Part shown: positions 1 to 60,930 of the stretch, piece by piece | Position numbering within the stretch: position 1 is the stretch's first letter | Layout of the letters: each line of letters opens with the position of its first letter | Source of the DNA: a virus | Length of the DNA stretch: 60,930 bases | Virus record (IMG/VR): IMGVR_UViG_3300032164_000015 | Span: 1-60,930 of that record | Strand: one strand, 5' to 3' | The notes under the pieces: model-generated | Seen by the model: the letters and a program-made list of their open reading frames with translations, nothing else | Database searches by the model: none | What the model was told of the DNA's origin: nothing | Translations under genes and position numbers: made by a program

Positions 1-1270
1 TCATCCGAATCATCTTCTCCCAAAGGAAGGTGCCGCCCTTCGAGGGGTCGTAGTTGTAGGTCGAGAAAGGGTGGCGCTTGTCACCGAAGAGCCGCTTGTC
101 TTGCTCGACGGCCTCGTGAATTTTCTCGCGCCGCTGAATGAACGGACTGATGGAAACCGTCGCACAGCCCGCGAGGTCGCGGATGGAGCCTTCGAGGTCG
201 CTCTCGAAGTCAGACCGGAAGTCCTCCGGCACGTCGAGAAGAACGGTGCCCTCGACCGGCTTCGCACGGAGAACCTCAACCTCCGAGGGTTCGAGAATCT
301 TCGAGGGCGTCTGCTCGTTGCCCACGATGACCTGAAACTTCACGTTGGAGAAGTTCTCAGGCTTCACGTCCCACAACGCGTAGTCGCGCACGAACACCGT
401 CGGGTCCTCGCGCGCGGCGCGCACGCGACGAGCGGTGAAGTCGTCGCTGGTCTTCTTCGAGGAGACGACGAACAACATCCCCGGCAGCTTCCCCTTACGC
501 TGGAAGCGGGACTTCATGCGGCGCTGGACCGAGTTGTAGATGACCTCGGCGTGGTCCACGTAGCCCATGCGCGCGGCTTCTTTGCCCTTGGTGGGCATGA
601 AGTTGGTCTCGTCGAGCAGGGCGGAGACGGCGTTCAAGCCGAGCGCGGAGGTGTCGGTGGTCGCGCGCGCAGCCACCCAGACGTTGTGCGGGAAGCGCAG
701 CTCCTTCTTGGTGGGCGTGAACGCGAAGTTCTTCTGAAAGTACGGACTCGCCTTGATTTTGGTCGCGATGTTCTCGAACGCGACCTTCACGGCCAGAACC
801 TCGTTCACCGAAAGACAGATGACGGCGATGTTCGAGTCCTTCGCGAGGCTGAAGGTGGCGTGGGGGTCGCGCAGGCAGGAAATCTCGTACAACACCCGGC
901 AGACGCCGATGCTTGCAGCGAACGTTTTTCCGTAGCCGATAGAGCCCGTCCAAACCGACTCGTGGTACCCGCCGGAGAACAGCTCCGTCAGGTCGTCGAG
1001 CAGCCTCGGGTAGATGCCTTCGCAGGTGTGACCAAGGAAGTAGGGGTCCTTGATGAACTGCTCCATGTCCACCGGCTGCGTCTTGTACTCGGACTTGTGG
1101 AGCGCCTCGTACATCCCGCCCTTGATCTGGCCCTCCTTCAGTTCAGCCATCAACACCTGAAGAGCCGCCTTCTCCTCGGGGTCGAGTCCCTCCATCTCCC
1201 TCTGGAGCAACTCCTCGATTTCCTCGACGGTGCGCTGGCTACGGCTCCGGCCACCGCTCTCGTGAATCAA
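1..1270 (-). CDS. terL: Terminase large subunit (3' end cut by window)
   Basis: ATPase motor that drives DNA into the prohead. The reading frame starts at a TTG (1270-1268) inside a TTGA overlap with the upstream stop, behind a GAGG ribosome site 7 bases away, and runs off the left edge after about 423 codons. Near residue 108 is a Walker A motif GSIGYGKT, and near residue 217 a Walker B stretch ALLDETNF with the catalytic Glu. This pair is typical of phage TerL ATPase domains. The C-terminal nuclease domain begins in the last visible residues and lies outside the window. An in-frame ATG at 1195 is an alternative start, but the overlap and ribosome site favour the TTG. Confidence 0.88.
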   Translation of the reverse strand, partial: MIHESGGRSRSQRTVEEIEELLQREMEGLDPEEKAALQVLMAELKEGQIKGGMYEALHKSEYKTQPVDMEQFIKDPYFLGHTCEGIYPRLLDDLTELFSGGYHESVWTGSIGYGKTFAASIGVCRVLYEISCLRDPHATFSLAKDSNIAVICLSVNEVLAVKVAFENIATKIKASPYFQKNFAFTPTKKELRFPHNVWVAARATTDTSALGLNAVSALLDETNFMPTKGKEAARMGYVDHAEVIYNSVQRRMKSRFQRKGKLPGMLFVVSSKKTSDDFTARRVRAAREDPTVFVRDYALWDVKPENFSNVKFQVIVGNEQTPSKILEPSEVEVLRAKPVEGTVLLDVPEDFRSDFESDLEGSIRDLAGCATVSISPFIQRREKIHEAVEQDKRLFGDKRHPFSTYNYDPSKGGTFLWEKMIRM

Positions 1271-1983
1271 GGCGCATCCTCGACAGGCACCAGCTCGACT
1301 TCGGCCTCGTCGGGAGAGTTTTCCTCCACCCGTTCCGAAACCGTGATGTCCACCCCCGCTTTTCCGGCAGCGATGGAGAGGAAGCGCTCAGCGATGCCGA
1401 GCAACTTTCGCCGCGACTCAGGGCTGGTCAACGTCTTCCCGACGGACTCGTCGTAGCGCTTCGACACGTCCGTCATGATTTGCGCATCGACCTCCATCTT
1501 CCCGAGGTGGCGTGCGTTCAGTCCGAGATCCATCTTGAGCTTCGCGATGTCCGCGAGAATCTCCCGCCCTGCCCGCATCTCCTGCGTCATCGAGGGCATG
1601 AGTTTGTTGATGTTCTTCTCGGTCGTGAAGTCGATCTGAATGCGCTCCAACTGCATCGTGTAGAGCTTCTCCATCTCAGCCAGCTCATCAAGCCCTTCCC
1701 TCACTCGCTCGGCGGCGGCGGCGTTCACGCGCGGAACTTTCGCGGAGAGAAGAATCGGAGGCAGGCTCTCCCGGTAGAGGGCGATGATGGCCGCCAAGCT
1801 GGCCTCGGTCACGTCCGCGTACTCGCCTGCCTCCTTCTGCACGTACTGAGCGATGTCGATGGGCTGGAACCCATCAAGCACCTTCTGGTGGAACGCAGCG
1901 AAGCAGTTGAGGGACCGGAGACGAACGAATCGCGTCTCTCGGGACACCGGCTTGATTCTGTTGGCACGCGCAGCGGAACCCAT
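1267..1983 (-). CDS. Putative terminase small subunit (238 aa)
   Basis: The only support for this role is position: it lies directly upstream of terL and overlaps it by four bases. The protein is largely helical, charged in the middle, with an acidic C-terminus rich in Glu and Asp. No helix-turn-helix can be pointed to with certainty. The start ATG at 1983 is fixed by an in-frame stop seven codons upstream; the ribosome site is weak. A GGACCGCACGGTCC palindrome sits 42 bases before the start. It could instead be an unrelated structural or regulatory protein. Confidence 0.5.
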   Translation of the reverse strand: MGSAARANRIKPVSRETRFVRLRSLNCFAAFHQKVLDGFQPIDIAQYVQKEAGEYADVTEASLAAIIALYRESLPPILLSAKVPRVNAAAAERVREGLDELAEMEKLYTMQLERIQIDFTTEKNINKLMPSMTQEMRAGREILADIAKLKMDLGLNARHLGKMEVDAQIMTDVSKRYDESVGKTLTSPESRRKLLGIAERFLSIAAGKAGVDITVSERVEENSPDEAEVELVPVEDAP

Positions 1984-2025
1984 GTGGCGATGGTAGCAGC
2001 GGGATCAGGCTTCTCCAAGTCTGAA

Positions 2026-2039
2026 GGACCGTGCGGTCC
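2026..2039. repeat. 14-bp near-palindrome, copy 1 of 3
   Basis: Plus-strand GGACCGTGCGGTCC: two perfect 6-base arms around a TG centre. It lies in the 83-base gap between the DNA polymerase stop and the terminase small-subunit candidate start. Identical copies are at 23860-23873 and 55897-55910, always shortly upstream of a minus-strand gene start. There is no T-run after it, so a rho-independent terminator is unlikely; an operator or RNA hairpin is more likely. Confidence 0.7.
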
Positions 2040-2066
2040 CACGGTTCGCTCGAAGAACCCGTCTCT

Positions 2067-3923
2067 TCAGGATTTTGAAGCCCACGAAGGCCCACCACCG
2101 GTCTCTGCTGTGGCGGGAACCCGCTTCATCATCGGGGCCATGCCTTCAATCATCGCCTCTTCGACCTGCTTCTGAACGTGCTTGGAGAACTCAGGACCTT
2201 CGGCTCGATGCTGAACCACGTTCTCGTCGTGGACCATGTGAACCATGCCGACGCGCGCGCCCTTCTCCAAGAGCATCTTGCCCCCGCTCATTGCCTTGCA
2301 GCGCTTGTAGACGAGAGGAAGGCTGTTCTTGAGGCCGTCCGCGCCTGAGCCCTGCACAGGCGAGTTGAAGAAGGCGTTGTGCTCCGTCTCTGGGTCCAAG
2401 AAGCGACGCCGACCCCAGATGGTCCACGCAGCCTTCTGCCGCTTCGCGTCTCGAATCGCCTTGGTGTGCCAGTCCTCGACGCCGCTGTACGCCTCGAACC
2501 ACTTGCGCCGGAACTTGATGGCCTGCCCCTCGGAGAGGGTCACGCCGTAGCCCGCGCGCGCGTAGAGCACCAGCTTGGGGGCCTGCATCCCGTAGATGAA
2601 CCCGAAGTTGACCGGCTTCGCTTGTTGGCGTTGGTCTTTGGAGACCAGCGGTTGCTCGATGCCTGAGAGCAGAGAGGCGGTCACCCGGTGGGCATCGTCC
2701 TTGCCCGGCCCAGCGTTGAAAACCGCGATGAGGCGCTTGTCCCCGCTGATTTCAGCGACCAGCCGCATCTCGATGTTCGAATAGTCGGCGATGGCCAGCT
2801 CGTAACCCTCACCCGCGACGAAGCAAGCGCGGAAGTCTTTGTCGCGGGGAATCTGCTGAAGGTTCGGCTTGGAAGACGAGTAGCGGCCTGCGCCAGTGAA
2901 CGGCCAGAACTCGGTGTGGATGCGACCGGTCTTCGGGTTGACGTGGTTGAGGTACTTCGCACCGAACGATTTCACGCGCTGTGCGACACCTCGGTACTCG
3001 ATGAACTTCTCGATGATGGGGTGAGAAGCGGCCAACATCGCCAGCGTCATCTCCTTGGTATCTTGCAGCTTGACGGTGTGGATCTGGTTCGACTCAGGGT
3101 CTCGAATTTTCTGCGTGACGCCCATCCGCCGCATCGACTCCAGCACCTGCTCCGGCGAGTCGAGATTGAAACGATGCTTTCGTGAAGCAGCGATCATCCC
3201 CGGAAACACGAGCTGGTTGAAGGGGCTCGGCAACTCAGCCAAGAGGATAGCTTCCAGCGCCCGCTGCCGACCCGCGTTGGTAATGGCGAGCTTCTTCCAC
3301 TTCTCTTGGTCGATTCCGAACCCGTTCAGCTCGATGGCGGCTTCCGGAAGAATCGCGTTGAACTCAATGACAGCGACGCGGACGAGGTTCTCTTTGATGA
3401 GCTTCGCGCGCAACGAATCACGCAACGCAGGGAGGTGCGTGATGTCTTCGGCGGCGTAGTCGAGTTGGTCTTTCGTCAGCTCGGGAAGCGTCCAGTCCGA
3501 GCCGCCCAATTCGGGGGCCTCGGGACCGATGTTCAGCTCACGACGATAGAGCGAGTACAGGTCGTGACCGACGTGCTTGTACCCGTTGTAGAGAAGGTTC
3601 GAGGCACGGAAGGTGTCGAACACGCGCTTCAGTTCGAGGTCGAAGTGCCAGAGGAGCCACTTCTGATCGAACTTGAGGTTCTGGCCGATGGTGAGCCCGG
3701 TCGTCTTGTCGAGAGCTTCCACGACCGGCCCCAGCGTGCCCGTCTTGAACAGGTCGATGACGTAGCGCCCGACCCCGGTGTTGATGGAGCAGAGACGCAC
3801 AAGACCGTCGCGCGGGTTCAGCGCGGTGGTCTCAAGGTCGAGCGCGTGCCAAGGCTGTGCCTCCACCTCACGGGCAATCCGCCCGAGCGCTTCAGCCGAC
3901 GTGACGTAGTCGTAACTAAGCAA
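2067..3923 (-). CDS. polA: DNA polymerase I, family A, with 3'-5' exonuclease
   Basis: Replicative or repair polymerase. Residues 1-190 carry a DEDDy exonuclease: D29/E31 in DLETT, D86 in NLKFDQ, and Y156 with D160 in YAAED. The polymerase part has motif A ADYSNIEMR (D380), motif B from R432 to Y444 ending NFGFIYG, and motif C VHDE (D566). At 618 residues it is the usual size for a phage Pol A without a 5' nuclease domain. TTG start at 3923 with a GAGGGGG ribosome site four bases upstream. The exonuclease acidic residues are all present, so proofreading is expected. Placement beside terminase genes rather than in the replication block at 14-30 kb is unusual. Confidence 0.95.
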   Translation of the reverse strand: MLSYDYVTSAEALGRIAREVEAQPWHALDLETTALNPRDGLVRLCSINTGVGRYVIDLFKTGTLGPVVEALDKTTGLTIGQNLKFDQKWLLWHFDLELKRVFDTFRASNLLYNGYKHVGHDLYSLYRRELNIGPEAPELGGSDWTLPELTKDQLDYAAEDITHLPALRDSLRAKLIKENLVRVAVIEFNAILPEAAIELNGFGIDQEKWKKLAITNAGRQRALEAILLAELPSPFNQLVFPGMIAASRKHRFNLDSPEQVLESMRRMGVTQKIRDPESNQIHTVKLQDTKEMTLAMLAASHPIIEKFIEYRGVAQRVKSFGAKYLNHVNPKTGRIHTEFWPFTGAGRYSSSKPNLQQIPRDKDFRACFVAGEGYELAIADYSNIEMRLVAEISGDKRLIAVFNAGPGKDDAHRVTASLLSGIEQPLVSKDQRQQAKPVNFGFIYGMQAPKLVLYARAGYGVTLSEGQAIKFRRKWFEAYSGVEDWHTKAIRDAKRQKAAWTIWGRRRFLDPETEHNAFFNSPVQGSGADGLKNSLPLVYKRCKAMSGGKMLLEKGARVGMVHMVHDENVVQHRAEGPEFSKHVQKQVEEAMIEGMAPMMKRVPATAETGGGPSWASKS

Positions 3924-3945
3924 CCGACCCCCTCGACGTGGTCGC

Positions 3946-4563
3946 CTACTTGTTGACGGTCTTCCGACCCAGAGCGGTCAGCCGGTAGCTCCCCGGTTCA
4001 GGCTTCTCCACCAGTCCGGCGCGGACAGGCCGCCGCAGGCTGTTTCGAGCCCACGAATTGGCCTTCTTCACCGACACCGACGCGGTCTTGAACGCCTCTG
4101 CCGCGAGCGCCTCGATGGTGCGGACCTCGCGGTCACCCTTCACCTCGAAGCAGCCGAGCAGCAGCTTCTCCTTCTTGTTCAGGTCTTCGAACGTGAGTTC
4201 CTTGATGGCAGGCCCAGACTGACCAGACACCGGCTTGTGCTTCGCCTTCGTCTTCGCCTTCGCGGGCTTCGCCTTGATGGTCTTCTCGACAGCCTTCGCG
4301 CGCTTCGTGTACTTGCGCTTCTTCTTGGGCTCCGACGCGGAAGCCTCAACCTTCGCGCGCTTCGTGTACTTGCGCTTCTGCTTCGGCTGCTCAACGAGCG
4401 CCAGCACGGGCGCGGGCGCGGGGGTCTCAGCGGGCTTCGCGACCTCTGCTTCAGGGGCGAGCAACTGCGCCGCTGCGTGGTCCATCCCCTTAGACCGCAG
4501 GAGATTTGCGGCCTTCAACAGCTCCGCAGAAAGTGATTCGGTCTGTCCGGTCGTACCGCTCAT
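3946..4563 (-). CDS. Lysine/arginine-rich DNA-binding protein with C-terminal winged-helix-like domain
   Basis: 205 residues in three parts. The N-terminus (1-55) is helical. Residues 60-120 are extremely basic and contain two near-identical KRKYTKRAK motifs about 20 residues apart, followed by KAKPAKAKTKAKHK, similar in composition to histone H1 tails and to bacterial histone-like proteins. The C-terminal 80 residues (from about 122) look like a compact helical winged-helix fold. It probably binds DNA non-specifically through the tail and more specifically through the end domain. It is transcribed from a promoter with a palindromic operator at 4629-4664. Function is inferred from composition only. 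Confidence 0.7.
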   Translation of the reverse strand: MSGTTGQTESLSAELLKAANLLRSKGMDHAAAQLLAPEAEVAKPAETPAPAPVLALVEQPKQKRKYTKRAKVEASASEPKKKRKYTKRAKAVEKTIKAKPAKAKTKAKHKPVSGQSGPAIKELTFEDLNKKEKLLLGCFEVKGDREVRTIEALAAEAFKTASVSVKKANSWARNSLRRPVRAGLVEKPEPGSYRLTALGRKTVNK

Positions 4564-4628
4564 GGCTCTTCTCGTCCTTGGTAGAGGGGCATTTAGCCCA
4601 CGGGGTGATTCAGCAGAAGTCTGCGATC

Positions 4629-4664
4629 TGTTAGGACCCTAACAATGGGGATCGAGATAGTCAA
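4629..4664 (-). promoter_or_regulatory. Sigma70-like promoter with palindromic operator over the -10 box
   Basis: On the minus strand TTGACT (4664-4659), a 17-base spacer and TAGGGT (4641-4636). The -10 box lies inside a perfect 7-2-7 palindrome, TGTTAGG-AC-CCTAACA on the plus strand (4629-4644). It drives the gene starting at 4563, giving a leader of roughly 65 bases. Overlap of the palindrome with the -10 box suggests repression by a dimeric regulator; which one is unknown. Confidence 0.6.
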
Positions 4665-4732
4665 CGTAGGGGTCCGGGCTCGCGGTACTACTACTTCTCG
4701 GACCGTTTGAGTCGAGAAAAGCAGGAGGTTGG

Positions 4733-6262
4733 CTACTTTTCCAAGTCAGGAACGACGGGATCGAGGTCAGGCTCGTCTATCCCTGTGGCTCGCGTGAACT
4801 GATCGGGCAGGGCGTCGATGGCAGAAACCTCGGACTTCAAATTCACCATCACTTCATCGAACCAAGCTTGAACGTGGGAAGGCTGGTTCACGAACGATAC
4901 GCGACGGCCCTTGCCGACCTTCTCGGTAGATTCGCCCTTGGCAGCGGCAGCGGCGGCAGCAGCTTTCACGGCGGCGGCCTTCTTTTCTGCGGCATCCGCC
5001 GCAACCATGAGCCGGTCGAAGTACCGGTCGTCATCAATCGAAAAGTCCCAACCATCTTTGGTCCAAGTTCGAGTGTAGATCTGCCGCTGCTGATGGGACG
5101 ACTTTCCATGCGCGTCCACCTTCGCCTCGACGTGGCTGTCCATGAGGGCCAGCGCGTCCACGTCCCGATTGGAAATCAGAGCCTTGAAGTTCATCGGAAG
5201 AACCTCGTGCAGCTCGGTCGTCTTCGCGTGGTCGATGAATCGCGCAGTCTTGTGGCCACGAGACTCGCTCCGCAAAATCAGCTCGTCCAAATCCTCGACG
5301 TACGCCATCACGACGTTGATTCGGTACCCGCGCGCTTTCAGGTCGGGGAAGAACTTCTTCTCCATCCACTCCAGATTCTGACCCGTGCCTGCGAGCACGA
5401 AGTTGTAGCCCTTCTCCTTCGCCTCGTTGACGAGTCGATTGTTCATCTGCAACGTCTCGGCGACGACGGACGAAGCTCCACTCCGCACCTTCAGTTCCGC
5501 CGCCTTCTGGAACTCCGGCATCTCCACCAGAATCTCATCCGGGTCGATCTTGGCCGCGTTGTGGTAGTCACCGCCCTGACGCGTGGACTTGCCAGCCGCA
5601 GGCGGACCCATGATGAACGTGAAAGTTCGCTCGCCCTTCGGAACCGGGTGAACGCCCCGGAAAACTCGCTCACGAATGGGTTCGAGAATCTTCTCCTGCA
5701 TCTCCAGTCGCTCAGGAGCCCAGCTCCCGTCACGGAAATGCTGAGCCATCGTGCTCTTCGGGATGTCCGGGTGGCTATCGGCGTACTCCGAACCAACCTT
5801 GCGCCAAGCGCCGTCGGCACGCTTCTGGTACTCGCCGTCTTTCCACTTATGAATGTCGCCTACCTCGGCGGGAATACCACGCGACTCCAGCGCGACCTGC
5901 GTCAGGGCCTGAGGAACCACGCTCTTGAAGTACGCGTCGAAAAACGCCAACACATCGTCATCGTCGTCCCAGTCCGCAAGCAGCTCGCCCATCGACAAGA
6001 GCTTCAGCTCCTTCACGTTCTTCAGGGTCAGCGGTTCGAAAACGCAAAGGGGCCGTCCAGCGTAAGAAGGCAACAGCGCGAAGCCACGCTCACCTCGGTC
6101 TTCCAACTCGCCTTCCTCATACCGCGTAGGAGTGTTGAACCAGTTGGTCACCCACTCCAAGCCGTCGGGGCCGTACTGCGGCGCGAACGCGACGTATCTC
6201 CTCGGCGGACCCCTCAAATCCTTCTCGGTGACGCGATAGAGCTTGGTGTCTTCGGGTCGCAT
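4733..6262 (-). CDS. Zeta-toxin-type P-loop kinase in a virion-style multidomain protein (509 aa)
   Basis: Residues about 205-380 form a zeta-toxin-like kinase: Walker A GPPAAGKST (219-227), IDPDEI with the probable catalytic Asp at 240, and a basic SRGHKTARF stretch near 334. Zeta toxins phosphorylate UDP-N-acetylglucosamine and block cell-wall synthesis. Before it, residues 133-157 hold a W-K-D-G-x-Y-x-K-x-A-D-G-x-W-type motif shared with the N-terminus of the giant protein upstream. The C-terminus has an alanine-rich helix and an acidic tail. The ATG at 6262 is one base after the upstream stop; a longer frame to 6349 would overlap that gene and is not preferred. No partner antitoxin is evident. 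Confidence 0.8.
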   Translation of the reverse strand: MRPEDTKLYRVTEKDLRGPPRRYVAFAPQYGPDGLEWVTNWFNTPTRYEEGELEDRGERGFALLPSYAGRPLCVFEPLTLKNVKELKLLSMGELLADWDDDDDVLAFFDAYFKSVVPQALTQVALESRGIPAEVGDIHKWKDGEYQKRADGAWRKVGSEYADSHPDIPKSTMAQHFRDGSWAPERLEMQEKILEPIRERVFRGVHPVPKGERTFTFIMGPPAAGKSTRQGGDYHNAAKIDPDEILVEMPEFQKAAELKVRSGASSVVAETLQMNNRLVNEAKEKGYNFVLAGTGQNLEWMEKKFFPDLKARGYRINVVMAYVEDLDELILRSESRGHKTARFIDHAKTTELHEVLPMNFKALISNRDVDALALMDSHVEAKVDAHGKSSHQQRQIYTRTWTKDGWDFSIDDDRYFDRLMVAADAAEKKAAAVKAAAAAAAAKGESTEKVGKGRRVSFVNQPSHVQAWFDEVMVNLKSEVSAIDALPDQFTRATGIDEPDLDPVVPDLEK

Positions 6263-6263
6263 G

Positions 6264-9200
6264 TCAGAGCCCCATCGGTTTGACGTACTTGTCGTAGATG
6301 GCTTGCGCGGGACCGGTCTCAACGACCACAAAGTCCTCAATCGGCACACCGTTCATCGCAGTGAGCTTCTGCTTGTGAGCCTCTCTGATGAGTTCAACGC
6401 GATCAGACTCACTCTGCGTCACGATGCGAAGAACACGCGCCCCGTGAACCCCGTTGAAAAAATCCGTCTCGTTGGACGCACAGGCATCGTGCTTGTCGTA
6501 AGTGGAAGCCTTCTGGGCGGTGACAGCCGCAGCGTCTCGTCGTTTGATGACTTCAGCGGTTGTCTTGCGAGTGTCCCACTCGTCTTTCCCTGAAGCCTTT
6601 CCGAACGAACCGTACGCATCACCGGGGAAGCTCATCACGTCGAGACGATCCAGCTCGTCCGCCGCAAGAATGTACTTGTACCGGCCCGACACGTTCCCTT
6701 GGTTGTTGGCGTGAAACAAACTCTGTTTGGCGCTGTTGGTCGTAATCAAGCGCCACATGCCGGTCTGAGCGCCTCCGGACGCGAGATCCGGCTCTACCGA
6801 TGAGCCCGCAGGTCCGCCCGCCTTGGCGGTACCCGATAGGACACGCTGATTGATACCTGAAGGCCCGCTGTCGCGGAGCGCCTGAATGATGAACTTGGGC
6901 GTGGAAGCAGAGGTCTCAAGAAACTTGAGAACCGGCTCGCCAGCCTCGTCCTTGGGAAAAGTCTTCCAACGATCTGGTACGAAGAAACTCTTGATACCGG
7001 GCGTCACCTCGGTCTCAGACGCGGTGAAGTACACTTCAGGGACCTTGGCCAATTTCGCTTTGGCCTTGAGTTCCGCAGCAGTGAAATGCTCCGGCTGCAA
7101 GCCACGCTCGATGGCCGGAGCCGCGCTGAACAAGATTTGATGGAGCCGCTGAATCTCGCGATCTTCCGGCGTCGGCTCGTGCATCACCGCATCCCCGAGA
7201 CCGGGCGAAGCTTTGTCGAGAAGCCCCTTCAACACGTCGGTTATTTTCTCGTCAGGACCGAGTTCCAGTTCCGCGACACAGGTACCCGCGAACGACCAGT
7301 AGCTGTGTTCGTCAGACATCATGCGCAGTTTGTGCTTGCCGTCGCTCCACTCGCGCGCCGAGACCTCCAACGAGTGCGCCCCGGTTTGGATGTTCGAATC
7401 GGTCTCGGCATCGTAAGTGCCTGTCCAAAAACCGTGTTCCACTCCCGTACCTGAGTGAAGCAGATTCTTGTAGCCGTAGGTTTTGCCGTTGGTGACCACA
7501 GCGTCCCGCAACTTGAAGGTGACCATCAGCTTGGTCACGCCGGTCGGACTCGTGACGCGCTTGATGTTGAGCGTTCCTGTTGAACCCCAAAGCGCAGGAC
7601 CATCCGTCGGGAAGGCGCGCCCAACAAGTCCCAGCTTGGCGGTCTTGGTGTTGTTGATGTCCTTGAAAGACTGCGCAATGGGTACCGCTGGCGCGTGCGA
7701 AGGGAAGTACGACGGAGTGCCAGAGTGGGGAGCGATCTTGTCGGCTGTGGACGCTTGCTCGTCCGGAGTGATGGTCACCTGCTCGGAAACGAAGGCATTC
7801 GCGATGGCGGCCTTGGACATCGGGAGCAGGAACTTGGTCGAACCGTCACTGCCCTTTTTCTCCACCGCAGGACCCAGAGGCGTCAATCCGAACTTGGTCA
7901 GGAACGCCTGAACGGCGGGCAGTCCTCCGGCGACGTACTTGATGGCCTGCTTCGTGTCATCCTCTGTCGTGTTGCCGTCCGCATCCTTCGTTTTCCACGG
8001 GCGGATCTTCACGTTCGCCTCTTCGGCCCCCTCGGTAGCGGTCTTCTTGACGGTCTTGATGATAGGCACAGGCTTTGCGCCTTCTGCCTGCCAGCCCGTA
8101 ACGAAAGAGAACCGGCCTTTCTCTCCGGTCTTCTCTCGGTACGTCTCGGCCAGCATCTGCTCGACCTGATACTTGGTCGTGTTCTTGCGGTTGAGCGCGT
8201 CCTGAACGAACGCGTTCTGCATGAGCAGGTTGCCGGGATGTGTCGCCTCCGCGACATGCCGAACCATCACATCGAAGTCGAGCGCGGAGATTTTGGCGAG
8301 GTCCTCGAAGACAGCGCCGCCTGCGAGCACTTCCGCCGGAACCGCCGTGAGCTTCTCCCAGACGGGGTCGGTGTCGGGACGAAGAATCGGTTCCGTGCCG
8401 GAAGGGAGAATCCACGCCAGCACGCCCTTCTTGGCGAGATTGGGACCGGTTGGTGCGAGAGACGCCGGGACATTTGCGGCGACCTGAAGTGCGAGCTGGG
8501 CCGTGGCGGCGGCAGCGGCAATCTCCTCTGGCTTCGCAGGAATGACGACGGTCGGAGTGGGCTCCGTGAGTTCGTCCGGAGCCACCGCTGCGGGCGCGGG
8601 GGTGCTCGCGGAGATGGGAGCTACCGCTGCATTCCAGCCGCCGAAGTCCTTCAGCTTCTTCGCGACGTTCTTCACCCGCTTGAGGGCGGTGGTGTACGGC
8701 GTGCCGGTCAGGTACGCGATCTGCGCCGCCGCATCGTTGATGTTGTTGTTGTAGGCGGCGAGCTTCTGAAGCGCGTCGGCGTAGACACTGTCGGGCGACA
8801 TTCCAAGAGCGGATGCGACCTTTTTGACGGTCGAGTACGGAGGCGGAGTGAACCCAACCGGTGGCGGGACAGACTTCTGACCGGGAAGCGGAGCAGCGAC
8901 GACCGGCGGCGGGGCCGAAGGAACCGAAGGCACTTGCGGAAGGGACTGCGCGGTGGCCGCAGGTGCGGTGACAACCCCACCCTCGGGCAACCAGCCAGCG
9001 GAGAAGGTGAACTTGCCCTTCTTCTTGGTCCGCTTCTCGTACAGCCCGGTGATGAACGTCTCGAAGTCGGCCCGGATGTTCTTCTTACGCGCGAGCGCCT
9101 TGTCGTAAATGGCGGCGGAAACGGAGATGCCGCCCGCAGCGGTGGAGACGTAGGGCTCCAGTGCTTTGACGTACTGCTCGTCGGAGATCTTCTCGACCGC

Positions 9201-12200
9201 CTCGATGGCCGCCTTCATCACGGTCGGGTCGAAGCTCTGCTTGTTATCGGCGAAGTCGCCCCAGAACTTGTTGTAGTAGGGCGGCTGCTCGTTGTACTGC
9301 GCGTTCGGATGGTAGTCCGTCGAGAGGACATCGCCCTCAGGAGTGGAACTCGTCCACTTCGGATTCGGCAGCAGGTACTTGAAGCCCTGCTCCTTGTCGA
9401 TGCCGACCACCGAACCGTTCGGAAGAATCAGCAAGTTGCCGGGGTGCGTGTCGTGCTGTGAGAGGAGCCAGTCGAGGATGTGCTCGTCAGCCACGTCCTT
9501 CTTCTGCGCAGCCGTGAGACTCGCGGGACTCATCCCGGAGAGCGACTTCAGGTTGTCGCCGAGCCACGGCTGAAGCGTGGCGGGCTGAATGGCACCTGCG
9601 TTCGTCTTCGCGAACGTCGCAGCACCGACTGGCGGCGTGGAGGGCTTCACGGCCTGCCCGACGGTCGCGAAGAGAACCTGCGATGCGACCTTCCACGGCT
9701 CCGGCTTGCCGCTCGACTTGTTGGTCGCCAGCTTCAGCAGGTACTTCTTGCCGTTGTCATCAGTGAAGAAGTGCTTCTCACCTGCGCCGCCGATACCAAC
9801 GGCTTCGCCTTGGTGATTCAGGGTCGCGAGCGAGGGAAGCTTCGGTGGAATCAGCACGCCCGCAGCCAAAGTGCTGGCCGGACCTGTGGCGGCGAACTTG
9901 AACGGTGAGCCTTGAACCGTCGAAAAGAACTTCTCGAAGTCCGAGCGCAGGTTCTCCTTGCGCTTGATGATCTTGAACAGCGTGTGCGCCTTCCCGGTGG
10001 GGTCGCTGTCCATCGCGTCGATGTACGGCTGAACGAGCTTGACGTAGTCCTGCTCGGAAACCGCCTCGATGGCCTGAATGAACGGGAGCGCCGAGTTCAG
10101 GTCGAACTTGAGGTGACCTTTGGCGTGTGCCGCGTAGAGCGTGTTGTAGACCGGCGGCGAGTTGTTGGGCTTGTAGTCGAGGGACAGCTCGTCATCGCCA
10201 ATGAACTTGAACGCCTGCTCTTTGTCGATACCAACGATGTCACCGTTGCTGCGGACGACGAAGTTGCCCGCCTTGGAGTCGTGGTTCGACACCAGCCAGT
10301 CGAGCACGCGCTCGCGCTGAAGCTGAAGAATCTGCTTCGGCGTAAGGTTGATGAGCGGGACCTTGGACAGATCTGACACAACGTCCGGAACCATCGGTTG
10401 GAGCGAGCCGTAACCGTCGTCGGAGTTGCCGGTCGCCTGCACTGGAACGTACGTAGTCGCGTCTCCAAGTAGGGCGGCGATATTCGAGGCCACCTGCCCT
10501 CCGAACGCACGAATCTTGGCCGCGTCCTTCTTGTGGAGGAACAGGTTCCCGCTCACATCCTTGAGGAACACCTTCGGCTTGTTCCCGCCGAGCTTCGCCT
10601 TCGCATCGCCCGCCGGGCTGAGCGCCGACATCGGGGGAATTGACGGAAGAGCAGTACCGGCGACAAGGGAAGGAGCCGGAAGGGGCGTCGGAACCGCAAT
10701 CGGCGCGACAGGCGCAAGGGTGACTGGGGGTGGACCGGCTTCCGGCTTGTCGATGAAGTCGTCGAGGTCGAACCCGTCCGCGTACAACGCCTGCTTGATG
10801 ACTTGGGTGGCGAAAACTTCGGCCTTGGCGGGTGACCACCCCGCCGCCTTCAGGAAGTCGATGACCTGCTTGGCAGGGGTCACCCCGGTGGGCTTGCCTT
10901 GTTGAAACGCCTGCCACAGTCCCAGAACCTTCGCTTGGTCGGAGTCCGGTCCGTACCCGAGGACGGCGGCCCAGTGCAAAACCTTGATGTTGGTGGGGGC
11001 GGCGTTGCCCGCCAGAGCCCCCTGCGTGCCCGCCGGAACGACGACGGGAGCTGGAACCGAGGGAGGGGGCTCCTCGGGAGCCACAGGCTCACCATCGGGA
11101 CCGTGGGCGAAGCCAAGGCCGCTCGAAGCACCAGCCACGAAGTCGGCTGCGTCGAAGCTGGGGTGCCTGAAGACCTTGCCGACGAGGTCGGTCAGAAACG
11201 CTGAACGGGCGGCGACCGTGGCGGCGAATTCCGCATCAGGGACTTGACCTTCGAGTTCGGCGAGTTCCTTCGCAGCCCCTTTGACAGCCGCCAAGCCGTC
11301 CACCAACGAGGGCGCAATGACGCTCTGTTTCTTGAGGTGGTTCCGCCAAAAGTTGAGGGCCTTCGCCTCGTTCGAGTTGGCGGAGAATCCGAGTGCGGTG
11401 GCGAGGTCCCGCACCTGAGTTGAAGTGGGCGCAAGGAAGTCGGAGAGGTCCGGAGCAACTGCCGGGACAGCCGGGAACCCGGCGAAAGAGGCGGCGTCCC
11501 AGCCGGGGACCGCCTTGGCGTCCTTGATGGTCTTCTGCACGAACTGATTGAGGGCCTTCGCCGCGTCGGAGCTTTGTCCGGACGGAAGGTCCCCCGTGAG
11601 TTCTTTCACGGTCGCCGCGATGGCGTACGTGTGCTTGTTCTTGAGGTGCTTCTGCCAGACGGCGAGCACCTTGGCTCCGTCGGAATCCGGCGCGTGCCCG
11701 AGCTTCCCAGCGAGGTCCAGTACCAGCGGGTCGGACGGGGCTGGGAGAGCAGCAAGAGCCGACGTGGCAACGGGCGCGGGCGCGGGAACGGCAGGAAGCG
11801 CGGGCGCTGCGGCAGGGATAGCGGGAACAGGCTTCGCCTTCGCCTTTTTGGGCGGAGCTGCGGAGACGGAGGCAGTAGCGGCGACAACCGGGGCAGACAT
11901 CACGGGGCCTGCGCCGCCGATGAACGTGACGGTCAAGCCGCTCTCGAAATCGCCCTTGACGGTGATGAGCCCCTTTGCCTTCGCAGCGTCGATGAGTGCC
12001 TCGACCTCGGCAATCGCGGCTGCGTTCTTCTTGCCGAACTTCACCCGGTACATCTCCGCGACCGTGTCGGAGTTGATGCCCGGCTTCTTGTGGAACTGCG
12101 CGAGAGCAAACGCCTGAGGAGAACCTGCGGAGTACCCCAGCTTCTGGAGGGCGAAGTCGAGGGAGTTGGAAGTCTCGGCGGGAGAAGGGGGGCGCGCGTT

Positions 12201-12650
12201 GGAGGTCGGCCCTTCGGTGGGGGTCTGGGCCGCAGCGAGCGCGGCGGCCTCCGCCGCAGTGGCTTTCTGGAACCAGCCGTTCCCGAACTTCTTGAGGACT
12301 CCGGTGTACCAGTTCGCATTCTTCAGGAGAGCTGCGCGCTTCTTGGGGTCGTTGAAGCCCGCGTCGTTCAGGAAAGACATCAGCTCATCGACGTTCGCTT
12401 TCGCTCCGAAGTTGGATCCTTTTTCCTTCGGGGTGTGAATCGTCTTCTTGAAGAACGGTTGCATCCCCAGCGGCGTCCCGGACGGAACGTAGATCCACTC
12501 GCCGTTGGCCTGCTTCTGCACACGACGGTCGCCGTGAGACGACACCCAGCCGGGGGCAAGTCCAGTCGCCTCTTCCAGCCGCGCGGTGAAAAACGCACCC
12601 AGCGAGATGGTCGGCTCTTCGTTTCTCCAAAAGTCTCGACCGCTGCTCAC
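6264..12650 (-). CDS. Giant polyvalent protein with tandem kinase-like domains and repeats (2128 aa)
   Basis: A multidomain protein of the kind phages package or inject. GTG start at 12650 behind GGGAGG. Residues 40-57 carry a GDRRVQKQANGEW motif. A helical module (L-G-Y/F-x-P-D-S-x-x-A-K-x-L-x-x-W) recurs near 167, 313, 416, 558 and 1277, separated by Pro/Ala linkers. Two kinase-like domains follow: about 690-910 with catalytic loop NHDSKAGN (789-796) and metal motif GIDKE (807-811), and about 955-1205 with GKKYLLKL (967-974), QHDTHPGN (1065-1072) and GIDKE (1083-1087). A third, decayed copy keeps ATHPGN near 1469-1474. The last 200 residues may be an ADP-ribosyltransferase-like fold. The kinase substrate is unknown. 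Confidence 0.85.
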   Translation of the reverse strand: MSSGRDFWRNEEPTISLGAFFTARLEEATGLAPGWVSSHGDRRVQKQANGEWIYVPSGTPLGMQPFFKKTIHTPKEKGSNFGAKANVDELMSFLNDAGFNDPKKRAALLKNANWYTGVLKKFGNGWFQKATAAEAAALAAAQTPTEGPTSNARPPSPAETSNSLDFALQKLGYSAGSPQAFALAQFHKKPGINSDTVAEMYRVKFGKKNAAAIAEVEALIDAAKAKGLITVKGDFESGLTVTFIGGAGPVMSAPVVAATASVSAAPPKKAKAKPVPAIPAAAPALPAVPAPAPVATSALAALPAPSDPLVLDLAGKLGHAPDSDGAKVLAVWQKHLKNKHTYAIAATVKELTGDLPSGQSSDAAKALNQFVQKTIKDAKAVPGWDAASFAGFPAVPAVAPDLSDFLAPTSTQVRDLATALGFSANSNEAKALNFWRNHLKKQSVIAPSLVDGLAAVKGAAKELAELEGQVPDAEFAATVAARSAFLTDLVGKVFRHPSFDAADFVAGASSGLGFAHGPDGEPVAPEEPPPSVPAPVVVPAGTQGALAGNAAPTNIKVLHWAAVLGYGPDSDQAKVLGLWQAFQQGKPTGVTPAKQVIDFLKAAGWSPAKAEVFATQVIKQALYADGFDLDDFIDKPEAGPPPVTLAPVAPIAVPTPLPAPSLVAGTALPSIPPMSALSPAGDAKAKLGGNKPKVFLKDVSGNLFLHKKDAAKIRAFGGQVASNIAALLGDATTYVPVQATGNSDDGYGSLQPMVPDVVSDLSKVPLINLTPKQILQLQRERVLDWLVSNHDSKAGNFVVRSNGDIVGIDKEQAFKFIGDDELSLDYKPNNSPPVYNTLYAAHAKGHLKFDLNSALPFIQAIEAVSEQDYVKLVQPYIDAMDSDPTGKAHTLFKIIKRKENLRSDFEKFFSTVQGSPFKFAATGPASTLAAGVLIPPKLPSLATLNHQGEAVGIGGAGEKHFFTDDNGKKYLLKLATNKSSGKPEPWKVASQVLFATVGQAVKPSTPPVGAATFAKTNAGAIQPATLQPWLGDNLKSLSGMSPASLTAAQKKDVADEHILDWLLSQHDTHPGNLLILPNGSVVGIDKEQGFKYLLPNPKWTSSTPEGDVLSTDYHPNAQYNEQPPYYNKFWGDFADNKQSFDPTVMKAAIEAVEKISDEQYVKALEPYVSTAAGGISVSAAIYDKALARKKNIRADFETFITGLYEKRTKKKGKFTFSAGWLPEGGVVTAPAATAQSLPQVPSVPSAPPPVVAAPLPGQKSVPPPVGFTPPPYSTVKKVASALGMSPDSVYADALQKLAAYNNNINDAAAQIAYLTGTPYTTALKRVKNVAKKLKDFGGWNAAVAPISASTPAPAAVAPDELTEPTPTVVIPAKPEEIAAAAATAQLALQVAANVPASLAPTGPNLAKKGVLAWILPSGTEPILRPDTDPVWEKLTAVPAEVLAGGAVFEDLAKISALDFDVMVRHVAEATHPGNLLMQNAFVQDALNRKNTTKYQVEQMLAETYREKTGEKGRFSFVTGWQAEGAKPVPIIKTVKKTATEGAEEANVKIRPWKTKDADGNTTEDDTKQAIKYVAGGLPAVQAFLTKFGLTPLGPAVEKKGSDGSTKFLLPMSKAAIANAFVSEQVTITPDEQASTADKIAPHSGTPSYFPSHAPAVPIAQSFKDINNTKTAKLGLVGRAFPTDGPALWGSTGTLNIKRVTSPTGVTKLMVTFKLRDAVVTNGKTYGYKNLLHSGTGVEHGFWTGTYDAETDSNIQTGAHSLEVSAREWSDGKHKLRMMSDEHSYWSFAGTCVAELELGPDEKITDVLKGLLDKASPGLGDAVMHEPTPEDREIQRLHQILFSAAPAIERGLQPEHFTAAELKAKAKLAKVPEVYFTASETEVTPGIKSFFVPDRWKTFPKDEAGEPVLKFLETSASTPKFIIQALRDSGPSGINQRVLSGTAKAGGPAGSSVEPDLASGGAQTGMWRLITTNSAKQSLFHANNQGNVSGRYKYILAADELDRLDVMSFPGDAYGSFGKASGKDEWDTRKTTAEVIKRRDAAAVTAQKASTYDKHDACASNETDFFNGVHGARVLRIVTQSESDRVELIREAHKQKLTAMNGVPIEDFVVVETGPAQAIYDKYVKPMGL

Positions 12651-12683
12651 GTCTGCCTCCCGCTTCTACATCGTCGGTGCAGG

Positions 12684-12714
12684 ATTACATACCTGAGTGA
12701 CGCAGATCTTGAAA
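12684..12714 (-). promoter_or_regulatory. Possible promoter of the giant protein gene
   Basis: In the 64-base gap upstream of 12650 the minus strand has TATGTA (12691-12686) overlapping TGTAAT, with a poor -35 candidate TTTCAA (12714-12709) 17 bases away. The -10 is reasonable, the -35 is weak, so this is tentative. Confidence 0.3.
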
Positions 12715-13494
12715 CTACGCTGTGCCCGCCTTCTTGGGCTTTGGAGCGAGGTTCTCTGCGGCTTTCACGGCAGCGTCATTGAGAATCGGCCCCATGAACT
12801 CGTTCACGTCCGCACCTGACTCGCGGCAGTAGTTGAGAACCTTGTCGAGCGCCTTCTTCATCGCCTTGTCCATCTGGACGTAGACGTGCTCGGTTTTTCC
12901 GAACGTGAACACCATGAAGGACTGCTGCACGGTGTCGCCGAACTTCGCGAAGAGCGTCTGGATGATGGTGCCGAGGTCCTCGACGGTCTTCGCCTCCTTC
13001 GCCTTCTCGTCAAACTCCGCGTGCATCTCCTTCGGCAGCGACTGCTTCATGCCGCGCTTCACGTCGCCAACGAGCTTCTGGAACTGCCGGGTATCCACGT
13101 AGCCCATGAGCTGCTGGAGCGCGTCCTTGCCGTACTTGTCGGCCATCTCTTGGTAGAGCTTGAGGAACTTCTCCGGGTTCATCTTCCCGCCGATGACGTT
13201 CAACCGTACGGTCTCGAACTTCTGGAGGTCCTCGTCCTGCCACCGCTTGCCCACGAGCACGGTGCAGGGAACCTCGTCGAGCCCTGCCTCCTGACACGCC
13301 TTCCAGCGATGCTCGCCGCCGATGATTCGAAAGAGCCCGTCCTGAACAGCGACGACCTGAATCGCGGCGGTGCAGCCGTTCTCTTTGATCTCATCGACAA
13401 GGCGCGTAAACATCGCCTCGTCCATGTGTTGAGGGTTCCAAGGGTTCGCCACCAGCTTGTCGATGGCGATGTGTTTCAGCTCATGCTTGCTCAA
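12715..13494 (-). CDS. ParB/Srx-fold nuclease-like protein (259 aa)
   Basis: The N-terminal 100 residues match the ParB N-terminal fold: a LVANPWNPQ start, an expected I-Q-V-V-A strand, and the hallmark IIGGEHRWKA with conserved Gly-Gly-Glu-His-Arg. In ParB relatives this pocket binds CTP or, in phage homologues, can act as a nuclease. The C-terminal 150 residues are helical and do not show the ParB helix-turn-helix, so plasmid-type centromere binding is not supported. TTG start at 13494 with GGAG eight bases upstream; a good -10 (TATGAT, 13529-13524) lies just before it. Likely a DNA-processing or packaging accessory. Confidence 0.8.
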   Translation of the reverse strand: MSKHELKHIAIDKLVANPWNPQHMDEAMFTRLVDEIKENGCTAAIQVVAVQDGLFRIIGGEHRWKACQEAGLDEVPCTVLVGKRWQDEDLQKFETVRLNVIGGKMNPEKFLKLYQEMADKYGKDALQQLMGYVDTRQFQKLVGDVKRGMKQSLPKEMHAEFDEKAKEAKTVEDLGTIIQTLFAKFGDTVQQSFMVFTFGKTEHVYVQMDKAMKKALDKVLNYCRESGADVNEFMGPILNDAAVKAAENLAPKPKKAGTA

Positions 13495-13551
13495 GTCGAT
13501 TCTCCGAGGGTACGTGCCTGAGGATCATACACCCCCGAAGCAGGTACGGTA

Positions 13552-13770
13552 TCAGTCGCCAAGAAGGATTTCGGCGAGATTTCCGCACTTCCCGGCGCAG
13601 ACGCGAAGCTCGCCGCACAGCTCACGAATCAACAAGTCGAGCTGCTGGTCGTCTCCCGGCTCGTCGATCACCGGTAGGCCGGAGTTCACTTTCTCGATCC
13701 ACTTTTCGAGAATCTTCTTGGCGCTCTCCAACTCTGAAGAAATGAGATCAGGACTGACTGGAAGGGACAT
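13552..13770 (-). CDS. Hypothetical protein (72 aa)
   Basis: Small acidic helical protein with two cysteines near the C-terminus (CAGKC). Its ATG overlaps the stop of the preceding gene as ATGA, which supports it as a real, translationally coupled gene. No family recognised. Confidence 0.65.
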   Translation of the reverse strand: MSLPVSPDLISSELESAKKILEKWIEKVNSGLPVIDEPGDDQQLDLLIRELCGELRVCAGKCGNLAEILLGD

Positions 13771-14696
13771 CAGGTCTCCTTGGCGACTTTCTCCAGCGTG
13801 GCGAGCCCGTAGAGCACGTCCGTTGAAGAAGGATCCACCACGATGAATTTGTAGCCGATGAGCTTCTCCAGCTTCGCGACGTAGCGCAGCTTCTGCTCCT
13901 CACTGGCCTTCGTGAAGTCGTTGTTCGCGAGGAAGTCGAGGCAGATGAGGGAGAAGTTGTGTCCGGGGCGCTCGCTCCCAGACAACTCCTTCGCGCGGTC
14001 GATGGCCAACCGAACCGTCTCAAGCTGGTCCGGGTAGAACTTGAAGTTCTTGCTGAAGAGCGGCTCGTCGCGCGGATCCTTGTCGTTCACTGCCCAACTG
14101 TCTCGGGGAGGAACGACCACCTCAGGCGGAGCGTCCGAGTCGCCGTCGTACGTGCCGGAGAGCTGATTGGACTTCTCGATGGGGTCGCCTTGCTTCCGCA
14201 CTTCGCGCTCGACCTCTTCACCTTCCTGACGCTCGCGGGCCTTCCGAACCGCCGCCTCGACCGTCTGGTAGTTCATCCCCTCGGCCTTGGTGACCCACGC
14301 CTCGACGTTGCTGAGCTTGATGATGCGGCACAGCTCCCGAACCTTCGACCAGCCGAGAGCGAGGAGGCGCTTCTTCACGACCTCGTTCATCCCGTCGAGT
14401 TCGATTTCGATGCGGTACCAGATGAACCGCAGGCTCTCGGCCTTCTTGTAGTGGAGGTCCAGCTCCTGCTCAGCGTAGTCGCGAAAGGTGTTGAAGCCCC
14501 ACAGCGTGTAGATGGGCTTCTTCTGACGGTCGCCGTCGATGGGCGTGTCGTAGACCGTGAAGAGGATCTTGGCGAGGTTCATGTACCCGGTTTCGAGGGA
14601 CTCGACCAACTCCTTGGCTTCGGCGCGCAGCTTCTTCGCCCACGCCTTCGAGCCCGCACCGGTTGCTCCGCCATCTTTCGTCCAGTCACCCTTCAT
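13770..14696 (-). CDS. Hypothetical protein (308 aa), replication-operon member
   Basis: Not recognised. The first 150 residues are helical, with a W-G-F-N-T-F-R-D-Y-A-E-Q-E-L-D-L stretch (about 67-82) and a highly charged linker at about 160-210 containing PPEVVVPP. The tail (210-308) is again helical. It sits between SSB and a small gene with four-base overlaps at both ends, so it is co-translated with the recombination genes. The layout recalls phage proteins with an N-terminal DNA-binding domain, but no helix-turn-helix can be shown. Confidence 0.7.
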   Translation of the reverse strand: MKGDWTKDGGATGAGSKAWAKKLRAEAKELVESLETGYMNLAKILFTVYDTPIDGDRQKKPIYTLWGFNTFRDYAEQELDLHYKKAESLRFIWYRIEIELDGMNEVVKKRLLALGWSKVRELCRIIKLSNVEAWVTKAEGMNYQTVEAAVRKARERQEGEEVEREVRKQGDPIEKSNQLSGTYDGDSDAPPEVVVPPRDSWAVNDKDPRDEPLFSKNFKFYPDQLETVRLAIDRAKELSGSERPGHNFSLICLDFLANNDFTKASEEQKLRYVAKLEKLIGYKFIVVDPSSTDVLYGLATLEKVAKET

Positions 14697-15037
14697 GCGA
14701 CTTCTCCTTTTCCCGGCTTCTCGGACTCCAGTTCGGGCTCCCAGAAAATGACCTCGCGCGCGCGAACCTCTGTGAGGTCGCCTCGGGGACCTTCGCGGTT
14801 CATCAGCTCACCCTTGACGAGCACGTAGACGCCCTTGGCAAGCCGGGACTTGCAGATCCGCACAAGACCGTCCACGTACACGTTCACCTTGATGTACGCC
14901 GTCACGACCTGACCGCCAGACGCGTACCGGTCGGAGGCGACGTGGAAACTGCACACCTCAAGGCCCGCGCCCGTCTTTCCGAAGTCGGTGGCTCCGGTGA
15001 CATTCCCTGAAATGACAACCTCGTTCAAACCTCGCAC
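14693..15037 (-). CDS. ssb: Single-stranded DNA-binding protein, OB fold (114 aa)
   Basis: A bacterial SSB-type OB-fold: NEVVISGNVTG at the N-terminus, V-C-S-F-H-V-A-S-D-R-Y strand, TAYIKVNVYVDG and a GVYVLVKGEL strand. It coats single-stranded DNA during replication and recombination. At 114 residues it lacks the usual disordered tail and acidic D-I-P-F tip that recruits partner proteins; it ends KPGKGEVA. GTG start at 15037 with GGAG seven bases upstream, overlapping the end of the RuvC-like gene by 13 bases. A second SSB-like protein at 23937-24725 does carry such a tip. Confidence 0.85.
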   Translation of the reverse strand: MRGLNEVVISGNVTGATDFGKTGAGLEVCSFHVASDRYASGGQVVTAYIKVNVYVDGLVRICKSRLAKGVYVLVKGELMNREGPRGDLTEVRAREVIFWEPELESEKPGKGEVA

Positions 15038-15627
15038 GGTGGTGCTCCAGTGACGACTAGGGGACTCGAAACTCTCCGAGCCATGCGCATCAGCTCGCTG
15101 TCGAGAGTCGCTACTACCGCTCCGAGCGCGTCGTAAGGGTGCTCAAGCATCGACGGAAGAACATCCCGACAAGACTCGTCCAACAGGGCCTTGCCATAGC
15201 GCTTTTTCAGCGCCTTCTGCACGGCTTCTTTGTCGGAAGTCTTGGACCCGGTGACGGATTTCTTGAGCTGCTGAGGAGACGCCTGAATCACTGGGATGTT
15301 GAACTGCTCAGACAGGGCGGCGATGGCCCCCCAGCACATCGCCATCTTGGCCGCGACCGACGAGCTGCGCGGGAAGCTCATCGTCTCAGCACAGATGGCG
15401 CTGACAGGCCCGCACGCCCCGTCTGTCGCAAGATCACGAAGGAAGAGGTAGATCTCGCGCGCGCGACGGACGTTGTCATCAGAAGCAAAGACCTTCTGCT
15501 TCTTGGACGATTTCTCGGTTCGAAATACGCCCATGTTGATGGGGCGCTCACCACCCTCCGACGGAAGCTCCACTACCGCGTAGCCGATGCAGGCGAAACC
15601 GGGGTCCAATCCAAGAACGACGCTCAT
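15025..15627 (-). CDS. ruvC: RuvC-like Holliday junction resolvase (200 aa)
   Basis: RNase H-fold resolvase that nicks Holliday junctions. The N-terminal GLDPGFACIGYAVVE contains the first catalytic Asp (residue 7); CAETMSFPRSS provides the second acidic site (Glu); and HPYDALGAVVATLD near residue 165 supplies the last Asp residues. Length is close to bacterial RuvC. It overlaps ssb downstream and the zinc-type gene upstream by ATGA. In phages such proteins resolve recombination intermediates or debranch DNA before packaging. Confidence 0.88.
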   Translation of the reverse strand: MSVVLGLDPGFACIGYAVVELPSEGGERPINMGVFRTEKSSKKQKVFASDDNVRRAREIYLFLRDLATDGACGPVSAICAETMSFPRSSSVAAKMAMCWGAIAALSEQFNIPVIQASPQQLKKSVTGSKTSDKEAVQKALKKRYGKALLDESCRDVLPSMLEHPYDALGAVVATLDSELMRMARRVSSPLVVTGAPPCEV

Positions 15628-16001
15628 GCGCGCTTTCTCGTGATGCTCTCGAAGCGTTCGTGCAGGGTGATGGCCCCCAGCACGTCATCCGCGTCCCGAA
15701 CCTGAACGAATCGACCCTCGACCCGCTCCAACACCTTCCCGCGCTTGAGCCCGAGAACGTTCGTCACGCGCGCGACCGCCGCCTTCGTCTCCGGAGAGTC
15801 GAGCCACCCGGAGTCGTACAGGAAGCACAACGCGCAGATGTTCTCCTGCCCGTAACGCGCGTGCATGATGCTCCAGTGGGCCGTCTGCTGCTTGCACACC
15901 ACGCAGTGGTGATTCGTAGTCGGACCCAACGGACGAAGCGCGTGAGTCGAAGTGACCTTCGGTTTCGCGGCGACATCGGGAACAACGGGAGTGGTTTCCA
16001 T
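15624..16001 (-). CDS. Small zinc-ribbon-like protein (125 aa)
   Basis: Contains HHCVVCKQQ and, about 28 residues on, ICALCFLYDSG, so two CxxC pairs that could bind one zinc. The C-terminal half is helical. The ATG at 16001 is one base after the upstream stop and has GGAG seven bases before it; a longer frame to 16016 is not needed. It is sandwiched between the Cas4-like nuclease and RuvC in one operon. Function unknown, perhaps a partner of one of these nucleases. Confidence 0.75.
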   Translation of the reverse strand: METTPVVPDVAAKPKVTSTHALRPLGPTTNHHCVVCKQQTAHWSIMHARYGQENICALCFLYDSGWLDSPETKAAVARVTNVLGLKRGKVLERVEGRFVQVRDADDVLGAITLHERFESITRKRA

Positions 16002-16002
16002 T

Positions 16003-16863
16003 TCAAGTCTCCGCAAAGCACTTCTTCACGACCGAGCACTTGTTCGCGCGCGTGCAGGAGTCAGTCGCGCAAACTCTCTCCGGAAGCAAGCCCGAGCGAA
16101 TGCCGTTCGGAATGCTCGTCAGCATCGCTTTGAGGTTCACGATGGTCTCTTCGTCGTAGTCGATGAAGTGCTCAGCGATGGCTTTGTCCACGCCGTGCTC
16201 GCCCTTGGCCCAGTAGAAAATGACAGCCCACTTCAGGCCGCTCAGCCACAGGTACGCCTGCGCCTGAATGACATGCCCGTAGTGAGGAGCCTGTTTCACT
16301 TCCCACGCGTTCCTGCCGCCGATGGACTTTGCTTCGAGGATCCCCATTCCCGGTTTGCCGGGAAGCACCAAGAACCCGTCGGGGTGTCCCGTCAAACGGA
16401 ACTCGTCGTTGACGAAGTGCGCTTCGACGTACTGGAAGGCTTGGTCCCCTCGGCCCTTGCTGACGTTCCCGCACTTCGAACAGGTCTCCGGGCGGAGGAT
16501 GACCTTCTCGGACACAAGGAAGCCCTTCTCGACGCCGCCGTGCGCGAAACCGCACCCGAGACACTTCCACTGCCCGTACAACACGCCCAGCTCAGGCAAC
16601 GCGTGGTTCTGGAGACCCCAGTGAAGCGAGGTGCCGTGCAGGAAGGTCAGCAGGGTGTCGCCGTTGAGGGTTTCCTTGCGCGTCACCTGATGTTTGGTGC
16701 AGAGCACTTCTTCGCGCGCGCACAGTCCCGAGAGGGACGAGATCCGCACGTAGTCATCGACCTTCGGCGGCTCTTGAATCGCGGGTCGCTTCCACTCACG
16801 AGCGAAAAGCTGCTTCAGGGAGCCCGAAGCACGCGTCGTCGTCACCAAGTCTCCGAGCCCCAT
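16003..16863 (-). CDS. Cas4/AddB-like PD-(D/E)XK nuclease with cysteine cluster (286 aa)
   Basis: Exonuclease-type fold. The catalytic core is GHPDGFLV (Asp at about 161), GILEAKSI (Glu-x-Lys) and HVIQAQAYLWLSG, the QxxxY helix of the RecB/Cas4 nuclease group. One Cys lies early (SLSGLCAREE, near 49) and three or more at the end (CATDSCTRANKC), the arrangement that holds an iron-sulfur cluster in Cas4 and AddB. A further CxxC pair at about 100-103 and CSKCGN near 132 may add a zinc site. No CRISPR array is nearby, so a role in DNA end processing for recombination is favoured. Confidence 0.85.
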   Translation of the reverse strand: MGLGDLVTTTRASGSLKQLFAREWKRPAIQEPPKVDDYVRISSLSGLCAREEVLCTKHQVTRKETLNGDTLLTFLHGTSLHWGLQNHALPELGVLYGQWKCLGCGFAHGGVEKGFLVSEKVILRPETCSKCGNVSKGRGDQAFQYVEAHFVNDEFRLTGHPDGFLVLPGKPGMGILEAKSIGGRNAWEVKQAPHYGHVIQAQAYLWLSGLKWAVIFYWAKGEHGVDKAIAEHFIDYDEETIVNLKAMLTSIPNGIRSGLLPERVCATDSCTRANKCSVVKKCFAET

Positions 16864-16945
16864 CCGTACCTCTTGTCCAGCGTCCGAGTTCGATCTTCAC
16901 TTCATCCGAGCGGCTCTATGCCACAAGTTTTCCAGCCCTGCTAGC

Positions 16946-17344
16946 TCAGTTGCTCTCGATTTCTCGCAGCAAAATCTCGGCAGGCTCACAACGGCAGTCC
17001 TCCGCCGACCGCTTGTGCTGCGAGAGCGCGGCGCGCTTGCCTTCCGTGTACGCCGCCCGAAGCAGCTTCAGCGACTCGTCACGCGGCACACCAAAGATGC
17101 GCGCCACCCCATCCACGCGCCCCAGCTCGCGCGCGAGGCTGATGAACAGGTGCTGGAGCCCCTCCAGCGTGGAGTCCGAGTCGTCGTCACGCCCACTCCA
17201 GAAGTCCGAGACGAGATGCTGAAGGCGCTCCTCGAAAGGCGGCGGCTCCGAACAGACGCAAGCAGGTTCCGATGTAGGAGCGGGTGTGGGTGTAGGTGGG
17301 GGTGGTGCTGGGGGCGAAGCCGAGGCAGACCGGGGGGCGCTCAT
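16946..17344 (-). CDS. Hypothetical proline-rich protein (132 aa)
   Basis: Starts with a disordered Pro/Ala/Ser segment (residues 1-30) followed by CVCSEPPP and a helical domain, ending CRCEPAEILLREIESN. The ATG at 17344 overlaps the preceding stop (ATGA), which decides against a longer frame reaching 17479. Unknown function; the CxC pairs at both ends might bind metal together. Confidence 0.65.
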   Translation of the reverse strand: MSAPRSASASPPAPPPPTPTPAPTSEPACVCSEPPPFEERLQHLVSDFWSGRDDDSDSTLEGLQHLFISLARELGRVDGVARIFGVPRDESLKLLRAAYTEGKRAALSQHKRSAEDCRCEPAEILLREIESN

Positions 17345-17535
17345 GCCCGGTCCTCGGGCCGCACGTTCGCGGCTTGGTGTCGGAGCAGGGAGTCGCCTCG
17401 TACGTGCCACCAGACGCCCTCCAGAGCCTTCAGGTACAGCGGATCGCCCTCGTAGGCGCGGGTCCGCCAGTACAACCAACGCACCGCTCCCAGAGCCAAG
17501 GCTCGCAGGCTTTTGCCGACCGCGCTACTTTCCAC
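17341..17535 (-). CDS. Hypothetical basic protein (64 aa)
   Basis: Small tryptophan-rich protein (WLYW, VWWHV). GTG start at 17535 overlaps the end of the nuclease gene by 11 bases and follows AAGGGGG. Both ends overlap neighbours in the style of the rest of the operon. No family recognised. Confidence 0.6.
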   Translation of the reverse strand: MESSAVGKSLRALALGAVRWLYWRTRAYEGDPLYLKALEGVWWHVRGDSLLRHQAANVRPEDRA

Positions 17536-18049
17536 GACTTGCCCCCTTTTTCAGACGCTCGAAGACCGCCTTGGAGATGACCACCAAGTCGAGCGGGAGC
17601 TGTCCCGGACGAAAGGGTGTCTCGAAGGTGAGGATGACCGCAGGCTCAGTCCCCGCCGCCGCCGCGCCGTGGGCAACCTTCACCCACCACTCCTTCTTGA
17701 ACGAGATGGACGCGTTGTCCGTGCGCTTGTGCTCGTAGTGAAAGTCCTTCGACCCGATGTCGCCGTCGAGAGTGATGTTCTCGAAGCCCTCTTTGTGAAG
17801 TTCGCCCCGAAACGAAATGTCAGACACCTTGAGCGTCTTCGAGTAGCGGGACCGGAGTTTACCTCCGGAGTTTGGGAGCCGCCGCCCGCCCAGCTCTTTC
17901 GCCAGCCTCAGCTCGTGCTTCTTCGACCGCGCGTAGCGGTCATGGTTGTCGTCGAGGTACTTGAGCGCGCGACCTTTCGGAGCCTCGTCGCTCTGCGCGT
18001 CGAGGTGCTTGAGGCGTAGCCCCTTCGGCTTCTCGTCGTCGTCGCTCAT
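17525..18049 (-). CDS. Holliday-resolvase-like PD-(D/E)XK nuclease (174 aa)
   Basis: A compact nuclease seen in many phages. LPNSGGKLRSR is followed by GDIGSKDFHYEHKRTDNAS: Asp about 98, then Glu-x-Lys near 107-109, with a Lys-rich helix and an A-A-G-x-E-P-A-V-I-L-T-F-E strand. This spacing fits archaeal Hjc/RecU-type resolvases and related DNA end nucleases. The first 50 residues are basic, with two KGxxLKxLD repeats (LRLKHLD, ALKYLDD). The phage thus encodes two unrelated resolvase types, this one and the RuvC-like protein. Assignment rests on motif spacing. Confidence 0.72.
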   Translation of the reverse strand: MSDDDEKPKGLRLKHLDAQSDEAPKGRALKYLDDNHDRYARSKKHELRLAKELGGRRLPNSGGKLRSRYSKTLKVSDISFRGELHKEGFENITLDGDIGSKDFHYEHKRTDNASISFKKEWWVKVAHGAAAAGTEPAVILTFETPFRPGQLPLDLVVISKAVFERLKKGASRGK

Positions 18050-18384
18050 GAAGCCTCAGGAACAGGCTCCAGCTTCGGTGTGTTCGCCGTCAGCTCCACG
18101 ACGCACTGAAAGACGTACTCCCGGTCCTCTTCGGGAGACCAGAGCCGCAAGCGCTCTCCGAGAGCCAGCGTGCCCGTCAAGTCGCGCTCGTCGCCGTTAT
18201 CGAACCGCAACAGGTACTCGAAGCCCTTCTCGGTGGGAGAGATCTTCAGCACCTGTCCAGAAACAGGAACCCCTTGCCACTTGCCGAGGAACATTCCCTT
18301 CACCGGGAGCTTCGCCTCGGAAGGCGCGATCCACACGGTGAGGTCGTCACCGTCCTCTCGGCACACCAGTCCGTAATGCTTCAT
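18046..18384 (-). CDS. Hypothetical beta-rich protein (112 aa)
   Basis: Predominantly beta-strand pattern (TVWIAPSE, VSGQVLKISP, FEYLLRFDNG, YVFQCVVELTA), perhaps an OB- or SH3-like barrel. Overlaps the nuclease gene start by ATGA. No catalytic motif and no family recognised. Confidence 0.65.
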   Translation of the reverse strand: MKHYGLVCREDGDDLTVWIAPSEAKLPVKGMFLGKWQGVPVSGQVLKISPTEKGFEYLLRFDNGDERDLTGTLALGERLRLWSPEEDREYVFQCVVELTANTPKLEPVPEAS

Positions 18385-18393
18385 GCCGCACTC

Positions 18394-18645
18394 CTATCCG
18401 TTGAACTTCTCGATCTTCGTCACCATCGCGCCGATTCTTTCGGCCAGTCGCTTGCGCATCGCCACCAGCACCACGCCGTACTCACTCGCCGAGTCCGTCT
18501 TCGAGAAGTCCTTCGTCATGGTGACCATGCCCTTGAGAATGTAGTCCTCCATCTCGTTGGCGATCTCATTCGCGATGTTCTCACCGATTTTCTGGCGAGC
18601 ATCGTCCGGAAGAACTTTGATCAACTGATTGGCCATCGAGTTCAC
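18394..18645 (-). CDS. Hypothetical helical protein (83 aa)
   Basis: All-helical small protein. GTG at 18645 is preferred to the ATG at 18636 because a GGAG site lies seven bases before it and it forms a GTGA overlap with the upstream zinc-ribbon frame. Function unknown. Confidence 0.65.
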   Translation of the reverse strand: MNSMANQLIKVLPDDARQKIGENIANEIANEMEDYILKGMVTMTKDFSKTDSASEYGVVLVAMRKRLAERIGAMVTKIEKFNG

Positions 18646-18806
18646 AGATTCTCCAAGGTTGACTGCTCGAACGGATCGGGCGCTTCGCGGGTATGGCCTT
18701 CAGAGCAACGCCACACCCACCGCATCGGAAACGACAACAAGTGACGCGGGTCCAGCTCCGCTTGAGCCGGAAGACCGCAGATACCGCAAGGCGAGACCTC
18801 CGGAGC
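18642..18806 (-). CDS. Zinc-ribbon frame following recA, start unclear
   Basis: After the recA stop, the -1-shifted frame encodes about 54 residues with CGICGLP and, 25-30 residues on, WRCSEGHT, a plausible zinc ribbon, ending in a GTGA overlap with the next gene. No ATG, GTG or good TTG precedes the first Cys pair outside recA; the frame opens only at a TTG at 18992 deep inside recA, whose translation looks like non-coding shadow. It may be translated by frameshifting from recA, by a rare start codon, or be a remnant. The coding look is good, the start is not. Confidence 0.45.
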   Translation of the reverse strand, partial: APEVSPCGICGLPAQAELDPRHLLSFPMRWVWRCSEGHTREAPDPFEQSTLENL

Positions 18807-20329
18807 TACGCCACTTCGGTCGCCGGAGTCTCTGGCAGCGGTTCTGGAACTGGCTGCAACCCGAGGTCCTCCACCGGTTCGTTGACGAGCTTCAGGCAGG
18901 TCTGCTTCACCAGCCGGTAGAACTCCTTGTCGGCTCTCATCCTCTTGTCGATGAGCCCCTTCGAGTCGTAGCGCGTTCCGAGGCAGGTCCAATGTGAACT
19001 TTCCTTGACGATGAGGCCGAGAGCCTGTGCTTCCGCCATCACGAACTCTTCGTCAAGTACGTCACCGATCAGCTTGGTCGTACCGTCCACCATCGCCATC
19101 TTGAACGTGTCGGTGCGCTTCGCCCCACCCGCCTTGCTCTTCTCGATGTGGAAAGGAAACTCGACTTCGAGAGGAATCGGATGGTCCTCGTCGGTCTTGT
19201 CGAACTCCCAGACGCCGGGTTTCATCTTCAACTCGACGGAGGCTGCGAAACCGGGAGCCATGCCGCCCGGCTGAACTTCGGGGTTGCCGAACATCACGCC
19301 GATTTTCATGCGGATCTGGTTCGTCAGGAAGACCGTCGGGCGACGCTCACTGTGGAGCCCCGCCATGTTGAGCCCCGAGACGAACTTGCGAACGCCTCTG
19401 TTGACGATCTTGGCGTTCCCTCCCATCGTCTCCTTCTCGGTGGACTCCTCGATTTCCTTCGCGGGTGTGAGGAACGCGATGGAGTCGAGCACGATGACAT
19501 CGCAATCCCCGGAACGTACCAGCGCGTCGCCGATGTCGAGAGACTGCTCGGCGTACTCCGGCACCGATAGCAGAAGCTTGTCGAGGTCGATGCCTTGCCG
19601 CAGTGCCCACTTCTTGTCGAACGTGCCTTCCACGTCGATGAAGGCGCAGACCGCCTCACGGTACTTCCGACAACCGCAAGTCGGTTTGATTTCTTCACCG
19701 AGAATCGGCACTCGAATCGTCGCGTGCTCATCCTCGGGGTCGGGCTGCGTCTCGACACGAAGCAGCTCCTTCCACTTGTCCCCGTGCGCGTACCAACGCG
19801 CGACAGGCGCGGAGACCCACTCCTTCTTGGTCTTCTTCTCCTTCGGCTCCGGCTCGGCCTCTTCCTTCTCCGCCTTGGCCTTCTTGCCACGCTTCTTCGA
19901 GGGAATGACGGTGACCTCGCCCGTGGTCTCGTCGATGACCTCCGCGTCTTCAACCTCGACTTCGACGAGCTTGGCCCAATGCACGTACTCCCAACAGTTG
20001 GAGCACTGGTGCTGCGCCTCCGCGATGGTCTTGAACAGGAGCGTGGTCTTGCAGGACGACTTCATCCCGTAGATGACGTTGACGCGGCCCTGCGGCCAGC
20101 CGCCGCAGAGCGCCTTGTCCACCTGAAACACCCCGGAAGGGATGCGGAAGGCTTTGGCCACGCGCGCGTCGGAGGCGCTGGTGAGGATGAGGTCGCCGTG
20201 CTTCTTCTTCAGCTTCTGAAAAAGCTCGGACGCCAACAGGTGCTGAATGCGCACCGGGTTGCGCTTCGCCGGAGTTTTCTTCTCGTCCTTCGGCTTCTCG
20301 TCCTGCTCATCCTTGCTTTTTCGGGCCAT
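18806..20329 (-). CDS. recA: RecA recombinase with unusual P-loop and cysteine-bearing insertion (507 aa)
   Basis: Strand-exchange ATPase. Conserved parts: Walker A GMKSSCKT (88-95), the glutamate strand FIDVEGTFDKKWA (230-242), Walker B DVIVLDSIAFL, and a very RecA-like L2 block TNQIRMKIGVMFGNP. Two oddities: the Gly before the Walker A Lys is Cys, and some 100 extra residues lie between Walker A and the FIDVEG strand. That insertion has CSNC (109-112), a lysine/glutamate-rich linker, and CGCRKYREAVC (218-228), suggesting a zinc site. The N-terminus is basic and disordered. Total length 507 against about 350 in bacteria. Confidence 0.93.
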   Translation of the reverse strand: MARKSKDEQDEKPKDEKKTPAKRNPVRIQHLLASELFQKLKKKHGDLILTSASDARVAKAFRIPSGVFQVDKALCGGWPQGRVNVIYGMKSSCKTTLLFKTIAEAQHQCSNCWEYVHWAKLVEVEVEDAEVIDETTGEVTVIPSKKRGKKAKAEKEEAEPEPKEKKTKKEWVSAPVARWYAHGDKWKELLRVETQPDPEDEHATIRVPILGEEIKPTCGCRKYREAVCAFIDVEGTFDKKWALRQGIDLDKLLLSVPEYAEQSLDIGDALVRSGDCDVIVLDSIAFLTPAKEIEESTEKETMGGNAKIVNRGVRKFVSGLNMAGLHSERRPTVFLTNQIRMKIGVMFGNPEVQPGGMAPGFAASVELKMKPGVWEFDKTDEDHPIPLEVEFPFHIEKSKAGGAKRTDTFKMAMVDGTTKLIGDVLDEEFVMAEAQALGLIVKESSHWTCLGTRYDSKGLIDKRMRADKEFYRLVKQTCLKLVNEPVEDLGLQPVPEPLPETPATEVA

Positions 20330-20337
20330 TGGTTTCC

Positions 20338-20763
20338 TCAGTACGGCTGGTTGGCCTTGCTCGCGGTCGCGGCGGCGCGAACGTCAGCGGACTCGGCTTT
20401 GACCTTCTGTTCAACGAAGTCCTTCGCGTACTGGAAGCAATCGTCGATCTCTTCCTTGTAGCAAGGGACCGTCAACCCGATGTGAACCCGCACCGACTCG
20501 AAGTTGCCGATGTTGATGGTGAGCCCCACCTCGGCGTTCACTGTGGCGGGCTGCGTGACGTAGCGGTGAATCGCCAGCGTCGCGTCCTCCTTCGTCTCCT
20601 GCGGTCCGGTCGGAATCCCGTGAGACAGGTGTTGCCGGGTCACCAACACCGTCGTGGGTACTTCCTTCGAGCTTTTCTCAGCAAGGAGCCGCTGCTCCCA
20701 GACCGATTCAGCCTTCGCGAGAATCATCAACACCTGCGCCAGCGCGTCTTCCGTCGTTGCCAT
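20338..20763 (-). CDS. Hypothetical protein next to recA (141 aa)
   Basis: Helical N-terminus, then a beta region (AEVGLTINIGNFESVRVHIGLTVP) and a final helix rich in Lys and Ala. The strand pattern resembles small phage proteins that sit beside recombinases, but I cannot name the family. It is eight bases upstream of recA in the same operon, so a role with RecA is possible. Confidence 0.7.
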   Translation of the reverse strand: MATTEDALAQVLMILAKAESVWEQRLLAEKSSKEVPTTVLVTRQHLSHGIPTGPQETKEDATLAIHRYVTQPATVNAEVGLTINIGNFESVRVHIGLTVPCYKEEIDDCFQYAKDFVEQKVKAESADVRAAATASKANQPY

Positions 20764-20787
20764 CGTCCGTTCCTCGTTCTTGGTGAG

Positions 20788-21648
20788 CTACTCGTCGTCC
20801 GTTGAAATCAACGTCGCCTGCATCACGCCGGACTTCTGCCAGCCTGCGGCGACCTCTGCCTTGAAGGAATCCCACGCGGGGCGTCCACGAATGAGCCCCG
20901 GTCGAGAGGCAAACGCCTTCTCGACGATGGTGATCATCGACAGCGTGTACAGCCGACGACCCGGTCGCTCTTCGCCCGCCTTGGTCGTGAACAAGCCGCG
21001 CAGCGGAGTCTTGGGCAGGTCGCCCCGACGCTCCAAGTGCTCCAACGTCACCACCGTGCGACCCACGGTCTCAGCGAGCACCCCGACCGTGTACAGCGTC
21101 TCGGTCTTCTTCTTCCCGTTCTTGTAGAGCACCTCACGCTCGTGGCCCACGAGCGGCGCACGGACACGCAGGTTCGGCGTGTCGTCATCGCGCTTTTCGA
21201 GCCGCCCCGTCTTCGTCAGGATCTCGCGGTTCCTCTCCACGTCTTCCATCGAGTACAGCCGGTCCTTGCCCGCGCGCCCGGCACCATTCGAGGGCGGAGG
21301 AATGATGCCCTGCCGCTCCCAGAGCCGAATCGCCTGCACGGAAACACCCAACCGCCGAGCCACCCTTCCGATGGAGAAGAGCGTCACAGGCTTGCCGTCG
21401 ATGGTGACCGTGACTTCCTTCCACCGGGGACTCACTCGGAATTCCTTGTGGGCGGACTCGGTCTTCTGCTCCGCGAGGCGAACCTTGCGCGCAGCCGCGC
21501 GCGACTTGCGATTCCGCTCCAGCACCAGCTTGCGGTACGCAGGGTCGTTCTCGTAGCGAGAGCGGCGGCCCTTGTTCCACTCAGTGGCATTGTCCTCGTA
21601 CCACTCCTTGAATTTGTTCTCGTCCGGCTTGGTTTTGTTTTCGCTCAT
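20788..21648 (-). CDS. MerR-type regulator with two helix-turn-helix modules (286 aa)
   Basis: Residues about 95-150 form a MerR-family DNA-binding domain: FSIGRVARRLGVSVQAIRLW followed by ERQGIIPPP and RLYSMEDVERN. A second, weaker copy follows at about 190-250: YTVGVLAETVGRTVVTLEHL, ERRGDLP and RRLYTLSMITIV. The N-terminal 80 residues are very basic. Tandem MerR modules in one chain could bind a full palindrome without dimerising. The gene follows its own promoter, whose -10 box lies in a palindrome at 21661-21675, consistent with autoregulation. A good candidate for the phage transcription switch. Confidence 0.82.
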   Translation of the reverse strand: MSENKTKPDENKFKEWYEDNATEWNKGRRSRYENDPAYRKLVLERNRKSRAAARKVRLAEQKTESAHKEFRVSPRWKEVTVTIDGKPVTLFSIGRVARRLGVSVQAIRLWERQGIIPPPSNGAGRAGKDRLYSMEDVERNREILTKTGRLEKRDDDTPNLRVRAPLVGHEREVLYKNGKKKTETLYTVGVLAETVGRTVVTLEHLERRGDLPKTPLRGLFTTKAGEERPGRRLYTLSMITIVEKAFASRPGLIRGRPAWDSFKAEVAAGWQKSGVMQATLISTDDE

Positions 21649-21660
21649 CTGGGCATCCTT

Positions 21661-21697
21661 CTACGCAAAGCGTAGCAAGTGACGTAGAAATTGTCAA
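21661..21697 (-). promoter_or_regulatory. Promoter with palindromic operator upstream of the MerR-type gene
   Basis: Minus strand: TTGACA (21697-21692), 17-base spacer, TACGCT (21674-21669). The -10 lies inside CTACGC-AAA-GCGTAG (21661-21675), and a further CTACG half-site occurs in the spacer. The leader before the ATG at 21648 is about 15 bases and contains AGAAGGA. Strong -35, good spacing. Confidence 0.7.
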
Positions 21698-21700
21698 CGC

Positions 21701-23056
21701 TCACGCGACCCACCCCATCTTCGCGTAGAAGCGGTCACGGTGACCGCCCATCTTCACGCAGAGATTCACCTTTTCGTCGCGGAAGTCCACAATGACGGGG
21801 TCCTTCTTCCCTTCGAAGGGGCGGAGGATGCGGCCACACGCTTGCTCGACATCCCCCATCGGAACGGTGAGGAACGCGGTGTCGAGCGCGGGGATGTCGA
21901 GGCCCTCGGAGGCGAACTGGGTCGTGGCGAAGATGACCTGCGCCTTGGCGGCCTCGTCGAGGGCGTCTTCGCCCATCCCGCCGACGTAGTAGCCCACGGT
22001 CGGCACCGGTCCGGACTCCTGCTTCCACTGTGCGCGAAGCTCCGCTTCGAGGTCAGACAGGTGCTTCAGGCGCTCGGAGAGCACCAAGAGCTTGCGTCCG
22101 GCGACAATCGCCAACACGAGCTGCTCCGCCACCACCTTGTTCCGCGCCTTGTTCATGCACATGAACTTCAGCAGCAGATTCTTCGACACCAAGTTGGGGT
22201 TGAGGGAGGCGGTCTGCACGAGGTTGAAGTTGGTCCACACCTTGCGAACCTTCGGCTTCATCCGCTGTTCGGTAGAGGCGTAGAGGATCGACCCGATGTG
22301 GAAGTTGAAGACGTTGTCAGCGCCGTCCTTGCGGCGGGGTGTGGCGGAAACTCCCAACCGCCAGCGCGCCTTGAACATCGGCGGAACGGCGCTCCACGTC
22401 TCGGCTCCGATGCGGTGAACTTCGTCCGTGATGACCAACCCCGGCCACTCCTTGAAGAGGGGGCCGTAGTCTCGTCCGGCGATGGAATGCACCATCGCGA
22501 TGGCGATGTGCTTGCCTTGGAAGTTGCACTCGTCCTGTTGGATGAGTCCGACTTTCGCGTCGGGCAGGAACTGCGCGATGCGCTCCTTCCACTGGTTCAT
22601 CAGGAACTCTTTGTGGACCACCACGAGGGTCGGAACACCCATCTCCGCGATGAGGCCACACGACCACGTCGTTTTGCCCCAGCCGGTCACCGCGCGCACG
22701 ACCCCGCCGAGCGACCCGGTGCGGAACTGCCCGACGACAGTCTTCAGGGCGGTCTGTTGGTCAGGTCGAAGGGTTCCGTTGAACTTCAGGGGACCGGGCC
22801 ACATGTCGGCGCGTCCGTCGGTCACATCCAGCTCAACCTCGTGGCCTGCCCTCCGGTTCGATAGAAAATACTGGCGAGGTACGCCGATGAGACCGGGCTC
22901 CTTGTCGTTGAACAGGTAGACAGGTCCGGGCGGATCTCCCGGATGGTCGCCCACCTTCTTCGGGTAGATGGTCAGCTTCGCCTTGAGCCCGGCGAGCTGC
23001 ATCTCTGTCAGGTCGGCGCGAGGTAGCCACGCCCAACCCGCGACGCGGACCTTCAC
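21701..23056 (-). CDS. Superfamily 2 helicase, DEAD/DEAH type (451 aa)
   Basis: ATP-dependent DNA/RNA translocase similar in layout to UvsW/RadD-like phage helicases. Q-like motif RPDQQTAL (97-104), Walker A TGWGKTT (124-130), motif II DEVH (211-214), motif III SATP (237-240), and helicase C-terminal motifs QFASEGLDIPALD and QACGRILRP. The first 90 residues form a small N-terminal domain that may bind branched DNA. It probably remodels recombination forks or D-loops alongside RecA. ATG at 23056 overlaps the upstream stop (ATGA). Confidence 0.92.
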   Translation of the reverse strand: MKVRVAGWAWLPRADLTEMQLAGLKAKLTIYPKKVGDHPGDPPGPVYLFNDKEPGLIGVPRQYFLSNRRAGHEVELDVTDGRADMWPGPLKFNGTLRPDQQTALKTVVGQFRTGSLGGVVRAVTGWGKTTWSCGLIAEMGVPTLVVVHKEFLMNQWKERIAQFLPDAKVGLIQQDECNFQGKHIAIAMVHSIAGRDYGPLFKEWPGLVITDEVHRIGAETWSAVPPMFKARWRLGVSATPRRKDGADNVFNFHIGSILYASTEQRMKPKVRKVWTNFNLVQTASLNPNLVSKNLLLKFMCMNKARNKVVAEQLVLAIVAGRKLLVLSERLKHLSDLEAELRAQWKQESGPVPTVGYYVGGMGEDALDEAAKAQVIFATTQFASEGLDIPALDTAFLTVPMGDVEQACGRILRPFEGKKDPVIVDFRDEKVNLCVKMGGHRDRFYAKMGWVA

Positions 23057-23631
23057 TTGGGCGTTCCGTTCGGCGCGGGGGTACGTGGCTGCAACAGTTC
23101 ATTCGTGGTGAGCAGGTCGCCGGGAATCGGGCCGCTGTGGTCGGGGAGCGAAGGCTCGACCTTCGCTGCCAGCTTGAGGGTGCAGGCGGTACAGGTGCTC
23201 ATTGCCTTCTCAATGTCGCTGGCCAACACGGTGTGAACGTCTCCTGCCGCGCAAACAAGGCAAGTCGGAACCACGGGGCCTCGCCCGCAGGCGTCACAGG
23301 GAAGGTCGGCTGGAGAAACGGGTCGGAGCTGCACAACCTTCTGCGCCTCACGCACCTGCTCGTCGCGGCGCAGTCCTTCGAGGGCGAACACCAAAATCTC
23401 TTTGTAGGGAGAGTCTCCGCTCGCGCCTTGGCTGACCTTCACCATCTGGTCCCAGATGCGAGAAAGGAACAGCGCGTCGTCCACCTGCTCGGGCGTAATG
23501 CCCTTCGGGAACAGAAGCCGAAACGCCCCGCCCGCGCGCGCGAACGTGTCACCGTGGTTGCGGTGCCGCTTCTCCACGAAGAGCCCCGCCTCGCGTCCCA
23601 ACTGCTCGAATTTGCCTTCGTCCGGTTTCAT
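23053..23631 (-). CDS. Hypothetical protein with nucleotide-metabolism-like N-domain and zinc-type C-domain (192 aa)
   Basis: The N-terminal half (RHRNHGDTFARAGGAFRLLF, then a helix with D-D-A-L-F-L-S-R-I-W-D-Q-M-V-K) resembles small phage proteins annotated as nucleotide-modification-associated or DUF6378-like; this is a pattern impression, not a verified match. The C-terminal half has LPCDACGRG, PTCLVCAAG and CTACTLK, three CxxC-type pairs. Overlaps the helicase start by ATGA. Confidence 0.6.
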   Translation of the reverse strand: MKPDEGKFEQLGREAGLFVEKRHRNHGDTFARAGGAFRLLFPKGITPEQVDDALFLSRIWDQMVKVSQGASGDSPYKEILVFALEGLRRDEQVREAQKVVQLRPVSPADLPCDACGRGPVVPTCLVCAAGDVHTVLASDIEKAMSTCTACTLKLAAKVEPSLPDHSGPIPGDLLTTNELLQPRTPAPNGTPK

Positions 23632-23843
23632 CGAAAGAGCCCCATCACGTTCGGTCGTGCTTCATTGCTTCGTTGATCTTCTGCCTCCGCACACACCGCC
23701 TCGAACCACGTCGGAGGCGGGACATCCAACGCAGTTGCCGACTGCCAACGCAGCTCGATTTTCCGCTGCTTGCCGCCCGTCTCTTCGACAACCGCCACCA
23801 CGCGGCTCTGCCCGAGGTACAGCGTGGCGAAGATGAGCTTCAT
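23628..23843 (-). CDS. Hypothetical protein (71 aa)
   Basis: Beta-rich small protein (KLIFATLYLGQSRVVAVVEE, KIELRWQ). ATG at 23843 has a GAGGAG ribosome site at the right distance. The in-frame ATG at 23876 would add residues encoded by the GGACCGCACGGTCC palindrome and has no ribosome site, so the shorter form is chosen. Overlaps the next gene by ATGA. Confidence 0.65.
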   Translation of the reverse strand: MKLIFATLYLGQSRVVAVVEETGGKQRKIELRWQSATALDVPPPTWFEAVCAEAEDQRSNEARPNVMGLFR

Positions 23844-23859
23844 CGGCAGCGGCTCCTCG

Positions 23860-23873
23860 GGACCGTGCGGTCC
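23860..23873. repeat. 14-bp near-palindrome, copy 2 of 3
   Basis: Same GGACCGTGCGGTCC as at 2026-2039, here directly abutting the GAGGAG ribosome site of the gene starting at 23843 (16 bases from the ATG). In RNA it could fold into a small hairpin beside the ribosome site. Confidence 0.7.
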
Positions 23874-23936
23874 CATCCGAACGAGGACCGCGCAGGCGTA
23901 CCCGCGCGGCCCCCGAAAACTCGGTTCAGCTTCGAC

Positions 23937-24725
23937 TCAGAACGGGATGTCTTCCGACGCGCCGGTCTTCGGCTCGTCCGCTTCCCCGCCCGCTTCGTCC
24001 GGCTTCACGCCCGCGAGCATCATCCGCATGTCCTTCGAGGACTTCGGCTCGAACAGGGACATGTAGTTGAACGAGACCAGCTTCGGCAGCGGCTTGCCGT
24101 CCGTCCCGAGCTGGACCTTGAAGGTCCGCTTGAGGTTGCGCATCGCATCCTCGTTCTCGACGGCCTTCGAGTACAGCTCCGACATCTTCTTGCCCCGGTA
24201 GTTGGCAACCTCGTACAGCTTGACGAGGTCAGCCTCCTTCTGGAACTCGTGCTCGTCGCCGATGTTGGGCGACTTCTCGTCGGCGCGGGTGGCCTTGTAG
24301 AGGCACCCGACCAGCGAGCCACGGTCCTTCTTCTTCATCTGGAACTTCTTCAGCGACTTCAGCTTCGCGGGCAGCAGCTTGATCTCGTACTGGTGCGTGT
24401 TGCCCTTCTTGTCCACGTACTTCGAGCAGTCCACCACCGTGAAGTAGCCGATCCAGTACCGGCTCTTCGCCCCGAGGATCTCGCAGCACGCGGCACCATC
24501 GTCGCTGACAGCCTGCGCGCAGGTCAGCCAGTTCTTGAAGTCGCCGTTGATCTTCGGGTTGTGTTCGTGGAAGCACAGCGGTTCGTCGTCGAGGAAGATG
24601 AGTTCCTTCTGAGTCCCGACCGGCATCCAGAACCGATTCGGCCCGTACATCTGAGCGATTCGGTCTTCTTCGCGCTTCGTTCCTTCGAAACCTTCACTCG
24701 CCCAGCTCTGCTTTTGCTCAGCCAT
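23937..24725 (-). CDS. SSB-like ssDNA-binding protein with acidic DIPF tip (262 aa)
   Basis: Gp32/gp2.5-like replication protein candidate. The body is mixed alpha/beta, with aromatic and basic residues (NRFWMPVG, RYWIGYFTVV, KSLKKFQMKKKDRG) of the kind that bind single strands. Two cysteine-bearing stretches (CAQAV, ACCEIL, VDCSKY) might bind metal as in gp32. The C-terminus is acidic and ends GASEDIPF, nearly the D-D-I-P-F tip by which bacterial SSB recruits helicase, primase and repair enzymes. It stands alone behind an AT-rich leader (24726-24782) with a tandem AATAACC. The identification rests on the tip, the size and the operon. Confidence 0.68.
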   Translation of the reverse strand: MAEQKQSWASEGFEGTKREEDRIAQMYGPNRFWMPVGTQKELIFLDDEPLCFHEHNPKINGDFKNWLTCAQAVSDDGAACCEILGAKSRYWIGYFTVVDCSKYVDKKGNTHQYEIKLLPAKLKSLKKFQMKKKDRGSLVGCLYKATRADEKSPNIGDEHEFQKEADLVKLYEVANYRGKKMSELYSKAVENEDAMRNLKRTFKVQLGTDGKPLPKLVSFNYMSLFEPKSSKDMRMMLAGVKPDEAGGEADEPKTGASEDIPF

Positions 24726-24782
24726 GTTTGTTTATCTCACTTGGTTATTGGTTATTTTCGCTACAGCGCACATCGACTGCGT

Positions 24783-25106
24783 TCAGAAGGGACGGTCATC
24801 ATCCGTTCCCACCTGAGTCCCTACCGTCACCTCCTTCTTTGAGTCGTCCGTCTTCGCACCATCGTCCGTGTTCTTCTTCGGCTTCTTCTTGTCTTCGGAC
24901 AACTGAATCCGATCGACGAGTCCACTTACCACCGACTCGCATCCCGTACACAAGTCCTCGAACCGGAAAACTTCAACCCCTTTCCGGGTCAGCACCCACG
25001 GCTCCGGACTCAGCGCAGGTAGCCCCTGCGCGTAGGAGATCGACTGCATGTCGTACGGCTTGCCGCACCGGTCACAAATCTTGTTGAAGCTGACGTGAAC
25101 CGCCAC
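24783..25106 (-). CDS. Zinc-ribbon protein with acidic tail ending DDDRPF (107 aa)
   Basis: CDRCGK near the N-terminus and LCTGCES about 40 residues later form a four-Cys zinc site. The C-terminal third is disordered and Lys/Asp-rich and ends TDDDRPF, again like an SSB tip. GTG start at 25106 with AAAGGAG. It lies immediately upstream of the SSB-like gene and may bind the same partners. Confidence 0.72.
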   Translation of the reverse strand: MAVHVSFNKICDRCGKPYDMQSISYAQGLPALSPEPWVLTRKGVEVFRFEDLCTGCESVVSGLVDRIQLSEDKKKPKKNTDDGAKTDDSKKEVTVGTQVGTDDDRPF

Positions 25107-25133
25107 GGAAAACTCCTTTGTAGGAGGCGGTTC

Positions 25134-25364
25134 CTAGCAACTGGGGACCGGCTTGTCAAAGTTTCCCATCACGACCTCGGTCGCCAGCTCGACGGTCTCG
25201 CCGTTGTTCATTCGATCGCGCACCGAGTCGTACTGTTCCTCCGTCACGTTCAACACCGCGTCGCCTGCGGCGCTCTCTACGAAACGCACTTCGAGCTGAC
25301 ACCGAGTCGAACCGTCAGGAAGCTTCCGACGCCACGCCTGCTTCACGAACGCCTTGAGCTTCAC
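25134..25364 (-). CDS. Hypothetical protein (76 aa)
   Basis: Small alpha/beta protein (KLKAFVKQAWRRKLP, TRCQLEVRFVES). GTG start forms a GTGA overlap with the primase stop, so it is co-translated with primase. No family recognised. Confidence 0.65.
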   Translation of the reverse strand: MKLKAFVKQAWRRKLPDGSTRCQLEVRFVESAAGDAVLNVTEEQYDSVRDRMNNGETVELATEVVMGNFDKPVPSC

Positions 25365-26422
25365 GGCGGCACCCCCGGCGGACCGATGAGTTCACTCGCT
25401 TCGGTAGGCGTAAGGTCGTCCGGGTCGTCCCCGTCCCTCATGCTGACGATTTTGCACGGCAGGCGCTTGCTGATTTTCTCGCACCACGCCTCTGCTGCCT
25501 CCCGACCCGGCTTGTCCCCGTCGGGAACGATGACGACGCGGTTGAAGAAGCGCACCAGCTTTTCAAGCTGGAAGTCAGACAGGTGAGTACCCATCACCGC
25601 GCCGGTCGCGTAGCCGTAGCTCTGAAGGCGCATCACGTCGAAGAAGCCCTCGGTCAAACAACCGACCCCGGTGCCGTTCTCGGTGAAGAACTGCTCACCG
25701 TAGAGGTAGTAGTCGCGCTTGAAGCCCTTGGCGTGCATGTACTTCGGCGTCACGCCCTCGCGAAAGGCGCGACCGGAGTGCCCCACGAGCCGTCCCTTGC
25801 AGTCCCGAATCGGAATGGTGATGCGTCCGAACTTCGCGTCCCAGCACACCTCCCATTTGTTCAGAACCTCAAGGGAGAAGCGCCGCTCGTTGACGAGGTA
25901 GTTCCGGACACCCGTGGAGCTGCGGTGCTCGATGGGAAGGAACTTCTCGGTGAGGGTCTCCTCGGGAAGGATCCGCAGGTCCTTTTCCGCCATCTCCATC
26001 CCGAACGAAAGCTGAACGCCCTTGATGCCTGCGACTTCCTTCTGGGGATCGAACACAGGCCGAGCGCTCACCTGCTCTGGGTTCTGCAAACGCTTCCCCT
26101 GCGCCTCCAAGCGCTCGGTCATCTGCTCGACGGTCATGCCGTTGTGCGTGGAGACGAACTCCATGACATCGCTCTGGTCCTCGCCGGAGCGGATCTGAAT
26201 CTTCCATAGCAACTCCACGAGACTGCCTTTGAAATTGCAGGCGTGACAGGTGCAGCCGCTGTTGCCCTCAGAAATGGCGACGCTGAAGGACGGGTGGTTG
26301 TCCACCAGCTTGGCGTGCGTCCAAGGCGCGAGCGGGCAGGAAGAATAGATCCACTGCCCGCCCGGCTTGATTTTCGTGCAGCCAAGCTTCCTCAGCATGA
26401 CTTGGATGTGTTCGCTCTTCAC
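25361..26422 (-). CDS. dnaG: DnaG-type primase with zinc finger and TOPRIM domain (353 aa)
   Basis: Makes RNA primers at the fork. N-terminal CHC2-like zinc region: SSCPLAPWTH, then NPSFSV-type His and CTCHACNF. The TOPRIM domain has CLTEGFFDVM (catalytic Glu near 241) and VIVPDGDKPG (DxD near 283). At 353 residues it lacks a C-terminal helicase-binding domain, so contact with the DnaB-like helicase must be made otherwise; the SSB-type tip on that helicase is one possibility. GTG start at 26422 overlaps the previous stop by one base, with GAGGTG before it. Confidence 0.92.
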   Translation of the reverse strand: MKSEHIQVMLRKLGCTKIKPGGQWIYSSCPLAPWTHAKLVDNHPSFSVAISEGNSGCTCHACNFKGSLVELLWKIQIRSGEDQSDVMEFVSTHNGMTVEQMTERLEAQGKRLQNPEQVSARPVFDPQKEVAGIKGVQLSFGMEMAEKDLRILPEETLTEKFLPIEHRSSTGVRNYLVNERRFSLEVLNKWEVCWDAKFGRITIPIRDCKGRLVGHSGRAFREGVTPKYMHAKGFKRDYYLYGEQFFTENGTGVGCLTEGFFDVMRLQSYGYATGAVMGTHLSDFQLEKLVRFFNRVVIVPDGDKPGREAAEAWCEKISKRLPCKIVSMRDGDDPDDLTPTEASELIGPPGVPP

Positions 26423-26763
26423 TACCCACCTCGCTTCTCGGCGGGTTCCTTCGGGGGCGGCGCGATGAACTCGCGGTACATCGCGTCGAAGCGCTTGTTC
26501 TTCACCGCGCCTTCGTTGGAGTGGAAGTTGTTCCGCTTCCGGCCTGCTCCAGTGAGCTTGATTTTCTCGACGCCCCCGAAAGCAGAGTCCAACGTGAGGT
26601 AGCCGTACTCCGCCAAACGGCTGCGCGCGATGGCGAACGCGCTCACGAAGCGAGATTTGTTTGGCCCTTTGAGCGACAGGTAAATCGCGTAGGTCGTGTG
26701 CTTCAGAATCGCAGGCAGCTTGATGTAGACCTGATCAGGTAGAGCAATAGGGGGTGTGGGCAC
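26422..26763 (-). CDS. Hypothetical protein between helicase and primase, possible winged helix (113 aa)
   Basis: The middle (AIYLSLKGPNKSRFVSAFAIARSRLAEYGYLTLD) reads like a winged-helix: three helices then a beta wing (KIKLTGAGRKR). Ends in a basic, disordered tail. Encoded between the DnaB-like helicase and primase, so a replisome adaptor is possible. No catalytic motif. Confidence 0.65.
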   Translation of the reverse strand: MPTPPIALPDQVYIKLPAILKHTTYAIYLSLKGPNKSRFVSAFAIARSRLAEYGYLTLDSAFGGVEKIKLTGAGRKRNNFHSNEGAVKNKRFDAMYREFIAPPPKEPAEKRGG

Positions 26764-26772
26764 GGTGTCTCC

Positions 26773-28110
26773 TTAGAACGGAATGTCGGGGTTGGAAGAG
26801 CCGAATGGATCTACGCCGGTAGGCGCTGCGGCGTCACTGCCTCCCGCGCCGCCACCACCGCCTGCGGTGGGCACGCGCGGCTTCTCGGAGAAGTCCATCG
26901 TGTCGAAGTCCCAGTTGCACTCGATTTCGTCGGACTCGCCTTCACGGACTTTGAGCCCCTTGAGCATCATCGTCTTCGCGCGCTTCATCTCGTCGGTCTG
27001 GATGAGCCCGTACATCAGGTCGGCGTTCCAGCCAGCCACGTCGGTGAGCGCAACGGACTCAGCCTGCACGGTCTTGACCTGACCCGCCTTCACCTCGCGG
27101 TTGAACTGCATCGTGACGATGATGGGCACCTTGCGCCGCTTGTTGATGCGCTTCAGTTCGTCGAAGACGTTGGCCGCGCGCTCGGTGCGTGTCAGGCCCG
27201 CGACCTTGAGCAGGTACGCGCCGTCGAGCACCACGATGTCAGGCTTCGCTTCTTCCACTGCGGCATCGAACGACTCCATCGAGAAGTCGAAGTCCCCGCC
27301 GACGATGTTGAAGTTCGGTGAGTTCACCAGCTCCGCGACGCCGTCGTAGAGCTTCTTCTCCATGAACACGCCGAGGCGGCCCTTGCGAAGAGCCCCGTAC
27401 GGAAGCTTGAGCTTGAGCGCGTACCAACGGAGCGCGATGCGCGCCTTCGCCATTTCGGTGGTCGCGTAGAGCACGCGACACGGGCGCTTGGTCACGCCGT
27501 CCGGCTCGGTCATCTGCTGCTCCCACGCGCAGCCCGCGACCATCAGCGAGAGCCAAGTTTTCCCGATGCCAAGTCGGGCGACGAAGAGCACCAAGTCTTC
27601 AGGCCAGAAGCCCATCGTCGCTTCGTTGACGGAGTCCCACGGCGACAGCACGCCGGTCAGGCCCTTCTTGATGCGCTCGTAGTAGTCCAACACCTCGGGA
27701 CCGAGTCCGGGCAGGCTCTCAATCAGAGTGCCTGCGAGCTTCTCCTTCCGAAGCTCCGTCATCGCGTTTTCAAGAGTGCTGAGTCCCTTGCGCGGCTCGG
27801 TCTCGATTTGCTTCAGCAGCGTGCTGCACGTCGAGTGGAGCAACTGTGCGAGCTTGCGATCCATGATGCAGTCGATGAAGTAGTCGGACGCCCCGGCGAT
27901 GGAGTCGTCAAGCGCGGTACTGGTCGCGTGGCAGACGATTTCAATCGGCGGAAGATCCGGATGCTGCTTCGAGTAGTCGAGGATGAATTCCCAAGCCTTG
28001 CGGCCCTCGCCTGCCATGTGTTCGAGCGTGATACCTCGGGCGAGCGCCTTCCGGAGCCCCGGTCGCCCTTCGCGCAGTACCGCAACGACAAAGCCCTTGT
28101 CGAAGTCCAT
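26773..28110 (-). CDS. dnaB: DnaB-like replicative helicase ending in a DIPF tip (445 aa)
   Basis: RecA-fold hexameric helicase. Walker A RLGIGKTW (179-186), catalytic Glu in TTEM (219), Walker B PDIVVLDG (290-297), and the sensor Gln in MQFNRE (335). The N-terminal 130 residues form a helical collar like that of DnaB. The C-terminus has a Gly-rich linker and ends SSNPDIPF, which copies an SSB tip. That would be unusual in a helicase. ATG at 28110, one base after the preceding stop. Confidence 0.92.
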   Translation of the reverse strand: MDFDKGFVVAVLREGRPGLRKALARGITLEHMAGEGRKAWEFILDYSKQHPDLPPIEIVCHATSTALDDSIAGASDYFIDCIMDRKLAQLLHSTCSTLLKQIETEPRKGLSTLENAMTELRKEKLAGTLIESLPGLGPEVLDYYERIKKGLTGVLSPWDSVNEATMGFWPEDLVLFVARLGIGKTWLSLMVAGCAWEQQMTEPDGVTKRPCRVLYATTEMAKARIALRWYALKLKLPYGALRKGRLGVFMEKKLYDGVAELVNSPNFNIVGGDFDFSMESFDAAVEEAKPDIVVLDGAYLLKVAGLTRTERAANVFDELKRINKRRKVPIIVTMQFNREVKAGQVKTVQAESVALTDVAGWNADLMYGLIQTDEMKRAKTMMLKGLKVREGESDEIECNWDFDTMDFSEKPRVPTAGGGGGAGGSDAAAPTGVDPFGSSNPDIPF

Positions 28111-28111
28111 C

Positions 28112-28711
28112 TCAGCCCCCCTTCTTGAAGCTCAACGGAACACGCGCCATCAGTTCAGCAGGTGGAGAAGTCTCGTCGGGGTGGTCCTTGAACCACTGCA
28201 TCAGCTCCTCGACCGCCGGATGTTTCTCAGACTCGGGCTCCGGCATCTGGGATTCCGGCACGAGCGTGTCCGCCATGATGAAGAGCCAGCCGACGGTTGG
28301 AACAATCGGACACTTCGGGAAGCGCGGTCGGAGCAGAATCCAGTTCCCGAAGGCGAACCGGAAATAGCCCTCGACGATTTTCTCCGGGTAGCGCTGAGCC
28401 AGCTTGCCACTGAGCCCCGCGTCTTTCCCGTACTTGCGTTTGCCGTCTTCCATCACGAACCACGGCGCTGTGACGACCGCCGGAAAGTACGCGTGCATCA
28501 GGTCTTCCCAGACCACCATCAGCCGGTTCACAGAACCTTTCGGAGCGTGCCGAGTCGGCCCCTCGCCCTTCAGGTTCCGAGCGAGCTGAGCTTTTCGCTG
28601 GCGCTCGTTCGCCTTCACCTCGTTCTTTTCGTGCTGAGCCGTAGCTCTCGCTTGACCGGTCTTCATCGCCAGCGCCGCGCGCGACATGCGAAGCTCGTCG
28701 TCGAAGCTCAC
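28112..28711 (-). CDS. Hypothetical replication-operon protein (199 aa)
   Basis: Basic helical N-terminus rich in Lys, Arg and Ala (1-60), then an aromatic-rich domain (WEDLMHAYFPAVVTAPWF; GYFRFAFGNWILLRPRFP). It lies between the DnaC-like loader and the DnaB-like helicase with a GTGA overlap, the place where helicase accessory proteins are often found. Function not recognised. Confidence 0.65.
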   Translation of the reverse strand: MSFDDELRMSRAALAMKTGQARATAQHEKNEVKANERQRKAQLARNLKGEGPTRHAPKGSVNRLMVVWEDLMHAYFPAVVTAPWFVMEDGKRKYGKDAGLSGKLAQRYPEKIVEGYFRFAFGNWILLRPRFPKCPIVPTVGWLFIMADTLVPESQMPEPESEKHPAVEELMQWFKDHPDETSPPAELMARVPLSFKKGG

Positions 28712-29415
28712 GGGGAATCCTTCTGGAAGATTTTGATCCGGTTCGCCTTGATGTCTTCAGCGCGTCGGTTGGTGCCCTGCACCGGAGTCTCGTACAGCAC
28801 TTTGCCGACCTGCGGGAACCACGCAGGCTGCACCTCGCCCATCTCCTTGAAGGTCATGATGGAAGTGAAAAAAGTGGGGCGCAGGGCAGCGGCGCGGTCG
28901 ATGACCAGCGACTTCCAGTTGAAAAAAGAATCGGAAAAATCGGTGAGATCCAAGTCGTCGATGATGAGCACCTTCGCTCGCCGAATCAGGTTCTCGACCA
29001 GACCGCAGTCACCGAACTCACGGTGGAAGCGAACGGCGTCTCGCAGGTCGCTCGCGCGCGTGAAGTAGATGCTGCGGTCAGTGAGGTGACCGTGCCAGCC
29101 CGCGTTGATGAGCTTGCCGGACTTCTCGTCGAAGTGCCGCATCCCGGCCTTCGCGAGCTGAATCGCAGCGGTGGTCTTCCCTGCGCCCGCTGGGCCGGAG
29201 AAAAAGTAGCCCAGCCCCTGACGAACGAACTCGGTCTGGTGCTTCAGGTAGTTCTCGACCACGAGCCGCGCGTCGGGCGTGCAGTCGGCGAGCTTGCAGT
29301 CCCAAATGTTCGCCGGGGTGTTGAACACCGCCTGCGCGTCGGCTCCTGACAGGGGCCATTTCGGACCCTTCGGGCCTTCGGCCAGATCCGCCTCGTCGAT
29401 TTCGCCATCGCTCAT
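28708..29415 (-). CDS. DnaC/DnaI-like AAA+ helicase loader (235 aa)
   Basis: Walker A GPAGAGKTT (74-82), Walker B VLIIDDLDLTD near 148-158 and a following S-L-V-I-D-R-A arginine region fit the DnaC/IstB loader group, which opens the helicase ring at the origin. ATG at 29415 with AGGGAG, overlapping the initiator stop (ATGA); a longer frame to 29448 is not preferred. Upstream initiator and downstream helicase give the classic order initiator, loader, helicase. Confidence 0.85.
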   Translation of the reverse strand: MSDGEIDEADLAEGPKGPKWPLSGADAQAVFNTPANIWDCKLADCTPDARLVVENYLKHQTEFVRQGLGYFFSGPAGAGKTTAAIQLAKAGMRHFDEKSGKLINAGWHGHLTDRSIYFTRASDLRDAVRFHREFGDCGLVENLIRRAKVLIIDDLDLTDFSDSFFNWKSLVIDRAAALRPTFFTSIMTFKEMGEVQPAWFPQVGKVLYETPVQGTNRRAEDIKANRIKIFQKDSP

Positions 29416-30722
29416 ATCTTGTCTCCCTTCAACTTCGGTGCTCGCCACGTCTCCATCGCAAGGTCATCCGGAGGCAGCTCGCCCGGATGCTCGGTGTACC
29501 AAGCGGCCAACTTGTCCTTGAGGGTGCGCACCTGCTGGGTCGCCGTCATCGAACCCGCCGCGCCTTGCGCCTCCGGCATCAGGTCCTTGACCTTCCACTC
29601 GGCTTGGAGCGTGTTCGGCGTGGCTGGAAAGTTCAGGGTCTTCTCGTAGCGCTTCGTCACGGCTTTCCAGTTCGTGATGATCCACCGGACATACGCAAGC
29701 GTCGCCTCCAGCCCGTAGTCGTCCACCAGAGCAAGAACGTTTTTTGCCTCGCAGCTCTTCGTCGGCTCCACCAGCAACCCGTCCTTGCCGACGGTCGGCC
29801 ACTGCCGATGCCCGAGCGGCACCTGCGGGTAGTGCTTCGCCATCTCGGCTCGCCAAACCTGCTCGACCTTGGCGATGGCCTTCAGGCGGTCCTGTTGGGC
29901 CGCTGTGCGGGCTTTGGCTTCAAGAGGGGTCACGGGCTGACTTTTGGCCGGAAGGGGCTCTACGGCCCGCACAGGCGGCGGAGGGGGGCTCCCGGAACCG
30001 GGGGAGGGTCGGTCGGTCGTGCGGTCGGTCGTGCGGACGGGCGGTCGGTCGCTGCGCTGAGTCGGACGGGCGGTTTCCGACGCTTCTGGAACGGTGGCGA
30101 GACGCAGTGTTGGAGAGAGGCTGTTCCCCCTCTCTTCAAAAATGTTCTCTTCAAAGCTGTTCTCTTCATTATCGGCAAATTTTGCCGGGGTAAGGGCGGC
30201 ACCGTTTGCCGGGGTAGGGGCGGCACCATTTGCCGGGGTAGGAAATGTCGCACCCCGGCAATCCGTGCCGGGGTCCGAGAGGTGACCACCGGGGTCAGAA
30301 TTGCCGGGGTGAGCGGATGTCTTCCACGGAGAAGGACTGGCTTCTTCGCGTGCGTCGGCTCGGGCTTCGGAGGCGTGGGTGGCGCGTGTGTGGCTGGCGT
30401 CTCGATGGACCTTGGCCCGGTCCTTCGCCCATTTGTGGTCCCGGAGCTGCCAGACATGCTCCAAGAGGAAGTACCGGGACGCCTTGCCGTGGTAGTGCTC
30501 CACACGCAGGAGCCCGACCTCCTCGAACTTGCGAACGGCCATGCGAACCGCCCGCACGCTGATGGCCAGCTCTCGCCCGATGGTGTGGATGCTGGGGTAC
30601 GCGAACTTGTTCTTGCCCAAGTACCGCAGCAGCTCGGCGTAGACCTGCTTCTGGCAGGAAGTCAGCTCCGGCGTGACCTTCAGCCACACCGGGTTGAGCG
30701 AGAAGCCAGTGAGAAGGCTCAT
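29412..30722 (-). CDS. Winged-helix replication initiator candidate (436 aa)
   Basis: Residues 15-95 form a winged helix: QKQVYAELLRYLG, YPSIHTIGRELAISVRAVRM and a wing VEHYHGKASRYFLLE. This is the N-terminal domain of many phage O/DnaD-like initiators. The middle (100-260) is a low-complexity linker with TPANGAA repeats and Pro/Thr/Arg tracts, from the 24-base DNA repeat at 30181-30247. The C-terminal 150 residues are helical with several Trp, possibly the loader-binding part. A candidate origin lies about 400 bases upstream. Confidence 0.75.
   Translation of the reverse strand: MSLLTGFSLNPVWLKVTPELTSCQKQVYAELLRYLGKNKFAYPSIHTIGRELAISVRAVRMAVRKFEEVGLLRVEHYHGKASRYFLLEHVWQLRDHKWAKDRAKVHRDASHTRATHASEARADAREEASPSPWKTSAHPGNSDPGGHLSDPGTDCRGATFPTPANGAAPTPANGAALTPAKFADNEENSFEENIFEERGNSLSPTLRLATVPEASETARPTQRSDRPPVRTTDRTTDRPSPGSGSPPPPPVRAVEPLPAKSQPVTPLEAKARTAAQQDRLKAIAKVEQVWRAEMAKHYPQVPLGHRQWPTVGKDGLLVEPTKSCEAKNVLALVDDYGLEATLAYVRWIITNWKAVTKRYEKTLNFPATPNTLQAEWKVKDLMPEAQGAAGSMTATQQVRTLKDKLAAWYTEHPGELPPDDLAMETWRAPKLKGDKI
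30181..30247 (-). repeat. 24-bp tandem repeat inside the initiator linker
   Basis: Two full 24-base units starting TTTGCCGGGGTA (30181 and 30205) and most of a third (30229). They encode TPANGAAPTPANGAAL-type residues in the linker. Repeat number could vary between isolates. Confidence 0.75.
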
Positions 30723-30847
30723 CGAGCCTCCGTCGATGGCAAGACATGCCTGCGGCGAAGCTCGGTCCGAAGAAACACAGGCCGACGGAAGCTGTTGCGG
30801 TGCTCCCTCAGGAACGAGGGAGTTGAGTCCTCTCGTGTCCCGGCCAT
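30719..30847 (-). CDS. Possible 42-aa leader ORF before the initiator
   Basis: ATG at 30847 with GGGGGACC upstream, stop in an ATGA overlap with the initiator start. Very basic, Arg-rich product. The overlap is the main reason to list it; coding potential is otherwise weak, and it may serve only translational coupling. Confidence 0.4.
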   Translation of the reverse strand: MAGTREDSTPSFLREHRNSFRRPVFLRTELRRRHVLPSTEAR

Positions 30848-31023
30848 GCGCGGTCCCCCAGCTCCAGAGAGTCTTCTGACCGCGCCGCGTGCGCAGAAAA
30901 AAGCGGGCGAATCTGGGTTCGCCGTCCCAGCAGAGGTCGGGAGCTGCACCCTCGCTGGAAACCCCAGATCCGCCCTAGACCAGAAAATGACATGTCGATC
31001 GTAGCTCCCTGTCCGTTTGACAT
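30808..31023 (-). CDS. Possible small ORF (71 aa)
   Basis: ATG at 31023 begins a frame whose first 27 residues (SNGQGATIDMSFSG and onward) look protein-like but whose rest is Arg/Pro/Ser-rich. It lies directly downstream of a promoter-like sequence at 31052-31080 and overlaps the 42-aa frame. Weakly supported. Confidence 0.3.
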   Translation of the reverse strand: MSNGQGATIDMSFSGLGRIWGFQRGCSSRPLLGRRTQIRPLFSAHAARSEDSLELGDRAWPGHERTQLPRS

Positions 31024-31051
31024 CGTCCCGGCGAGGAACGAGGCGGCGGCC

Positions 31052-31080
31052 TTTTACGCTCGCTTCCGCAAGCCCGTCAA
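31052..31080 (-). promoter_or_regulatory. Possible promoter of the initiator operon
   Basis: Minus strand TTGACG (31080-31075), 17-base spacer, GTAAAA (31057-31052). Directed towards the initiator, loader, helicase and primase genes. The -35 is good; the -10 is only fair. Confidence 0.4.
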
Positions 31081-31118
31081 GAAGTGCGAACGCCTCACTC
31101 GAACGCGCTCGCACCAAA

Positions 31119-31220
31119 GTTTTCCACAGCCCGCGCCCAGTCGGAGAACGAACGGATCTCGCTTCGTTTCCCACAAGGCAATGCACAATCCCTCCCTCTC
31201 AACGAAAAAGTTCTCCACAG
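31119..31220 (+). other. Candidate replication origin: three DnaA-box-like direct repeats
   Basis: GTTTTCCACAG (31119-31129), GTTTCCCACAA (31166-31176) and GTTCTCCACAG (31210-31220) occur in one direction at 47 and 44 base spacing. The first fits the bacterial DnaA box consensus TTWTNCACA exactly; the others differ at one position. The stretch from about 31081 to 31298 has no gene I can support and lies just upstream of the initiator operon. No clear AT-rich unwinding element is visible, which weakens the call. Confidence 0.5.
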
Positions 31221-31298
31221 GTTTCAACAGCCCTACTCAGGGCGCACCTCTCCCAGCGTGGCGCACCTGCCGAACACACCCCCACTTCCCGCGAGCTG

Positions 31299-31553
31299 CT
31301 ACTTGCCCGCGTCCGTCACCCAGCCCTTGCCTCCGCACGTCGGGCAAGCCGCCGTGGTCGTCAACGTCCACCGCCCGTTGAACAGCTTGAGTTTTCCTGC
31401 CTTCCGCAGTCGCTGAAGCTCGCGGTCGAGCTTCTGGTCGTACTTCTGCGTGTCGAGGTTCAACAGCGCGCGGATCTCCTTGTTCGACTTCGGACCCTTC
31501 TTCAGCGCTGCTGCGACGCTCTTCTCCGTCACCTCTTCGGTCTTCTCTTTCAT
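31299..31553 (-). CDS. Small protein with winged-helix-like core and CxxCxGxG motif (84 aa)
   Basis: Residues 8-50 (SVAAALKKGPKSNKEIRALL, DRELQRLRKAGKLK) look like a winged helix, followed by wing FNGRWTLTT and a CPTCGGKGWV knuckle as in DnaJ-type zinc modules. Strong ribosome site GGGAGGAG. Last gene of the CobS/CobT-like operon; likely regulatory or a partner of that system. Confidence 0.75.
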   Translation of the reverse strand: MKEKTEEVTEKSVAAALKKGPKSNKEIRALLNLDTQKYDQKLDRELQRLRKAGKLKLFNGRWTLTTTAACPTCGGKGWVTDAGK

Positions 31554-31566
31554 CCCCGTCTCCTCC

Positions 31567-33504
31567 CTATCCGTTGCGTAGGTACTTCACGAAGCTGGTG
31601 GAGACGACACGCACGAGCCCGTCCCCCAACCGCTCAGTTTCCATCCGTCGCCAGTTGGCTGGTGGTCCCAACATGAAGGAGAGCTGCGTGTCCTTCATCT
31701 CCTGCCCGATGACGATGCCGGTGACGTTCATCCCCTGCCTGCGCGCGAAGCGGATCTCGTCCCGCGCGTAGGTCATCAGCGTCTTGGTGGCGAAGCGGTT
31801 TCCCGTCCGGGTCGCGTGCGACGGCGCTCCGTCCGTGATGATGATGATTTGCTTCGCTTCGTTGCCCTCCTCCATGAAGCGAACAGCCACCCGAAGCGCG
31901 AGGTGAAGCGGCGTCGCACCCGCCACCTCCGTGTCGTCCGAGGTCAGGTTCAGCGCGCCCGGCGCGAACCGGGTGATGTCGATTTCGCCCATCTTGAACG
32001 ACTGGAATCCCCAGACGCGGAAGTCCACGAACGGGAACTTCAACGCCGACTCCAACGTCCGGCACGCACGCTCCGCCTGCGCGGTCTTCTCGCCCAGCAT
32101 CGAACCCGAGCGGTCCACGAGCACCAGCACCTTGAAGCCCCGGCCCGACTCCTCAGTCCGGAAGCACGGCACTGGCTGCCGCGACACCACGCCCTCGATG
32201 TACGCCGACACGTCGATTTCGCTGCCGGTCTCGTGCAGCATGAACCTTCGCCTTCCGAGCACCCGGTAGAAGACCGACTTCAACCGCCGCGCCGCGCTGC
32301 GGTCTTCTTCGTGTTCCTGCCCGAGCGCGCGCTTCACCTTCGCCGTCCGAAGGTTCACCTTGCCGAAGGCGTTCTTGGTGGCCCAGCCGTCGTGCCCCAT
32401 CTGCTGGCCGAGCGTCTTCAACGCGCGCGTGACCACCTCTGCCATCTTCGACTCCGAGGCCGTGAGGAACTCCTCCAGCTTCGCGTCGTCGCGCGTGTCC
32501 ATGTTCTGCACGAACTCAGCGGCGGCTCGACCTCGGTCCTTCTCGTCCTTCGTCACCCGCTTGTCCGGCACCACGTCGTCGCGCCACGAGTAGAGCGCGG
32601 AGGGACAGCCCATCACTTCAAGCAGACGCTCGAACGCCTTCGTGCGCGCGCCCGCGTCCACGGGAACCGTACGGTCCTCGGGTGTGGTCGGAGCTTCAGG
32701 CGTCGCAGGGGCGCGGTTCTTGAGCCGTTGGAGCGCCTGAGCGGCGAGGCTCTGGGTCTGCGGGTTCTGCGGCACTCGACGAGGCTGGGCTATCTCGGAG
32801 ACGAACTGCTGCATGAGCCACTTGGCGACCGCCAGCGTCGCCGCGAAGCCCCGACGCTCCACCTTCAGCAGCGCGTCTTCCATCGCAGGTCGCAGGTAGT
32901 CGTACGGTCCGGGCGGAGGCTCGACCTTCGCCGAGACGACGCACAGGTACGTCGAAGGGCAAAGGTGCGCGCGCCCGATGAACTTCTGCACCATGTGTTT
33001 GTGCATCGCCTGCATCTCGATGAAGGAGCCCGGATACAGCAGCGCCCAGAGCGACTCGACGCGCGCGTCTTCGAGGATACCGATGATGACGGAGAGCAGC
33101 TCTTTGAGATGATCCGCGTGGTGGTCTTCCAGCGCCTGACCTTGCTGCGCGAACGACTTCTTCACCTGCTCAACGTAGAGCCGGATGAACGCGACCTTCC
33201 CCTCGATGCTCGACTGGAAAAGGATGTGAGCCAGCTCGTGCTCGACGATGCGATAGAAGAACGGGTTCTTGAACGGTGCGAGAATCTCGTGGCCGTCAGT
33301 GCTCGGGAAGTTGCCTTCCTTCAGCCACAGTCGGCGCTGTGTCAGCCCAGAGAACGTCGCGACCGTTTTGTATGCCGCCCCGCGCGCATCCTGCTCCAAC
33401 CCTCGGCGATAGAGGGCTTGAAGATCCACTGTTCGATTGGGATTGAAAATCGAGCCCTCAAGCTCAATCGCTTCGTCCCCCTCGACCAGCTCTATCTCCG
33501 TCAC
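31567..33504 (-). CDS. CobT-like protein: HExxH domain plus von Willebrand A domain (645 aa)
   Basis: The N-terminal region has VEHELAHILF with an HExxH zinc-protease signature at 89-93. The C-terminal 200 residues form a vWA domain with a full metal-ion-dependent adhesion site: DRSGS (near 458), the Thr in AGATPL and the Asp in TDGAPS. This layout matches phage and bacterial CobT-like partners of MoxR AAA+ ATPases. Overlaps the AAA+ gene start by ATGA. In cobalamin synthesis such a pair inserts cobalt, but no other cobalamin gene is here, so a chaperone or protein-remodelling role is more likely. Confidence 0.85.
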   Translation of the reverse strand: MTEIELVEGDEAIELEGSIFNPNRTVDLQALYRRGLEQDARGAAYKTVATFSGLTQRRLWLKEGNFPSTDGHEILAPFKNPFFYRIVEHELAHILFQSSIEGKVAFIRLYVEQVKKSFAQQGQALEDHHADHLKELLSVIIGILEDARVESLWALLYPGSFIEMQAMHKHMVQKFIGRAHLCPSTYLCVVSAKVEPPPGPYDYLRPAMEDALLKVERRGFAATLAVAKWLMQQFVSEIAQPRRVPQNPQTQSLAAQALQRLKNRAPATPEAPTTPEDRTVPVDAGARTKAFERLLEVMGCPSALYSWRDDVVPDKRVTKDEKDRGRAAAEFVQNMDTRDDAKLEEFLTASESKMAEVVTRALKTLGQQMGHDGWATKNAFGKVNLRTAKVKRALGQEHEEDRSAARRLKSVFYRVLGRRRFMLHETGSEIDVSAYIEGVVSRQPVPCFRTEESGRGFKVLVLVDRSGSMLGEKTAQAERACRTLESALKFPFVDFRVWGFQSFKMGEIDITRFAPGALNLTSDDTEVAGATPLHLALRVAVRFMEEGNEAKQIIIITDGAPSHATRTGNRFATKTLMTYARDEIRFARRQGMNVTGIVIGQEMKDTQLSFMLGPPANWRRMETERLGDGLVRVVSTSFVKYLRNG

Positions 33505-34361
33505 GCCACAGCCCCTTCGGTCACCTTGACCCCGAAGATGCTCGCGATGCGCGCCTTCACCGTGTTCCGGTCGTCGCCGTCGAACTTTCCGATGAGCACT
33601 CGCAGCGCTCTCGGCAAGCCGACCAGTCCGATGTCTTCGACCAGTTGTTGAACGTCGCGCGGAGAGAGCGCGTACTCCATCGCCTTCTGCCGCGTCTCGA
33701 TGGCGAGCTGGAGCACGCGGTCCAACATCTTGGGTTCCAGCTTCTTCAGCAGCTCCGAGTCCACCACCTCAGTCAGGATGGCCTTCTCTTGCGCGGGGTC
33801 GGGGTACTCCAACGCGAGCAATCGGAAACGGCTCTTCAGGTCCTCGTTCAGCGCGTAGACCCCGCCGTAGACCGCCGTGTTCATCGTGCCGACGAACCAG
33901 AGCCTCGCGCCCTCCTTCAGCTTGAAGACCTTCTGGCACTCCGGCACTTCGATGCGCCGCCGGAAGTCAGCCAGCCCGTTGAGGACCTTCTGCATCTGCG
34001 GCGACAGGCCGTTGATTTCCTCCAGCACGAGGATGCACTGGCCGACCTCGTTCGCGATTTCGAAGGCCGTGGTCAGCGGCCCCAACACGAACGGTGTGTC
34101 GCCCCCGCGCAACAGGTGGTGCCCAATCAGGTGGCTGCGCCGTACGTCTTCCGAGCAGTCGAACGTGATGATGGGGCACTTCTTCAGCGCCGCGAACGTT
34201 TGGAACGAGAGCGTCTTGCCGATACCCTTCGGGCCGACGAGCACGAGGTTCGACCGGAACATGAGCCCCTCGTAGAGGCCGTGCAGCCCGAAGACATCGA
34301 CGAACTTCAGACCCTGCCGTGGCGCGTACTCTTCCGTTGGAATCCGCTCGACCGCGCTCAA
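33501..34361 (-). CDS. MoxR/CobS-like AAA+ ATPase (286 aa)
   Basis: Walker A GPKGIGKT (43-50), Walker B ILVLEEINGLSP (110-121), sensor GTMNTA (158-163) and an arginine finger in LKSRFR (175-180). MoxR-group ATPases work as hexamers with a vWA protein encoded alongside, here the next gene. They remodel or activate target proteins. The N-terminus lacks a long extension. Coupled by four-base overlaps on both sides. Confidence 0.9.
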   Translation of the reverse strand: MSAVERIPTEEYAPRQGLKFVDVFGLHGLYEGLMFRSNLVLVGPKGIGKTLSFQTFAALKKCPIITFDCSEDVRRSHLIGHHLLRGGDTPFVLGPLTTAFEIANEVGQCILVLEEINGLSPQMQKVLNGLADFRRRIEVPECQKVFKLKEGARLWFVGTMNTAVYGGVYALNEDLKSRFRLLALEYPDPAQEKAILTEVVDSELLKKLEPKMLDRVLQLAIETRQKAMEYALSPRDVQQLVEDIGLVGLPRALRVLIGKFDGDDRNTVKARIASIFGVKVTEGAVA

Positions 34362-34969
34362 GGGCCTGCCTTCTTCTTCTTCGGCTTCTGGGTCTTCGTG
34401 TCCGCTTCGAGAACCGCAGCGGCGAAGCCAGCGCCTTCGATGACCGCCGCCTTCTCCGCGTTGAAGCTGGCGAACGCCTCCTCCGTCAGGGACTCGATTT
34501 CTTCTGAGGCCCCCACGGTGAGCGCGAACGACACCTTCTTCAGCGCCTCGACCGCAGGGCCGTTCAGCTTGCCGGTCTCGATGAGCGCCTGAATCTTCGA
34601 CGGATTGAGCACCGTGGTGGTGACCTTGTCGTAGACCGTGCTCTCCTCGATGCCGTTCACCGCGAGCAGGGTCTTGAACTTCTCCTCCTCCGGCAGCTTG
34701 GCGATCTTCTTGTCCACGCGAACCGTGCTGCCGTTCAGCTCGAACTTGCGGCCCCCGGTTTCCGTCTCAGTGCCGATCTTGCTCGCGTCGTCGAGCAGGC
34801 TCAGGCGCAGTAGCTCCATGCGCTTCTCCAGCCGATCTTTCATCCACCGCGCGAGCGAGTAGGTGGTCAGCTTTTCTCCCGTCGAGAGCGCCTCGATCGG
34901 TAGGTGCATCACCTCACCACTCGACATCGGCTTGACTTCGGACTCAACCAGCTTCACGAGGGACTTCAT
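34358..34969 (-). CDS. Third component of the MoxR/vWA operon, unknown (203 aa)
   Basis: Helical protein with a basic lysine-rich C-terminus (KTQKPKKKKAG). The central part has FELNGSTVRVDKKIAKLP and a long helix. ATG at 34969 with GGAG eight bases upstream is preferred over the longer frame to 35056, which would cover the promoter. First gene of the operon with the AAA+ and CobT-like genes, so it may be their substrate or adaptor. Confidence 0.72.
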   Translation of the reverse strand: MKSLVKLVESEVKPMSSGEVMHLPIEALSTGEKLTTYSLARWMKDRLEKRMELLRLSLLDDASKIGTETETGGRKFELNGSTVRVDKKIAKLPEEEKFKTLLAVNGIEESTVYDKVTTTVLNPSKIQALIETGKLNGPAVEALKKVSFALTVGASEEIESLTEEAFASFNAEKAAVIEGAGFAAAVLEADTKTQKPKKKKAGP

Positions 34970-35027
34970 GGCGTTTCTCCGTTCGACATGCGGGTGAGGC
35001 TCCTTCGTACCAAACAGGTGTGACACC

Positions 35028-35056
35028 CACGTAGCAGCAAGGATTGCGCTTGTCAC
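35028..35056 (-). promoter_or_regulatory. Promoter of the MoxR/vWA operon
   Basis: Minus strand GTGACA (35056-35051), 17-base spacer, TACGTG (35033-35028), about 60 bases before the ATG at 34969. It lies in the divergent region 34970-35118 shared with the plus-strand island. Confidence 0.45.
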
Positions 35057-35084
35057 GCAACTTATTCCAACTGCTGGGGAATCC

Positions 35085-35113
35085 GGGACCTGCTCTCGCG
35101 CGTGCGGTAGAGT
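35085..35113 (+). promoter_or_regulatory. Possible leaderless promoter of the plus-strand island
   Basis: TAGAGT (35108-35113) five bases before the ATG at 35119, with a poor -35 (GGGACC, 35085-35090) 17 bases upstream. The position fits the leaderless pattern seen elsewhere in the right half. No ribosome site is present. Confidence 0.4.
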
Positions 35114-35118
35114 TGGGC

Positions 35119-35427
35119 ATGGCCTACTACTACGCGACCGTGCCCGGCGTGTTCCCAGTTCCCGACCCTGAGAAGGGACCGACCATCGTGTACAGCGCGC
35201 GCCTGCTGATGGAGCACGCGCTGTTCGACATGAAGGTTCAGGCGCAGCGCCTCGACGTGGCGTTCGACGGCACCCGAGCTTTCCGTACGGACGAGCTGTA
35301 CATGGCCCGATTTCAGAAAGATCAACTCGGCTACGTCATCGCGTTCGGCGACAAAAAGGTCTACTGGACGACGACGAATCCGGTAGGAGCTGATGCTGAG
35401 ACCGAAGCCAAATGGAGAGCGCTATGA
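35119..35427 (+). CDS. Hypothetical protein (102 aa)
   Basis: Mixed alpha/beta protein (YYYATVPGVFPVPDP; YVIAFGDKKVYWTTTNP). ATG at 35119 follows a -10 box by five bases, suggesting a leaderless message; an upstream in-frame start at 35044 would read through the promoter. Overlaps the next gene by ATGA. First gene of the membrane-protein island. Confidence 0.7.
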   Translation: MAYYYATVPGVFPVPDPEKGPTIVYSARLLMEHALFDMKVQAQRLDVAFDGTRAFRTDELYMARFQKDQLGYVIAFGDKKVYWTTTNPVGADAETEAKWRAL

Positions 35428-36035
35428 GCGTCGTTGCCTTCAAGCCGACCGCGAAGGACTTGTTCACGCGGTTCGAGGTGTTGTTCTGGAGCTTGTTCCT
35501 CGGCATTCCCACCGCCCTTGGTGTCGGTGCGCACCTGACGCCGCAAGATCCACCTGTGCCCTTCGTGGGCTGGGCGATTCTCTGGGCGGCTATCGGCGGC
35601 ATGTGGGGTGTCGCTGTTCTGTTCTTCATTCGCAGGTGGAAGCAGCTCAACCTGTACCGTTTTCGCATCGACCCGGTCGGACTGATGGTGGGCTGGAAAG
35701 AGGACAAGCACTGCGTGTCGGGTGAGATGGTCGAGCGCGAGCTGACCGCAGTCCTCGCGCGGCTGACTCCGACGTACCCCGAAGCCGCGAAGGCCCTCCG
35801 TGGCTGCGTCGTGGTGATGACCGAGCCCACGTTCATGTGCTGGCCGGGTCCGGGCTTCGTCGCGCGCAAGGTCGCGGGCGTGCAGGATGGTCAACTGATG
35901 TTCGTGGGTTGGCACGAAGATCTGAAGTCAAGTGCGTTGCAGCATGAGCTGGCGCATCGCGTGCTTCAGGTGTACGCGGGAGATCCAGTAGAGTCGGTCG
36001 CTCACGAGATGATGACGAAACTGGGTATCAGCTAG
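35424..36035 (+). CDS. Membrane protein with HExxH metalloprotease-like motif (203 aa)
   Basis: Two hydrophobic helices near residues 15-35 (FWSLFLGIPTALGVGAHL) and 48-68 (GWAILWAAIGGMWGVAVLFF) anchor it. The remaining soluble part ends with LQHELAHRVLQVYAGD and VAHEM, a zinc-binding HExxH and a third His. It may be a membrane-bound protease. ATG at 35424 has GGAG seven bases upstream and overlaps the previous stop. Position beside lipoprotein and coiled-coil membrane genes suggests a role at the envelope. Confidence 0.72.
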   Translation: MSVVAFKPTAKDLFTRFEVLFWSLFLGIPTALGVGAHLTPQDPPVPFVGWAILWAAIGGMWGVAVLFFIRRWKQLNLYRFRIDPVGLMVGWKEDKHCVSGEMVERELTAVLARLTPTYPEAAKALRGCVVVMTEPTFMCWPGPGFVARKVAGVQDGQLMFVGWHEDLKSSALQHELAHRVLQVYAGDPVESVAHEMMTKLGIS

Positions 36036-36045
36036 GAGACGGACG

Positions 36046-36327
36046 ATGGCGAAGAAGACGCGGAAGAGTTCAAAGCCAACCTCCAAGCCCAGCAGCGCCG
36101 CGATGGCTGCTGCTGAAGCGATGCTGGCCCCGCTGCGCGACCTGTTGGTCACTTCGGTCAAGCAGAACGAGCTGAACGCTCAGATGCTCACGGACTTGAA
36201 CGACCGCGTCGAGAAGCTGGCGGGGCAGCTCGACCAACTTCAGAAGATCGCCCCCGCCGATTCCAAGCTCCTCACCGAACCCGCCCCTGTCCCCGTTTCA
36301 TCCCTGCTCACCGAGTCCCCTCAATGA
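36046..36327 (+). CDS. Coiled-coil protein (93 aa)
   Basis: Lys/Ser-rich basic start, then a long amphipathic helix (residues 20-70) with heptad pattern, and a Pro/Val/Ser tail. AGGAG ribosome site. Could partner the neighbouring membrane coiled-coil protein. No family recognised. Confidence 0.65.
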   Translation: MAKKTRKSSKPTSKPSSAAMAAAEAMLAPLRDLLVTSVKQNELNAQMLTDLNDRVEKLAGQLDQLQKIAPADSKLLTEPAPVPVSSLLTESPQ

Positions 36328-36773
36328 CCGAAGAAGCTGCGCAGCCAACGTACGACAAGAAGAAGCTGTGGAAGCTACTCCTGCTCGTAGTGCCTGCGCT
36401 CATCTCCGGCGCGTCGAGCTATTTGAAGTCTCGGGCGGAAGCGACTGACCAAGCGAAGGCGACCTTCGAGCACATGGAGGCGGACATCGACGCCCTCCAA
36501 GAGGCCGTGTCCAAAGTCGTCGAAGTGAACTACGTGCAGTCAGCGGAAATCGTTGTGCTGAAAGAACAGCTCGAATCAGCGAACAAGCGCGCTGAAGCCG
36601 TGCATCACTGGGCTGCGCTTCCCGCACCGGCTGTTGCAAAGCCACCGCCCTCGGGCGTGAACATGGACTCTGCCGACATGGACGGCGTCCCGGACGGACC
36701 GAAGGCGGCCATTCGTCGCAACAAGCCGCAGAGCTTCGATGCCGTCTTGCAGAACTACAAGTCGAAGAAGTGA
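36324..36773 (+). CDS. Single-pass membrane coiled-coil protein, i-spanin-like (149 aa)
   Basis: One N-terminal membrane helix (about 15-35, LWKLLLLVVPALISGASSYL) followed by a long coiled coil (40-95) and a Pro-rich tail. This layout is that of inner-membrane spanin subunits, which bridge to an outer-membrane lipoprotein at lysis; such a lipoprotein is encoded next. Resemblance is structural, not by sequence family. Confidence 0.6.
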   Translation: MTEEAAQPTYDKKKLWKLLLLVVPALISGASSYLKSRAEATDQAKATFEHMEADIDALQEAVSKVVEVNYVQSAEIVVLKEQLESANKRAEAVHHWAALPAPAVAKPPPSGVNMDSADMDGVPDGPKAAIRRNKPQSFDAVLQNYKSKK

Positions 36774-36783
36774 GGGGGTTCAC

Positions 36784-37320
36784 ATGAAGCGCGCAATCTC
36801 TCTGGTCCTCGTGGTCGCTTTGTCCGGCGGCTGCGCGACGGTTCCTGCCCTCGCGCCGACGGTCGCCATCAACGTCGAAAAGCGGGTCGAAAGCCGACCC
36901 CTGCCGCCCGACCCCTCCACCGAGGCCCTGCCGCCCGGTACGCCTGCGGATGACTGGGTCCTGCCCTTGGAGGCGGGTTCATGCCTCGACAAGGCAGGAA
37001 AGGCCGTTCCCGGCGCTGTGGGGCCGTGTCCCAGCCTCAGCGGCATCTCCCTGAGCGAGTCTCGCGCCGCCCGAGCCAAGCTCTTCCAGATTCGCTACCC
37101 CGAACTGCGCCGCTTGTACGAGGCGGACCGTATGGTCTGGTCCGCGCACCGGGAGCTGTACGAAGAGCGCCTTCAGCAGGCCGACCAGAAGATTCGGGAC
37201 ATGCAGCCCAACTGGTTCGAGCGGCACGCGGTTCAACTTGGTGTGGTTGGAGGGTTCGTTCTCGGGGCCGCCCTGACGGTGAGCCTGACGTACGCGATTC
37301 ACCAAACCACCAAGCCGTAG
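36784..37320 (+). CDS. Lipoprotein with C-terminal membrane helix (178 aa)
   Basis: Signal peptide MKRAISLVLVVALSGGCATV with lipobox LSGGC; mature protein would start at the Cys (residue 18). A proline-rich stretch follows (30-60), then a helical region, and near the C-terminus a hydrophobic segment (LGVVGGFVLGAALTVSLTYA). ATG at 36784 is chosen because it opens the signal peptide; the longer frame from 36739 does not. With the preceding gene it could form a two-part spanin, although the C-terminal membrane helix is unusual for an o-spanin. Confidence 0.72.
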   Translation: MKRAISLVLVVALSGGCATVPALAPTVAINVEKRVESRPLPPDPSTEALPPGTPADDWVLPLEAGSCLDKAGKAVPGAVGPCPSLSGISLSESRAARAKLFQIRYPELRRLYEADRMVWSAHRELYEERLQQADQKIRDMQPNWFERHAVQLGVVGGFVLGAALTVSLTYAIHQTTKP

Positions 37321-37354
37321 GGTTGGATCTCTTTCGCTGGTTCTGGAGCTGGGT

Positions 37355-37672
37355 ATGTCCGCTTGTCTTCTCTGTGGCGCAGCCACGCAGTCTCTCACCG
37401 CCAATCGCCTGTGCCACCTGTGCGAGGTTCGCTGGCAAGACTCGCTGGAGTTCAAGCGCGCGGCCTACTTCGCGAAGCTGAAGCGAGAAGGTCCAGCAGC
37501 CGTCGCGTTCGCGGACTTTGTTTTCGGCAAGCAGAAGGAGCGGCAGGCGGACGAGGCAGAAGCGAAGAGCCCGGAGCGCAAGGCGGAGAAGGAAGCCGCT
37601 GAAGCGAAATGGGAGGCTGAGAAAAAGAACGGCGTGCTCGCACCGAAACCGTCGAAGCCCAACGGTGTCTAG
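37355..37672 (+). CDS. Zinc-knuckle protein with charged helical tail (105 aa)
   Basis: CLLCGAA and, 16 residues on, CHLCEVRW form a four-Cys zinc site; the rest is a Lys/Glu/Ala-rich helix. Ends in an ATGA-like convergent overlap with the minus-strand gene at 37669. Last gene of the plus-strand island. Confidence 0.7.
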   Translation: MSACLLCGAATQSLTANRLCHLCEVRWQDSLEFKRAAYFAKLKREGPAAVAFADFVFGKQKERQADEAEAKSPERKAEKEAAEAKWEAEKKNGVLAPKPSKPNGV

Positions 37673-37959
37673 GTCGGCTCCGCTTCCAGCTCGACGCTGA
37701 GCTTCTCCGACGCCAGCTTCCGGGCCTTGTCCAGAATGCGCGCCTGAGCGGGCTCGTCCTCGACCAGCTTCGTGACGTTGAGCATGACCATGTAGACCGC
37801 AAGGATGGCCGTCAGCTCCAGCTCGTCGTGCTCTGCGGGCGTCAGCAACTCCCCGCGCTGGCGCTGTGAGATTTCCAACCCCTTCGCGACGTTCACCCCA
37901 ACGAGGTCGCGATGGTACTTCGCGGCTGCGCGCTTCCGTTCGATGTACTTCGGTTGCAC
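37669..37959 (-). CDS. Hypothetical helical protein (96 aa)
   Basis: GTG at 37959 with a strong GGAGGG ribosome site decides the start over the longer frame to 38160, whose added part is Ser/Arg shadow. Helical with a possible membrane-facing helix (AILAVYMVMLNVTKLV). Last gene of the Ku operon. Confidence 0.68.
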   Translation of the reverse strand: MQPKYIERKRAAAKYHRDLVGVNVAKGLEISQRQRGELLTPAEHDELELTAILAVYMVMLNVTKLVEDEPAQARILDKARKLASEKLSVELEAEPT

Positions 37960-37975
37960 GAGAACCCTCCGAACG

Positions 37976-38200
37976 TCACTTAAGTCGGGTGAGCCCGACG
38001 AAGACGAGTCCCAAGCGAACTGACATCGTACCGTGCGAGAACAGATGCGTGACCTGCTCGACGCGATAGACGCCGAGCGGCAGTTGGTTCGCGTTGGTGG
38101 GCGGGTGACTCCAGTCGATGTACTCGCCTTGTCGAGGAAGCACCGAGTCTCGCAGGTCAAACGTGGTCTCGTTTTCAGCCGTTTCGAACGTGATGTTCAT
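37976..38200 (-). CDS. Hypothetical beta-rich protein (74 aa)
   Basis: Alternating strand pattern (NITFETAENETTFDL; GVYRVEQVTHLFSHGTMSV; LGLVFVGLTRL) suggests a small barrel. Overlaps the preceding gene (ATG within four bases of its stop). Member of the Ku operon; unknown function. Confidence 0.65.
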   Translation of the reverse strand: MNITFETAENETTFDLRDSVLPRQGEYIDWSHPPTNANQLPLGVYRVEQVTHLFSHGTMSVRLGLVFVGLTRLK

Positions 38201-38406
38201 TTGTTGTCTCCTTCAAAGTAGTACCGGGTCGCGGCGATCCGACGCCTTCGCGTTTGCTGCGTTGCCGTGTCGATCGCCTTCCGAAGGTTGGCAATTTGTC
38301 GCCGCACGGCAGTCAGATGTGCAGGCACCGCCTCTTGGTTCGAGGCGGCATCCTCCAACAGGTCGAGGATCTTCCTCGCTGAAATCGGAGACAGCTCCAC
38401 GTTCAT
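38197..38406 (-). CDS. Hypothetical helical protein (69 aa)
   Basis: ATG at 38406 overlaps the upstream stop (ATGA), which rules against the longer frame to 38517. Contains the helical ISARKILDLLEDAASNQ and a basic stretch (QTRRRRIAATRYYF). Ku operon member. Confidence 0.68.
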   Translation of the reverse strand: MNVELSPISARKILDLLEDAASNQEAVPAHLTAVRRQIANLRKAIDTATQQTRRRRIAATRYYFEGDNK

Positions 38407-39077
38407 GGCGCGCCTCCGATGCGGCGAACCACAGGTCCACCGTCGAACACGAGCTTCATGTCGTCGGGTAGGGTCTGTAGACCGCCCTTCTTGATGTCCG
38501 TCGCGCAGCCGACCCACAGCTCTTCGAGTACCTCCAGCGGAAGGCGGCTGTTCCGCCTCTCTTGGTGCAGCTCGGCATCCCAGACCTTCCGCGACATCCG
38601 CAACTCAGGCAGCAACTTGCCGTCCAGCCGCAGTTCCTTCCGCCCGCCGAAGCTGCTCTCCAGCGTGCGCAGCCAGACGCGAACCAGATCCGCTCGCACG
38701 CACTCCGCGTACTCAATGCTCGTACCGTAGGCGGAGTCCTCACCGCCCGCGACGAAGCACGCTTTCTCGAAAGGCTCGCGCGAACAGCTCAGCTCCAGCG
38801 CCTTCAGCAGCGCGCTCTGCTCCTCAGCGCGAGGCGTGCCGACCTCTGGCTTGAAGTGGACCTGCTTGTTCGAGCTGAAGCACTTGCCCGCGTGTCCCGG
38901 CAAGAGCGAGCACGAGTACGCGGTCACCGGCAAGAACCCTCCGCAGTACACACGCACGTCGAAGTAGCCGTCCGTGTGAGCGACCAGTCGCGTGCCCTCG
39001 CGTGCGCGCGCGAGGAGGAACAGCCGCAAGTCGTGGGCGAGCTTCTGTTCCTCAGGCGTACGGTCGTTGTCGTTCAT
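38403..39077 (-). CDS. Hypothetical protein (224 aa), Ku operon
   Basis: Cys and His residues are scattered (VYCGGFLP, YSCSLLPGHAGKCF, LELSCSREP, KACFV, YAECVRAD), of which the C-x3-PGHxGxC part looks like a small zinc knuckle. The C-terminal half is helical with VLEELWVGCATDIKKG. Overlaps the Ku gene by four bases. No family recognised. Confidence 0.65.
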   Translation of the reverse strand: MNDNDRTPEEQKLAHDLRLFLLARAREGTRLVAHTDGYFDVRVYCGGFLPVTAYSCSLLPGHAGKCFSSNKQVHFKPEVGTPRAEEQSALLKALELSCSREPFEKACFVAGGEDSAYGTSIEYAECVRADLVRVWLRTLESSFGGRKELRLDGKLLPELRMSRKVWDAELHQERRNSRLPLEVLEELWVGCATDIKKGGLQTLPDDMKLVFDGGPVVRRIGGAP

Positions 39078-39916
39078 GCGGTCTTCTTCGCCTTCTTGGC
39101 GGGCTTGGCTTCGGACTTCGCCTCAGGCTTAGCCGCGACCTTCGCGTCGAGGCTCGCCTTCAGGGCGGCCATCAAGTCGAGGACCGGGACCATCGCCTTC
39201 GTCGGCACCGCAATGGTGATGGGCTCACCCTTCACCTTCTGCTCGATGATGCTGCGCAGCTTCTCTTGGTGCTCATCCTTGTACTTGCCGGGCTCGAAGG
39301 CCGAGACCGCCTGCGCTTCGACGAGCTGCGTCGCCAATGCGACCTCAGCGGGAGTCACCTCGGTCTCGCCCAGCGGTACCTCAGCAGGGCTCCGCACTTC
39401 GTCGGCGTAGCGGAGCTGCTGCAAGGCCAGCCCGTCCCAGCCCGCGAGGGTCCGCACGACGGCGACGTGCTCGCGCCCGCGCGAGGCGTACCGGACCACC
39501 GCCGCGCGCTTGGTCTCGGACAGGGTCACCATGAGCAGCCGGAACGCCCGCTCCGCGCCCTTGTCTGGCCCGAGGAAGTAGAGGGTGTCGAGGTAGAGCG
39601 GGTCGATGCTCTCAGCCGGAACGAACTCCGCGATTTCCATCCGCTTGTCCGACTCGGGTTCGAGCGCCTTCAGCTCTTCCTCACTGAAGACGACGTACTG
39701 GTCCTTCGCGAACTCGTAGCCCTTGACGATGTTGTCCTTGGTGACGACTTCGCCGGTCTCCGGGTCGTACATCTGCTGCTTCAGGCGGGTCTTCTTCTCC
39801 GCGTGGAGCTGGTTGAAGCTGATCTTGGTGCTCGACTCGCTAGCCGAGTAGACCTTCACCGGGATGTTCACCAGACCGAAGGACAGCATGTTCGACTGCA
39901 TGGAGCGAAGGGCCAC
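39074..39916 (-). CDS. ku: Ku homologue, DNA-end-binding protein (280 aa)
   Basis: Bacterial-type Ku homodimer that encircles broken DNA ends for non-homologous end joining. Characteristic blocks: ALRSMQSNMLSFGLVNIPVK at the start (after GTG), SFNQLHAEKKTRLKQQMYDP, EIAEFVPAESIDPLYLDTLY, KGAERAFRLL, and an A-L-K-A bridge region before a lysine/alanine-rich tail (KPAKKAKKTA). Length matches bacterial Ku. Start GTG at 39916 with AAGGAG. No LigD or ATP-dependent ligase is visible in the window. Phage Ku is known from some mycobacteriophages, where it may circularise or protect the genome ends. Confidence 0.94.
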   Translation of the reverse strand: MALRSMQSNMLSFGLVNIPVKVYSASESSTKISFNQLHAEKKTRLKQQMYDPETGEVVTKDNIVKGYEFAKDQYVVFSEEELKALEPESDKRMEIAEFVPAESIDPLYLDTLYFLGPDKGAERAFRLLMVTLSETKRAAVVRYASRGREHVAVVRTLAGWDGLALQQLRYADEVRSPAEVPLGETEVTPAEVALATQLVEAQAVSAFEPGKYKDEHQEKLRSIIEQKVKGEPITIAVPTKAMVPVLDLMAALKASLDAKVAAKPEAKSEAKPAKKAKKTA

Positions 39917-39943
39917 GGTGGTTCTCCTTGAGGGTTATGAGGG

Positions 39944-39972
39944 TGTGATGTTGCGCGCCTCGTGATTGTCAA
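39944..39972 (-). promoter_or_regulatory. Promoter of the Ku operon
   Basis: Minus strand TTGACA (39972-39967) with a weak -10 ATCACA (39949-39944) 17 bases on; leader of about 25 bases containing AAGGAG. It drives Ku and four downstream genes. Confidence 0.5.
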
Positions 39973-39979
39973 CTCGACC

Positions 39980-40216
39980 TCAGAACCCCTTCGGCCAGAC
40001 GTTGTGCGTCGTGTGTTCCTGCATCACTGCGCGGAGCAGCTTCTGCACCTGCGCCCTTGAGACCTTCATCTCGTCAGCCGCCGCGTACATCGCGAGCATC
40101 AGCGCGTCGTCACTGCACTGGTGCCGGATGAGGTGTCGGGTGAAGGCGAGGAGGAGCGGGAACGCAATCGCCGGATCATCTCCTCTCGGTCGCGATTGAA
40201 AAGCGTGGACGAGCAC
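39980..40216 (-). CDS. Hypothetical protein overlapping the previous gene (78 aa)
   Basis: The C-terminal part (AIAFPLLLAFTRHLIRHQCSDD, MLAMYAAADEMKVSRAQVQKLL) looks like a genuine helical protein, possibly with a helix-turn-helix. The best start is GTG at 40216, giving 118 bases of overlap with the gene at 40099-40428. It may instead be the continuation of that gene after a frameshift near 40190, because the other frame's last 25 residues there are low-quality Ser/Pro/Arg. Confidence 0.5.
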   Translation of the reverse strand: MLVHAFQSRPRGDDPAIAFPLLLAFTRHLIRHQCSDDALMLAMYAAADEMKVSRAQVQKLLRAVMQEHTTHNVWPKGF

Positions 40217-40428
40217 CCCATCCCGATTCCCATGTCCTGCGTCATCGCCTCGCGTTTGGCGGCGTCGGCGCGCAGGAAGATCCCGCACCGCCACTGAATC
40301 CCCACCAGCTCCAAGTACGGGCAACCCTTTTTCGCGTCCCATTCGACACCTTCCTCGCGCATCTGTTGTTGGCTCCAACCGCACGGAGCCTTGCGGCAGC
40401 AGTACCCCGAACCGACACACGCGCTCAT
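40099..40428 (-). CDS. Cysteine-cluster protein, YkgJ-like in style (109 aa)
   Basis: Starts SACVGSGYCCRKAPCGW and has further Cys near 36 (GCPYLE), 49 (RCGIF) and 74 (GCSS), the spacing of YkgJ-type iron-sulfur or zinc cluster proteins. ATG at 40428 overlaps the preceding stop (ATGA). The last 25 residues look like out-of-frame translation; see the overlapping gene at 39980-40216. Confidence 0.68.
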   Translation of the reverse strand: MSACVGSGYCCRKAPCGWSQQQMREEGVEWDAKKGCPYLELVGIQWRCGIFLRADAAKREAMTQDMGIGMGCSSTLFNRDREEMIRRLRSRSSSPSPDTSSGTSAVTTR

Positions 40429-40793
40429 GCGAGCGCTTCCCACGCCCGAATGAGCGCTGCCAAAACGTTCTCGTGCTGCTCGAAGAATTTCTCCGGGCGA
40501 AGCCCGTAGATGTTGAGCTTCGCCCACGTCTCAGGGACGTACTCGCCGACGATTTCAGCGGTCAACGAGAAACGTTCAACGGACGCCAGATCCAAGCCCG
40601 CGCTCGTGGGCATTAACGTGTAGTCGTACAAATCGACGCAGAACTGATCCTTGTCGTTGGTCAGACAAGGTCGCTTGGTTTCGATGCGGCGATAAAAGGT
40701 TCCAACCTTCGTGTCGTAGACGAGGGGTCGCAAGTTCGGTTGGAACTTGAAGCCGAGGCCCGTCATCTTGGTCTGCACTTCTTCAAGAGTCAT
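40425..40793 (-). CDS. Hypothetical protein (122 aa)
   Basis: Mixed fold; YDTKVGTFYRRIETKRPCL and DQFCVDLYDYTLMP strands, helical end. Overlaps neighbours by ATGA at both ends, confirming co-translation in the operon from the 42.4 kb promoter. No family recognised. Confidence 0.7.
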   Translation of the reverse strand: MTLEEVQTKMTGLGFKFQPNLRPLVYDTKVGTFYRRIETKRPCLTNDKDQFCVDLYDYTLMPTSAGLDLASVERFSLTAEIVGEYVPETWAKLNIYGLRPEKFFEQHENVLAALIRAWEALA

Positions 40794-41005
40794 AGACCTA
40801 CGCCTCGCTTGTTTCGCGCGACCAGTGAGTCCGCCTCGGCGAGCGCCTGCTTCTTGGTCTCCGGGTCGTCCGGGTAGAAGTAGAAGCGCGCGACCACCGG
40901 CCCGTCACGGTGTCCGACAACCTCATAGAACCGATCGTCTTCGTGGACCGTCCCGTCCGCGTAGTGGTGCGGATGGTTGATGTGGTACGGGCGCGCGGGG
41001 CTCAC
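40790..41005 (-). CDS. Hypothetical His-rich protein (71 aa)
   Basis: N-terminus RPYHINHPHHYADGTVHEDD could bind metal; the rest is a small alpha/beta unit with FYFYPDDPETKKQAL. ATGA overlaps on both sides. Confidence 0.68.
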   Translation of the reverse strand: MSPARPYHINHPHHYADGTVHEDDRFYEVVGHRDGPVVARFYFYPDDPETKKQALAEADSLVARNKRGVGL

Positions 41006-41355
41006 GGCATCTCCCCGAGCAGCGCGAGCGCCGCCTTCACCGCGTCCAGCTCCGACTGCGCCCGCTTCTGGCGACCTTCGAGGTGCCGCTTCAGCGCCGC
41101 GTCGGCTTCCGCTTCCGTCAGCGCCGCCACGCAGTTGCCGAGCATCCCGCCGAGCTTCGGCAGCTCGCTGGCGCGAATGCGCCGCAGACCCATCGGCGCG
41201 TCACGCTCTTCATTCGACTCCGGAGCGATGAGCATCGACTTCACGCGGCTGTACTGGAGCACCCGCCGCTTGAGGCCCGCCTTGCTGTCGATGGTGAGCG
41301 CCATCACGAGGTGGACAGTGACCTTCTCCGACTCGACCTTCTTCTTCGCAGTCAT
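41002..41355 (-). CDS. Hypothetical protein (117 aa)
   Basis: Starts with lysines, then a strand-rich region and a long C-terminal helix with heptad character (DAALKRHLEGRQKRAQSELD). ATGA overlaps with both neighbours. Unknown role. Confidence 0.68.
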   Translation of the reverse strand: MTAKKKVESEKVTVHLVMALTIDSKAGLKRRVLQYSRVKSMLIAPESNEERDAPMGLRRIRASELPKLGGMLGNCVAALTEAEADAALKRHLEGRQKRAQSELDAVKAALALLGEMP

Positions 41356-42377
41356 GGCTTCCCGTCCTTCTTGGTCGTACCTTCGATGAGCTTCTCGGCC
41401 TTCTTCGTCTCAGGGAAAGTCAGCGGGGGCGGCTTGCCGTTCACTTCGGCCAGCTTCTGGATGCCCGACTCGACGATGGTGCTGTGGACGTAGGCTTCGA
41501 CCTCGGTCTTCGCCGCGTGGACCACCTTGTCCATGTGCTCGGCGAGCTGCTTCACCATGAACGGAGCGGAGTCCGACATCTTCCGCTGCGCCGTGCTCAG
41601 CGCGTCCAGCACCGCCTTGCGCTTCTCCTTCGTGGGCGACTTGTCGTCCACCAGCGCCTTCATCTGGGCCATCGCGTCCTCCATGAACTTCATCGCGTGC
41701 CGGGCGTCCTTCTCGATGTCGTCGTGGAAGCGCTCCACCTCCATCTGCTCCGGACAGCTCTCCATCGCCTTGCCGCCGACGTACTGAAGCGTGCAGGGCA
41801 CCCCGCCGCCCATGCCGACACTCGACACCATGTGAGCCCACTGAGCCTCGGAGAGCGCGACCTCGACCAGCCCGCCGTGGACTCCCCCGAAGTGCCAGTC
41901 ACGCCCATGCGAGCGCTGGCGCGTCGAGCGGCCAATGCTCAGGGTCATGTAGTGCTGGTGCTTGAAGGGCGACCCGAAGAGCGACGTGTGCCCCGAGACG
42001 CGGCTCACCTGCACGAAGCCGTAGGACGGGTGCGTCTCAGGCTCCCACTCTCCGAGCAGTTCAGCGCGCTCGTCCATCTTCGCCTTCCGCTGGACCTCGT
42101 AGACGTGGGCCTTTTCCTGCCACTCAGGAGGCAGGTCCACGACCGTGCGCACCTTGGCGAAGTCGATCTTCTTCACGTCGGCCATCTCGTACTCGCCCCG
42201 GAAGTAGTGCCCGTGGGAGACACCGCCGTCGGCGTCGATGAAGTCGTAGTTCACCGTGGTCGTGTCCGAGGTCGTTCCGTCACCTCCGACGCGAGTGATG
42301 AGCGCAGGCCGGTCCCCCACCGCAATGACATCGCCTTCCTTGAAACGCTGGTCTCGGTCCTGCCATTTTCTAGCCAT
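41352..42377 (-). CDS. Hypothetical phage protein with conserved GFVQVSR/SLFGS domain (341 aa)
   Basis: N-terminal beta-rich part (1-75). The central block, YGFVQVSRVSGHTSLFGS, then H-Q-H-Y-M-T-L-S-I-G-R-S and a Gly-rich V-G-M-G-G-G-V-P-C-T-L strand, is of a type I associate with uncharacterised phage proteins carried by many unrelated phages. The C-terminal 120 residues are a long helix, probably coiled coil. First gene behind the strong promoter at 42383-42411; only five bases separate the -10 box from its ATG. Confidence 0.72.
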   Translation of the reverse strand: MARKWQDRDQRFKEGDVIAVGDRPALITRVGGDGTTSDTTTVNYDFIDADGGVSHGHYFRGEYEMADVKKIDFAKVRTVVDLPPEWQEKAHVYEVQRKAKMDERAELLGEWEPETHPSYGFVQVSRVSGHTSLFGSPFKHQHYMTLSIGRSTRQRSHGRDWHFGGVHGGLVEVALSEAQWAHMVSSVGMGGGVPCTLQYVGGKAMESCPEQMEVERFHDDIEKDARHAMKFMEDAMAQMKALVDDKSPTKEKRKAVLDALSTAQRKMSDSAPFMVKQLAEHMDKVVHAAKTEVEAYVHSTIVESGIQKLAEVNGKPPPLTFPETKKAEKLIEGTTKKDGKP

Positions 42378-42382
42378 GCCCT

Positions 42383-42411
42383 GTCCTATCGGCAGGGATG
42401 GGGGTTGTCAA
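42383..42411 (-). promoter_or_regulatory. Leaderless-type promoter
   Basis: Minus strand TTGACA (42411-42406), 17-base spacer, TAGGAC (42388-42383), then five bases to the ATG at 42377. An interrupted inverted repeat (CCCTG...CAGGG) spans the -10. No Shine-Dalgarno site is possible in the transcript. Confidence 0.7.
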
Positions 42412-42572
42412 CGAACGGCAGGTTCGAGGAACTGGCAGTGCGCGCGGTCGTAGGTCACGAGATCATCGGAGAACTGGACGCGCAGCCGAGTTTTCCCCAC
42501 CCACGCGACGCGACCGACTCGCCACGGCCACCAGCGGTCGTACACCCGAGTGCCTATTTCGAAGCGCGTCAC
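42408..42572 (-). CDS. Small SH3/KOW-like protein (54 aa)
   Basis: TRFEIGTRVYDRWWPWRVGRVAWVGKTRLRVQF reads as a small barrel of the KOW/Tudor sort. GTG at 42572 in a GTGA overlap; the longer frame to 42716 is shadow of the neighbouring gene. Its stop codon lies within the -35 region of the next promoter. Confidence 0.68.
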   Translation of the reverse strand: MTRFEIGTRVYDRWWPWRVGRVAWVGKTRLRVQFSDDLVTYDRAHCQFLEPAVR

Positions 42573-43018
42573 GACTTGTCCTTGATGGGCTTGAGCCCTG
42601 CGCTGGCGAGTAGGTCCCTCGTCGTCTGCCGCACGATGGACCACTGCTCTGAGTTGGCCTTGAAGAGGGCCACAGCCGCCTCGGGAGAGACCCTGTCGTC
42701 GAAGACAGCGTGCCACGAGGGGTCGATGACCATCTGCGCCTCAGCCGGTGTGTCCTGAATCTCAAGCAGCTCGGCGCACTTCCGGATGAACTCGAAGTAC
42801 GGGTGCGGACGACGACCCTTCACCGGGTTGCCGTTCTTGTCTCGCGAAACCAGCGGGACCTCGCGCTTCGGCGGCGGAGGCTTCGGCGGTTCGTGAACGA
42901 TGTACCCGTGGCAGTCCACGCACGCCCCTGTTTCGCCGCACTCTTCGCAGCGACCGTGAGAGCCTGTGAAGTGGAAGCAGTTCGGGTACTGGACGTGGCA
43001 CTTCGAGCAGAGAAACAT
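42569..43018 (-). CDS. Zinc-finger protein (149 aa)
   Basis: N-terminal CSKCHVQYPNC, then CEECGETGACVDCHGY: several CxxC pairs giving one or two zinc sites. Proline-rich linker (PPKPPPPKREVP) and a helical C-terminal domain. Overlaps by ATGA with the tiny 32-aa gene upstream. Confidence 0.75.
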   Translation of the reverse strand: MFLCSKCHVQYPNCFHFTGSHGRCEECGETGACVDCHGYIVHEPPKPPPPKREVPLVSRDKNGNPVKGRRPHPYFEFIRKCAELLEIQDTPAEAQMVIDPSWHAVFDDRVSPEAAVALFKANSEQWSIVRQTTRDLLASAGLKPIKDKS

Positions 43019-43116
43019 CAGGGCCTCCGGTCCTTGCCGCGACGGATGTCGATGCGCATGGTCTTGCCCTTCCAGCCTTGGTGGTACGACTCGGCCTTGC
43101 TGAAGGAGATCTTCAT
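43018..43116 (-). CDS. Micro-ORF (32 aa)
   Basis: Very small basic product starting MKISFSKAESYHQGWKG. ATG at 43116 and stop both in four-base overlaps with neighbours, with GGAG-type sequence before it. The overlaps are the main support; the larger frame to 43356 is antisense-like shadow. Confidence 0.55.
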   Translation of the reverse strand: MKISFSKAESYHQGWKGKTMRIDIRRGKDRRP

Positions 43117-43367
43117 TCGCTCTCCGTTCTGGGGTTGGTCGCCGCCTTCTTCAGCGGAGCACCGCGCGCGGTCATCTCTTCGTGGAACTTCTTGGCCAGC
43201 TCCGGGACCGCCTCGTTGCCCGGACTGCCGACTGCGAGAACGATGGTGAACGGCCAGCGCTCGGGCGCGGTGAAGCCGTTGAGCACGAACGCGGAGCCGT
43301 TGAGCTTCGCGTACGTCACGAGCTGATCCATCGTCATGTACCGAATCGTTTCCCACGGGTCGCTCAT
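43113..43367 (-). CDS. Hypothetical protein (84 aa)
   Basis: Begins SDPWETIRYMTMDQL and contains a strand-rich centre (SAFVLNGF, WPFTIVLAVGSPGNE). ATG at 43367 overlaps the upstream stop (ATGA). Unknown function. Confidence 0.68.
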   Translation of the reverse strand: MSDPWETIRYMTMDQLVTYAKLNGSAFVLNGFTAPERWPFTIVLAVGSPGNEAVPELAKKFHEEMTARGAPLKKAATNPRTESE

Positions 43368-44104
43368 CACCGGTCCTCCTCCTCCTCTTCCGCTTCGTCG
43401 GTGTCGAAGTCGTAGTCGTCGTCTTCGGTCTTCTTCTTCTCGGCCTTGCGGCTCGCCTCCAGCGCGGCTGACAGCTTCTTCACCTGAAGCCACGAGAGGC
43501 GAATGGCAGCCGCCTCGGTGCGGTGCGAGAAGAAGTAGTCGAAGTACATCTTCAGCGAGAAGACGAAGTCGAACGCCTGCTCAGGCTTCATCTTGTCGAA
43601 GTCGAACTTCTTCTCCTTGAGGTACTGGACGAACTTCTTCAAGCCCTCGTCGAAGATGCGGTGGTCGTTGTCCACGCGAATCTTCCAGTCCTCTTCGAGC
43701 CAAATCCAAAGCCCGCGCTTACGCCCGTCGTCGGTGAGGAACAGCCGCACGTCGAAGAGGCTGTCCGGGTAGCGCAGCGCCAGCAAGGCATCCTTCGCTT
43801 GGTAGTGGCGATCCTTCTTCGCGGTCTTCTTCTCGCCCTTCTTCGGCTCGTGTTGAGGCTCAGGCATCACCTTCACCTGCGTCGTCACCATCACGACGCG
43901 CACCACCCCGCGTTCGAGCGAACCTGCCGACCAGCGTTGCGTGTCGATGTTCGCGTACTGGCGTGCCTGCTCAGCCGACAGGAACGTCTTGTAGACCGGC
44001 GACTCGTAGTCCGCTTCCGCCTTGGTTTCGTAGACGCGCTGCCACTTGCCGTCGCCCATCTTCTCTTCGAGCTGGTACTGAACGTCCTCGATCACGGTCT
44101 TCAC
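43367..44104 (-). CDS. Hypothetical protein with acidic C-terminus (245 aa)
   Basis: GTG at 44104 in a GTGA overlap with the receiver-like gene; a longer frame to 44449 is shadow. Alpha/beta N-terminal half (VVRVVMVTTQVKVMPEP), a tract of aromatic and charged residues (LWIWLEEDWKIRVDNDHRIF), and a very acidic tail (EAEEEEEDR). No motif recognised. Confidence 0.68.
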   Translation of the reverse strand: MKTVIEDVQYQLEEKMGDGKWQRVYETKAEADYESPVYKTFLSAEQARQYANIDTQRWSAGSLERGVVRVVMVTTQVKVMPEPQHEPKKGEKKTAKKDRHYQAKDALLALRYPDSLFDVRLFLTDDGRKRGLWIWLEEDWKIRVDNDHRIFDEGLKKFVQYLKEKKFDFDKMKPEQAFDFVFSLKMYFDYFFSHRTEAAAIRLSWLQVKKLSAALEASRKAEKKKTEDDDYDFDTDEAEEEEEDR

Positions 44105-44526
44105 GGCTTCACTCCAGTCCAGTCGTAGTCGAACACCCAGTTCACCGGCTTCATGTCGATCTTCACGAGGAAGTCCGTCATCATCGACGCGCCCACCTTG
44201 TTGCGGCTGTGAACCACCACCGTCCCCGGACGCGACTTCACCGGCATCTTCTTGATGTAGTAGGCCAAGTCGAGCCCATCGAGTTCCTTCCGGTTCGGGT
44301 GAACGTCGAGCCACTCGCGCAAGGTGTGGTCGCCGGGGTCGTGGACATCGAAGTCGAGGAAGAGGAAGTCGGCGCGCTTCTCGCGGAGCAGGTCGATGCC
44401 TTCCCGAATCACCTTGGTCTGTACGAGGTCGTGCGAAGGACCGAACCACGTCGCGAACCGGTCCAGCCGCGACTGCTTGTCCTCCAGCACGACGATGCGC
44501 TTCCCTACGGCTCGCAGTTCGGGCAC
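44101..44526 (-). CDS. Receiver-like protein, cREC type (141 aa)
   Basis: Response-regulator-like fold without a partner kinase. RIVVLEDKQSRLDRF supplies the acidic start, FLFLDFDVHDPG the central Asp, and TVVVHSRNKVGASMM the HSxNxxGAxxM block that marks the cyclic-phosphate-processing receiver (cREC) group. Canonical receivers have Thr/Ser and Lys here, so phosphotransfer is not expected; a phosphoesterase-like role is the published proposal for the group. GTG at 44526 overlaps the previous gene by 22 bases; a ribosome site is not obvious, so the start is uncertain. Confidence 0.7.
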   Translation of the reverse strand: MPELRAVGKRIVVLEDKQSRLDRFATWFGPSHDLVQTKVIREGIDLLREKRADFLFLDFDVHDPGDHTLREWLDVHPNRKELDGLDLAYYIKKMPVKSRPGTVVVHSRNKVGASMMTDFLVKIDMKPVNWVFDYDWTGVKP

Positions 44527-45020
44527 CAGAACGTCGAGAATTGGAAGAGGACCACGTTCTTGTTCGACCCGCCGCAGCAGAGACAGACCTTTGAAGTCGA
44601 GTTGTTCTCCACCGGGGCCTTTGGCTGCCCGTTTTTCCTCAGCGCGGGCGGCTTCGAGGGCGTGGCCCCAAGCGTGGGCGATTTCGCGGGGCTCTTCGTC
44701 GAGGGGGAGGTCAAGTTCCCGGCAGACGGAGGCGAGCTGTTCGAGGAATCCGGGGGAGCGAACGGGAGCCCGTCGTTTCTCACCTCGGTGGGCGTCATCT
44801 CCCGTCGGTAGCCGCTGTCGTCGCTTACGTTCTTTGAACGCTTCCCAGTTGCTGACCACGATGCCCCGCTCGTTTTTCTCTCGATTTCCCATGACTTGAT
44901 CTCCACGATGTTGACCCCGGCAGGCGTCAGAGCCTCGACGTAAACCAGCTTCTTCGCGCCGCCCGAGTCCGTGCCCTTGTAGTAGGCCCCCGGCTTCAAA
45001 TCCTTGTAGGCGATTCCCAT
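44505..45020 (-). CDS. Zinc-ribbon protein with disordered middle (171 aa)
   Basis: N-terminal small beta barrel (GIAYKDLKPGAYYKGTDSGG, VNIVEIKSWEIE), then about 80 residues rich in Ser/Pro/Asn, and a C-terminal ribbon with CLCCGGSN and WCPNCEP. ATG at 45020 lies six bases after a -10 box, so a leaderless message is predicted. First gene of a seven-gene operon. Confidence 0.72.
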   Translation of the reverse strand: MGIAYKDLKPGAYYKGTDSGGAKKLVYVEALTPAGVNIVEIKSWEIERKTSGASWSATGKRSKNVSDDSGYRREMTPTEVRNDGLPFAPPDSSNSSPPSAGNLTSPSTKSPAKSPTLGATPSKPPALRKNGQPKAPVENNSTSKVCLCCGGSNKNVVLFQFSTFWCPNCEP

Positions 45021-45026
45021 AGTAGC

Positions 45027-45055
45027 GTAGTAGGAGGAGGGGTAGGGATTGTCAA
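45027..45055 (-). promoter_or_regulatory. Leaderless-type promoter
   Basis: Minus strand TTGACA (45055-45050), 17-base spacer, TACTAC (45032-45027), six bases to the ATG at 45020. A clean consensus -35. Confidence 0.7.
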
Positions 45056-45072
45056 CTCACAGGAGCAACCAC

Positions 45073-45402
45073 ATGGGAACGAAGGTCTACGGAGCAAGCG
45101 ATGACCTCATCGAGTTCGAGGGGGACGTTCACGGCGAGGTTGGCTACTACGCGGCGGACAACGCCAACGAGGAGACCGACGCAACGCTGCTCGTCTTCGA
45201 CGACGGCACTCAGCTCGCAGTGCGCTACGGGAAGCCGGGGCTGGGCGGGGTGTGGCACATCACGGCGCTCCGCAAAGGTCCCCTGTTCGTGAGCATCGAC
45301 GTGTGCGAGGACGAGAACGCCGACCCCTACTCGGACGTGGCGCACTTCGCGACCGGCCTGAAGAGCTGCATCGCCGCGAAGAGCTGGGAGCGCGTGAAGT
45401 AG
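45073..45402 (+). CDS. Hypothetical protein (109 aa)
   Basis: Beta-rich fold with LIEFEGDVHGEVGYYA and TLLVFDDGTQLAVRYG strands, and WHITALRKG. ATG at 45073 with AGGAG eight bases upstream. Diverges from the 45020 operon. No family recognised. Confidence 0.72.
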   Translation: MGTKVYGASDDLIEFEGDVHGEVGYYAADNANEETDATLLVFDDGTQLAVRYGKPGLGGVWHITALRKGPLFVSIDVCEDENADPYSDVAHFATGLKSCIAAKSWERVK

Positions 45403-45404
45403 TC

Positions 45405-45722
45405 ATGCACACCGAAATCACGAAGATGCCCCGGTGCCGCTGGTGCGACAAGGAGCCGGAGTTTACCCCCACCATCGCGGACACCTCGGTCTGTCAGCAT
45501 TGCGGAGCGATGCAGAGCCCAGCCCTCAAGCTCAGCGCCCCGGCGGGCAGGAAAACTCTGATGGTCTACCTGAATCCCGACGACGGGCTGTTCGTCGAGG
45601 TCGAGAAGCTGGATGGCTCGGTCGCGAGATTTACCTTCAGCCCCGAGCGACTGAAGAAAGCAGGCGTCCTGCACCAGTCGCCTGTGCCGCTCAACGGGAA
45701 GAAGCTCGACACCCCGCTGTAG
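45405..45722 (+). CDS. Zinc-ribbon plus beta-domain protein (105 aa)
   Basis: CRWCDKEPE and, 18 residues on, CQHCGAMQ form a zinc ribbon; residues 45-105 are beta-rich (TLMVYLNPDDGLFVEVEKL). ATG at 45405, two bases after the previous stop. Second gene of a short plus-strand operon. Confidence 0.72.
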   Translation: MHTEITKMPRCRWCDKEPEFTPTIADTSVCQHCGAMQSPALKLSAPAGRKTLMVYLNPDDGLFVEVEKLDGSVARFTFSPERLKKAGVLHQSPVPLNGKKLDTPL

Positions 45723-45725
45723 CGC

Positions 45726-46523
45726 CTACCAGAGGTCGTAGAAGTCGAGGCTGTTGTCCTTCATGAGAAGGCGTGTCCAGTTGGAGAGCTTCTGCTGGAT
45801 GAAGTTGCGAGGCTCGGTGTCGCTCGCACCCGACTTCGCGTACTTGTTCATCGCAGGCTCGACGAACTTGGTGTACGCGTGGAGCAACACCTTGTTGATG
45901 GCCGTCTTGCCACCGGCTGAGGGGTACGTCAGGTTCGTTTCGAGGTAGTCCAGCGCCTTCGCCGCCGCAGCGTTCAGCCCAACCGCCGCCTTCTTCGAGG
46001 CCAGCTTGTTGACCTGCGAGACCGTGTAGAGCTGCCAGTCGCTGGCGGAGAAGTTCGGTTTCGGAATCGAGACCGGCTTCGCCTTGAACGTGCCGGGCGG
46101 GTGTTGCTTCACGATGGCGTCGAGGTCGTCCGGCTCGTCCGCCTCGGGTTCATCAGGCGGCTCCGCGCCGGGACGGCCCGACGGACCGGGCTCCTTGAGA
46201 GCGCTTCCCATCTTCACCGCCTCTGCCGCGTTGTCGCTCGCGTAGAGCACGTACTTCTTCAGCTTGGTCTGGGTGACTTCCAGCCGGTGAAGCAGCTTCG
46301 TGAGGTCGCCCGCTTCAGCCGGGGTCATCTCGTGCGTGGCCTTGAGCAGCGTCGGCAACTGCGACTGCGCCGTGGCGAACGCTTTCGAGGCGGCCTTCAT
46401 CAGCTCGACCTGCTTCGACATCTCGATGGCGGCCACCGAGAGCGTCGTGGCTGCGTTCGTACGCGCGTCGCCGGAGCCTTCATTCAGCAGAGCGTGCATC
46501 TCGGTCAGGAGAGTCGTGTTCAT
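45726..46523 (-). CDS. Hypothetical helical protein (265 aa)
   Basis: Helical N-terminal 90 residues, an acidic Pro-rich linker (about 108-135) and a helical C-terminal 120 residues. Last gene of the five-gene operon from the promoter at 48418. No motif recognised; possibly structural. Confidence 0.68.
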   Translation of the reverse strand: MNTTLLTEMHALLNEGSGDARTNAATTLSVAAIEMSKQVELMKAASKAFATAQSQLPTLLKATHEMTPAEAGDLTKLLHRLEVTQTKLKKYVLYASDNAAEAVKMGSALKEPGPSGRPGAEPPDEPEADEPDDLDAIVKQHPPGTFKAKPVSIPKPNFSASDWQLYTVSQVNKLASKKAAVGLNAAAAKALDYLETNLTYPSAGGKTAINKVLLHAYTKFVEPAMNKYAKSGASDTEPRNFIQQKLSNWTRLLMKDNSLDFYDLW

Positions 46524-46535
46524 GGTGGTGATCTA

Positions 46536-46889
46536 TCACGGCTCATGCAGACGACGCGATTCCTCGTTGATGGCTCCAAGGACCTTATGGAGGCGGTTGA
46601 ACAGCGTCACGCGCATCGTCTTCCCGAAGCGCGCAGGAGACGGCTGCATCCCCGGAATCGGCTCCAGAATCTTGCAGAGCGTGTCGATTTCTCTGAACTT
46701 CAGGAAGTGGAGGTCGCAGTTCTCACCGCCGAACTCGGCGTGGTTCCGCATCCCGTAGAGGAAGCCCCCTTGCACGCCCACGCTCTGACAGTGGCGGTCG
46801 TAGTGCTCTGACGCGAGCTTCTGGAGGAACTCCACCTCTGGAAGCGTCATGCGGATCTCGGCGGAGATGTCGTACTGGAACTTGGTCAT
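46536..46889 (-). CDS. Hypothetical protein (117 aa)
   Basis: ATG at 46889 overlaps the upstream stop (ATGA) and excludes the longer frame to 46973. Contains helical EIRMTLPEVEFLQKLASEHYD and a basic end. Unknown function. Confidence 0.68.
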   Translation of the reverse strand: MTKFQYDISAEIRMTLPEVEFLQKLASEHYDRHCQSVGVQGGFLYGMRNHAEFGGENCDLHFLKFREIDTLCKILEPIPGMQPSPARFGKTMRVTLFNRLHKVLGAINEESRRLHEP

Positions 46890-47329
46890 GGTCGCTTCTT
46901 CCCGTTCTTGTCGTAGCCGCCCGGCTTGTCGTAGTCCCCGCGCGCGACCGCGATTTGGTCCGTGATGAAACACTTCACGACGTGGTCGGGGCAGCGGTCC
47001 AGCAGGCTCTTCGCTTCGTCGAAGTCCTTCTGCCTCAGCGCCTTCTTCACGAGCGGCATGAAGTACGCCTCGACCTTCTTCGCAAGCGCTTCGTGCTCTC
47101 TGAGCGACTTCGTGTAGCTCGCCGTCAGCTCCAGCTCGTCTTCACTGATGAGCGCGTCGATGTTCCACGACCCAAAGAAGCCATCGTCCACCCCCTTGTC
47201 CAATCGCACGCCACCTTCGATGTCCGCGATGTGCGCGCGGATGGTGCGAACGCCCTCGTGCAGGTAGCCCTTCACCTTGACCTTCTTCCCGACTGCGAAC
47301 CTTGAAGGAACGGGACGGATGGATTTCAC
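46886..47329 (-). CDS. Hypothetical protein with N-terminal SH3-like barrel (147 aa)
   Basis: Residues 1-65 (FAVGKKVKVKGYLHEGVRTI, HIADIEGG, WNIDALISED) look like a small barrel; the rest is helical. GTG at 47329 shortly after the previous stop; the frame to 47419 is shadow. Operon member. Confidence 0.68.
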   Translation of the reverse strand: MKSIRPVPSRFAVGKKVKVKGYLHEGVRTIRAHIADIEGGVRLDKGVDDGFFGSWNIDALISEDELELTASYTKSLREHEALAKKVEAYFMPLVKKALRQKDFDEAKSLLDRCPDHVVKCFITDQIAVARGDYDKPGGYDKNGKKRP

Positions 47330-47333
47330 GGAG

Positions 47334-47597
47334 TCACCCACAGACGTATTCGAGAGCTGCGTTGTAGACCTGCCGGGCGTCGCGAGCGCACTGCTCGACC
47401 GCCTTCTTGAGCGCGTCACGGTCCTCAGGGTTCAGCTCCCCCTTCAAGACCATGCCCTCCACGAGCTGCGCCGTGATGGTGCGGATCCGCTGCTTGTCGT
47501 GCTCGGAGTAGCCGTCGCCGAGCTTCATCTTCTCGCGCTTCTCCCAAAGCGGCCCGCTCGGAGCCGCCTTGGGTGTCTTCGTCTTCTTGGACTTCAC
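47334..47597 (-). CDS. Hypothetical basic helical protein (87 aa)
   Basis: Lys-rich start (KSKKTKTPKAAPSG) and helical body. GTG at 47597 in a GTGA overlap with the preceding stop decides the start over the frame to 48011. Confidence 0.68.
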   Translation of the reverse strand: MKSKKTKTPKAAPSGPLWEKREKMKLGDGYSEHDKQRIRTITAQLVEGMVLKGELNPEDRDALKKAVEQCARDARQVYNAALEYVCG

Positions 47598-48391
47598 GGC
47601 AGCACCTCGGCCTCTTCCGCCGCCTGCGCCTTCACCGTCGCGTACGCCAGCTCCACCTTGAGCTGCGTGATGCGCTTGGTCAGGTACTCGTCGTCCTCGG
47701 TGTACCCACGGTCGTGGCTCTTCTTCAGCTCGTTCTCGTAGGAGTCGATCTGGTGCTGGTGCCCCACGACCTCCGCGAAGTGGGGGCCGATCTTCCGATC
47801 GTCCCAGATGACGGGCTGGTCTGCGTACTCCGTCGCGAGCGCTCGCCAAGCCGACGCCACCTCTGCCGGGAACGCGCGCAGCTTCTTGCAGTCCCGGTTC
47901 GGGCAGCGAATCATCAGCGAGCCCTTCCGCTCCACGACGAAGAAGGTGTCGAAGCGGCAGTGCGGGCACTTCTGGGCCGCGCCGATGAGCTTCAGCTCGG
48001 CGTCTCCGCACGCTCGACGACGAACGCCTTCCGCTTTCGCCTTTCGATGCGCCGCAGCCGCCAGCTCCTTCAGCGCTCGCAGGTCATCCATGTGGCGAGG
48101 CTCGGGGAACTCGTCCGAAGGCGGCATCCCTTGGTCGTTGGCGCTGTGCGAGGGGCCGGTGAACTCCGGGCGACCAAGCAGCTTGAAGCAGACCTTGTGG
48201 TAGAGGGCGAACTTGCCGTCCATATCGGCCAGCTCCGTGTTGCCCGTGGAGCCGCTCAGGTTGCCGTACCCGTCGTAGCTCCCCGACGCGGTGTCACCGT
48301 CTGAGCCCTGCACGACGGCCTTCCCCATCCAGCCGTGGCCCTCTCGAACCGAATGGTCGCAGCCTTTGCAGTCCCAAGAAAAGAAGCCCAT
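47594..48391 (-). CDS. MGFFSW-type phage protein with zinc ribbon (265 aa)
   Basis: Starts MGFFSWDCKGCDHSVR, a beginning I associate with a widespread group of uncharacterised phage proteins, followed by a Gly/Ser/Tyr-rich DGDTASGSYDGYGNLSGS turn region. A ribbon in the middle has KCPHCRF and RCPNRDCKK. C-terminal third is a coiled-coil-like helix. The ATG at 48391 has GGAGG; an in-frame ATG at 48424 lies inside the promoter and is not used. Confidence 0.78.
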   Translation of the reverse strand: MGFFSWDCKGCDHSVREGHGWMGKAVVQGSDGDTASGSYDGYGNLSGSTGNTELADMDGKFALYHKVCFKLLGRPEFTGPSHSANDQGMPPSDEFPEPRHMDDLRALKELAAAAHRKAKAEGVRRRACGDAELKLIGAAQKCPHCRFDTFFVVERKGSLMIRCPNRDCKKLRAFPAEVASAWRALATEYADQPVIWDDRKIGPHFAEVVGHQHQIDSYENELKKSHDRGYTEDDEYLTKRITQLKVELAYATVKAQAAEEAEVLP

Positions 48392-48417
48392 GTGCCGCCT
48401 CCAGAAAGTGATGCCCG

Positions 48418-48446
48418 TTATCATCAGCAGGGGTCTCGATTGTCAA
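48418..48446 (-). promoter_or_regulatory. Divergent promoter, minus arm
   Basis: TTGACA (48446-48441), 17-base spacer, TGATAA (48423-48418), leader of about 26 bases with GGAGG before the ATG at 48391. Back-to-back with the plus-strand promoter; the two -35 boxes form a perfect 8-base inverted repeat TTGTCAAC/GTTGACAA. Confidence 0.72.
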
Positions 48447-48460
48447 CCCGTCGAGGCGAG

Positions 48461-48488
48461 TTGACAACCGCCCGTCCGCCGATATGAC
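48461..48488 (+). promoter_or_regulatory. Divergent promoter, plus arm, leaderless type
   Basis: TTGACA (48461-48466), 16-base spacer, TATGAC (48483-48488), six bases to the ATG at 48495. No room for a ribosome site. Confidence 0.72.
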
Positions 48489-48494
48489 CGCCCC

Positions 48495-48806
48495 ATGCCT
48501 ACCAAGCCGAAGACCGTCGAAGTGGTGGTGTACCGGGTCGGAAAGCCTGCTCGCGTCGAGGCGATTCCGGACACCCTCGAAGCCCAGCAAGCCATCGTCG
48601 GCGGGGACATCAAGGACTGCATCCTCGACCACCTCACCGTCATCTACGGAGCGGAGGCGGCGGACACGGGCCAGCCGCCGAACCGGCAGGTTGGCCGCAT
48701 CTTCGTGCTCGGCAACTTCTTCATCTGCCGCACGGACGAAGAGGGCTGCACCGCGCCGCTCACGAAGAAGGACCGCGCCTTCCTGAAGAAGAACTACGCT
48801 CTCTGA
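48495..48806 (+). CDS. DUF3846-type protein (103 aa)
   Basis: Small protein with the DUF3846 pattern: EAQQAIVGGDIKDCILD, then LTVIYGAEA, GQPPNRQV and IFVLGNFFICRTDEEG. The family is spread among phages and plasmids and its function is unknown. Translation probably starts on a leaderless message from the promoter just upstream. Confidence 0.8.
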   Translation: MPTKPKTVEVVVYRVGKPARVEAIPDTLEAQQAIVGGDIKDCILDHLTVIYGAEAADTGQPPNRQVGRIFVLGNFFICRTDEEGCTAPLTKKDRAFLKKNYAL

Positions 48807-48813
48807 GGTGAAC

Positions 48814-49059
48814 ATGGCAATCGAAGAGTTCAACAGAAGGGATTTCGAAAGTGCCGTGGCCTTCCTGTTTCACGCTGGGTGGTGTCCACGCGAAGAGCTG
48901 GCTCGCGTGGTGGTGACTCGTCTCAGCGAGGACAACACGAAGGGCGCGCGCGACTTCCTTCAGCACGACTGCGGCATCTCGGAAATCGACCTTGAGGGAA
49001 CGTCCCTCGACGAATTGCTCGACCTCGCCAAGGGGTGGCTTTGCGGAAAGCCGTGGTGA
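48814..49059 (+). CDS. Hypothetical protein (81 aa)
   Basis: Helical acidic protein (FESAVAFLFHAGWCPREELA; LDELLDLAKGW). ATG at 48814 with GAGGT five bases before; a GTG at 48808 is the alternative. Co-transcribed with the DUF3846 gene. Confidence 0.68.
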   Translation: MAIEEFNRRDFESAVAFLFHAGWCPREELARVVVTRLSEDNTKGARDFLQHDCGISEIDLEGTSLDELLDLAKGWLCGKPW

Positions 49060-49101
49060 AACTGATGCCTGAGGAAGACCGACGGACACCCAGAGACGCC
49101 C

Positions 49102-49437
49102 GTGGTTCCTGACACCTCACCCACGGTCCCGGTCAGCCGGGGCCGCTCGAACCCCATCTACACCGTCTCGTACTCGTCTCAGGACACGGCCACCGCGACG
49201 TGCGACCCGTGGCAGCAAACTCAGACCGCGACGTACTCCGGGTCCACGTACGTCGCGTACGCGAGCCCGCGCGCGGAGGTGGACTACGCGGCTCTGCTCA
49301 GGGAGTCCCGTCGGGCTGCGTCGATGGTGCCGCCCCCTCGGGAGAACCGGGCTCGTACGAAGCTCCACGTTCGCGCCAGACACGGTTTCCAGCAGATGTG
49401 TCGCTTGCCTTGCTACCGGGGCTCTCGGACGCGCTGA
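49102..49437 (+). CDS. Possible small gene (111 aa)
   Basis: Ser/Thr/Tyr-rich N-terminus (YTVSYSSQDTATATCD; TATYSGSTYVAYA) and an Arg-rich tail. GTG start at 49102 has no clear ribosome site. The first 75 residues look coding, the end less so; a shifted reading end is possible. Confidence 0.45.
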   Translation: MVPDTSPTVPVSRGRSNPIYTVSYSSQDTATATCDPWQQTQTATYSGSTYVAYASPRAEVDYAALLRESRRAASMVPPPRENRARTKLHVRARHGFQQMCRLPCYRGSRTR

Positions 49438-49453
49438 GAGGCGGCCAGAGCCC

Positions 49454-49666
49454 TCAGAAGGGAACGTCAGCGAAGTCCTCGGTCGGCACCAGCGCCTCGT
49501 CCGGGGTCGCGTAGGGACGGGTCGAGACCGTACGGTGGTTGTCGTGGTCTCGGCAGGGACAGGTGGTCGTGAGGTAGATGCACCGGCCCTCGTCGTCCAT
49601 CTCGTAGAAGATCTCCAAGATGCCGGTGTCCGCGCACTCGCCGCAGTCGATGTCGTCGGTAGCCAT
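49454..49666 (-). CDS. Small zinc-knuckle protein with acidic VPF tip (70 aa)
   Basis: CGECADTG near the start and CPCRDHDNH later give a Cys/His zinc site. The C-terminus ends EDFADVPF, similar to SSB tips. ATG at 49666; a TTG 33 bases earlier is the -35 box of the promoter and is not a start. Expressed alone from the promoter at 49672-49699. Confidence 0.7.
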   Translation of the reverse strand: MATDDIDCGECADTGILEIFYEMDDEGRCIYLTTTCPCRDHDNHRTVSTRPYATPDEALVPTEDFADVPF

Positions 49667-49671
49667 GCCCG

Positions 49672-49699
49672 GTACTGTTCTGGGGTCAGCCGTTGTCAA
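49672..49699 (-). promoter_or_regulatory. Leaderless-type promoter, weak -10
   Basis: Minus strand TTGACA (49699-49694), 16-base spacer, CAGTAC (49677-49672), five bases to the ATG at 49666. It overlaps the stop of the next gene upstream. Confidence 0.55.
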
Positions 49700-49911
49700 C
49701 GCTGGAGCGCTTGGAGTCGCTCGACCAGCTTCTCCGCCTCCTCCGCCGCGAGCTGGAGCGCCTTCACCTGCGAGGCCACCGCCATTGCCATCGTGGGATC
49801 GTCCTTGCGCAGCTCGACCTCCAGCGCAGCCAGAGCCGCCTCAGCCTTCCGGCCCTCCGTGACCAGTACGCCAAGAATCGCCCGCACGGTCTTCAGGTCT
49901 GAGGTCGCCAC
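49696..49911 (-). CDS. Hypothetical coiled-coil protein (71 aa)
   Basis: Almost entirely one long helix with heptads (AEAALAALEVELRKD; KALQLAAEEAEKLVERLQAL). GTG start at 49911. It follows the endolysin gene and could form a small oligomer; function unknown. Confidence 0.6.
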   Translation of the reverse strand: MATSDLKTVRAILGVLVTEGRKAEAALAALEVELRKDDPTMAMAVASQVKALQLAAEEAEKLVERLQALQR

Positions 49912-49949
49912 CGGGTAGACCTAAAGGATCCTGCCCCGGAAGGCGAATT

Positions 49950-50672
49950 CTAGGACCCGATGCTCTGTTCCGAAGCCACCGTGGCGAGCGTGCGCTTCAT
50001 CTTCACGTCCGCTACGCCATCCATCGGAAGCTGCCACGCGCGCTCGAAAGCAAGGACGGCTTGCTGCGACCTCGGCCCAAGGTCCCCGTCGATGTCGCCG
50101 CCGTACATCTTCAGCTTCTTCAGCAGAACCTGAAGCTCGCGGTCGTCCGGCAGAAAACTCTGGCCGTACGTCGCCACCATCTTCGCCTCCACGCCCGCGC
50201 TCGTCACCACGCTCTTCTCACAGGCAGCCAACCACGGAGCCGCAGCCGCGCCCGTTCCGAAGTGGTTGTAGTGCCAATCCTCGGAGCCGCGCTGGTGGTC
50301 CTTGCGGTGGCAGTACCAGCCGTACGACGCCATCATCTCGTCGAACGCCTGCTTGGTCATTCCGAACGACTTGAGACAGGCGTCCGTCGCCACGTCGATG
50401 GAGAAGCCGAAGTTGTGCCCCGAGTAGCCGGGAGGCTGCACGCCGGACTTCGTCATCATCGCCTGAAGGCTGGCCTCGGGAGAGCGAAACATGTCGGAGC
50501 ACCGCAGCTTCTTCCCCGTGCCTGCCTCGACCGCCAAGAAGGCCGGAACCGCGTCAGGGTGGAGCAGAGCCGCGCTCGGCGGGAAGTAGTCCCCCGCAGG
50601 TACTCCGCCAATGGGCTTGGTGCCGTAGATTCCCAGCACGCCCGGCACTCGCTTCAGCAGCATCGTCAGCAT
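49950..50672 (-). CDS. Endolysin: M15 D,D/L,D-peptidase plus peptidoglycan-binding domain (240 aa)
   Basis: Cleaves cell-wall peptides. The catalytic part (30-165) has SGHNFGFSIDVA, the SxHxxGxAxD zinc motif of the VanY/M15 family, and EDWHYNHFG, the ExWHxxH motif. Residues 180-235 form a peptidoglycan-binding domain (LLKKLKMYGGDIDGDLGPRS, then LAFERAWQLP). No signal peptide, so it needs a holin to reach the wall. ATG at 50672 with GAGGAG. The adjacent one-helix membrane gene could be that holin or a spanin. Confidence 0.9.
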   Translation of the reverse strand: MLTMLLKRVPGVLGIYGTKPIGGVPAGDYFPPSAALLHPDAVPAFLAVEAGTGKKLRCSDMFRSPEASLQAMMTKSGVQPPGYSGHNFGFSIDVATDACLKSFGMTKQAFDEMMASYGWYCHRKDHQRGSEDWHYNHFGTGAAAAPWLAACEKSVVTSAGVEAKMVATYGQSFLPDDRELQVLLKKLKMYGGDIDGDLGPRSQQAVLAFERAWQLPMDGVADVKMKRTLATVASEQSIGS

Positions 50673-50681
50673 TCGCGCTCC

Positions 50682-51173
50682 TCAGTGACCCGCGTCCACC
50701 ACAGGGGCTTCGGCGCGGTCCAGTTTCGACTTCCCGCTCTTCGGTCCCGGTCCACCCATCGGCCCCGGCCCACCCATCCAGCTCATCGCAGGCGACTTGA
50801 GCGTTGCTGGTTTTGACCGAGCCTGCAACATGTCCATGCGCAGCTCGTCAATCTGTTCCGCCTTGTTCTTCATCTCCTTCGTCCGCTTCACCAACGCGTC
50901 CATGCGGTCGTTGACCACGTCGAGCTTCATCACCGTCACGTCGTACTCGCGCGCGTCGATCTTGGTTCGAACCCAGTCGGGCCGCTGGCACTCCGAGAGC
51001 ACGCGAGCGTCCACGGCGTCCATGACTTCAACGCGTAGCTGCGTGCGCTCGTAGATTCCGGCGCACACCCAGACCAAGGTGATGAGACCTGCGAAGAAGA
51101 CGATCTTCAGCACGAGCCAAATCAGCGGTCTGAACAAGTCATCGAACAACGAGTTCGTCGGGTCAGGCTTCAT
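50682..51173 (-). CDS. Single-pass membrane protein, holin or spanin candidate (163 aa)
   Basis: One strong membrane helix (about 17-40, LIWLVLKIVFFAGLITLVWV) near the N-terminus, then a coiled coil (60-120) and a Gly/Pro-rich tail (MGGPGPMGGPGPK). Next to the endolysin, with nine bases between. Topology fits an i-spanin or a class III-like holin; sequence alone does not decide. Confidence 0.65.
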   Translation of the reverse strand: MKPDPTNSLFDDLFRPLIWLVLKIVFFAGLITLVWVCAGIYERTQLRVEVMDAVDARVLSECQRPDWVRTKIDAREYDVTVMKLDVVNDRMDALVKRTKEMKNKAEQIDELRMDMLQARSKPATLKSPAMSWMGGPGPMGGPGPKSGKSKLDRAEAPVVDAGH

Positions 51174-51455
51174 TCATCGTTTCCTCAGAGCGGCCCGAAC
51201 GAGCTGAAGAGCAGCTCGTCCTTTCTTGGTGCTGCGAACTTCTCGGTCCGACAGCAGGCCCTCCAGTCTCTTGAGGAGTACCGGGGGCAAGGGGAGGCGG
51301 AGAGTACCAGCTTTCCTGCGGATCTCAGCTACACCCCAAGCCGTTGTTTCCTTTGGATCGTCAGCGACCGCATTGCGAATATCGAGCAACCAAATCAGCG
51401 CGTCCGACCGTGAATCGCACAACCTACCTACCACCGTGAAAGTCCGTTTCCGCAC
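51174..51455 (-). CDS. Hypothetical basic protein (93 aa)
   Basis: Helical, Arg/Leu-rich (ALIWLLDIRNAVADDP; LRLPLPPVLLKRLEGLL). GTG at 51455 with GGGGG ahead; its stop is followed directly by the ATG of the membrane gene. Unknown function. Confidence 0.65.
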   Translation of the reverse strand: MRKRTFTVVGRLCDSRSDALIWLLDIRNAVADDPKETTAWGVAEIRRKAGTLRLPLPPVLLKRLEGLLSDREVRSTKKGRAALQLVRAALRKR

Positions 51456-51495
51456 GCTACCCCCAGATCCAGAGTTCAGCTTCTCCCAGCGCCAG

Positions 51496-51933
51496 CTACC
51501 CGCACACGTCTTCGAGGAATTCCCAAAAGCTGGTTCCCCACTTCTCGGACCACCCGCGTTTTCGCGCGAGGGCTTCCATCCGTCGATACGCCTCTTCCAT
51601 CTGACCTATCTCGGCGACCTTGCGGAGGGCAACCTCTGCTTTCTCGATTTCGATCTCCGCCGCCGACAGCGCTTCGTCCTCCGAGAGAGGTTTCGTGGTG
51701 ATGGTTCGCGCGACTTCTAGATCCGTCGGTAGCAGGTTCTCACCCGCACTCGCCAACGACTCGGCGTACAACGACAGCTCGGGGGCCACAGTGGTGAACA
51801 GCTCGGCCCATGTCTTCGGAGCGATGGTCAGCGCCCCGTTGAGCGCGATGGAGGGTATCGAGTCGTGAACGATTTTGCGCACGAGTTTTCTCAGGCGCAC
51901 TGCCTCGTAAACGAGCTTGAGAACCTCGACCAT
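51496..51933 (-). CDS. Hypothetical helical protein (145 aa)
   Basis: N-terminal VLKLVYEAVRLRKLVRKIVHD helix, a central TWAELFTTVAPELSLYAESL segment and an acidic helical end. ATG at 51933. In the operon between the cysteine-cluster gene and lysis genes. No family recognised. Confidence 0.65.
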   Translation of the reverse strand: MVEVLKLVYEAVRLRKLVRKIVHDSIPSIALNGALTIAPKTWAELFTTVAPELSLYAESLASAGENLLPTDLEVARTITTKPLSEDEALSAAEIEIEKAEVALRKVAEIGQMEEAYRRMEALARKRGWSEKWGTSFWEFLEDVCG

Positions 51934-51964
51934 CGAAGCGCACCTCGATCGACTCCTTGTTACG

Positions 51965-52504
51965 TCATTTCAGGAGCGCGGTGTACTTCGCGAACACGCT
52001 CATGAGACTCGGAGGACCTCGGGCAGCACGCTTCGTTCCTTCCCAGACCAGCAAAATGAGGTGCTTCTTCGCTACCCGGTCGAGCAGCTTCTTTCCGTGC
52101 CAGCTCGTGAATCCGCCCGGCACAACTTCACGCGCGTGGAAGAACTGAACCCCGGTGGCCTTCGTGAACGCCCCCTCGGGCCGCATCGCCGACCACTCCA
52201 AGAGGACGCCGCACTTGTCAGGTCTCTCCTCTTCGCGGAGCAGAGGAAACAGCGCCACCTTCGGGAAAGGCAGCGGTACGTCCTTCGGCTCACCCAGTAG
52301 CGTGTGACCTTGCTGAATCGGGAGGAGGACGTTGATCTCGGCGAGCCAGTGGCAACTGTACTCGGCGCACTCCGTCGGACGCGTCGCGTAGACGGAACAG
52401 CCCTTCTCACACTGGTTCGGACAGGTCTGGTACTCGGGCTTGCTGATGGTGGGAATGCGCAGCGTCGAGCAGCACGCCGTGCAGCCACCGCATTCGCGGG
52501 TCAT
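51965..52504 (-). CDS. YkgJ-family cysteine-cluster protein (179 aa)
   Basis: N-terminus CGGCTACCSTLRI, then CPNQCEKGCSVYATRPTEC and YSCHWL: nine cysteines with the CxxC...C...C pattern of the YkgJ/Fe-S cluster family. The rest is alpha/beta with no other motif. ATG at 52504 begins six bases after a -10 box. Related in style to the protein at 40099-40428, so the phage has two such genes. Confidence 0.82.
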   Translation of the reverse strand: MTRECGGCTACCSTLRIPTISKPEYQTCPNQCEKGCSVYATRPTECAEYSCHWLAEINVLLPIQQGHTLLGEPKDVPLPFPKVALFPLLREEERPDKCGVLLEWSAMRPEGAFTKATGVQFFHAREVVPGGFTSWHGKKLLDRVAKKHLILLVWEGTKRAARGPPSLMSVFAKYTALLK

Positions 52505-52510
52505 GCGAAG

Positions 52511-52539
52511 CTAATATCAACAGGCTAAGCGATTGTCAT
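52511..52539 (-). promoter_or_regulatory. Leaderless-type promoter
   Basis: Minus strand ATGACA (52539-52534), 17-base spacer, TATTAG (52516-52511), six bases to the ATG at 52504. AT-rich -10 stands out in the GC-rich surroundings. Confidence 0.7.
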
Positions 52540-52545
52540 CCCCAG

Positions 52546-53283
52546 CTATCGGCGCGGGAAGATGGGAACCTTCTGGCCTTCGGAGAAAATCGCAGAGACC
52601 TTCGCGTTGAAAAGGCCGCAGTTGCGAGCGGCGGGAGCGCTCCAGAAACAGGGCTTGCCGTTCTGCTTCTGGTTGCCGCAGGTGCCGAAGCACTCGCCGG
52701 GGCGAAGGTTTCCGGGTGCGCCAACGCGCAGGTGAACACAGGGGTGCTCGTTGACGCGAACAGCCTCCTCGGTCCGGGCGTTGCGAGCCTCGGGCGTGGA
52801 CTGGCTGGCAACCTTCTGGTCAATCCTCGCGTTCAGAGCAGGCATCGAGTCCACCGGCATCGCGGGTCGAGGTGGTGGGCTGAGCGGGTGCGACGCCTTC
52901 AGGGTCTGGGCCTGCGGACCTTCCCCGCGCGGAGGCGGCTGGTAGGGAGGCAGCTTGTCCGGGGACTCGAAGAGCATCGCGCGCTTGAGCGCGATGTCCA
53001 CGTTGGCGGCGACGTTGGACGGAAGCGGGTTCTTCGGGAGCCTCGGAATCGCCACCGCAACCTCCATGCTGACCGGGAGGGTCGGCGCGGGGGCGGGCTC
53101 CGTGATGGTTGAGGGTGGGGGCTCGACCGGGGGTGGGGGCTCGACGGGTGCAGGCTCGTCAGGTGAGCCGAGCTTCGCTCGAATCCACTCAGAGAGCGTC
53201 ACGCCCTTGGCGGCGGCGGCCTCCTTGAATCCTTCCATCTCTTCCGCACCAACCTCTGCGCTGATCTTCGGCTTCTTCGCCAC
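52546..53283 (-). CDS. Ribbon-helix-helix-like N-domain with C-terminal Cys domain (245 aa)
   Basis: Residues 1-45 (PKISAEVGAEEMEGFKEAAA, TLSEWIRAKLG) match the CopG/Arc ribbon-helix-helix pattern. A long Pro-rich linker follows (50-110), then a C-terminal domain with CVHLRVGAPGNLRPGECFGTC and CFWSAPAARNCG. GTG at 53283 has GGGGAG five bases before and is preferred to the GTG at 53304 in the overlap. Possibly a regulator. Confidence 0.68.
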   Translation of the reverse strand: MAKKPKISAEVGAEEMEGFKEAAAAKGVTLSEWIRAKLGSPDEPAPVEPPPPVEPPPSTITEPAPAPTLPVSMEVAVAIPRLPKNPLPSNVAANVDIALKRAMLFESPDKLPPYQPPPRGEGPQAQTLKASHPLSPPPRPAMPVDSMPALNARIDQKVASQSTPEARNARTEEAVRVNEHPCVHLRVGAPGNLRPGECFGTCGNQKQNGKPCFWSAPAARNCGLFNAKVSAIFSEGQKVPIFPRR

Positions 53284-53300
53284 GATGTCTCCCCACCAAC

Positions 53301-53615
53301 TCACTGTTGGCCTTGTTTGGAATCTGCCAGCTCGATGAAGACCCGAGACCCGGCCACTGCTGCGATGCGACCGAACAACGTGCGCAACGACGTGATGGTC
53401 ACGCCCTGCTTCCCGATGACCTTGCCCCGGTCTTGGGCTGCGGTGTGGACCATGAACATCGAAGCGCCGCCGTCTGCTTGGGCGACTTCGACGCGAACCG
53501 CGCCCGGCTCATCCACGAGCGCCTTCACCAGCTCGCGAAGCAGGACCTCCGGGGTGAGGGGTGCGTTCATGGGGACCACGAAGTCGTCGGGGAGGGCTGT
53601 CAGGTCGGAGTTCAC
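53301..53615 (-). CDS. KH-domain RNA-binding protein, KhpA-like (104 aa)
   Basis: The C-terminal 75 residues hold one type II KH domain: a strand VRVEVAQADGG, then DRGKVIGKQGVTITSLRTLF with the GxxG loop GKQG, and a final strand RVFIELAD. KhpA proteins bind single-stranded RNA and affect cell-wall synthesis and translation in bacteria. The N-terminal 30 residues are a short extension. GTG start overlaps the upstream stop by four bases. Confidence 0.82.
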   Translation of the reverse strand: MNSDLTALPDDFVVPMNAPLTPEVLLRELVKALVDEPGAVRVEVAQADGGASMFMVHTAAQDRGKVIGKQGVTITSLRTLFGRIAAVAGSRVFIELADSKQGQQ

Positions 53616-53818
53616 GGATCGTTTCTCAGATACTCACGTAGCAGAGTGCAGTTGTCGAAGGCAGGGCACTCGGAGCAGACCCGGAAGCGCTTCACCTCTC
53701 GGCACTTGTCTACCTTCCGTTCACGCAGGAGCTGCTTGAATTGGTCCGTGCCCTTCGCGTAGCCCTCAAGCTCCAAGAGCTGTTCTAGCTCCGCGACGAC
53801 ACCGAGCTTTTCCATCAT
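53612..53818 (-). CDS. Small Cys-containing protein (68 aa)
   Basis: Helical N-terminus (EKLGVVAELEQLLELEGYAK) then CREVKRFRVCSECPAFDNC, four Cys likely binding metal. ATG at 53818 is in an ATGATG overlap with the previous stop, so the longer frame to 53911 is not used. Lies between two small zinc/KH genes. Confidence 0.68.
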   Translation of the reverse strand: MMEKLGVVAELEQLLELEGYAKGTDQFKQLLRERKVDKCREVKRFRVCSECPAFDNCTLLREYLRNDP

Positions 53819-54048
53819 CGACTGCTGCGGGCCTGTCGGTTCAACTCGTCGAGCGTGGCGGAGGGCGAATCGACGGTCCGGTTGAAGCAGCTCCGGTGCA
53901 GCACCGCCCATTCCTTCTTCTCGACGTTGCGACCCTTCTGCATCTTGCCTGCCGCAATTCGACGGGTTTCATCCCCGTCCACGATGGGCTTTCCGCAGCC
54001 ACCGCAGCGAACTGTTGCCTCTGGCATGTTGTTGGTCTCCGGCTTCAT
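53815..54048 (-). CDS. Small zinc-type protein (77 aa)
   Basis: CGGCGKPIVDGDE followed by a basic region and LHRSCFNR, giving a C-C-H-C style site. ATG at 54048 is eight bases after a promoter -10 (54057-54062); an in-frame ATG at 54027 is an alternative. The GTG at 54096 lies upstream of that promoter. Confidence 0.65.
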   Translation of the reverse strand: MKPETNNMPEATVRCGGCGKPIVDGDETRRIAAGKMQKGRNVEKKEWAVLHRSCFNRTVDSPSATLDELNRQARSSR

Positions 54049-54056
54049 GGTTGCGG

Positions 54057-54085
54057 AACCTACGGCGACGGCCCCGAGTTTGCAA
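54057..54085 (-). promoter_or_regulatory. Promoter, near-leaderless
   Basis: Minus strand TTGCAA (54085-54080), 17-base spacer, TAGGTT (54062-54057), eight bases to the ATG at 54048. A TTGACC further upstream (54118-54113) is a weaker alternative -35. Confidence 0.5.
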
Positions 54086-54111
54086 CCATCTGTCACAAGG
54101 GAGGGCGATGG

Positions 54112-54753
54112 TCAACCTTTGGTCTTGTGGTCGGGAGGGCGGTCCATCTCTCGAAGCTTGTTCATCGCGGCTTGGAGATCCACGAAGCAAGAAGCTCGAT
54201 GCTTCTCACCTTCCTTGCCGAACATTCCATTCGGATGAAACGTGGGACGCACCGGAGTGCCTTGCCAGTCCCACCACTTCCCTCGCATCTCGAAGAGGTG
54301 CTTCTTCTTCCTCAGGAGGGTCTCTGTGGCTGTGAGACCGAGTGCGATGATGACGCGCGGCTGCACGATTCTGAGCTGACCGTGCAGAATTGGCTGGCAG
54401 GCATCTATCTCGTCAGCGCTCGGCGCTTGTCCAAGATCCACAGGGCGGCAGCAGACGACGTTGCAGAAGTACGCCCGCTCCGGCTTCAGGCCCATCTTGT
54501 CCATCATGCGCTTCAGGAGGTCCCCGCCGTTGCCTCCAAAGGGAACGTTCTCCACCTCCTCGGCGGCGCGAGGGGCTTCGCCGATGAAACAGATGTCCGG
54601 TCGGTTGGAGTTCCCCGTGCCGAACACGACTCGCTTCCGGGACTCGTGCAGCTTGCAGTTCTGGCAGGCATAGGCGCGCTCGCGCCACACGCTCAGCGGG
54701 GCCTCGCCGCTGGGCTGAATCGCATCCGCAGTGAACAGCGCCTCTTGCTTCAT
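54112..54753 (-). CDS. Uracil-DNA glycosylase, family 4-like, iron-sulfur type (213 aa)
   Basis: Removes uracil from DNA. Motif 1 region ICFIGEAPRAAEEVENVPFG (55-73) resembles GEAPGxxE of family 4; FHPNG (172-176) stands where the second His motif belongs. C30 and C33 (ACQNCKL), C102 (CRP) and C119 would hold a 4Fe-4S cluster. The insertion loop of UdgX proteins is not seen. Arg replaces the usual Gly after GEAP, worth noting for activity. ATG at 54753 with GAGG. It protects phage DNA from uracil, or acts in base-excision-type processing. Confidence 0.88.
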   Translation of the reverse strand: MKQEALFTADAIQPSGEAPLSVWRERAYACQNCKLHESRKRVVFGTGNSNRPDICFIGEAPRAAEEVENVPFGGNGGDLLKRMMDKMGLKPERAYFCNVVCCRPVDLGQAPSADEIDACQPILHGQLRIVQPRVIIALGLTATETLLRKKKHLFEMRGKWWDWQGTPVRPTFHPNGMFGKEGEKHRASCFVDLQAAMNKLREMDRPPDHKTKG

Positions 54754-54829
54754 CCAAACCTCATCCGTGAATTGTCAGCTAACACCCTTCGAAAAAGTTC
54801 CTCGGTGTGAAGAGGTGTTTGGAGCGGGT

Positions 54830-55318
54830 CTACGTTGTGGGGTTTTCCGGATTCGGAGAAGGTGGCCGCATCGGCACCTTCGGGTAGGCTGCTTGGATTT
54901 GCTCCCGTGACGGTCCGGCCTCCACGTCCGCGATGAACTGGTCTCTCCACTTCACGTAGCCCGCTGACTTGGGCGCGCCCGCGCCGCGCTCCGTCTTCAG
55001 TTCCTCCATGAGAAGAAACGCCTTCAGATCCGCCCCGTACCCGGTGACCTGACACGGAACATTGAAGAGCTTGTGATGCTCGCGCGCCTCCCAGTTGCAG
55101 AAGAGGACCTTCGCCAGCGGAAGCTCGAAGCAGACGGGCTTGATGTTCGGGAAGTCAGCCTCCACGTACGGCGGCCTCCGATTCTTGATGTGCTCGGAGG
55201 TCGCTGCCGGGTCGATGATTCTGAAGACCTGCTTCTCCGCGTCGTACTCGTGGATCTTGTACGAACGGCGGATCTTCCCGTCCGCCTCGTCCTTCCACCA
55301 CACAATGGAGTAGCTCAC
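54830..55318 (-). CDS. Hypothetical protein (162 aa)
   Basis: Alpha/beta protein starting SYSIVWWKDEADGKI, with a conserved-looking NWEAREHHKLFNVPCQVTGY block and a proline-rich tail. GTG at 55318. The 76-base gap behind it (54754-54829) holds the ribosome site of the glycosylase gene. Unknown. Confidence 0.68.
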   Translation of the reverse strand: MSYSIVWWKDEADGKIRRSYKIHEYDAEKQVFRIIDPAATSEHIKNRRPPYVEADFPNIKPVCFELPLAKVLFCNWEAREHHKLFNVPCQVTGYGADLKAFLLMEELKTERGAGAPKSAGYVKWRDQFIADVEAGPSREQIQAAYPKVPMRPPSPNPENPTT

Positions 55319-55327
55319 GGTGCCTCC

Positions 55328-55642
55328 TCAAACATGGGTCTCTCCGAAGAGCAGGCACTCCGACTTGTGCCCGCCATCGCGCTCGTCGCCCTCGCAAAGG
55401 TCGCAGTTCCACGCAGTCGAATGGCCGGGCCAACTCTCCACGCCGACGTGGTGGACCACATGCGCCGCGAGCTTCTTCAGCGCGTCCGTCCGGACGACGC
55501 GAAGCCCGTCCTCTTCGAGACGTGGGAAGAGCTGGTCGCGAACCCAGTGACGGGACGAGCCGCCGCTCGACTCGAAGGCGAGGTCAGCGGCGCGCACCGC
55601 CAGCGTGACGGCGGCCAGAATTTCAGGGGGAGCTTCAGGCAT
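55328..55642 (-). CDS. Hypothetical protein with CDLCEGDE motif (104 aa)
   Basis: Helical first 65 residues, then HVGVESWPGHSTAWNCDLCE and GHKSECLL, a C-C-H-C metal site. ATG at 55642 overlaps the preceding gene by eight bases. Function unknown. Confidence 0.68.
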   Translation of the reverse strand: MPEAPPEILAAVTLAVRAADLAFESSGGSSRHWVRDQLFPRLEEDGLRVVRTDALKKLAAHVVHHVGVESWPGHSTAWNCDLCEGDERDGGHKSECLLFGETHV

Positions 55643-55868
55643 GGGTCACCTCCGCAGGTTTCGGTTTCGGGTAGTCGTCCCAGATGGAGTGCCGCTCTTC
55701 CTTCGGGCAGCAGTACGCGCACGCCTGCCCGCCGCCGAGCTTCCGCTTGCGCCAGACCGCGTGCCAGCTACAGAGCACTGCGCCGCACTTCTCGCAGAGG
55801 AAGCCCGCCCAGCCCTTGCAGCGGACCTGCTTTTCCGTGATGCCGACGCACTGCGCTTTCGGAGTCAC
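55635..55868 (-). CDS. Small zinc-type protein (77 aa)
   Basis: CVGITEKQVRCKGWAGFLCEKC, CSWHAVW and CAYCC give six or more cysteines, probably two metal sites. GTG at 55868 in a GTGA overlap with the SEC-C gene. The third GGACCGCACGGTCC copy lies 28 bases upstream, inside the end of that gene. Confidence 0.72.
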   Translation of the reverse strand: MTPKAQCVGITEKQVRCKGWAGFLCEKCGAVLCSWHAVWRKRKLGGGQACAYCCPKEERHSIWDDYPKPKPAEVTHA

Positions 55869-56401
55869 TGGAGGATGACCTTGTCCTTCAGGCTCGGGAC
55901 CGTGCGGTCCTCAGGAGGAGCGCCATCGTTCGCGCGGAGCTTGTCGCCCCAGAAGCACGGGCAGTATTCCTCGACGGGCGGATCCTCGATTTCGTGGCTG
56001 CCCCGGTTGGCGCAGCACGCGCAGTCGGCCTCGACCGTGCGGTCGCCGGTCACCTTGCAGGCGTTCTCGCCTTCGAGCACGACGAACTTCGTCGGGTCGC
56101 GGGGAGGCGTGAGGGCCTCCTTGAAGATGAGCTTCTCGAAGGTGCGCTGGACCACCGGGCTCTTCAGGCGCGCCTTGATGTTGGAGAAGATCTCCTCAGC
56201 AGAGACCTCGCCTGTGAGCTTCAGCGCCTGCACCGCGTGCGTCGGAACGTGCTTCGCGTCGCGCGCCACGCAGAGCAGGTACATCGTCAGCTCGGGAGCC
56301 CAGCCCTCCTTGAGCGGCTGGATGCAGCACTCGCTGTAGAGCTTCCCCGACTTGCAGGGGCAGGGGTCCGTCACCAACAGCCGCTTCACGTCATCGACCA
56401 T
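55865..56401 (-). CDS. SEC-C motif protein (178 aa)
   Basis: N-terminal DPCPCKSGKLYSECC is a textbook SEC-C zinc motif (CxCxSGxxxxxCC) as at the end of SecA and in many small proteins. The middle is helical. A second Cys group, CKVTGDRTVEADCACCANRG, and CPCFWG follow. ATG at 56401, one base after the previous stop. Two copies of the ACCG-x-x-CGGT palindrome core lie in its coding sequence. Confidence 0.82.
   Translation of the reverse strand: MVDDVKRLLVTDPCPCKSGKLYSECCIQPLKEGWAPELTMYLLCVARDAKHVPTHAVQALKLTGEVSAEEIFSNIKARLKSPVVQRTFEKLIFKEALTPPRDPTKFVVLEGENACKVTGDRTVEADCACCANRGSHEIEDPPVEEYCPCFWGDKLRANDGAPPEDRTVPSLKDKVILQ
55897..55910. repeat. 14-bp near-palindrome, copy 3 of 3
   Basis: Same GGACCGTGCGGTCC as at 2026 and 23860, here inside the SEC-C coding sequence and 28 bases before the start of the gene at 55868. 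A related CGACCGTGCGGTCG lies at 56032-56045. Confidence 0.7.
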
Positions 56402-56402
56402 G

Positions 56403-56810
56403 TCACTTCTCCTTCAGGGCCTTCGCGACCAGTTTCTCGAACGAGAAGGTCTTCTTGGGCTCAGGTTTCCGGTTCGGGTTTCGGTGCTGCTTGTACAGCT
56501 CCAACATCTTCTTCACGTCCTCGGGGTCCTTGAAGCGCTGACGACCGCGCTCCAAGTCGCTCAGCTCGGAGGGCCGCAGACCAAGCAGCTCGCCGCCAGT
56601 TCCGAAAGTCAGGTCGGTGGTCTTCCGCGCCTGCCGCAGGGCCTCGCCCGCCGCCACGTCCTGCTCGGAGTAGACCGGCAGGTTCACGAACTTCCATTCG
56701 TGGGGCTTGTCGCCCTTGTTCAGGTGGCAGAAGGACTCGCGCTCGCCCACCGGTTCGTTGGGGACGAGTTTTCCGACGGGTTGGCGCTTCGCGGACTTGG
56801 ACTTGGGCAT
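56403..56810 (-). CDS. XRE-like helix-turn-helix protein (135 aa)
   Basis: Residues 55-95 (EALRQARKTTDLTFGTGGELLGLRPSELSDLERGRQ) match a Cro/C1-type helix-turn-helix, including SxLSxxExGR-like turn. The ends are basic (KSKSAKRQ; RKPEPKKTFSFEK). A regulator candidate for the recurring palindromes. ATG at 56810 with only a weak ribosome site. Confidence 0.75.
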   Translation of the reverse strand: MPKSKSAKRQPVGKLVPNEPVGERESFCHLNKGDKPHEWKFVNLPVYSEQDVAAGEALRQARKTTDLTFGTGGELLGLRPSELSDLERGRQRFKDPEDVKKMLELYKQHRNPNRKPEPKKTFSFEKLVAKALKEK

Positions 56811-56814
56811 TGGG

Positions 56815-57297
56815 TTAATGCTTCAGGGGTGGGACTTCATCGAGGTGACTGGCGTGGGCTTCAGCTTCGTGGCGGACGCGCATCATCATGTGGCGCAGCC
56901 CGTGGAGGAACTTCTCCAGCGGTACTGGGGCGCGGCACGTCGGGTCTTCGCAGCCCTTGCGATGGCCGGTGACGGCCTCCTCCAGACCCAGATGCTGGGC
57001 CTGCTGCATGGAGTGAAAGACCGACGTGGGGTTGACGCCGAAGTTGATGACGGCGACGCCGCTCTGGAAGCCCGCGCGCCCGGCGTAGCCGTCGGCGAGG
57101 AAGCGCAGGAGGTCGAGAGCCGCCGCCTGCGCCTGCTCCTCTTCCTCGGGCAGCGCCGTGGCGGCCTTCTCAATCAGCTCGGAGATGAGGTCGTCCGACC
57201 TTTCGAGGAGAGCGACCAGTTCTTCGAAGGGAGCGCCGTAGTGGGCCTTCAGGCTCTGCACCAGCTTCACCGCGTGCTCCGCGCGCTCGTCACTCAT
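56815..57297 (-). CDS. Hypothetical helical protein (160 aa)
   Basis: Acidic helical N-terminal two-thirds; the C-terminal part has HRKGCEDPTCRAP and a His-rich helix (HMMMRVRHEAEAHASH) that could bind metal. ATG at 57297. The 148-base gap upstream (57298-57445) holds two inverted TGATCAAC words about 60 bases apart but no convincing promoter. Confidence 0.68.
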   Translation of the reverse strand: MSDERAEHAVKLVQSLKAHYGAPFEELVALLERSDDLISELIEKAATALPEEEEQAQAAALDLLRFLADGYAGRAGFQSGVAVINFGVNPTSVFHSMQQAQHLGLEEAVTGHRKGCEDPTCRAPVPLEKFLHGLRHMMMRVRHEAEAHASHLDEVPPLKH

Positions 57298-57445
57298 CGG
57301 TCGCCTCTCTGTGGGGAAATGTAGGACAACCCTGCCAGACCTTCCCAGTTTCTGGCTCGGAGGGTGATCGCCAGATGATCAACACCAGCCGATTTCCGAA
57401 GCGGAAGGCTAGCGGTGGCGGGAGTTTGCGAGGCGGGGAGGTTGA

Positions 57446-57919
57446 TCACTTGAGAGTCTCCGCAGCCCACATCTTCCGCTTGCTCCACGGAGCCACGAGG
57501 CCACCTTTGTCCCCCGCTCGCCGTCTCTTTGGGTGGAAGCGCTCGCGCTTCGCGCACTGCCGACACGACAGCTTGTCGCCGAGGCCATCCATCGAAACGC
57601 CAGCGGTGTTACCGCAAAGTGTTCGGAGACCGACGATGTTGACCTGCCGGTTCCGTGATTCCACTTCGGTCAGGTGAACGTCGTTTCCGAACTTGGTCAT
57701 CACTCGCATGTAGAAGCGCTCGGACGTGAGCTGCATCTCCGGCGCTGAAGTCCAGAGGTCGCCGCGCTGCTCCGCGAACCCGAGCTTCACCAGCTTCTCC
57801 ATGACGCGCAGAAGGGTGGGCTCTTGGTTGTCGGGGAACTCCGAACAGAGGTCGCGCGGGGACGGCATCTCTTCTCGGAAGTTCAGCCACGAGAGCACGT
57901 TCAACTCCAGCCGGGTCAT
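57446..57919 (-). CDS. Winged-helix protein with zinc-type end (157 aa)
   Basis: First 60 residues (RLELNVLSWLNFREEMPSPR, LLRVMEKLVKLGFAEQ) look like a winged helix. Near the C-terminus CGNTAGVSMDGLGDKLSCRQC offers a Cys site, then a basic tail. ATG at 57919 in an ATGA overlap fixes the start. Possible transcription factor. Confidence 0.7.
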   Translation of the reverse strand: MTRLELNVLSWLNFREEMPSPRDLCSEFPDNQEPTLLRVMEKLVKLGFAEQRGDLWTSAPEMQLTSERFYMRVMTKFGNDVHLTEVESRNRQVNIVGLRTLCGNTAGVSMDGLGDKLSCRQCAKRERFHPKRRRAGDKGGLVAPWSKRKMWAAETLK

Positions 57920-58347
57920 GGGGCCTTCTCCGGCAGCGAGTAGTCGGTGAACCACAGGCTGGCGAGGTACGCGACCGCCGCCTTCTTGTGCTCGTGCTTC
58001 GGCTCGAAGCTCCCCTGAATGCACTGGAGGTGGCGCAGCGCCATCTCGGCGTCGATGCCCTCCACCCTTCCGAACTCCACGCCTGCGAGGCCCGAGAAGA
58101 ACCACGTCGTCTGGAACTGCCTCCACTTCCGACCGACCGCACTGGAGAGCGAGTCGTCCTTGAACTCGTCGGGGATGGCTTCCCACGGAGGCATCAGCGG
58201 CAGCGCACGCGCCGGGAACGCGAGCTGAAGCTGACTCACCGGCACGGGCTTCAGAAGCTTGAGGTCGAGCCGGGGCTCGTTGTCGCTCACCGGGAGGTGG
58301 TCCTTCCGCTCCGCAGCCCGCCGACTCTTCCGATTCGCCTTCACCAT
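57916..58347 (-). CDS. Hypothetical protein (143 aa)
   Basis: Basic N-terminus (VKANRKSRRAAERK), proline-rich linker, and helical C-terminal region with WRQFQTTWFFSGLAGVEFG. Overlaps both neighbours. No family recognised. Confidence 0.68.
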   Translation of the reverse strand: MVKANRKSRRAAERKDHLPVSDNEPRLDLKLLKPVPVSQLQLAFPARALPLMPPWEAIPDEFKDDSLSSAVGRKWRQFQTTWFFSGLAGVEFGRVEGIDAEMALRHLQCIQGSFEPKHEHKKAAVAYLASLWFTDYSLPEKAP

Positions 58348-59189
58348 GAGAGCACCTTGAGAGGGGCGCTGTGCTTTCCCTCGTGTTCGGGTTCGAGCGT
58401 GCAGCGCACGCGCTCACCGTGCCCAGATCCACCCCACTCAGCACCACAGAGCTTCGGATGTTCCGCCCGATACTCACGAGTGCTGAGCGCGGTGGCGACC
58501 AGCGCCGACAGCGCGCGCGCCTCGTCCGAGCCCGCCGTGTACAGCGACATCACCTTGAGCGCGTCCCTTCCGAAGTCCTTCAACTGCTTCAGAAGCAATC
58601 GCGCTTCCTCGCGCGCCGCATCGCGCTCCAGCATGAAGCGCTCGTCGTTCTCCGCCTTGGCCTTCTTGTACGCGTCGCGCTCGTTCTTCAGAAGCTCGAT
58701 GGAGGACCACACGTCCGCGTACCCGGCCTCGCGCGGGCCGACCATCTCCGCCAAGTCTTGGAACCCCTTCTCCGCCGCCTTGAGCTGGTGTTCGACCTGC
58801 TCCGCGTAGACGGTCATCTTCGCGAGCATTGCTTTCGCGGTTTCAAGATCCAACGGCGCACCTGCGAGCTGTGCCGCCGTGGGCTGCTGAATCTCGCGCG
58901 CCGACTGCGGAAGTCCTACCAGCCGGTCGATGATTTTCTGCTTGGTGGTCGGTTCCTTCGGAGGGGCACCGCCGTGACCCGCCGGACGCAGATCCGCCGC
59001 CGCAGCGTGGCGCAGCGCGTCCGCACCAGTCATGGTGCCCGGCTGTCGCTCAGTCTCTTTGCCGCAGGTCTCGCACCGGAAAATCCACTCCCGCTTGCCG
59101 GGCACCTCTGCACCGGTCGCATCGGTCTCGACCGTCACATTGATGCTCGGCATCCACGGTTTGGGGTGAGCGCAGCGGGTCTCGGACAT
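58341..59189 (-). CDS. Zinc-type N- and C-terminal protein with central coiled coil (282 aa)
   Basis: N-terminal CAHPKPW and FRCETCGKETE form a zinc site; the middle 140 residues are a coiled coil; the C-terminus has LCGAEWGGSGHGERVRCTLEPEHEGKH-type Cys/His residues. ATG at 59189 follows a -10 box by six bases. First gene of a three-gene operon. Confidence 0.72.
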   Translation of the reverse strand: MSETRCAHPKPWMPSINVTVETDATGAEVPGKREWIFRCETCGKETERQPGTMTGADALRHAAAADLRPAGHGGAPPKEPTTKQKIIDRLVGLPQSAREIQQPTAAQLAGAPLDLETAKAMLAKMTVYAEQVEHQLKAAEKGFQDLAEMVGPREAGYADVWSSIELLKNERDAYKKAKAENDERFMLERDAAREEARLLLKQLKDFGRDALKVMSLYTAGSDEARALSALVATALSTREYRAEHPKLCGAEWGGSGHGERVRCTLEPEHEGKHSAPLKVLSW

Positions 59190-59195
59190 GGGGCT

Positions 59196-59225
59196 CTCTT
59201 AAACGCAAGGGATAGCGATAGTCAA
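59196..59225 (-). promoter_or_regulatory. Leaderless-type promoter
   Basis: Minus strand TTGACT (59225-59220), 18-base spacer, TAAGAG (59201-59196), six bases to the ATG at 59189 (or TTAAGA with a 17-base spacer). Confidence 0.65.
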
Positions 59226-59229
59226 TCGC

Positions 59230-59559
59230 TTACGGCTTTGTGGCGAGCAGCGCAGACAGCATCCGGGGCTCCAGCTTCAGAAGTTCTTCGCGCGAATCCG
59301 GGGAAACGCTGGGAGACCGGCTGAGCACGGCGACGAAGGGAGCCAGCGCCATCAGCACTTCACGCACTTCCAGCAGCGCGTCCAGCTTCGCCCGCAGCTT
59401 GTCGTAGTCGTCGAGCCGTTGGTGGGTTGCGACCGAGGGCAGGGACGCGAGCCACGCGTACTCCAGCTCGTCGATGAGCTTGTGCTCGATGAACAGCTCC
59501 GAGCGGCAGACGCGCAGCAGGTCCAGCATCCGTTGGTTCTCGATTGGTTTGTTCGACAT
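59230..59559 (-). CDS. Hypothetical helical protein (109 aa)
   Basis: ATG at 59559 with GAGG eight bases before. Helical throughout, with LRVCRSELFIEHKLIDELEY and a long second helix pair. It lies between two promoter-led genes; its own promoter is not clear. Confidence 0.68.
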   Translation of the reverse strand: MSNKPIENQRMLDLLRVCRSELFIEHKLIDELEYAWLASLPSVATHQRLDDYDKLRAKLDALLEVREVLMALAPFVAVLSRSPSVSPDSREELLKLEPRMLSALLATKP

Positions 59560-59632
59560 GTCAGCGCCTCGCGTACATCGCACGCTCCACTGCTTTGTTT
59601 GAAAACCGAAAATTCCGAGGGCTCCGGGTGGA

Positions 59633-60769
59633 TCAATCGCGCTCGTCGCACTCGGGGTAGTGCTGACAGGGGTCCTTGCAGCAGTTGTCGCAGACCGGCA
59701 GCTTGACGTGCCCTGCGTTGCTCGTGAGGTACTTGCACCACGGCTTGTGGGGGTCCTTCAGGTTGTAGAGGTTGCACGATGGACAGAGGGATTTGTCGTC
59801 GTGGTTGAAGTTCTCAGGACGCGTGGGCTTTGAGATCCGCTCGACCTCCGCCGCCTTCTCCACGAAGCCGGGAAAGGCGTTCGTGATTTGAAGCGGGACG
59901 TAGGGTGCCCAGATGTGCCCGGCCTTCATTGCTTCGCGCAGCTCCTCTTCCGTCGGAGGTCGCCCGGCCCACGGAATCGCGAAGGGGCTCCCGGCCAGAG
60001 GGTTCTCGACGTGGTTCCGCTCGAAGAGCCGGTTCAGCTCGTTCGCAAGCCGCTCCCGCACCTCCGGGGGTCCATCAGGGGTGGCCTCGTGCGCGGAGGG
60101 CGTGAAGCGGGCCGCGAACTCAGCCACGTTCCGCTCGGCCTCCATCAGCAGGGTGAGCTGGGACAGGGTCAACCCGGTCTTGAGGGCGAGCTTCTGGAGC
60201 CGCCTCAGGGCGAAGCCGGTGCTCAGGACGCCTCCGAGTAGCTCCGCGACGCTTTCAGAGGCTGGCGGGCCTTCTGGGGGCCTTGGGAGGGCTGATTCGG
60301 GGGCCTCTGGGATGGGATTCGCCGACACCTTGGCCACCTCGGGCGCACGGAGGGCCTCGTTGGCGTCCGTCACAGGCTCTCCACGCTCCTCCGGAGGGGT
60401 TGGAGCGACAACAGCCGACGTGACCGACCGCACCGCCCGCACGACCGCAGCGACCGGCTGCTCTTTCGGCTCCTCCGCAGGGGGCAGGGTCAGGGTGGTC
60501 AGCTTGCAGGTCGGGCAGAAGAAGGTCCGGGTCCACGGGTCGAAGTTGGTGGGCTCGAAGGGCAGGTCGCAGAGGGGGCAGCACCAGTGACGCGTGGGGA
60601 GGGCAGCCTCGGCTCGGGCCACGTCCTTCTCGTGCAGCTCCGCGAAGAACTGGCGGGTGCTCGCGCAGATGTCCTTGGGGCAGGTCTCCATCAGCCCCGC
60701 GTGGTCCGCGTGGTAGGCGCGATGCACCGTCTGCATCAGCCACCGAATCATCTCGTGGGAGTCGGTCAT
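59633..60769 (-). CDS. Multi-zinc-site protein (378 aa)
   Basis: Three Cys groups: RHWCCPLCDLPFE with FFCPTCKL (about 62-88), LCPSCNLYNL (about 330), and CDNCCKDPCQHYPEC at the end. The middle has a disordered Pro/Ala region (95-175) and helices. Leaderless start: the ATG at 60769 lies six bases after a -10 box. Function unknown; the size and Cys sites suggest a nucleic-acid or host-protein binder. Confidence 0.75.
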   Translation of the reverse strand: MTDSHEMIRWLMQTVHRAYHADHAGLMETCPKDICASTRQFFAELHEKDVARAEAALPTRHWCCPLCDLPFEPTNFDPWTRTFFCPTCKLTTLTLPPAEEPKEQPVAAVVRAVRSVTSAVVAPTPPEERGEPVTDANEALRAPEVAKVSANPIPEAPESALPRPPEGPPASESVAELLGGVLSTGFALRRLQKLALKTGLTLSQLTLLMEAERNVAEFAARFTPSAHEATPDGPPEVRERLANELNRLFERNHVENPLAGSPFAIPWAGRPPTEEELREAMKAGHIWAPYVPLQITNAFPGFVEKAAEVERISKPTRPENFNHDDKSLCPSCNLYNLKDPHKPWCKYLTSNAGHVKLPVCDNCCKDPCQHYPECDERD

Positions 60770-60775
60770 TCGGGC

Positions 60776-60803
60776 TTTGTATCGGCAGCCCTGCGGTTGT
60801 CCA
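60776..60803 (-). promoter_or_regulatory. Leaderless-type promoter
   Basis: Minus strand TGGACA (60803-60798), 16-base spacer, TACAAA (60781-60776), six bases to the ATG at 60769. The remaining 127 bases to the right edge show no gene. Confidence 0.65.
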
Positions 60804-60930
60804 CACGCTCCGCTTCGTCCCCCAGTCCAGCGTCCTCTCGCGCTCCCCGCTCAGGGCAACGTCGGCAGCGTCAGCACCACTCCCACCGTGCTCCCAAGAT
60901 CCATGTGGGGAGTTTGCCTACATCTATTCC

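What the first reader, a model, noticed from the sequence alone, without database searches (positions are those of the whole stretch)
6264..12650. Giant phage protein with tandem kinase-like domains and a decayed third copy
Two regions (about residues 690-910 and 955-1205) each contain a catalytic-loop motif of the form H-D-x-x-x-G-N followed 11-15 residues on by V-G-I-D-K-E, and each ends in a similar R-x-D-F-E-x-F helix. A third copy keeps only A-T-H-P-G-N and the closing F-S-F-V-T-G-W. The pattern fits the PI3/4-kinase or HipA-like kinase fold. Two active-site sets in one chain, plus a dying third, suggest internal duplication and selection for dosage or different targets. If the protein is injected, it could phosphorylate host targets at once.
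Basis: partly seen in the sequence, partly recalled or inferred. Interest (0 to 1): 0.75.

Follow-up and report, generated by a model that had tools for sequence, protein, structure and literature searches.

The report
Phage giant protein: twin kinases plus ADP-ribosyltransferase
A 2,128-residue phage protein carries two intact kinase-fold domains and ends in an enzyme domain shaped like the DNA-modifying toxin DarT; relatives across many bacterial phyla fuse the same parts to a phage head protein, so it is probably an effector carried in the virus particle and injected at infection.

Summary
The gene lies on the minus strand (12650..6264, 2,128 aa). Residues 675-915 (K1) and 941-1217 (K2) are two homologous domains, 33% identical (E 8e-36). 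AlphaFold predicts K2 as a kinase fold (pLDDT 95.5), and Foldseek retrieves PknA, CtkA, HipT and PI3K. Lys, catalytic Asp, Mg-binding Asn and the DFG-like Asp are kept in both copies across a family of about 120 phage and prophage domains that has no curated name in Pfam or PHROGs. The 'dying third copy' is misread: ATHPGN aligns with a C-lobe helix, not the catalytic loop, and that segment is a constrained C-lobe tail (dN/dS about 0.2). Relatives have MuF head domain + kinase + DarT-like or ADPrib_exo_Tox ART, next to portal genes. In the window's clade the order is ParB, giant, zeta-kinase, PolA, TerL. Best reading: a new variant of the MuF/polyvalent injected effectors. No biochemistry or virion data exist here, and the window's protein itself has no detectable MuF domain.

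The parts
6264..12650 (-). Giant protein gene, GTG start, 2,128 aa, stop at 6264-6266
   Evidence: orthologs L006 (64% id) and L005 (52%)
10731..12173 (-). Low-complexity Ala/Pro linkers with several diverged helical repeats (LGxxPxSxxAxxLxxWxxxL type, about residues 160-640)
   Evidence: read from the translation; least conserved part (dN/dS 0.35 vs L006)
9906..10628 (-). Kinase-fold domain K1 (residues 675-915): K707, D791, N796, D809; DxK in place of DxH in the catalytic loop
   Evidence: family HMM 260.5 bits; K/D/N/D kept in 11/11
9000..9830 (-). Kinase-fold domain K2 (residues 941-1217): K973, H1066, D1067, H1069, N1072, D1085, R1188
   Evidence: family HMM 290.5 bits; AF2 pLDDT 95.5; Foldseek; conservation
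8097..8339 (-). Third, partial copy: only the C-lobe tail (residues 1438-1518), no N-lobe, no catalytic loop
   Evidence: 18.6 bits, model 192-258; purifying selection
6267..7673 (-). C-terminal DarT-like ADP-ribosyltransferase region (residues 1660-2128), invariant E2061
   Evidence: AF2 pLDDT 91.9; Foldseek top 7 all DarT; hhalign to DarT P 9e-5 with E2061 opposite the DarT Glu; A6
4733..6262 (-). Zeta-toxin-like P-loop kinase gene directly downstream (likely ATG at 6262)
   Evidence: PF06414 E 1e-15; also found in the clade records G001-G004; start by alignment to the L006 ortholog
2067..3923 (-). DNA polymerase family A
   Evidence: PF00476 8.4e-67
1..1195 (-). N-terminal part of the terminase large subunit, cut by the end of the contig
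   Evidence: 60% identical over 429 aa to the G003 terminase
12715..13494 (-). ParB-like nuclease gene directly upstream, seen at this place in relatives of the clade
   Evidence: phrog_26387 1.4e-60

Best explanation
The protein is a virion-borne, multi-enzyme effector of a tailed phage. It has two catalytically complete kinase-fold domains (K1, K2) in tandem and a C-terminal DarT-like ADP-ribosyltransferase, joined by Ala/Pro-rich linkers and helical repeats. Made late and carried in the capsid, it would enter the cell with the DNA; K1 and K2 would use ATP to modify host (or defence) targets while the ART uses NAD to modify a macromolecule, possibly nucleic acid. K1 and K2 are kept because they have different jobs (DxK against DxH loops). 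Shown by computation: sequence, fold prediction, conservation, architecture, gene order. Inferred: catalysis, targets, packaging and injection.
For: Kinase fold. Active-site residues: K973 98%, D1067 98%, D1085 98%, N/Q1072 97% over 122 domains; 11/11 K1 and 9/10 K2 in two-copy proteins; dN/dS 0.11 and 0.15 against L006. ART. Virion link: MuF fused N-terminally in single-copy relatives with the same kinase and the DarT-like domain (L036, L096) or ADPrib_exo_Tox (L075); L002 has VG15, kinase and ADPrib_exo_Tox and lies between portal and scaffold/capsid genes, annotated as minor capsid protein; portals are common just upstream. In the window's clade the gene lies about 5 kb upstream of TerL on the same strand. 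Published precedent: polyvalent proteins (PMC5512222), MuF toxins (PMC5576092), head-packaged ARTs (PMC9503650).
Against: No MuF or other head domain is detectable in the window's protein and none passes the cut-off in 18 records of the clade and its near relatives. Its neighbours are replication genes as well as TerL, so it could be an intracellular, non-virion protein. No Pfam kinase or ART model reaches its cut-off. Foldseek TM-scores are modest (0.3-0.5 for the kinase, at most 0.28 by query length for the C-terminal region), so substrate class cannot be read off. No expression, virion or biochemical data.
Confidence: 0.6

Rival explanations
1. The kinase domains act on the protein's own ART in the phage-producing cell: a built-in safety catch that holds the ART off until injection, as kinase-fold enzymes are known to modify ART effectors elsewhere (from general knowledge).
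For: Kinase and ART are fused in most of the family, with two unrelated kinds of ART; no small immunity-type ORF follows the giant gene (the zeta gene comes directly after).
Against: Pseudanabaena phage Pan1 has MuF + the same DarT-like domain with no kinase; small kinase genes without the DarT-like domain occur in Bacillota and candidate phyla (L110, L111, L118). So neither needs the other.
Confidence: 0.15
2. An intracellular late protein, not packaged: kinases, ART, ParB nuclease and zeta-kinase act together in the infected cell against the host or competing phages.
For: No MuF in this clade; gene flanked by ParB-like nuclease and, two genes on, PolA.
Against: Architectural relatives outside the clade are MuF fusions beside portals; TerL follows on the same strand.
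Confidence: 0.22
3. The kinase folds are not kinases in function (pseudokinases, or AMPylation/other transferases) and serve as structural or other modules.
For: The kinase fold is known to support other chemistries (general knowledge); one K2 (L035) has lost Lys and Asp; N is replaced by Q in 26% of the family.
Against: Lys, both Asp and Asn/Gln nearly invariant family-wide, with purifying selection on both copies.
Confidence: 0.2

Closest known systems
Mycobacteriophage 'minor capsid and ADP-ribosyltransferase fusion' proteins (prophiFSQJ01-1 gp54, McProf gp54) and Onyinye gp16
   Same: Homologous kinase domain in one polypeptide with an ART; gp54 lies between portal and scaffold/MCP genes
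   Different: One kinase copy (unannotated in the records); in gp54 the ART is of ADPrib_exo_Tox type, not DarT-like, and the N-terminus is a VG15 domain
MuF polymorphic toxins of temperate phages (PMC5576092)
   Same: Relatives have MuF + C-terminal enzyme domain; ARTs are among the listed toxin domains
   Different: The window's protein has no MuF; two kinase domains; the word kinase does not occur in that paper's main text; no small immunity ORF seen here
Polyvalent protein kinases (PMC5512222)
   Same: Kinase domains in giant, multi-domain phage proteins thought to be injected
   Different: Those lack the C-terminal subdomain and have an insert between catalytic His and Asp; here His and Asp are adjacent and a helical C-lobe is present
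HipA/HipT/CtkA and PI3/PI4 kinases
   Same: Fold; DxHxxN loop in K2 and a second Asp in VGID
   Different: No curated cut-off reached; K1 has DxKxxN; no HipB partner; fused to ART
DarT DNA ADP-ribosyltransferase
   Same: Fold match; Glu aligned
   Different: PF14487 not reached by the window's protein; large extra N-terminal beta-rich part; no DarG macro domain in the neighbours scanned

Membership tests
PI3/PI4 kinase (PF00454) | Pfam gathering score 27.1 bits | tested here: not met
   17.3 bits, E 0.0048, residues 1054-1099 only
PI3/PI4 kinase (PF00454) | DxHxxN catalytic loop and downstream metal-binding Asp | tested here: met
   K2 DTHPGN and VGID; K1 has DSKAGN, so Lys replaces His there
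HipA-type kinase | HipA_C (PF07804) match | tested here: not met
   none for the window's protein; 29/80 relatives at E<=0.1, best 2.5e-6
HipA-type kinase | HipB-like antitoxin next door | tested here: not met
   neighbours are ParB-like nuclease and zeta-kinase
Protein-kinase-like fold | Two-lobe fold with Lys/Asp/Asn/Asp set | tested here: met
   AF2 pLDDT 95.5, Foldseek PDB, conservation
Protein-kinase-like fold | ATP-dependent phosphotransfer | not testable with these tools
   needs enzyme assay
MuF polymorphic toxin | N-terminal MuF domain | tested here: not met
   not in the window's protein; met in relatives L036, L096, L075
MuF polymorphic toxin | C-terminal toxin/enzyme domain | tested here: met
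   DarT-like region at the extreme C-terminus
MuF polymorphic toxin / polyvalent protein | Presence in virion and injection | not testable with these tools
   inferred from relatives' head domains and gene order
Polyvalent-protein kinase of PMC5512222 | Loss of C-terminal subdomain; insert between catalytic His and Asp | tested here: not met
   HD adjacent; C-lobe helices 187-270 of the model
DarT | PF14487 match over cut-off | tested here: not met
   no match for the window's protein; one of 47 relatives at E 0.0041
DarT | DarT fold | tested here: met
   seven best PDB matches are DarT, best prob 0.99 but E 0.011
DarT | Catalytic Glu | tested here: met
   E2061 invariant in 47/47 and opposite the DarT Glu (QAEFLV) in hhalign, P 9e-5, prob 59%; kinase control 0.1%
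DarT | ADP-ribosylation of DNA | not testable with these tools
   needs assay

The most novel reading that the evidence does not exclude
A widespread, unnamed class of injected phage effectors in which a distinct kinase family (neither HipA nor PI3K nor the published polyvalent kinase) works with a DarT-like nucleic-acid ADP-ribosyltransferase on one chain. Phages would thus deliver, at infection, a version of the enzyme fold that bacteria use against phages, with tandem specialised kinases in the window's clade.
Probability: 0.3. Interest if true: 0.8.

Novelty: new variant of a known kind. Interest (0 to 1): 0.6.

Why it matters
It links two enzyme folds better known as bacterial toxin or anti-phage enzymes (HipA-type kinases and DarT) in one probable phage effector found from Bacillota to Desulfobacterota, with single-copy kinase relatives in lab-grown phages of M. 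smegmatis, so packaging and activity are directly testable. It also gives an identity to C-terminal extensions of phage head proteins that are now unannotated: records labelled only 'ADP-ribosyltransferase' or 'head morphogenesis' carry an unannotated kinase or DarT-like domain.

Tried and rejected
Translation of the stated coordinates on the + strand gives no ORF. ATHPGN as a catalytic-loop relic: rejected. PDB sequence searches with the kinase and ART profiles gave nothing significant; the top hit of the first, a bacterial effector, is E 0.44 and was not followed. PADLOC on the ART family: no DarT. MuF in the clade's records: none over the cut-off. The careful tree did not finish, so the quick tree was used. 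Terminase search of 18 records with phrog_2 missed the window's fragment; direct comparison found it. Literature searches found no description of this kinase family, but the library holds only open-licence papers.

Full report
What is there. The finding gives no strand; the ORF is on the minus strand, 12650..6264, GTG start, 2,128 aa, preceded by GGAGG. The two motif sets are present at residues 790/806 and 1066/1082. K1 and K2 align over 251 columns at 33% identity, E 8e-36.

Kinase fold. No Pfam or PHROGs model passes its cut-off for the protein; the best is PI3_PI4_kinase at 17.3 bits against a cut-off of 27.1. A profile of K1, K2 and three phage domains finds relatives in 89 viral-contig stretches and 41 bacterial-genome loci. 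In 122 distinct domains the Lys (973), the first Asp (1067) and the second Asp (1085) are each conserved in 98%, Asn/Gln1072 in 97%, Gln1088 in 98% and Arg1188 in 99%. Of 80 members scanned, 29 match HipA_C, 16 PI3_PI4_kinase, 7 ABC1, 5 Fam20C and 2 LepB_N at E<=0.1, all kinase-fold families as far as I know. AlphaFold2 on K2 gives pLDDT 95.5, pTM 0.93. Foldseek lists kinases or kinase complexes: PknA, CtkA (TM 0.51), PI3K, RIO2, HipT; among viral models Onyinye's 'ADP-ribosyltransferase' is first (TM 0.73), followed by a portal protein and PI3K/PI4K-domain proteins of haloarchaeal viruses and uncultured phages.

Two copies. In two-copy proteins, K1 keeps K/D/N/D in 11 of 11 and K2 in 9 of 10 (the exception, L035, has Thr and Asn for Lys and Asp). 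K1 always has DxKxxN; K2 has DxHxxN (Tyr for His in L008). K1s and K2s each form one group against the other, SH-aLRT 99, and K2 sits among single-copy proteins of related phages (quick tree). The pair is therefore old and specialised, not a fresh duplication. dN/dS against L006 is 0.11 for K1 and 0.15 for K2 (synonymous divergence is above 1 per site, so these are rough).

The third copy. The family HMM finds only its positions 192-258 at residues 1447-1515 (18.6 bits); AEATHPGN lies over the helix YAEAAAKK. There is no N-lobe and no catalytic loop. The segment is 65-71% identical to orthologs, dN/dS 0.19-0.21, and against L005 it is more conserved (65%) than K1 (55%) or K2 (58%). It is a retained C-lobe tail, probably with a structural role, not a dying kinase.

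The C-terminus. Residues 1660-2128 belong to a roughly 500-aa region that follows the kinase in most of the family, with six invariant columns including E2061. AlphaFold2: pLDDT 91.9, pTM 0.90. The seven best PDB matches are all DarT (best E 0.011, prob 0.99). Profile comparison with 19 DarT sequences fetched here gives P 9e-5, prob 59%, pairing E2061 with the DarT Glu; the kinase profile as a control gives 0.1%. PF14487 itself is not reached except weakly in one of 47. I therefore call it DarT-like, not DarT.

Architecture and context. L036 and L096 have MuF + kinase + DarT-like; L075 has MuF + kinase + ADPrib_exo_Tox; L002 has VG15 + kinase + ADPrib_exo_Tox. Portals lie upstream in many of these; gp54 of prophiFSQJ01-1 lies between portal and scaffold. 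Pan1 has MuF + DarT-like without kinase, and small kinase genes without the DarT-like domain exist, so the modules are separable. In the window's clade the order is ParB-like nuclease, giant, zeta-kinase, PolA, TerL, portal, major head protein (seen through to the head protein in G003). In the window, the zeta gene begins directly after the giant's stop and a TerL fragment, 60% identical to that of G003, fills 1195..1. The contig ends there, so the head genes are off it.

Mechanism and limits. The best reading is an injected multi-enzyme effector: tandem kinases with distinct catalytic loops plus an ART. Fold, conservation and gene order are shown by computation; catalysis, substrate, packaging and injection are inferred. 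The chief weakness is that this clade has no MuF domain. Compared with published work, the general idea (head-packaged polyvalent effectors, MuF toxins, phage ARTs) is known (PMC5512222, PMC5576092, PMC9503650); this kinase family, its tandem form and its pairing with a DarT-like domain were not found in the papers searched or in the family libraries.

Noticed in passing
L093, L095, L096, L097, L098, L100, L104, L106: A prophage block with portal and MuF-kinase-DarT-like gene is about 95-97% identical DNA over up to 16 kb in Desulfosarcina, Desulfocarbo, Desulforhopalus, Desulfofustis, Desulfobulbus and Ectothiorhodospira (another phylum), which suggests a very broad-host mobile phage.
   Followed up: partly
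window 18806-20329 (-): RecA/UvsX-like protein of 507 aa with a charged, Cys-containing insertion (HQCSNC...CGCRK) of about 100 residues after the Walker A region; possibly a zinc-binding insert, no intein motifs seen by eye.
   Followed up: partly
window 39074-39916 (-): Ku-like DNA-end-binding protein (PF02735, 3.5e-52) in the phage.
   Followed up: no
window 31567-34361 (-): AAA ATPase (CobS-like) next to a VWA-domain protein, a MoxR/VWA-type pair of unknown role in phages.
   Followed up: no
window 3946-4563 (-): 205-aa protein with a weak Mrr_N-like C-terminal end between the zeta-kinase and PolA genes (E 0.0017, below cut-off).
   Followed up: no
ON968452.1 Pan1_15 (L156:3827-6610): Cyanophage 'head morphogenesis protein' that ends in an unannotated DarT-like domain.
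   Followed up: yes

Follow-up and report, generated by a model that had tools for sequence, protein, structure and literature searches.

Predicted leaderless transcripts from sigma-70-type promoters abutting start codons in an uncultured phage

Leaderless initiation is a known mode of translation, already seen in some bacteria and in a few phages. In Actinobacteria and Deinococcus-Thermus, TA-led genes carry a TANNNT motif about 6 to 7 bases before the open reading frame (ORF), lack a Shine-Dalgarno (SD) site, and begin with ATG or GTG (PMC3160421, PMC12340547, PMC4633059). Leaderless middle and late transcripts have also been reported for the Thermus phage phiYS40 (PMC3594737). We analyzed the 60,930-nucleotide DNA of an uncultured phage (IMG/VR record IMGVR_UViG_3300032164_000015), referred to below as the window, in which a TANNNT-like box located about 10 to 12 bases before the start codon, the arrangement by which TA-led genes are recognized, is more common than expected by chance. 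At least eight transcripts of this phage appear to start at the start codon, a position that would leave no room for an SD site.

A generic sigma-70 matrix, used without training, served to score the promoters, the result being expressed as the share of window positions scoring at least as high as the site. Gene starts (n = 94 in the window) were obtained with a home-made caller without curated starts. An initial sequence-only reading had placed a -10 box 5 to 8 bases before nine ATGs. Seven of these starts (42377, 45020, 48495, 52504, 54048, 59189, and 60769) were found to be preceded by a sigma-70-type -35/-10 pair ending 5 to 8 bases upstream of the ATG; start 49666 has a weak -10 box, but its arrangement is kept in the relative G001, whereas start 35119 has no -35 box. 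At the top-0.1% threshold, -10-to-start distances of 5, 6, 7, and 8 bases were counted 1, 5, 1, and 3 times, respectively, for the 94 called starts (one gene may count at more than one distance), with about 0.09 expected per distance. Seven of the 94 called starts passed the threshold, compared with 2 of the 951 ATG or GTG codons lying in frame within genes (Fisher P = 1e-6) and 8 of 2,179 other ATG or GTG codons (P = 8e-7). Since the gene caller chose a different frame at 45020, this start is one of the eight matches in the last set, bringing the class to eight.

Analysis of relatives and of known leaderless genes revealed the same distance. The 6-base peak recurred in relatives: 8 of 90 genes passed in G017 (0.1 expected) and 22 of 263 in G013 (0.4 expected). 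The excess was smaller in G003, G011, and G012, and G005 and G018 each had a single such start, near chance. As positive controls, the annotated starts of phiYS40 displayed nine TANNNT boxes at 6 bases (2.3 expected), and lambda cI transcribed from PRM (TAGATT-TAACGT-ATG) has the same spacing. A Rhizobium phage scored in the same way showed no 6-base peak. If AT-rich hexamers had simply been picked by eye before ATGs in a genome of 62% GC, sites such as 35119 would be expected: its TAGAGT box, 5 bases before the ATG (35108..35118, + strand), scores 4.3, a value reached by 1.6% of the positions. This start was not accepted as having a full promoter because the -35 box is absent and the score is at chance level, although the last 14 bases before the ATG are unchanged in G001. 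For the class as a whole, chance is extremely improbable and was rejected based on the enrichment (P of about 1e-6 against internal starts), its replication in relatives, and the Rhizobium phage control. For the class, leaderless transcription has good support from these statistics and from the SD scarcity, the -1 pyrimidine, and the comparisons described below. The arrangement, described in the initial reading as unusual in one phage, is not unique to this one: it recurs in several uncultured relatives, and the spacing is shared with phiYS40 and lambda cI.

The highest-scoring promoter precedes gene 48495-48806 (DUF3846, PF12957) on the + strand (48461..48494; TTGACA-16-TATGAC-6-ATG; score 11.1, top 0.01%). 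The arrangement is the same in G003 and also in G001, in which the equivalent promoter precedes a different gene. The other members of the class are on the - strand. The promoter of ORF 45020-44505 (45021..45055; TTGACA-17-TACTAC-6-ATG; score 10.5, top 0.02%) is kept in G001 as TTGACA-17-TAATAC-6-ATG, and the 171-residue product is 80% identical to its G001 counterpart. The substitution pattern relative to G001 favors neither this ORF nor the overlapping ORF 44892; conservation of both the start and the promoter favors 45020 as a real gene start. Gene 52504-51965 is preceded by ATGACA-17-TATTAG-6-ATG (52505..52539; score 10.0, top 0.04%), with an altered -10 box at the same distance in G001 (ATGACA-17-TAGAGC-6-ATG). 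Gene 42377-41352 (PHROG 6452 family) has a TTGACA -35 box (42406-42411), a 17-base spacer, and a TAGGAC -10 box (42383-42388) located 5 bases from the ATG (42378..42411; score 9.2, top 0.08%). In G001, both boxes and the spacing to the ATG are identical and the spacer has diverged, whereas the G003 orthologue has a promoter plus a leader carrying AAGGAGG. Gene 54048-53815 follows a predicted leaderless or nearly leaderless promoter (54049..54085; TTGCAA-17-TAGGTT-8-ATG; score 9.8, top 0.05%); its distant homologues (41 to 43% identity) match outside the N terminus. Upstream of gene 59189-58341 (59190..59225; score 9.0, top 0.09%), TTGACT-18-TAAGAG-6-ATG was found, with a 17-base spacing to TTAAGA as another possibility; no homologue of this gene was present among the loci compared. 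Gene 60769-59633 is preceded by TGGACA-16-TACAAA-6-ATG (60770..60803; score 8.7, top 0.1%), and no homologue was found in IMG/VR. Finally, gene 49666-49454 probably has a leaderless promoter (49667..49699; TTGACA-16-CAGTAC-5-ATG) with a weak -10 box by score (0.012 of the positions scoring as high). In G001, an 89%-identical relative, the -35 box, the overall length, and AACAG.AC.GGGC-ATG are kept, with compensating 3-base indels in the spacer. Thus, spacers drift between relatives, whereas the geometry of the -35 box, the -10 box, and the ATG does not.

The predicted leaderless starts also differed from the others in their immediate context. SD matches of 4 or more bases were present at 2 of 7 such starts in the window versus 72 to 76% of the other starts and at 0 of 8 versus 67% in G017; scarcity was less clear in G011 and G012 (4-base matches at 3 of 5 and 2 of 4 such starts, respectively). 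The lack of ribosome sites asserted in the initial reading holds at the level of the class. The start codon was ATG at all seven window starts and at 50 of 55 starts pooled with relatives, the rest being GTG and none TTG. A pyrimidine at -1 before a purine at +1 is the usual initiator pattern. In the pooled set, a pyrimidine occupied position -1 at 40 of 52 such starts versus 355 of 703 others (P = 0.00025), an excess that would follow from transcription starting at the A of the ATG and that points indirectly to the position of the 5' end.

These observations bear on whether the promoters might be real but produce short-leadered mRNAs or involve another form of non-SD initiation, with translation starting downstream or the 5' end lying further upstream. 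The 8 bases between the -10 box and the ATG at 54048 leave room for a 1- to 2-base leader, and an AGGA overlapping the -10 box of 42377, 6 bases before the ATG, might act as an SD site if transcription began further upstream. Against this, relatives of 42377, 45020, 49666, 52504, 35119, and 1983 retain the N terminus that begins at the proposed ATG, the -10 distances peak at 6 bases rather than being spread, and the -1 position carries the pyrimidine signal, making this alternative unlikely.

Our preferred interpretation, to which we assign a probability of roughly 0.85, is that host-type sigma promoters produce leaderless mRNAs translated from a 5'-terminal AUG. At least eight transcription units would use host-type sigma-70/sigma-A promoters (consensus TTGACAATC, a spacer of about 17 bases, and TANNNT), with 5 to 8 bases, most often 6, separating the -10 box from the start codon. 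Transcription by RNA polymerase would start at the A of the ATG or no more than 1 to 2 bases away, so that the mRNA would lack an SD site, and the ribosome, probably as a 70S particle, would bind the 5'-terminal AUG and translate.

The same promoter type also precedes genes with a leader and an SD site. The SD-led genes 21648, 39916, and 48391 carry the same TTGACAAT -35 box as the leaderless starts. Upstream of ATG 21648, TTGACA-17-TACGCT is followed by an SD-like GAAGGA (21649..21697, - strand; conserved in G001). Gene 48391-47594 has a TTGACAATCGA -35 box, a leader, and the SD site TGGAGG (48392..48446, - strand); its promoter diverges from that at 48461 on the + strand, and the divergent pair is retained in G001. 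Orthologues alternate between the -10-at-start and the leader-plus-SD states. The window proteins scanned against Pfam yielded no match to a sigma factor. A separate promoter class or phage sigma factor regulon for the leaderless genes was rejected, since the consensus is common to SD-led genes and no sigma factor was recognized among the scanned proteins. The sharing of the promoter type rather points to two interchangeable ways to start the first gene of a transcription unit.

A further promoter, absent from the original list, was found on the - strand upstream of gene 1983-1267 (PHROG 35167; 1984..2018; TTGGAG-17-TACCAT-6-ATG). This gene adjoins the DNA polymerase gene (polA) and overlaps by 4 bases an ORF for a Walker A/B ATPase that runs from 1270 to beyond the left edge of the window. 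Neither gene 1983-1267 nor ORF 1270-2 received a terminase name from the Pfam or PHROG families. Gene order and the Walker motifs make the ATPase a probable large terminase; gene order and a weak fold match of a low-confidence model to small terminases suggest that gene 1983-1267 probably encodes the small subunit. A TANNNT motif occurred 5 to 8 bases before the start of the polA-adjacent gene in 17 of 23 distinct relatives, whereas for other genes it did so in 5 of 162 comparisons. The list of leaderless starts should include 1983 and omit 35119.

Leaderless genes could additionally be a functional class that comes into play when host initiation factors or ribosomes are shifted by the phage, a proposal that would add a purpose to leaderless initiation rather than replace it as the explanation. 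In phiYS40, most middle and late mRNAs are leaderless, with infection reportedly increasing IF2 and decreasing IF3 (PMC3594737); in most of the relatives, the polA-adjacent, probably packaging, operon has the predicted leaderless arrangement. However, SD-led genes are driven by the same consensus, orthologues switch between both states, and the window proteins searched included no recognizable initiation factor, ribosome nuclease, or sigma factor. We regard this functional class as unlikely: the idea that altered ribosomes or initiation factors would favor these genes has a precedent in phiYS40 but found no support in the window. Equally unlikely is the related proposal that selection has held the leaderless start of the probable terminase operon across the lineage because infection alters the host initiation machinery, creating a regulated translational class.

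Comparisons of DNA, polymerase profile, and proteins did not point to a host. Phage records contained no close DNA match to the 36- to 60-kb part of the window, the matches of the DNA polymerase profile were all distant and fell in four bacterial contigs (three from metagenome-assembled genomes), and phage protein matches had less than 40% identity and came from a wide range of hosts. The window contained no tRNA. The predicted class suggests that the host translates leaderless mRNA efficiently. A sizeable set of predicted leaderless starts is visible from sequence alone and repeated in distant relatives, and a TANNNT motif about 6 bases before the ATG provides a simple, checkable signature for correcting start codon calls in uncultured phages. 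Orthologues alternating between the two states offer natural experiments on the interchange of both modes.

Among known systems, phiYS40 resembles this phage in having a -10 box immediately upstream of the start codon, with a TANNNT peak at 6 bases. It differs by its 32% GC content, known host, and reported transcripts, whereas the present phage has 62% GC and a clear TTGACAATC -35 box. TA-led genes of Actinobacteria and Deinococcus-Thermus share the box position, the absence of SD sites, and the ATG or GTG start; these are genes of host chromosomes in which more than 20% of the genes are leaderless, compared to a predicted share of about 8 to 9% in this phage. Cluster O mycobacteriophages (Corndog and relatives), which like this phage encode a Ku-like protein, have predicted leaderless promoters, of which PL1 and PR2 are named. 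Lambda has a single leaderless gene, cI, whereas this phage has a predicted class.

The 60,930-base record (62% GC) comes from an uncultured virus which, judged by its gene content, is a tailed phage. Its replication and recombination genes encode DNA polymerase A (3923-2067), a UvsX/RecA-like protein (20329-18806) and a DnaB-like helicase (28110-26773). It also encodes a Ku-family protein (39916-39074, minus strand; PF02735, E = 3.5e-52), which is uncommon in phages. The Pfam survey revealed zeta-toxin-like, KhpA/B-type KH, uracil-DNA glycosylase, MerR and ParB-like domains, and a 2,128-residue open reading frame (6264-12650, minus strand) had no PHROG match. The IMG/VR genome G001 displays ~89% identity to the window in aligned DNA, and IMG/VR contains many further, distant relatives, one of which (G017) encodes a T4-like capsid protein (Gp23) and a portal. 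No near match to the 36- to 60-kb region was found among 50,697 phage records, and a search for the host did not reach an identification. Distant relatives carry arrays of predicted tRNA genes (35 at locus L093 of G011 and at least 22 at locus L101 of G012); such arrays are absent from the window.

The sequence-only reading had proposed nine starts (35119, 42377, 45020, 48495, 49666, 52504, 54048, 59189 and 60769) with a -10 box 5 to 8 bases upstream and, in most cases, a -35 box. All nine were inspected directly, and a generic sigma-70 matrix, untrained on this phage, was used to score them. For seven starts, a promoter ending 5 to 8 bases upstream ranked within approximately the top 0.1% of all positions; 49666 and 35119 ranked lower, at 1.2% and 1.6% of positions, respectively, and 35119 lacked any -35 box. 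Among the 94 starts called by a home-made gene caller, 1, 5, 1 and 3 matches exceeded the top-0.1% threshold at distances of 5, 6, 7 and 8 bases, respectively (one gene may enter at several distances), for ~0.09 expected at each. Counted per gene, 7 of 94 starts exceeded the threshold versus 2 of 951 internal in-frame ATG or GTG codons. Other ATG or GTG codons did so in 8 of 2,179 cases, including 45020 itself. Since seven called starts pass and 45020 is counted among the other codons, the window contains at least eight predicted leaderless-type starts, including one that had been overlooked, at 1983 (gene 1983-1267, adjoining the DNA polymerase).

Initiation of transcription at or near the ATG is supported by several sequence features. 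Shine-Dalgarno (SD) sites are mostly absent at leaderless-type starts and present at most other starts, and the start codon is ATG in 7/7 leaderless-type starts of the window. In a de-duplicated set pooled from nine phages, the base at -1, which played no part in the promoter score, is a pyrimidine at 40 of 52 leaderless-type starts, compared with 355 of 703 among other ATG starts (p = 0.00025), the pattern expected of a transcription start with a pyrimidine at -1 and a purine at +1. The modal distance from the -10 box to the start is 6 bases (34 of 55 pooled starts). The claim that no ribosome site can exist was slightly overstated, as AGGA overlaps the -10 box of 42377 and 54048 could carry a leader of 1 to 2 bases. 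In other systems, the 5'-terminal AUG of leaderless mRNAs is bound by 70S ribosomes (PMC9031893). A possible link to altered ribosomes or initiation factors had been put forward together with the nine starts; the window proteins that were searched included none recognized as pointing to such a role.

A peak at 6 bases is also seen in relatives, which are not independent, though near-identical upstream regions were removed. Passing starts were found for 8 of 90 genes in G017 and 22 of 263 in G013, with fewer in G001 (2), G003 (5), G011 (5) and G012 (4), and one each, approximately the chance level, in G005 and G018. Pooled, the starts yield the consensus TTGACA-ATC...TANNNT, in which the spacer measures 17 bases. 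Between the window and G001, the -35 box, the -10 box and the distance to the ATG are kept at 42377, 45020 and 49666 with altered spacers, through compensating indels at 49666; at 52504, the distance is the same and the -10 box differs. The open reading frames 45020-44505 and 44892-44101 (minus strand) overlap by 388 bases in different frames, and both are conserved in G001.

At 48495 and in G003, it is the DUF3846 gene that carries the leaderless arrangement. The equivalent promoter of G001 precedes a different gene, itself arranged in this way, and the DUF3846 gene comes next, with an AAGGTGA site ahead of its ATG. Likewise, the 42377 family is of the leaderless type in the window and in G001, and has in G003 the same promoter type followed by a leader containing AAGGAGG. 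Because these families switch mode and TTGACAAT promoters are also found at the SD-led genes 21648, 39916 and 48391, a single promoter type appears to serve both modes.

The strongest case for the leaderless arrangement is the gene at 1983, located between the DNA polymerase and an ATPase open reading frame (2-1270, minus strand, open; Walker A GSIGYGKT and an ALLDE motif), which it overlaps by 4 bases. TANNNT lies 5 to 8 bases before a possible ATG or GTG start in 17 of 23 distinct relatives, versus 5 of 162 comparisons for other window genes of at least 100 residues with relatives. The hexamers vary (TACCAT, TAGAGT, TAGGGT, TAGAAT, TATGAT, TACACT, TAGACT, TAAGCT and others), and exceptions such as loci L022/L024 and L012 carry an SD site instead. 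The family (PHROG 35167) has no annotated function, and no Pfam or PHROG family was recognized for the ATPase. Gene order, the Walker A/B motifs and a low-confidence model of the 1983 product, which weakly matched the small terminase of phage G20c, suggest that the two genes probably encode the small and large terminase subunits, respectively.

Full-promoter matches at 5 to 8 bases were absent from lambda and Streptomyces phage R4 and numbered one each in Rhizobium phage RHph_I4 and Thermus phage P23-45. The -10-to-start spacing of lambda cI is likewise 6 bases, and this spacing is enriched at annotated starts of phage phiYS40, most of whose middle and late mRNAs are reportedly leaderless (PMC3594737). 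The TA-led/leaderless arrangement occurs in many bacteria; in Actinobacteria and Deinococcus-Thermus, it accounts for >20% of genes (PMC3160421, PMC12340547, PMC4633059). Leaderless promoters have also been predicted in Cluster O mycobacteriophages, which likewise encode Ku (PMC4351075). The class itself stands. It is not peculiar to one phage: it recurs in several relatives, is reported for phiYS40 and is predicted in Cluster O. On sequence grounds, it is the TA-led/leaderless arrangement already known from bacteria and phages, to which the window adds its extent and deep conservation within an uncultured phage lineage.
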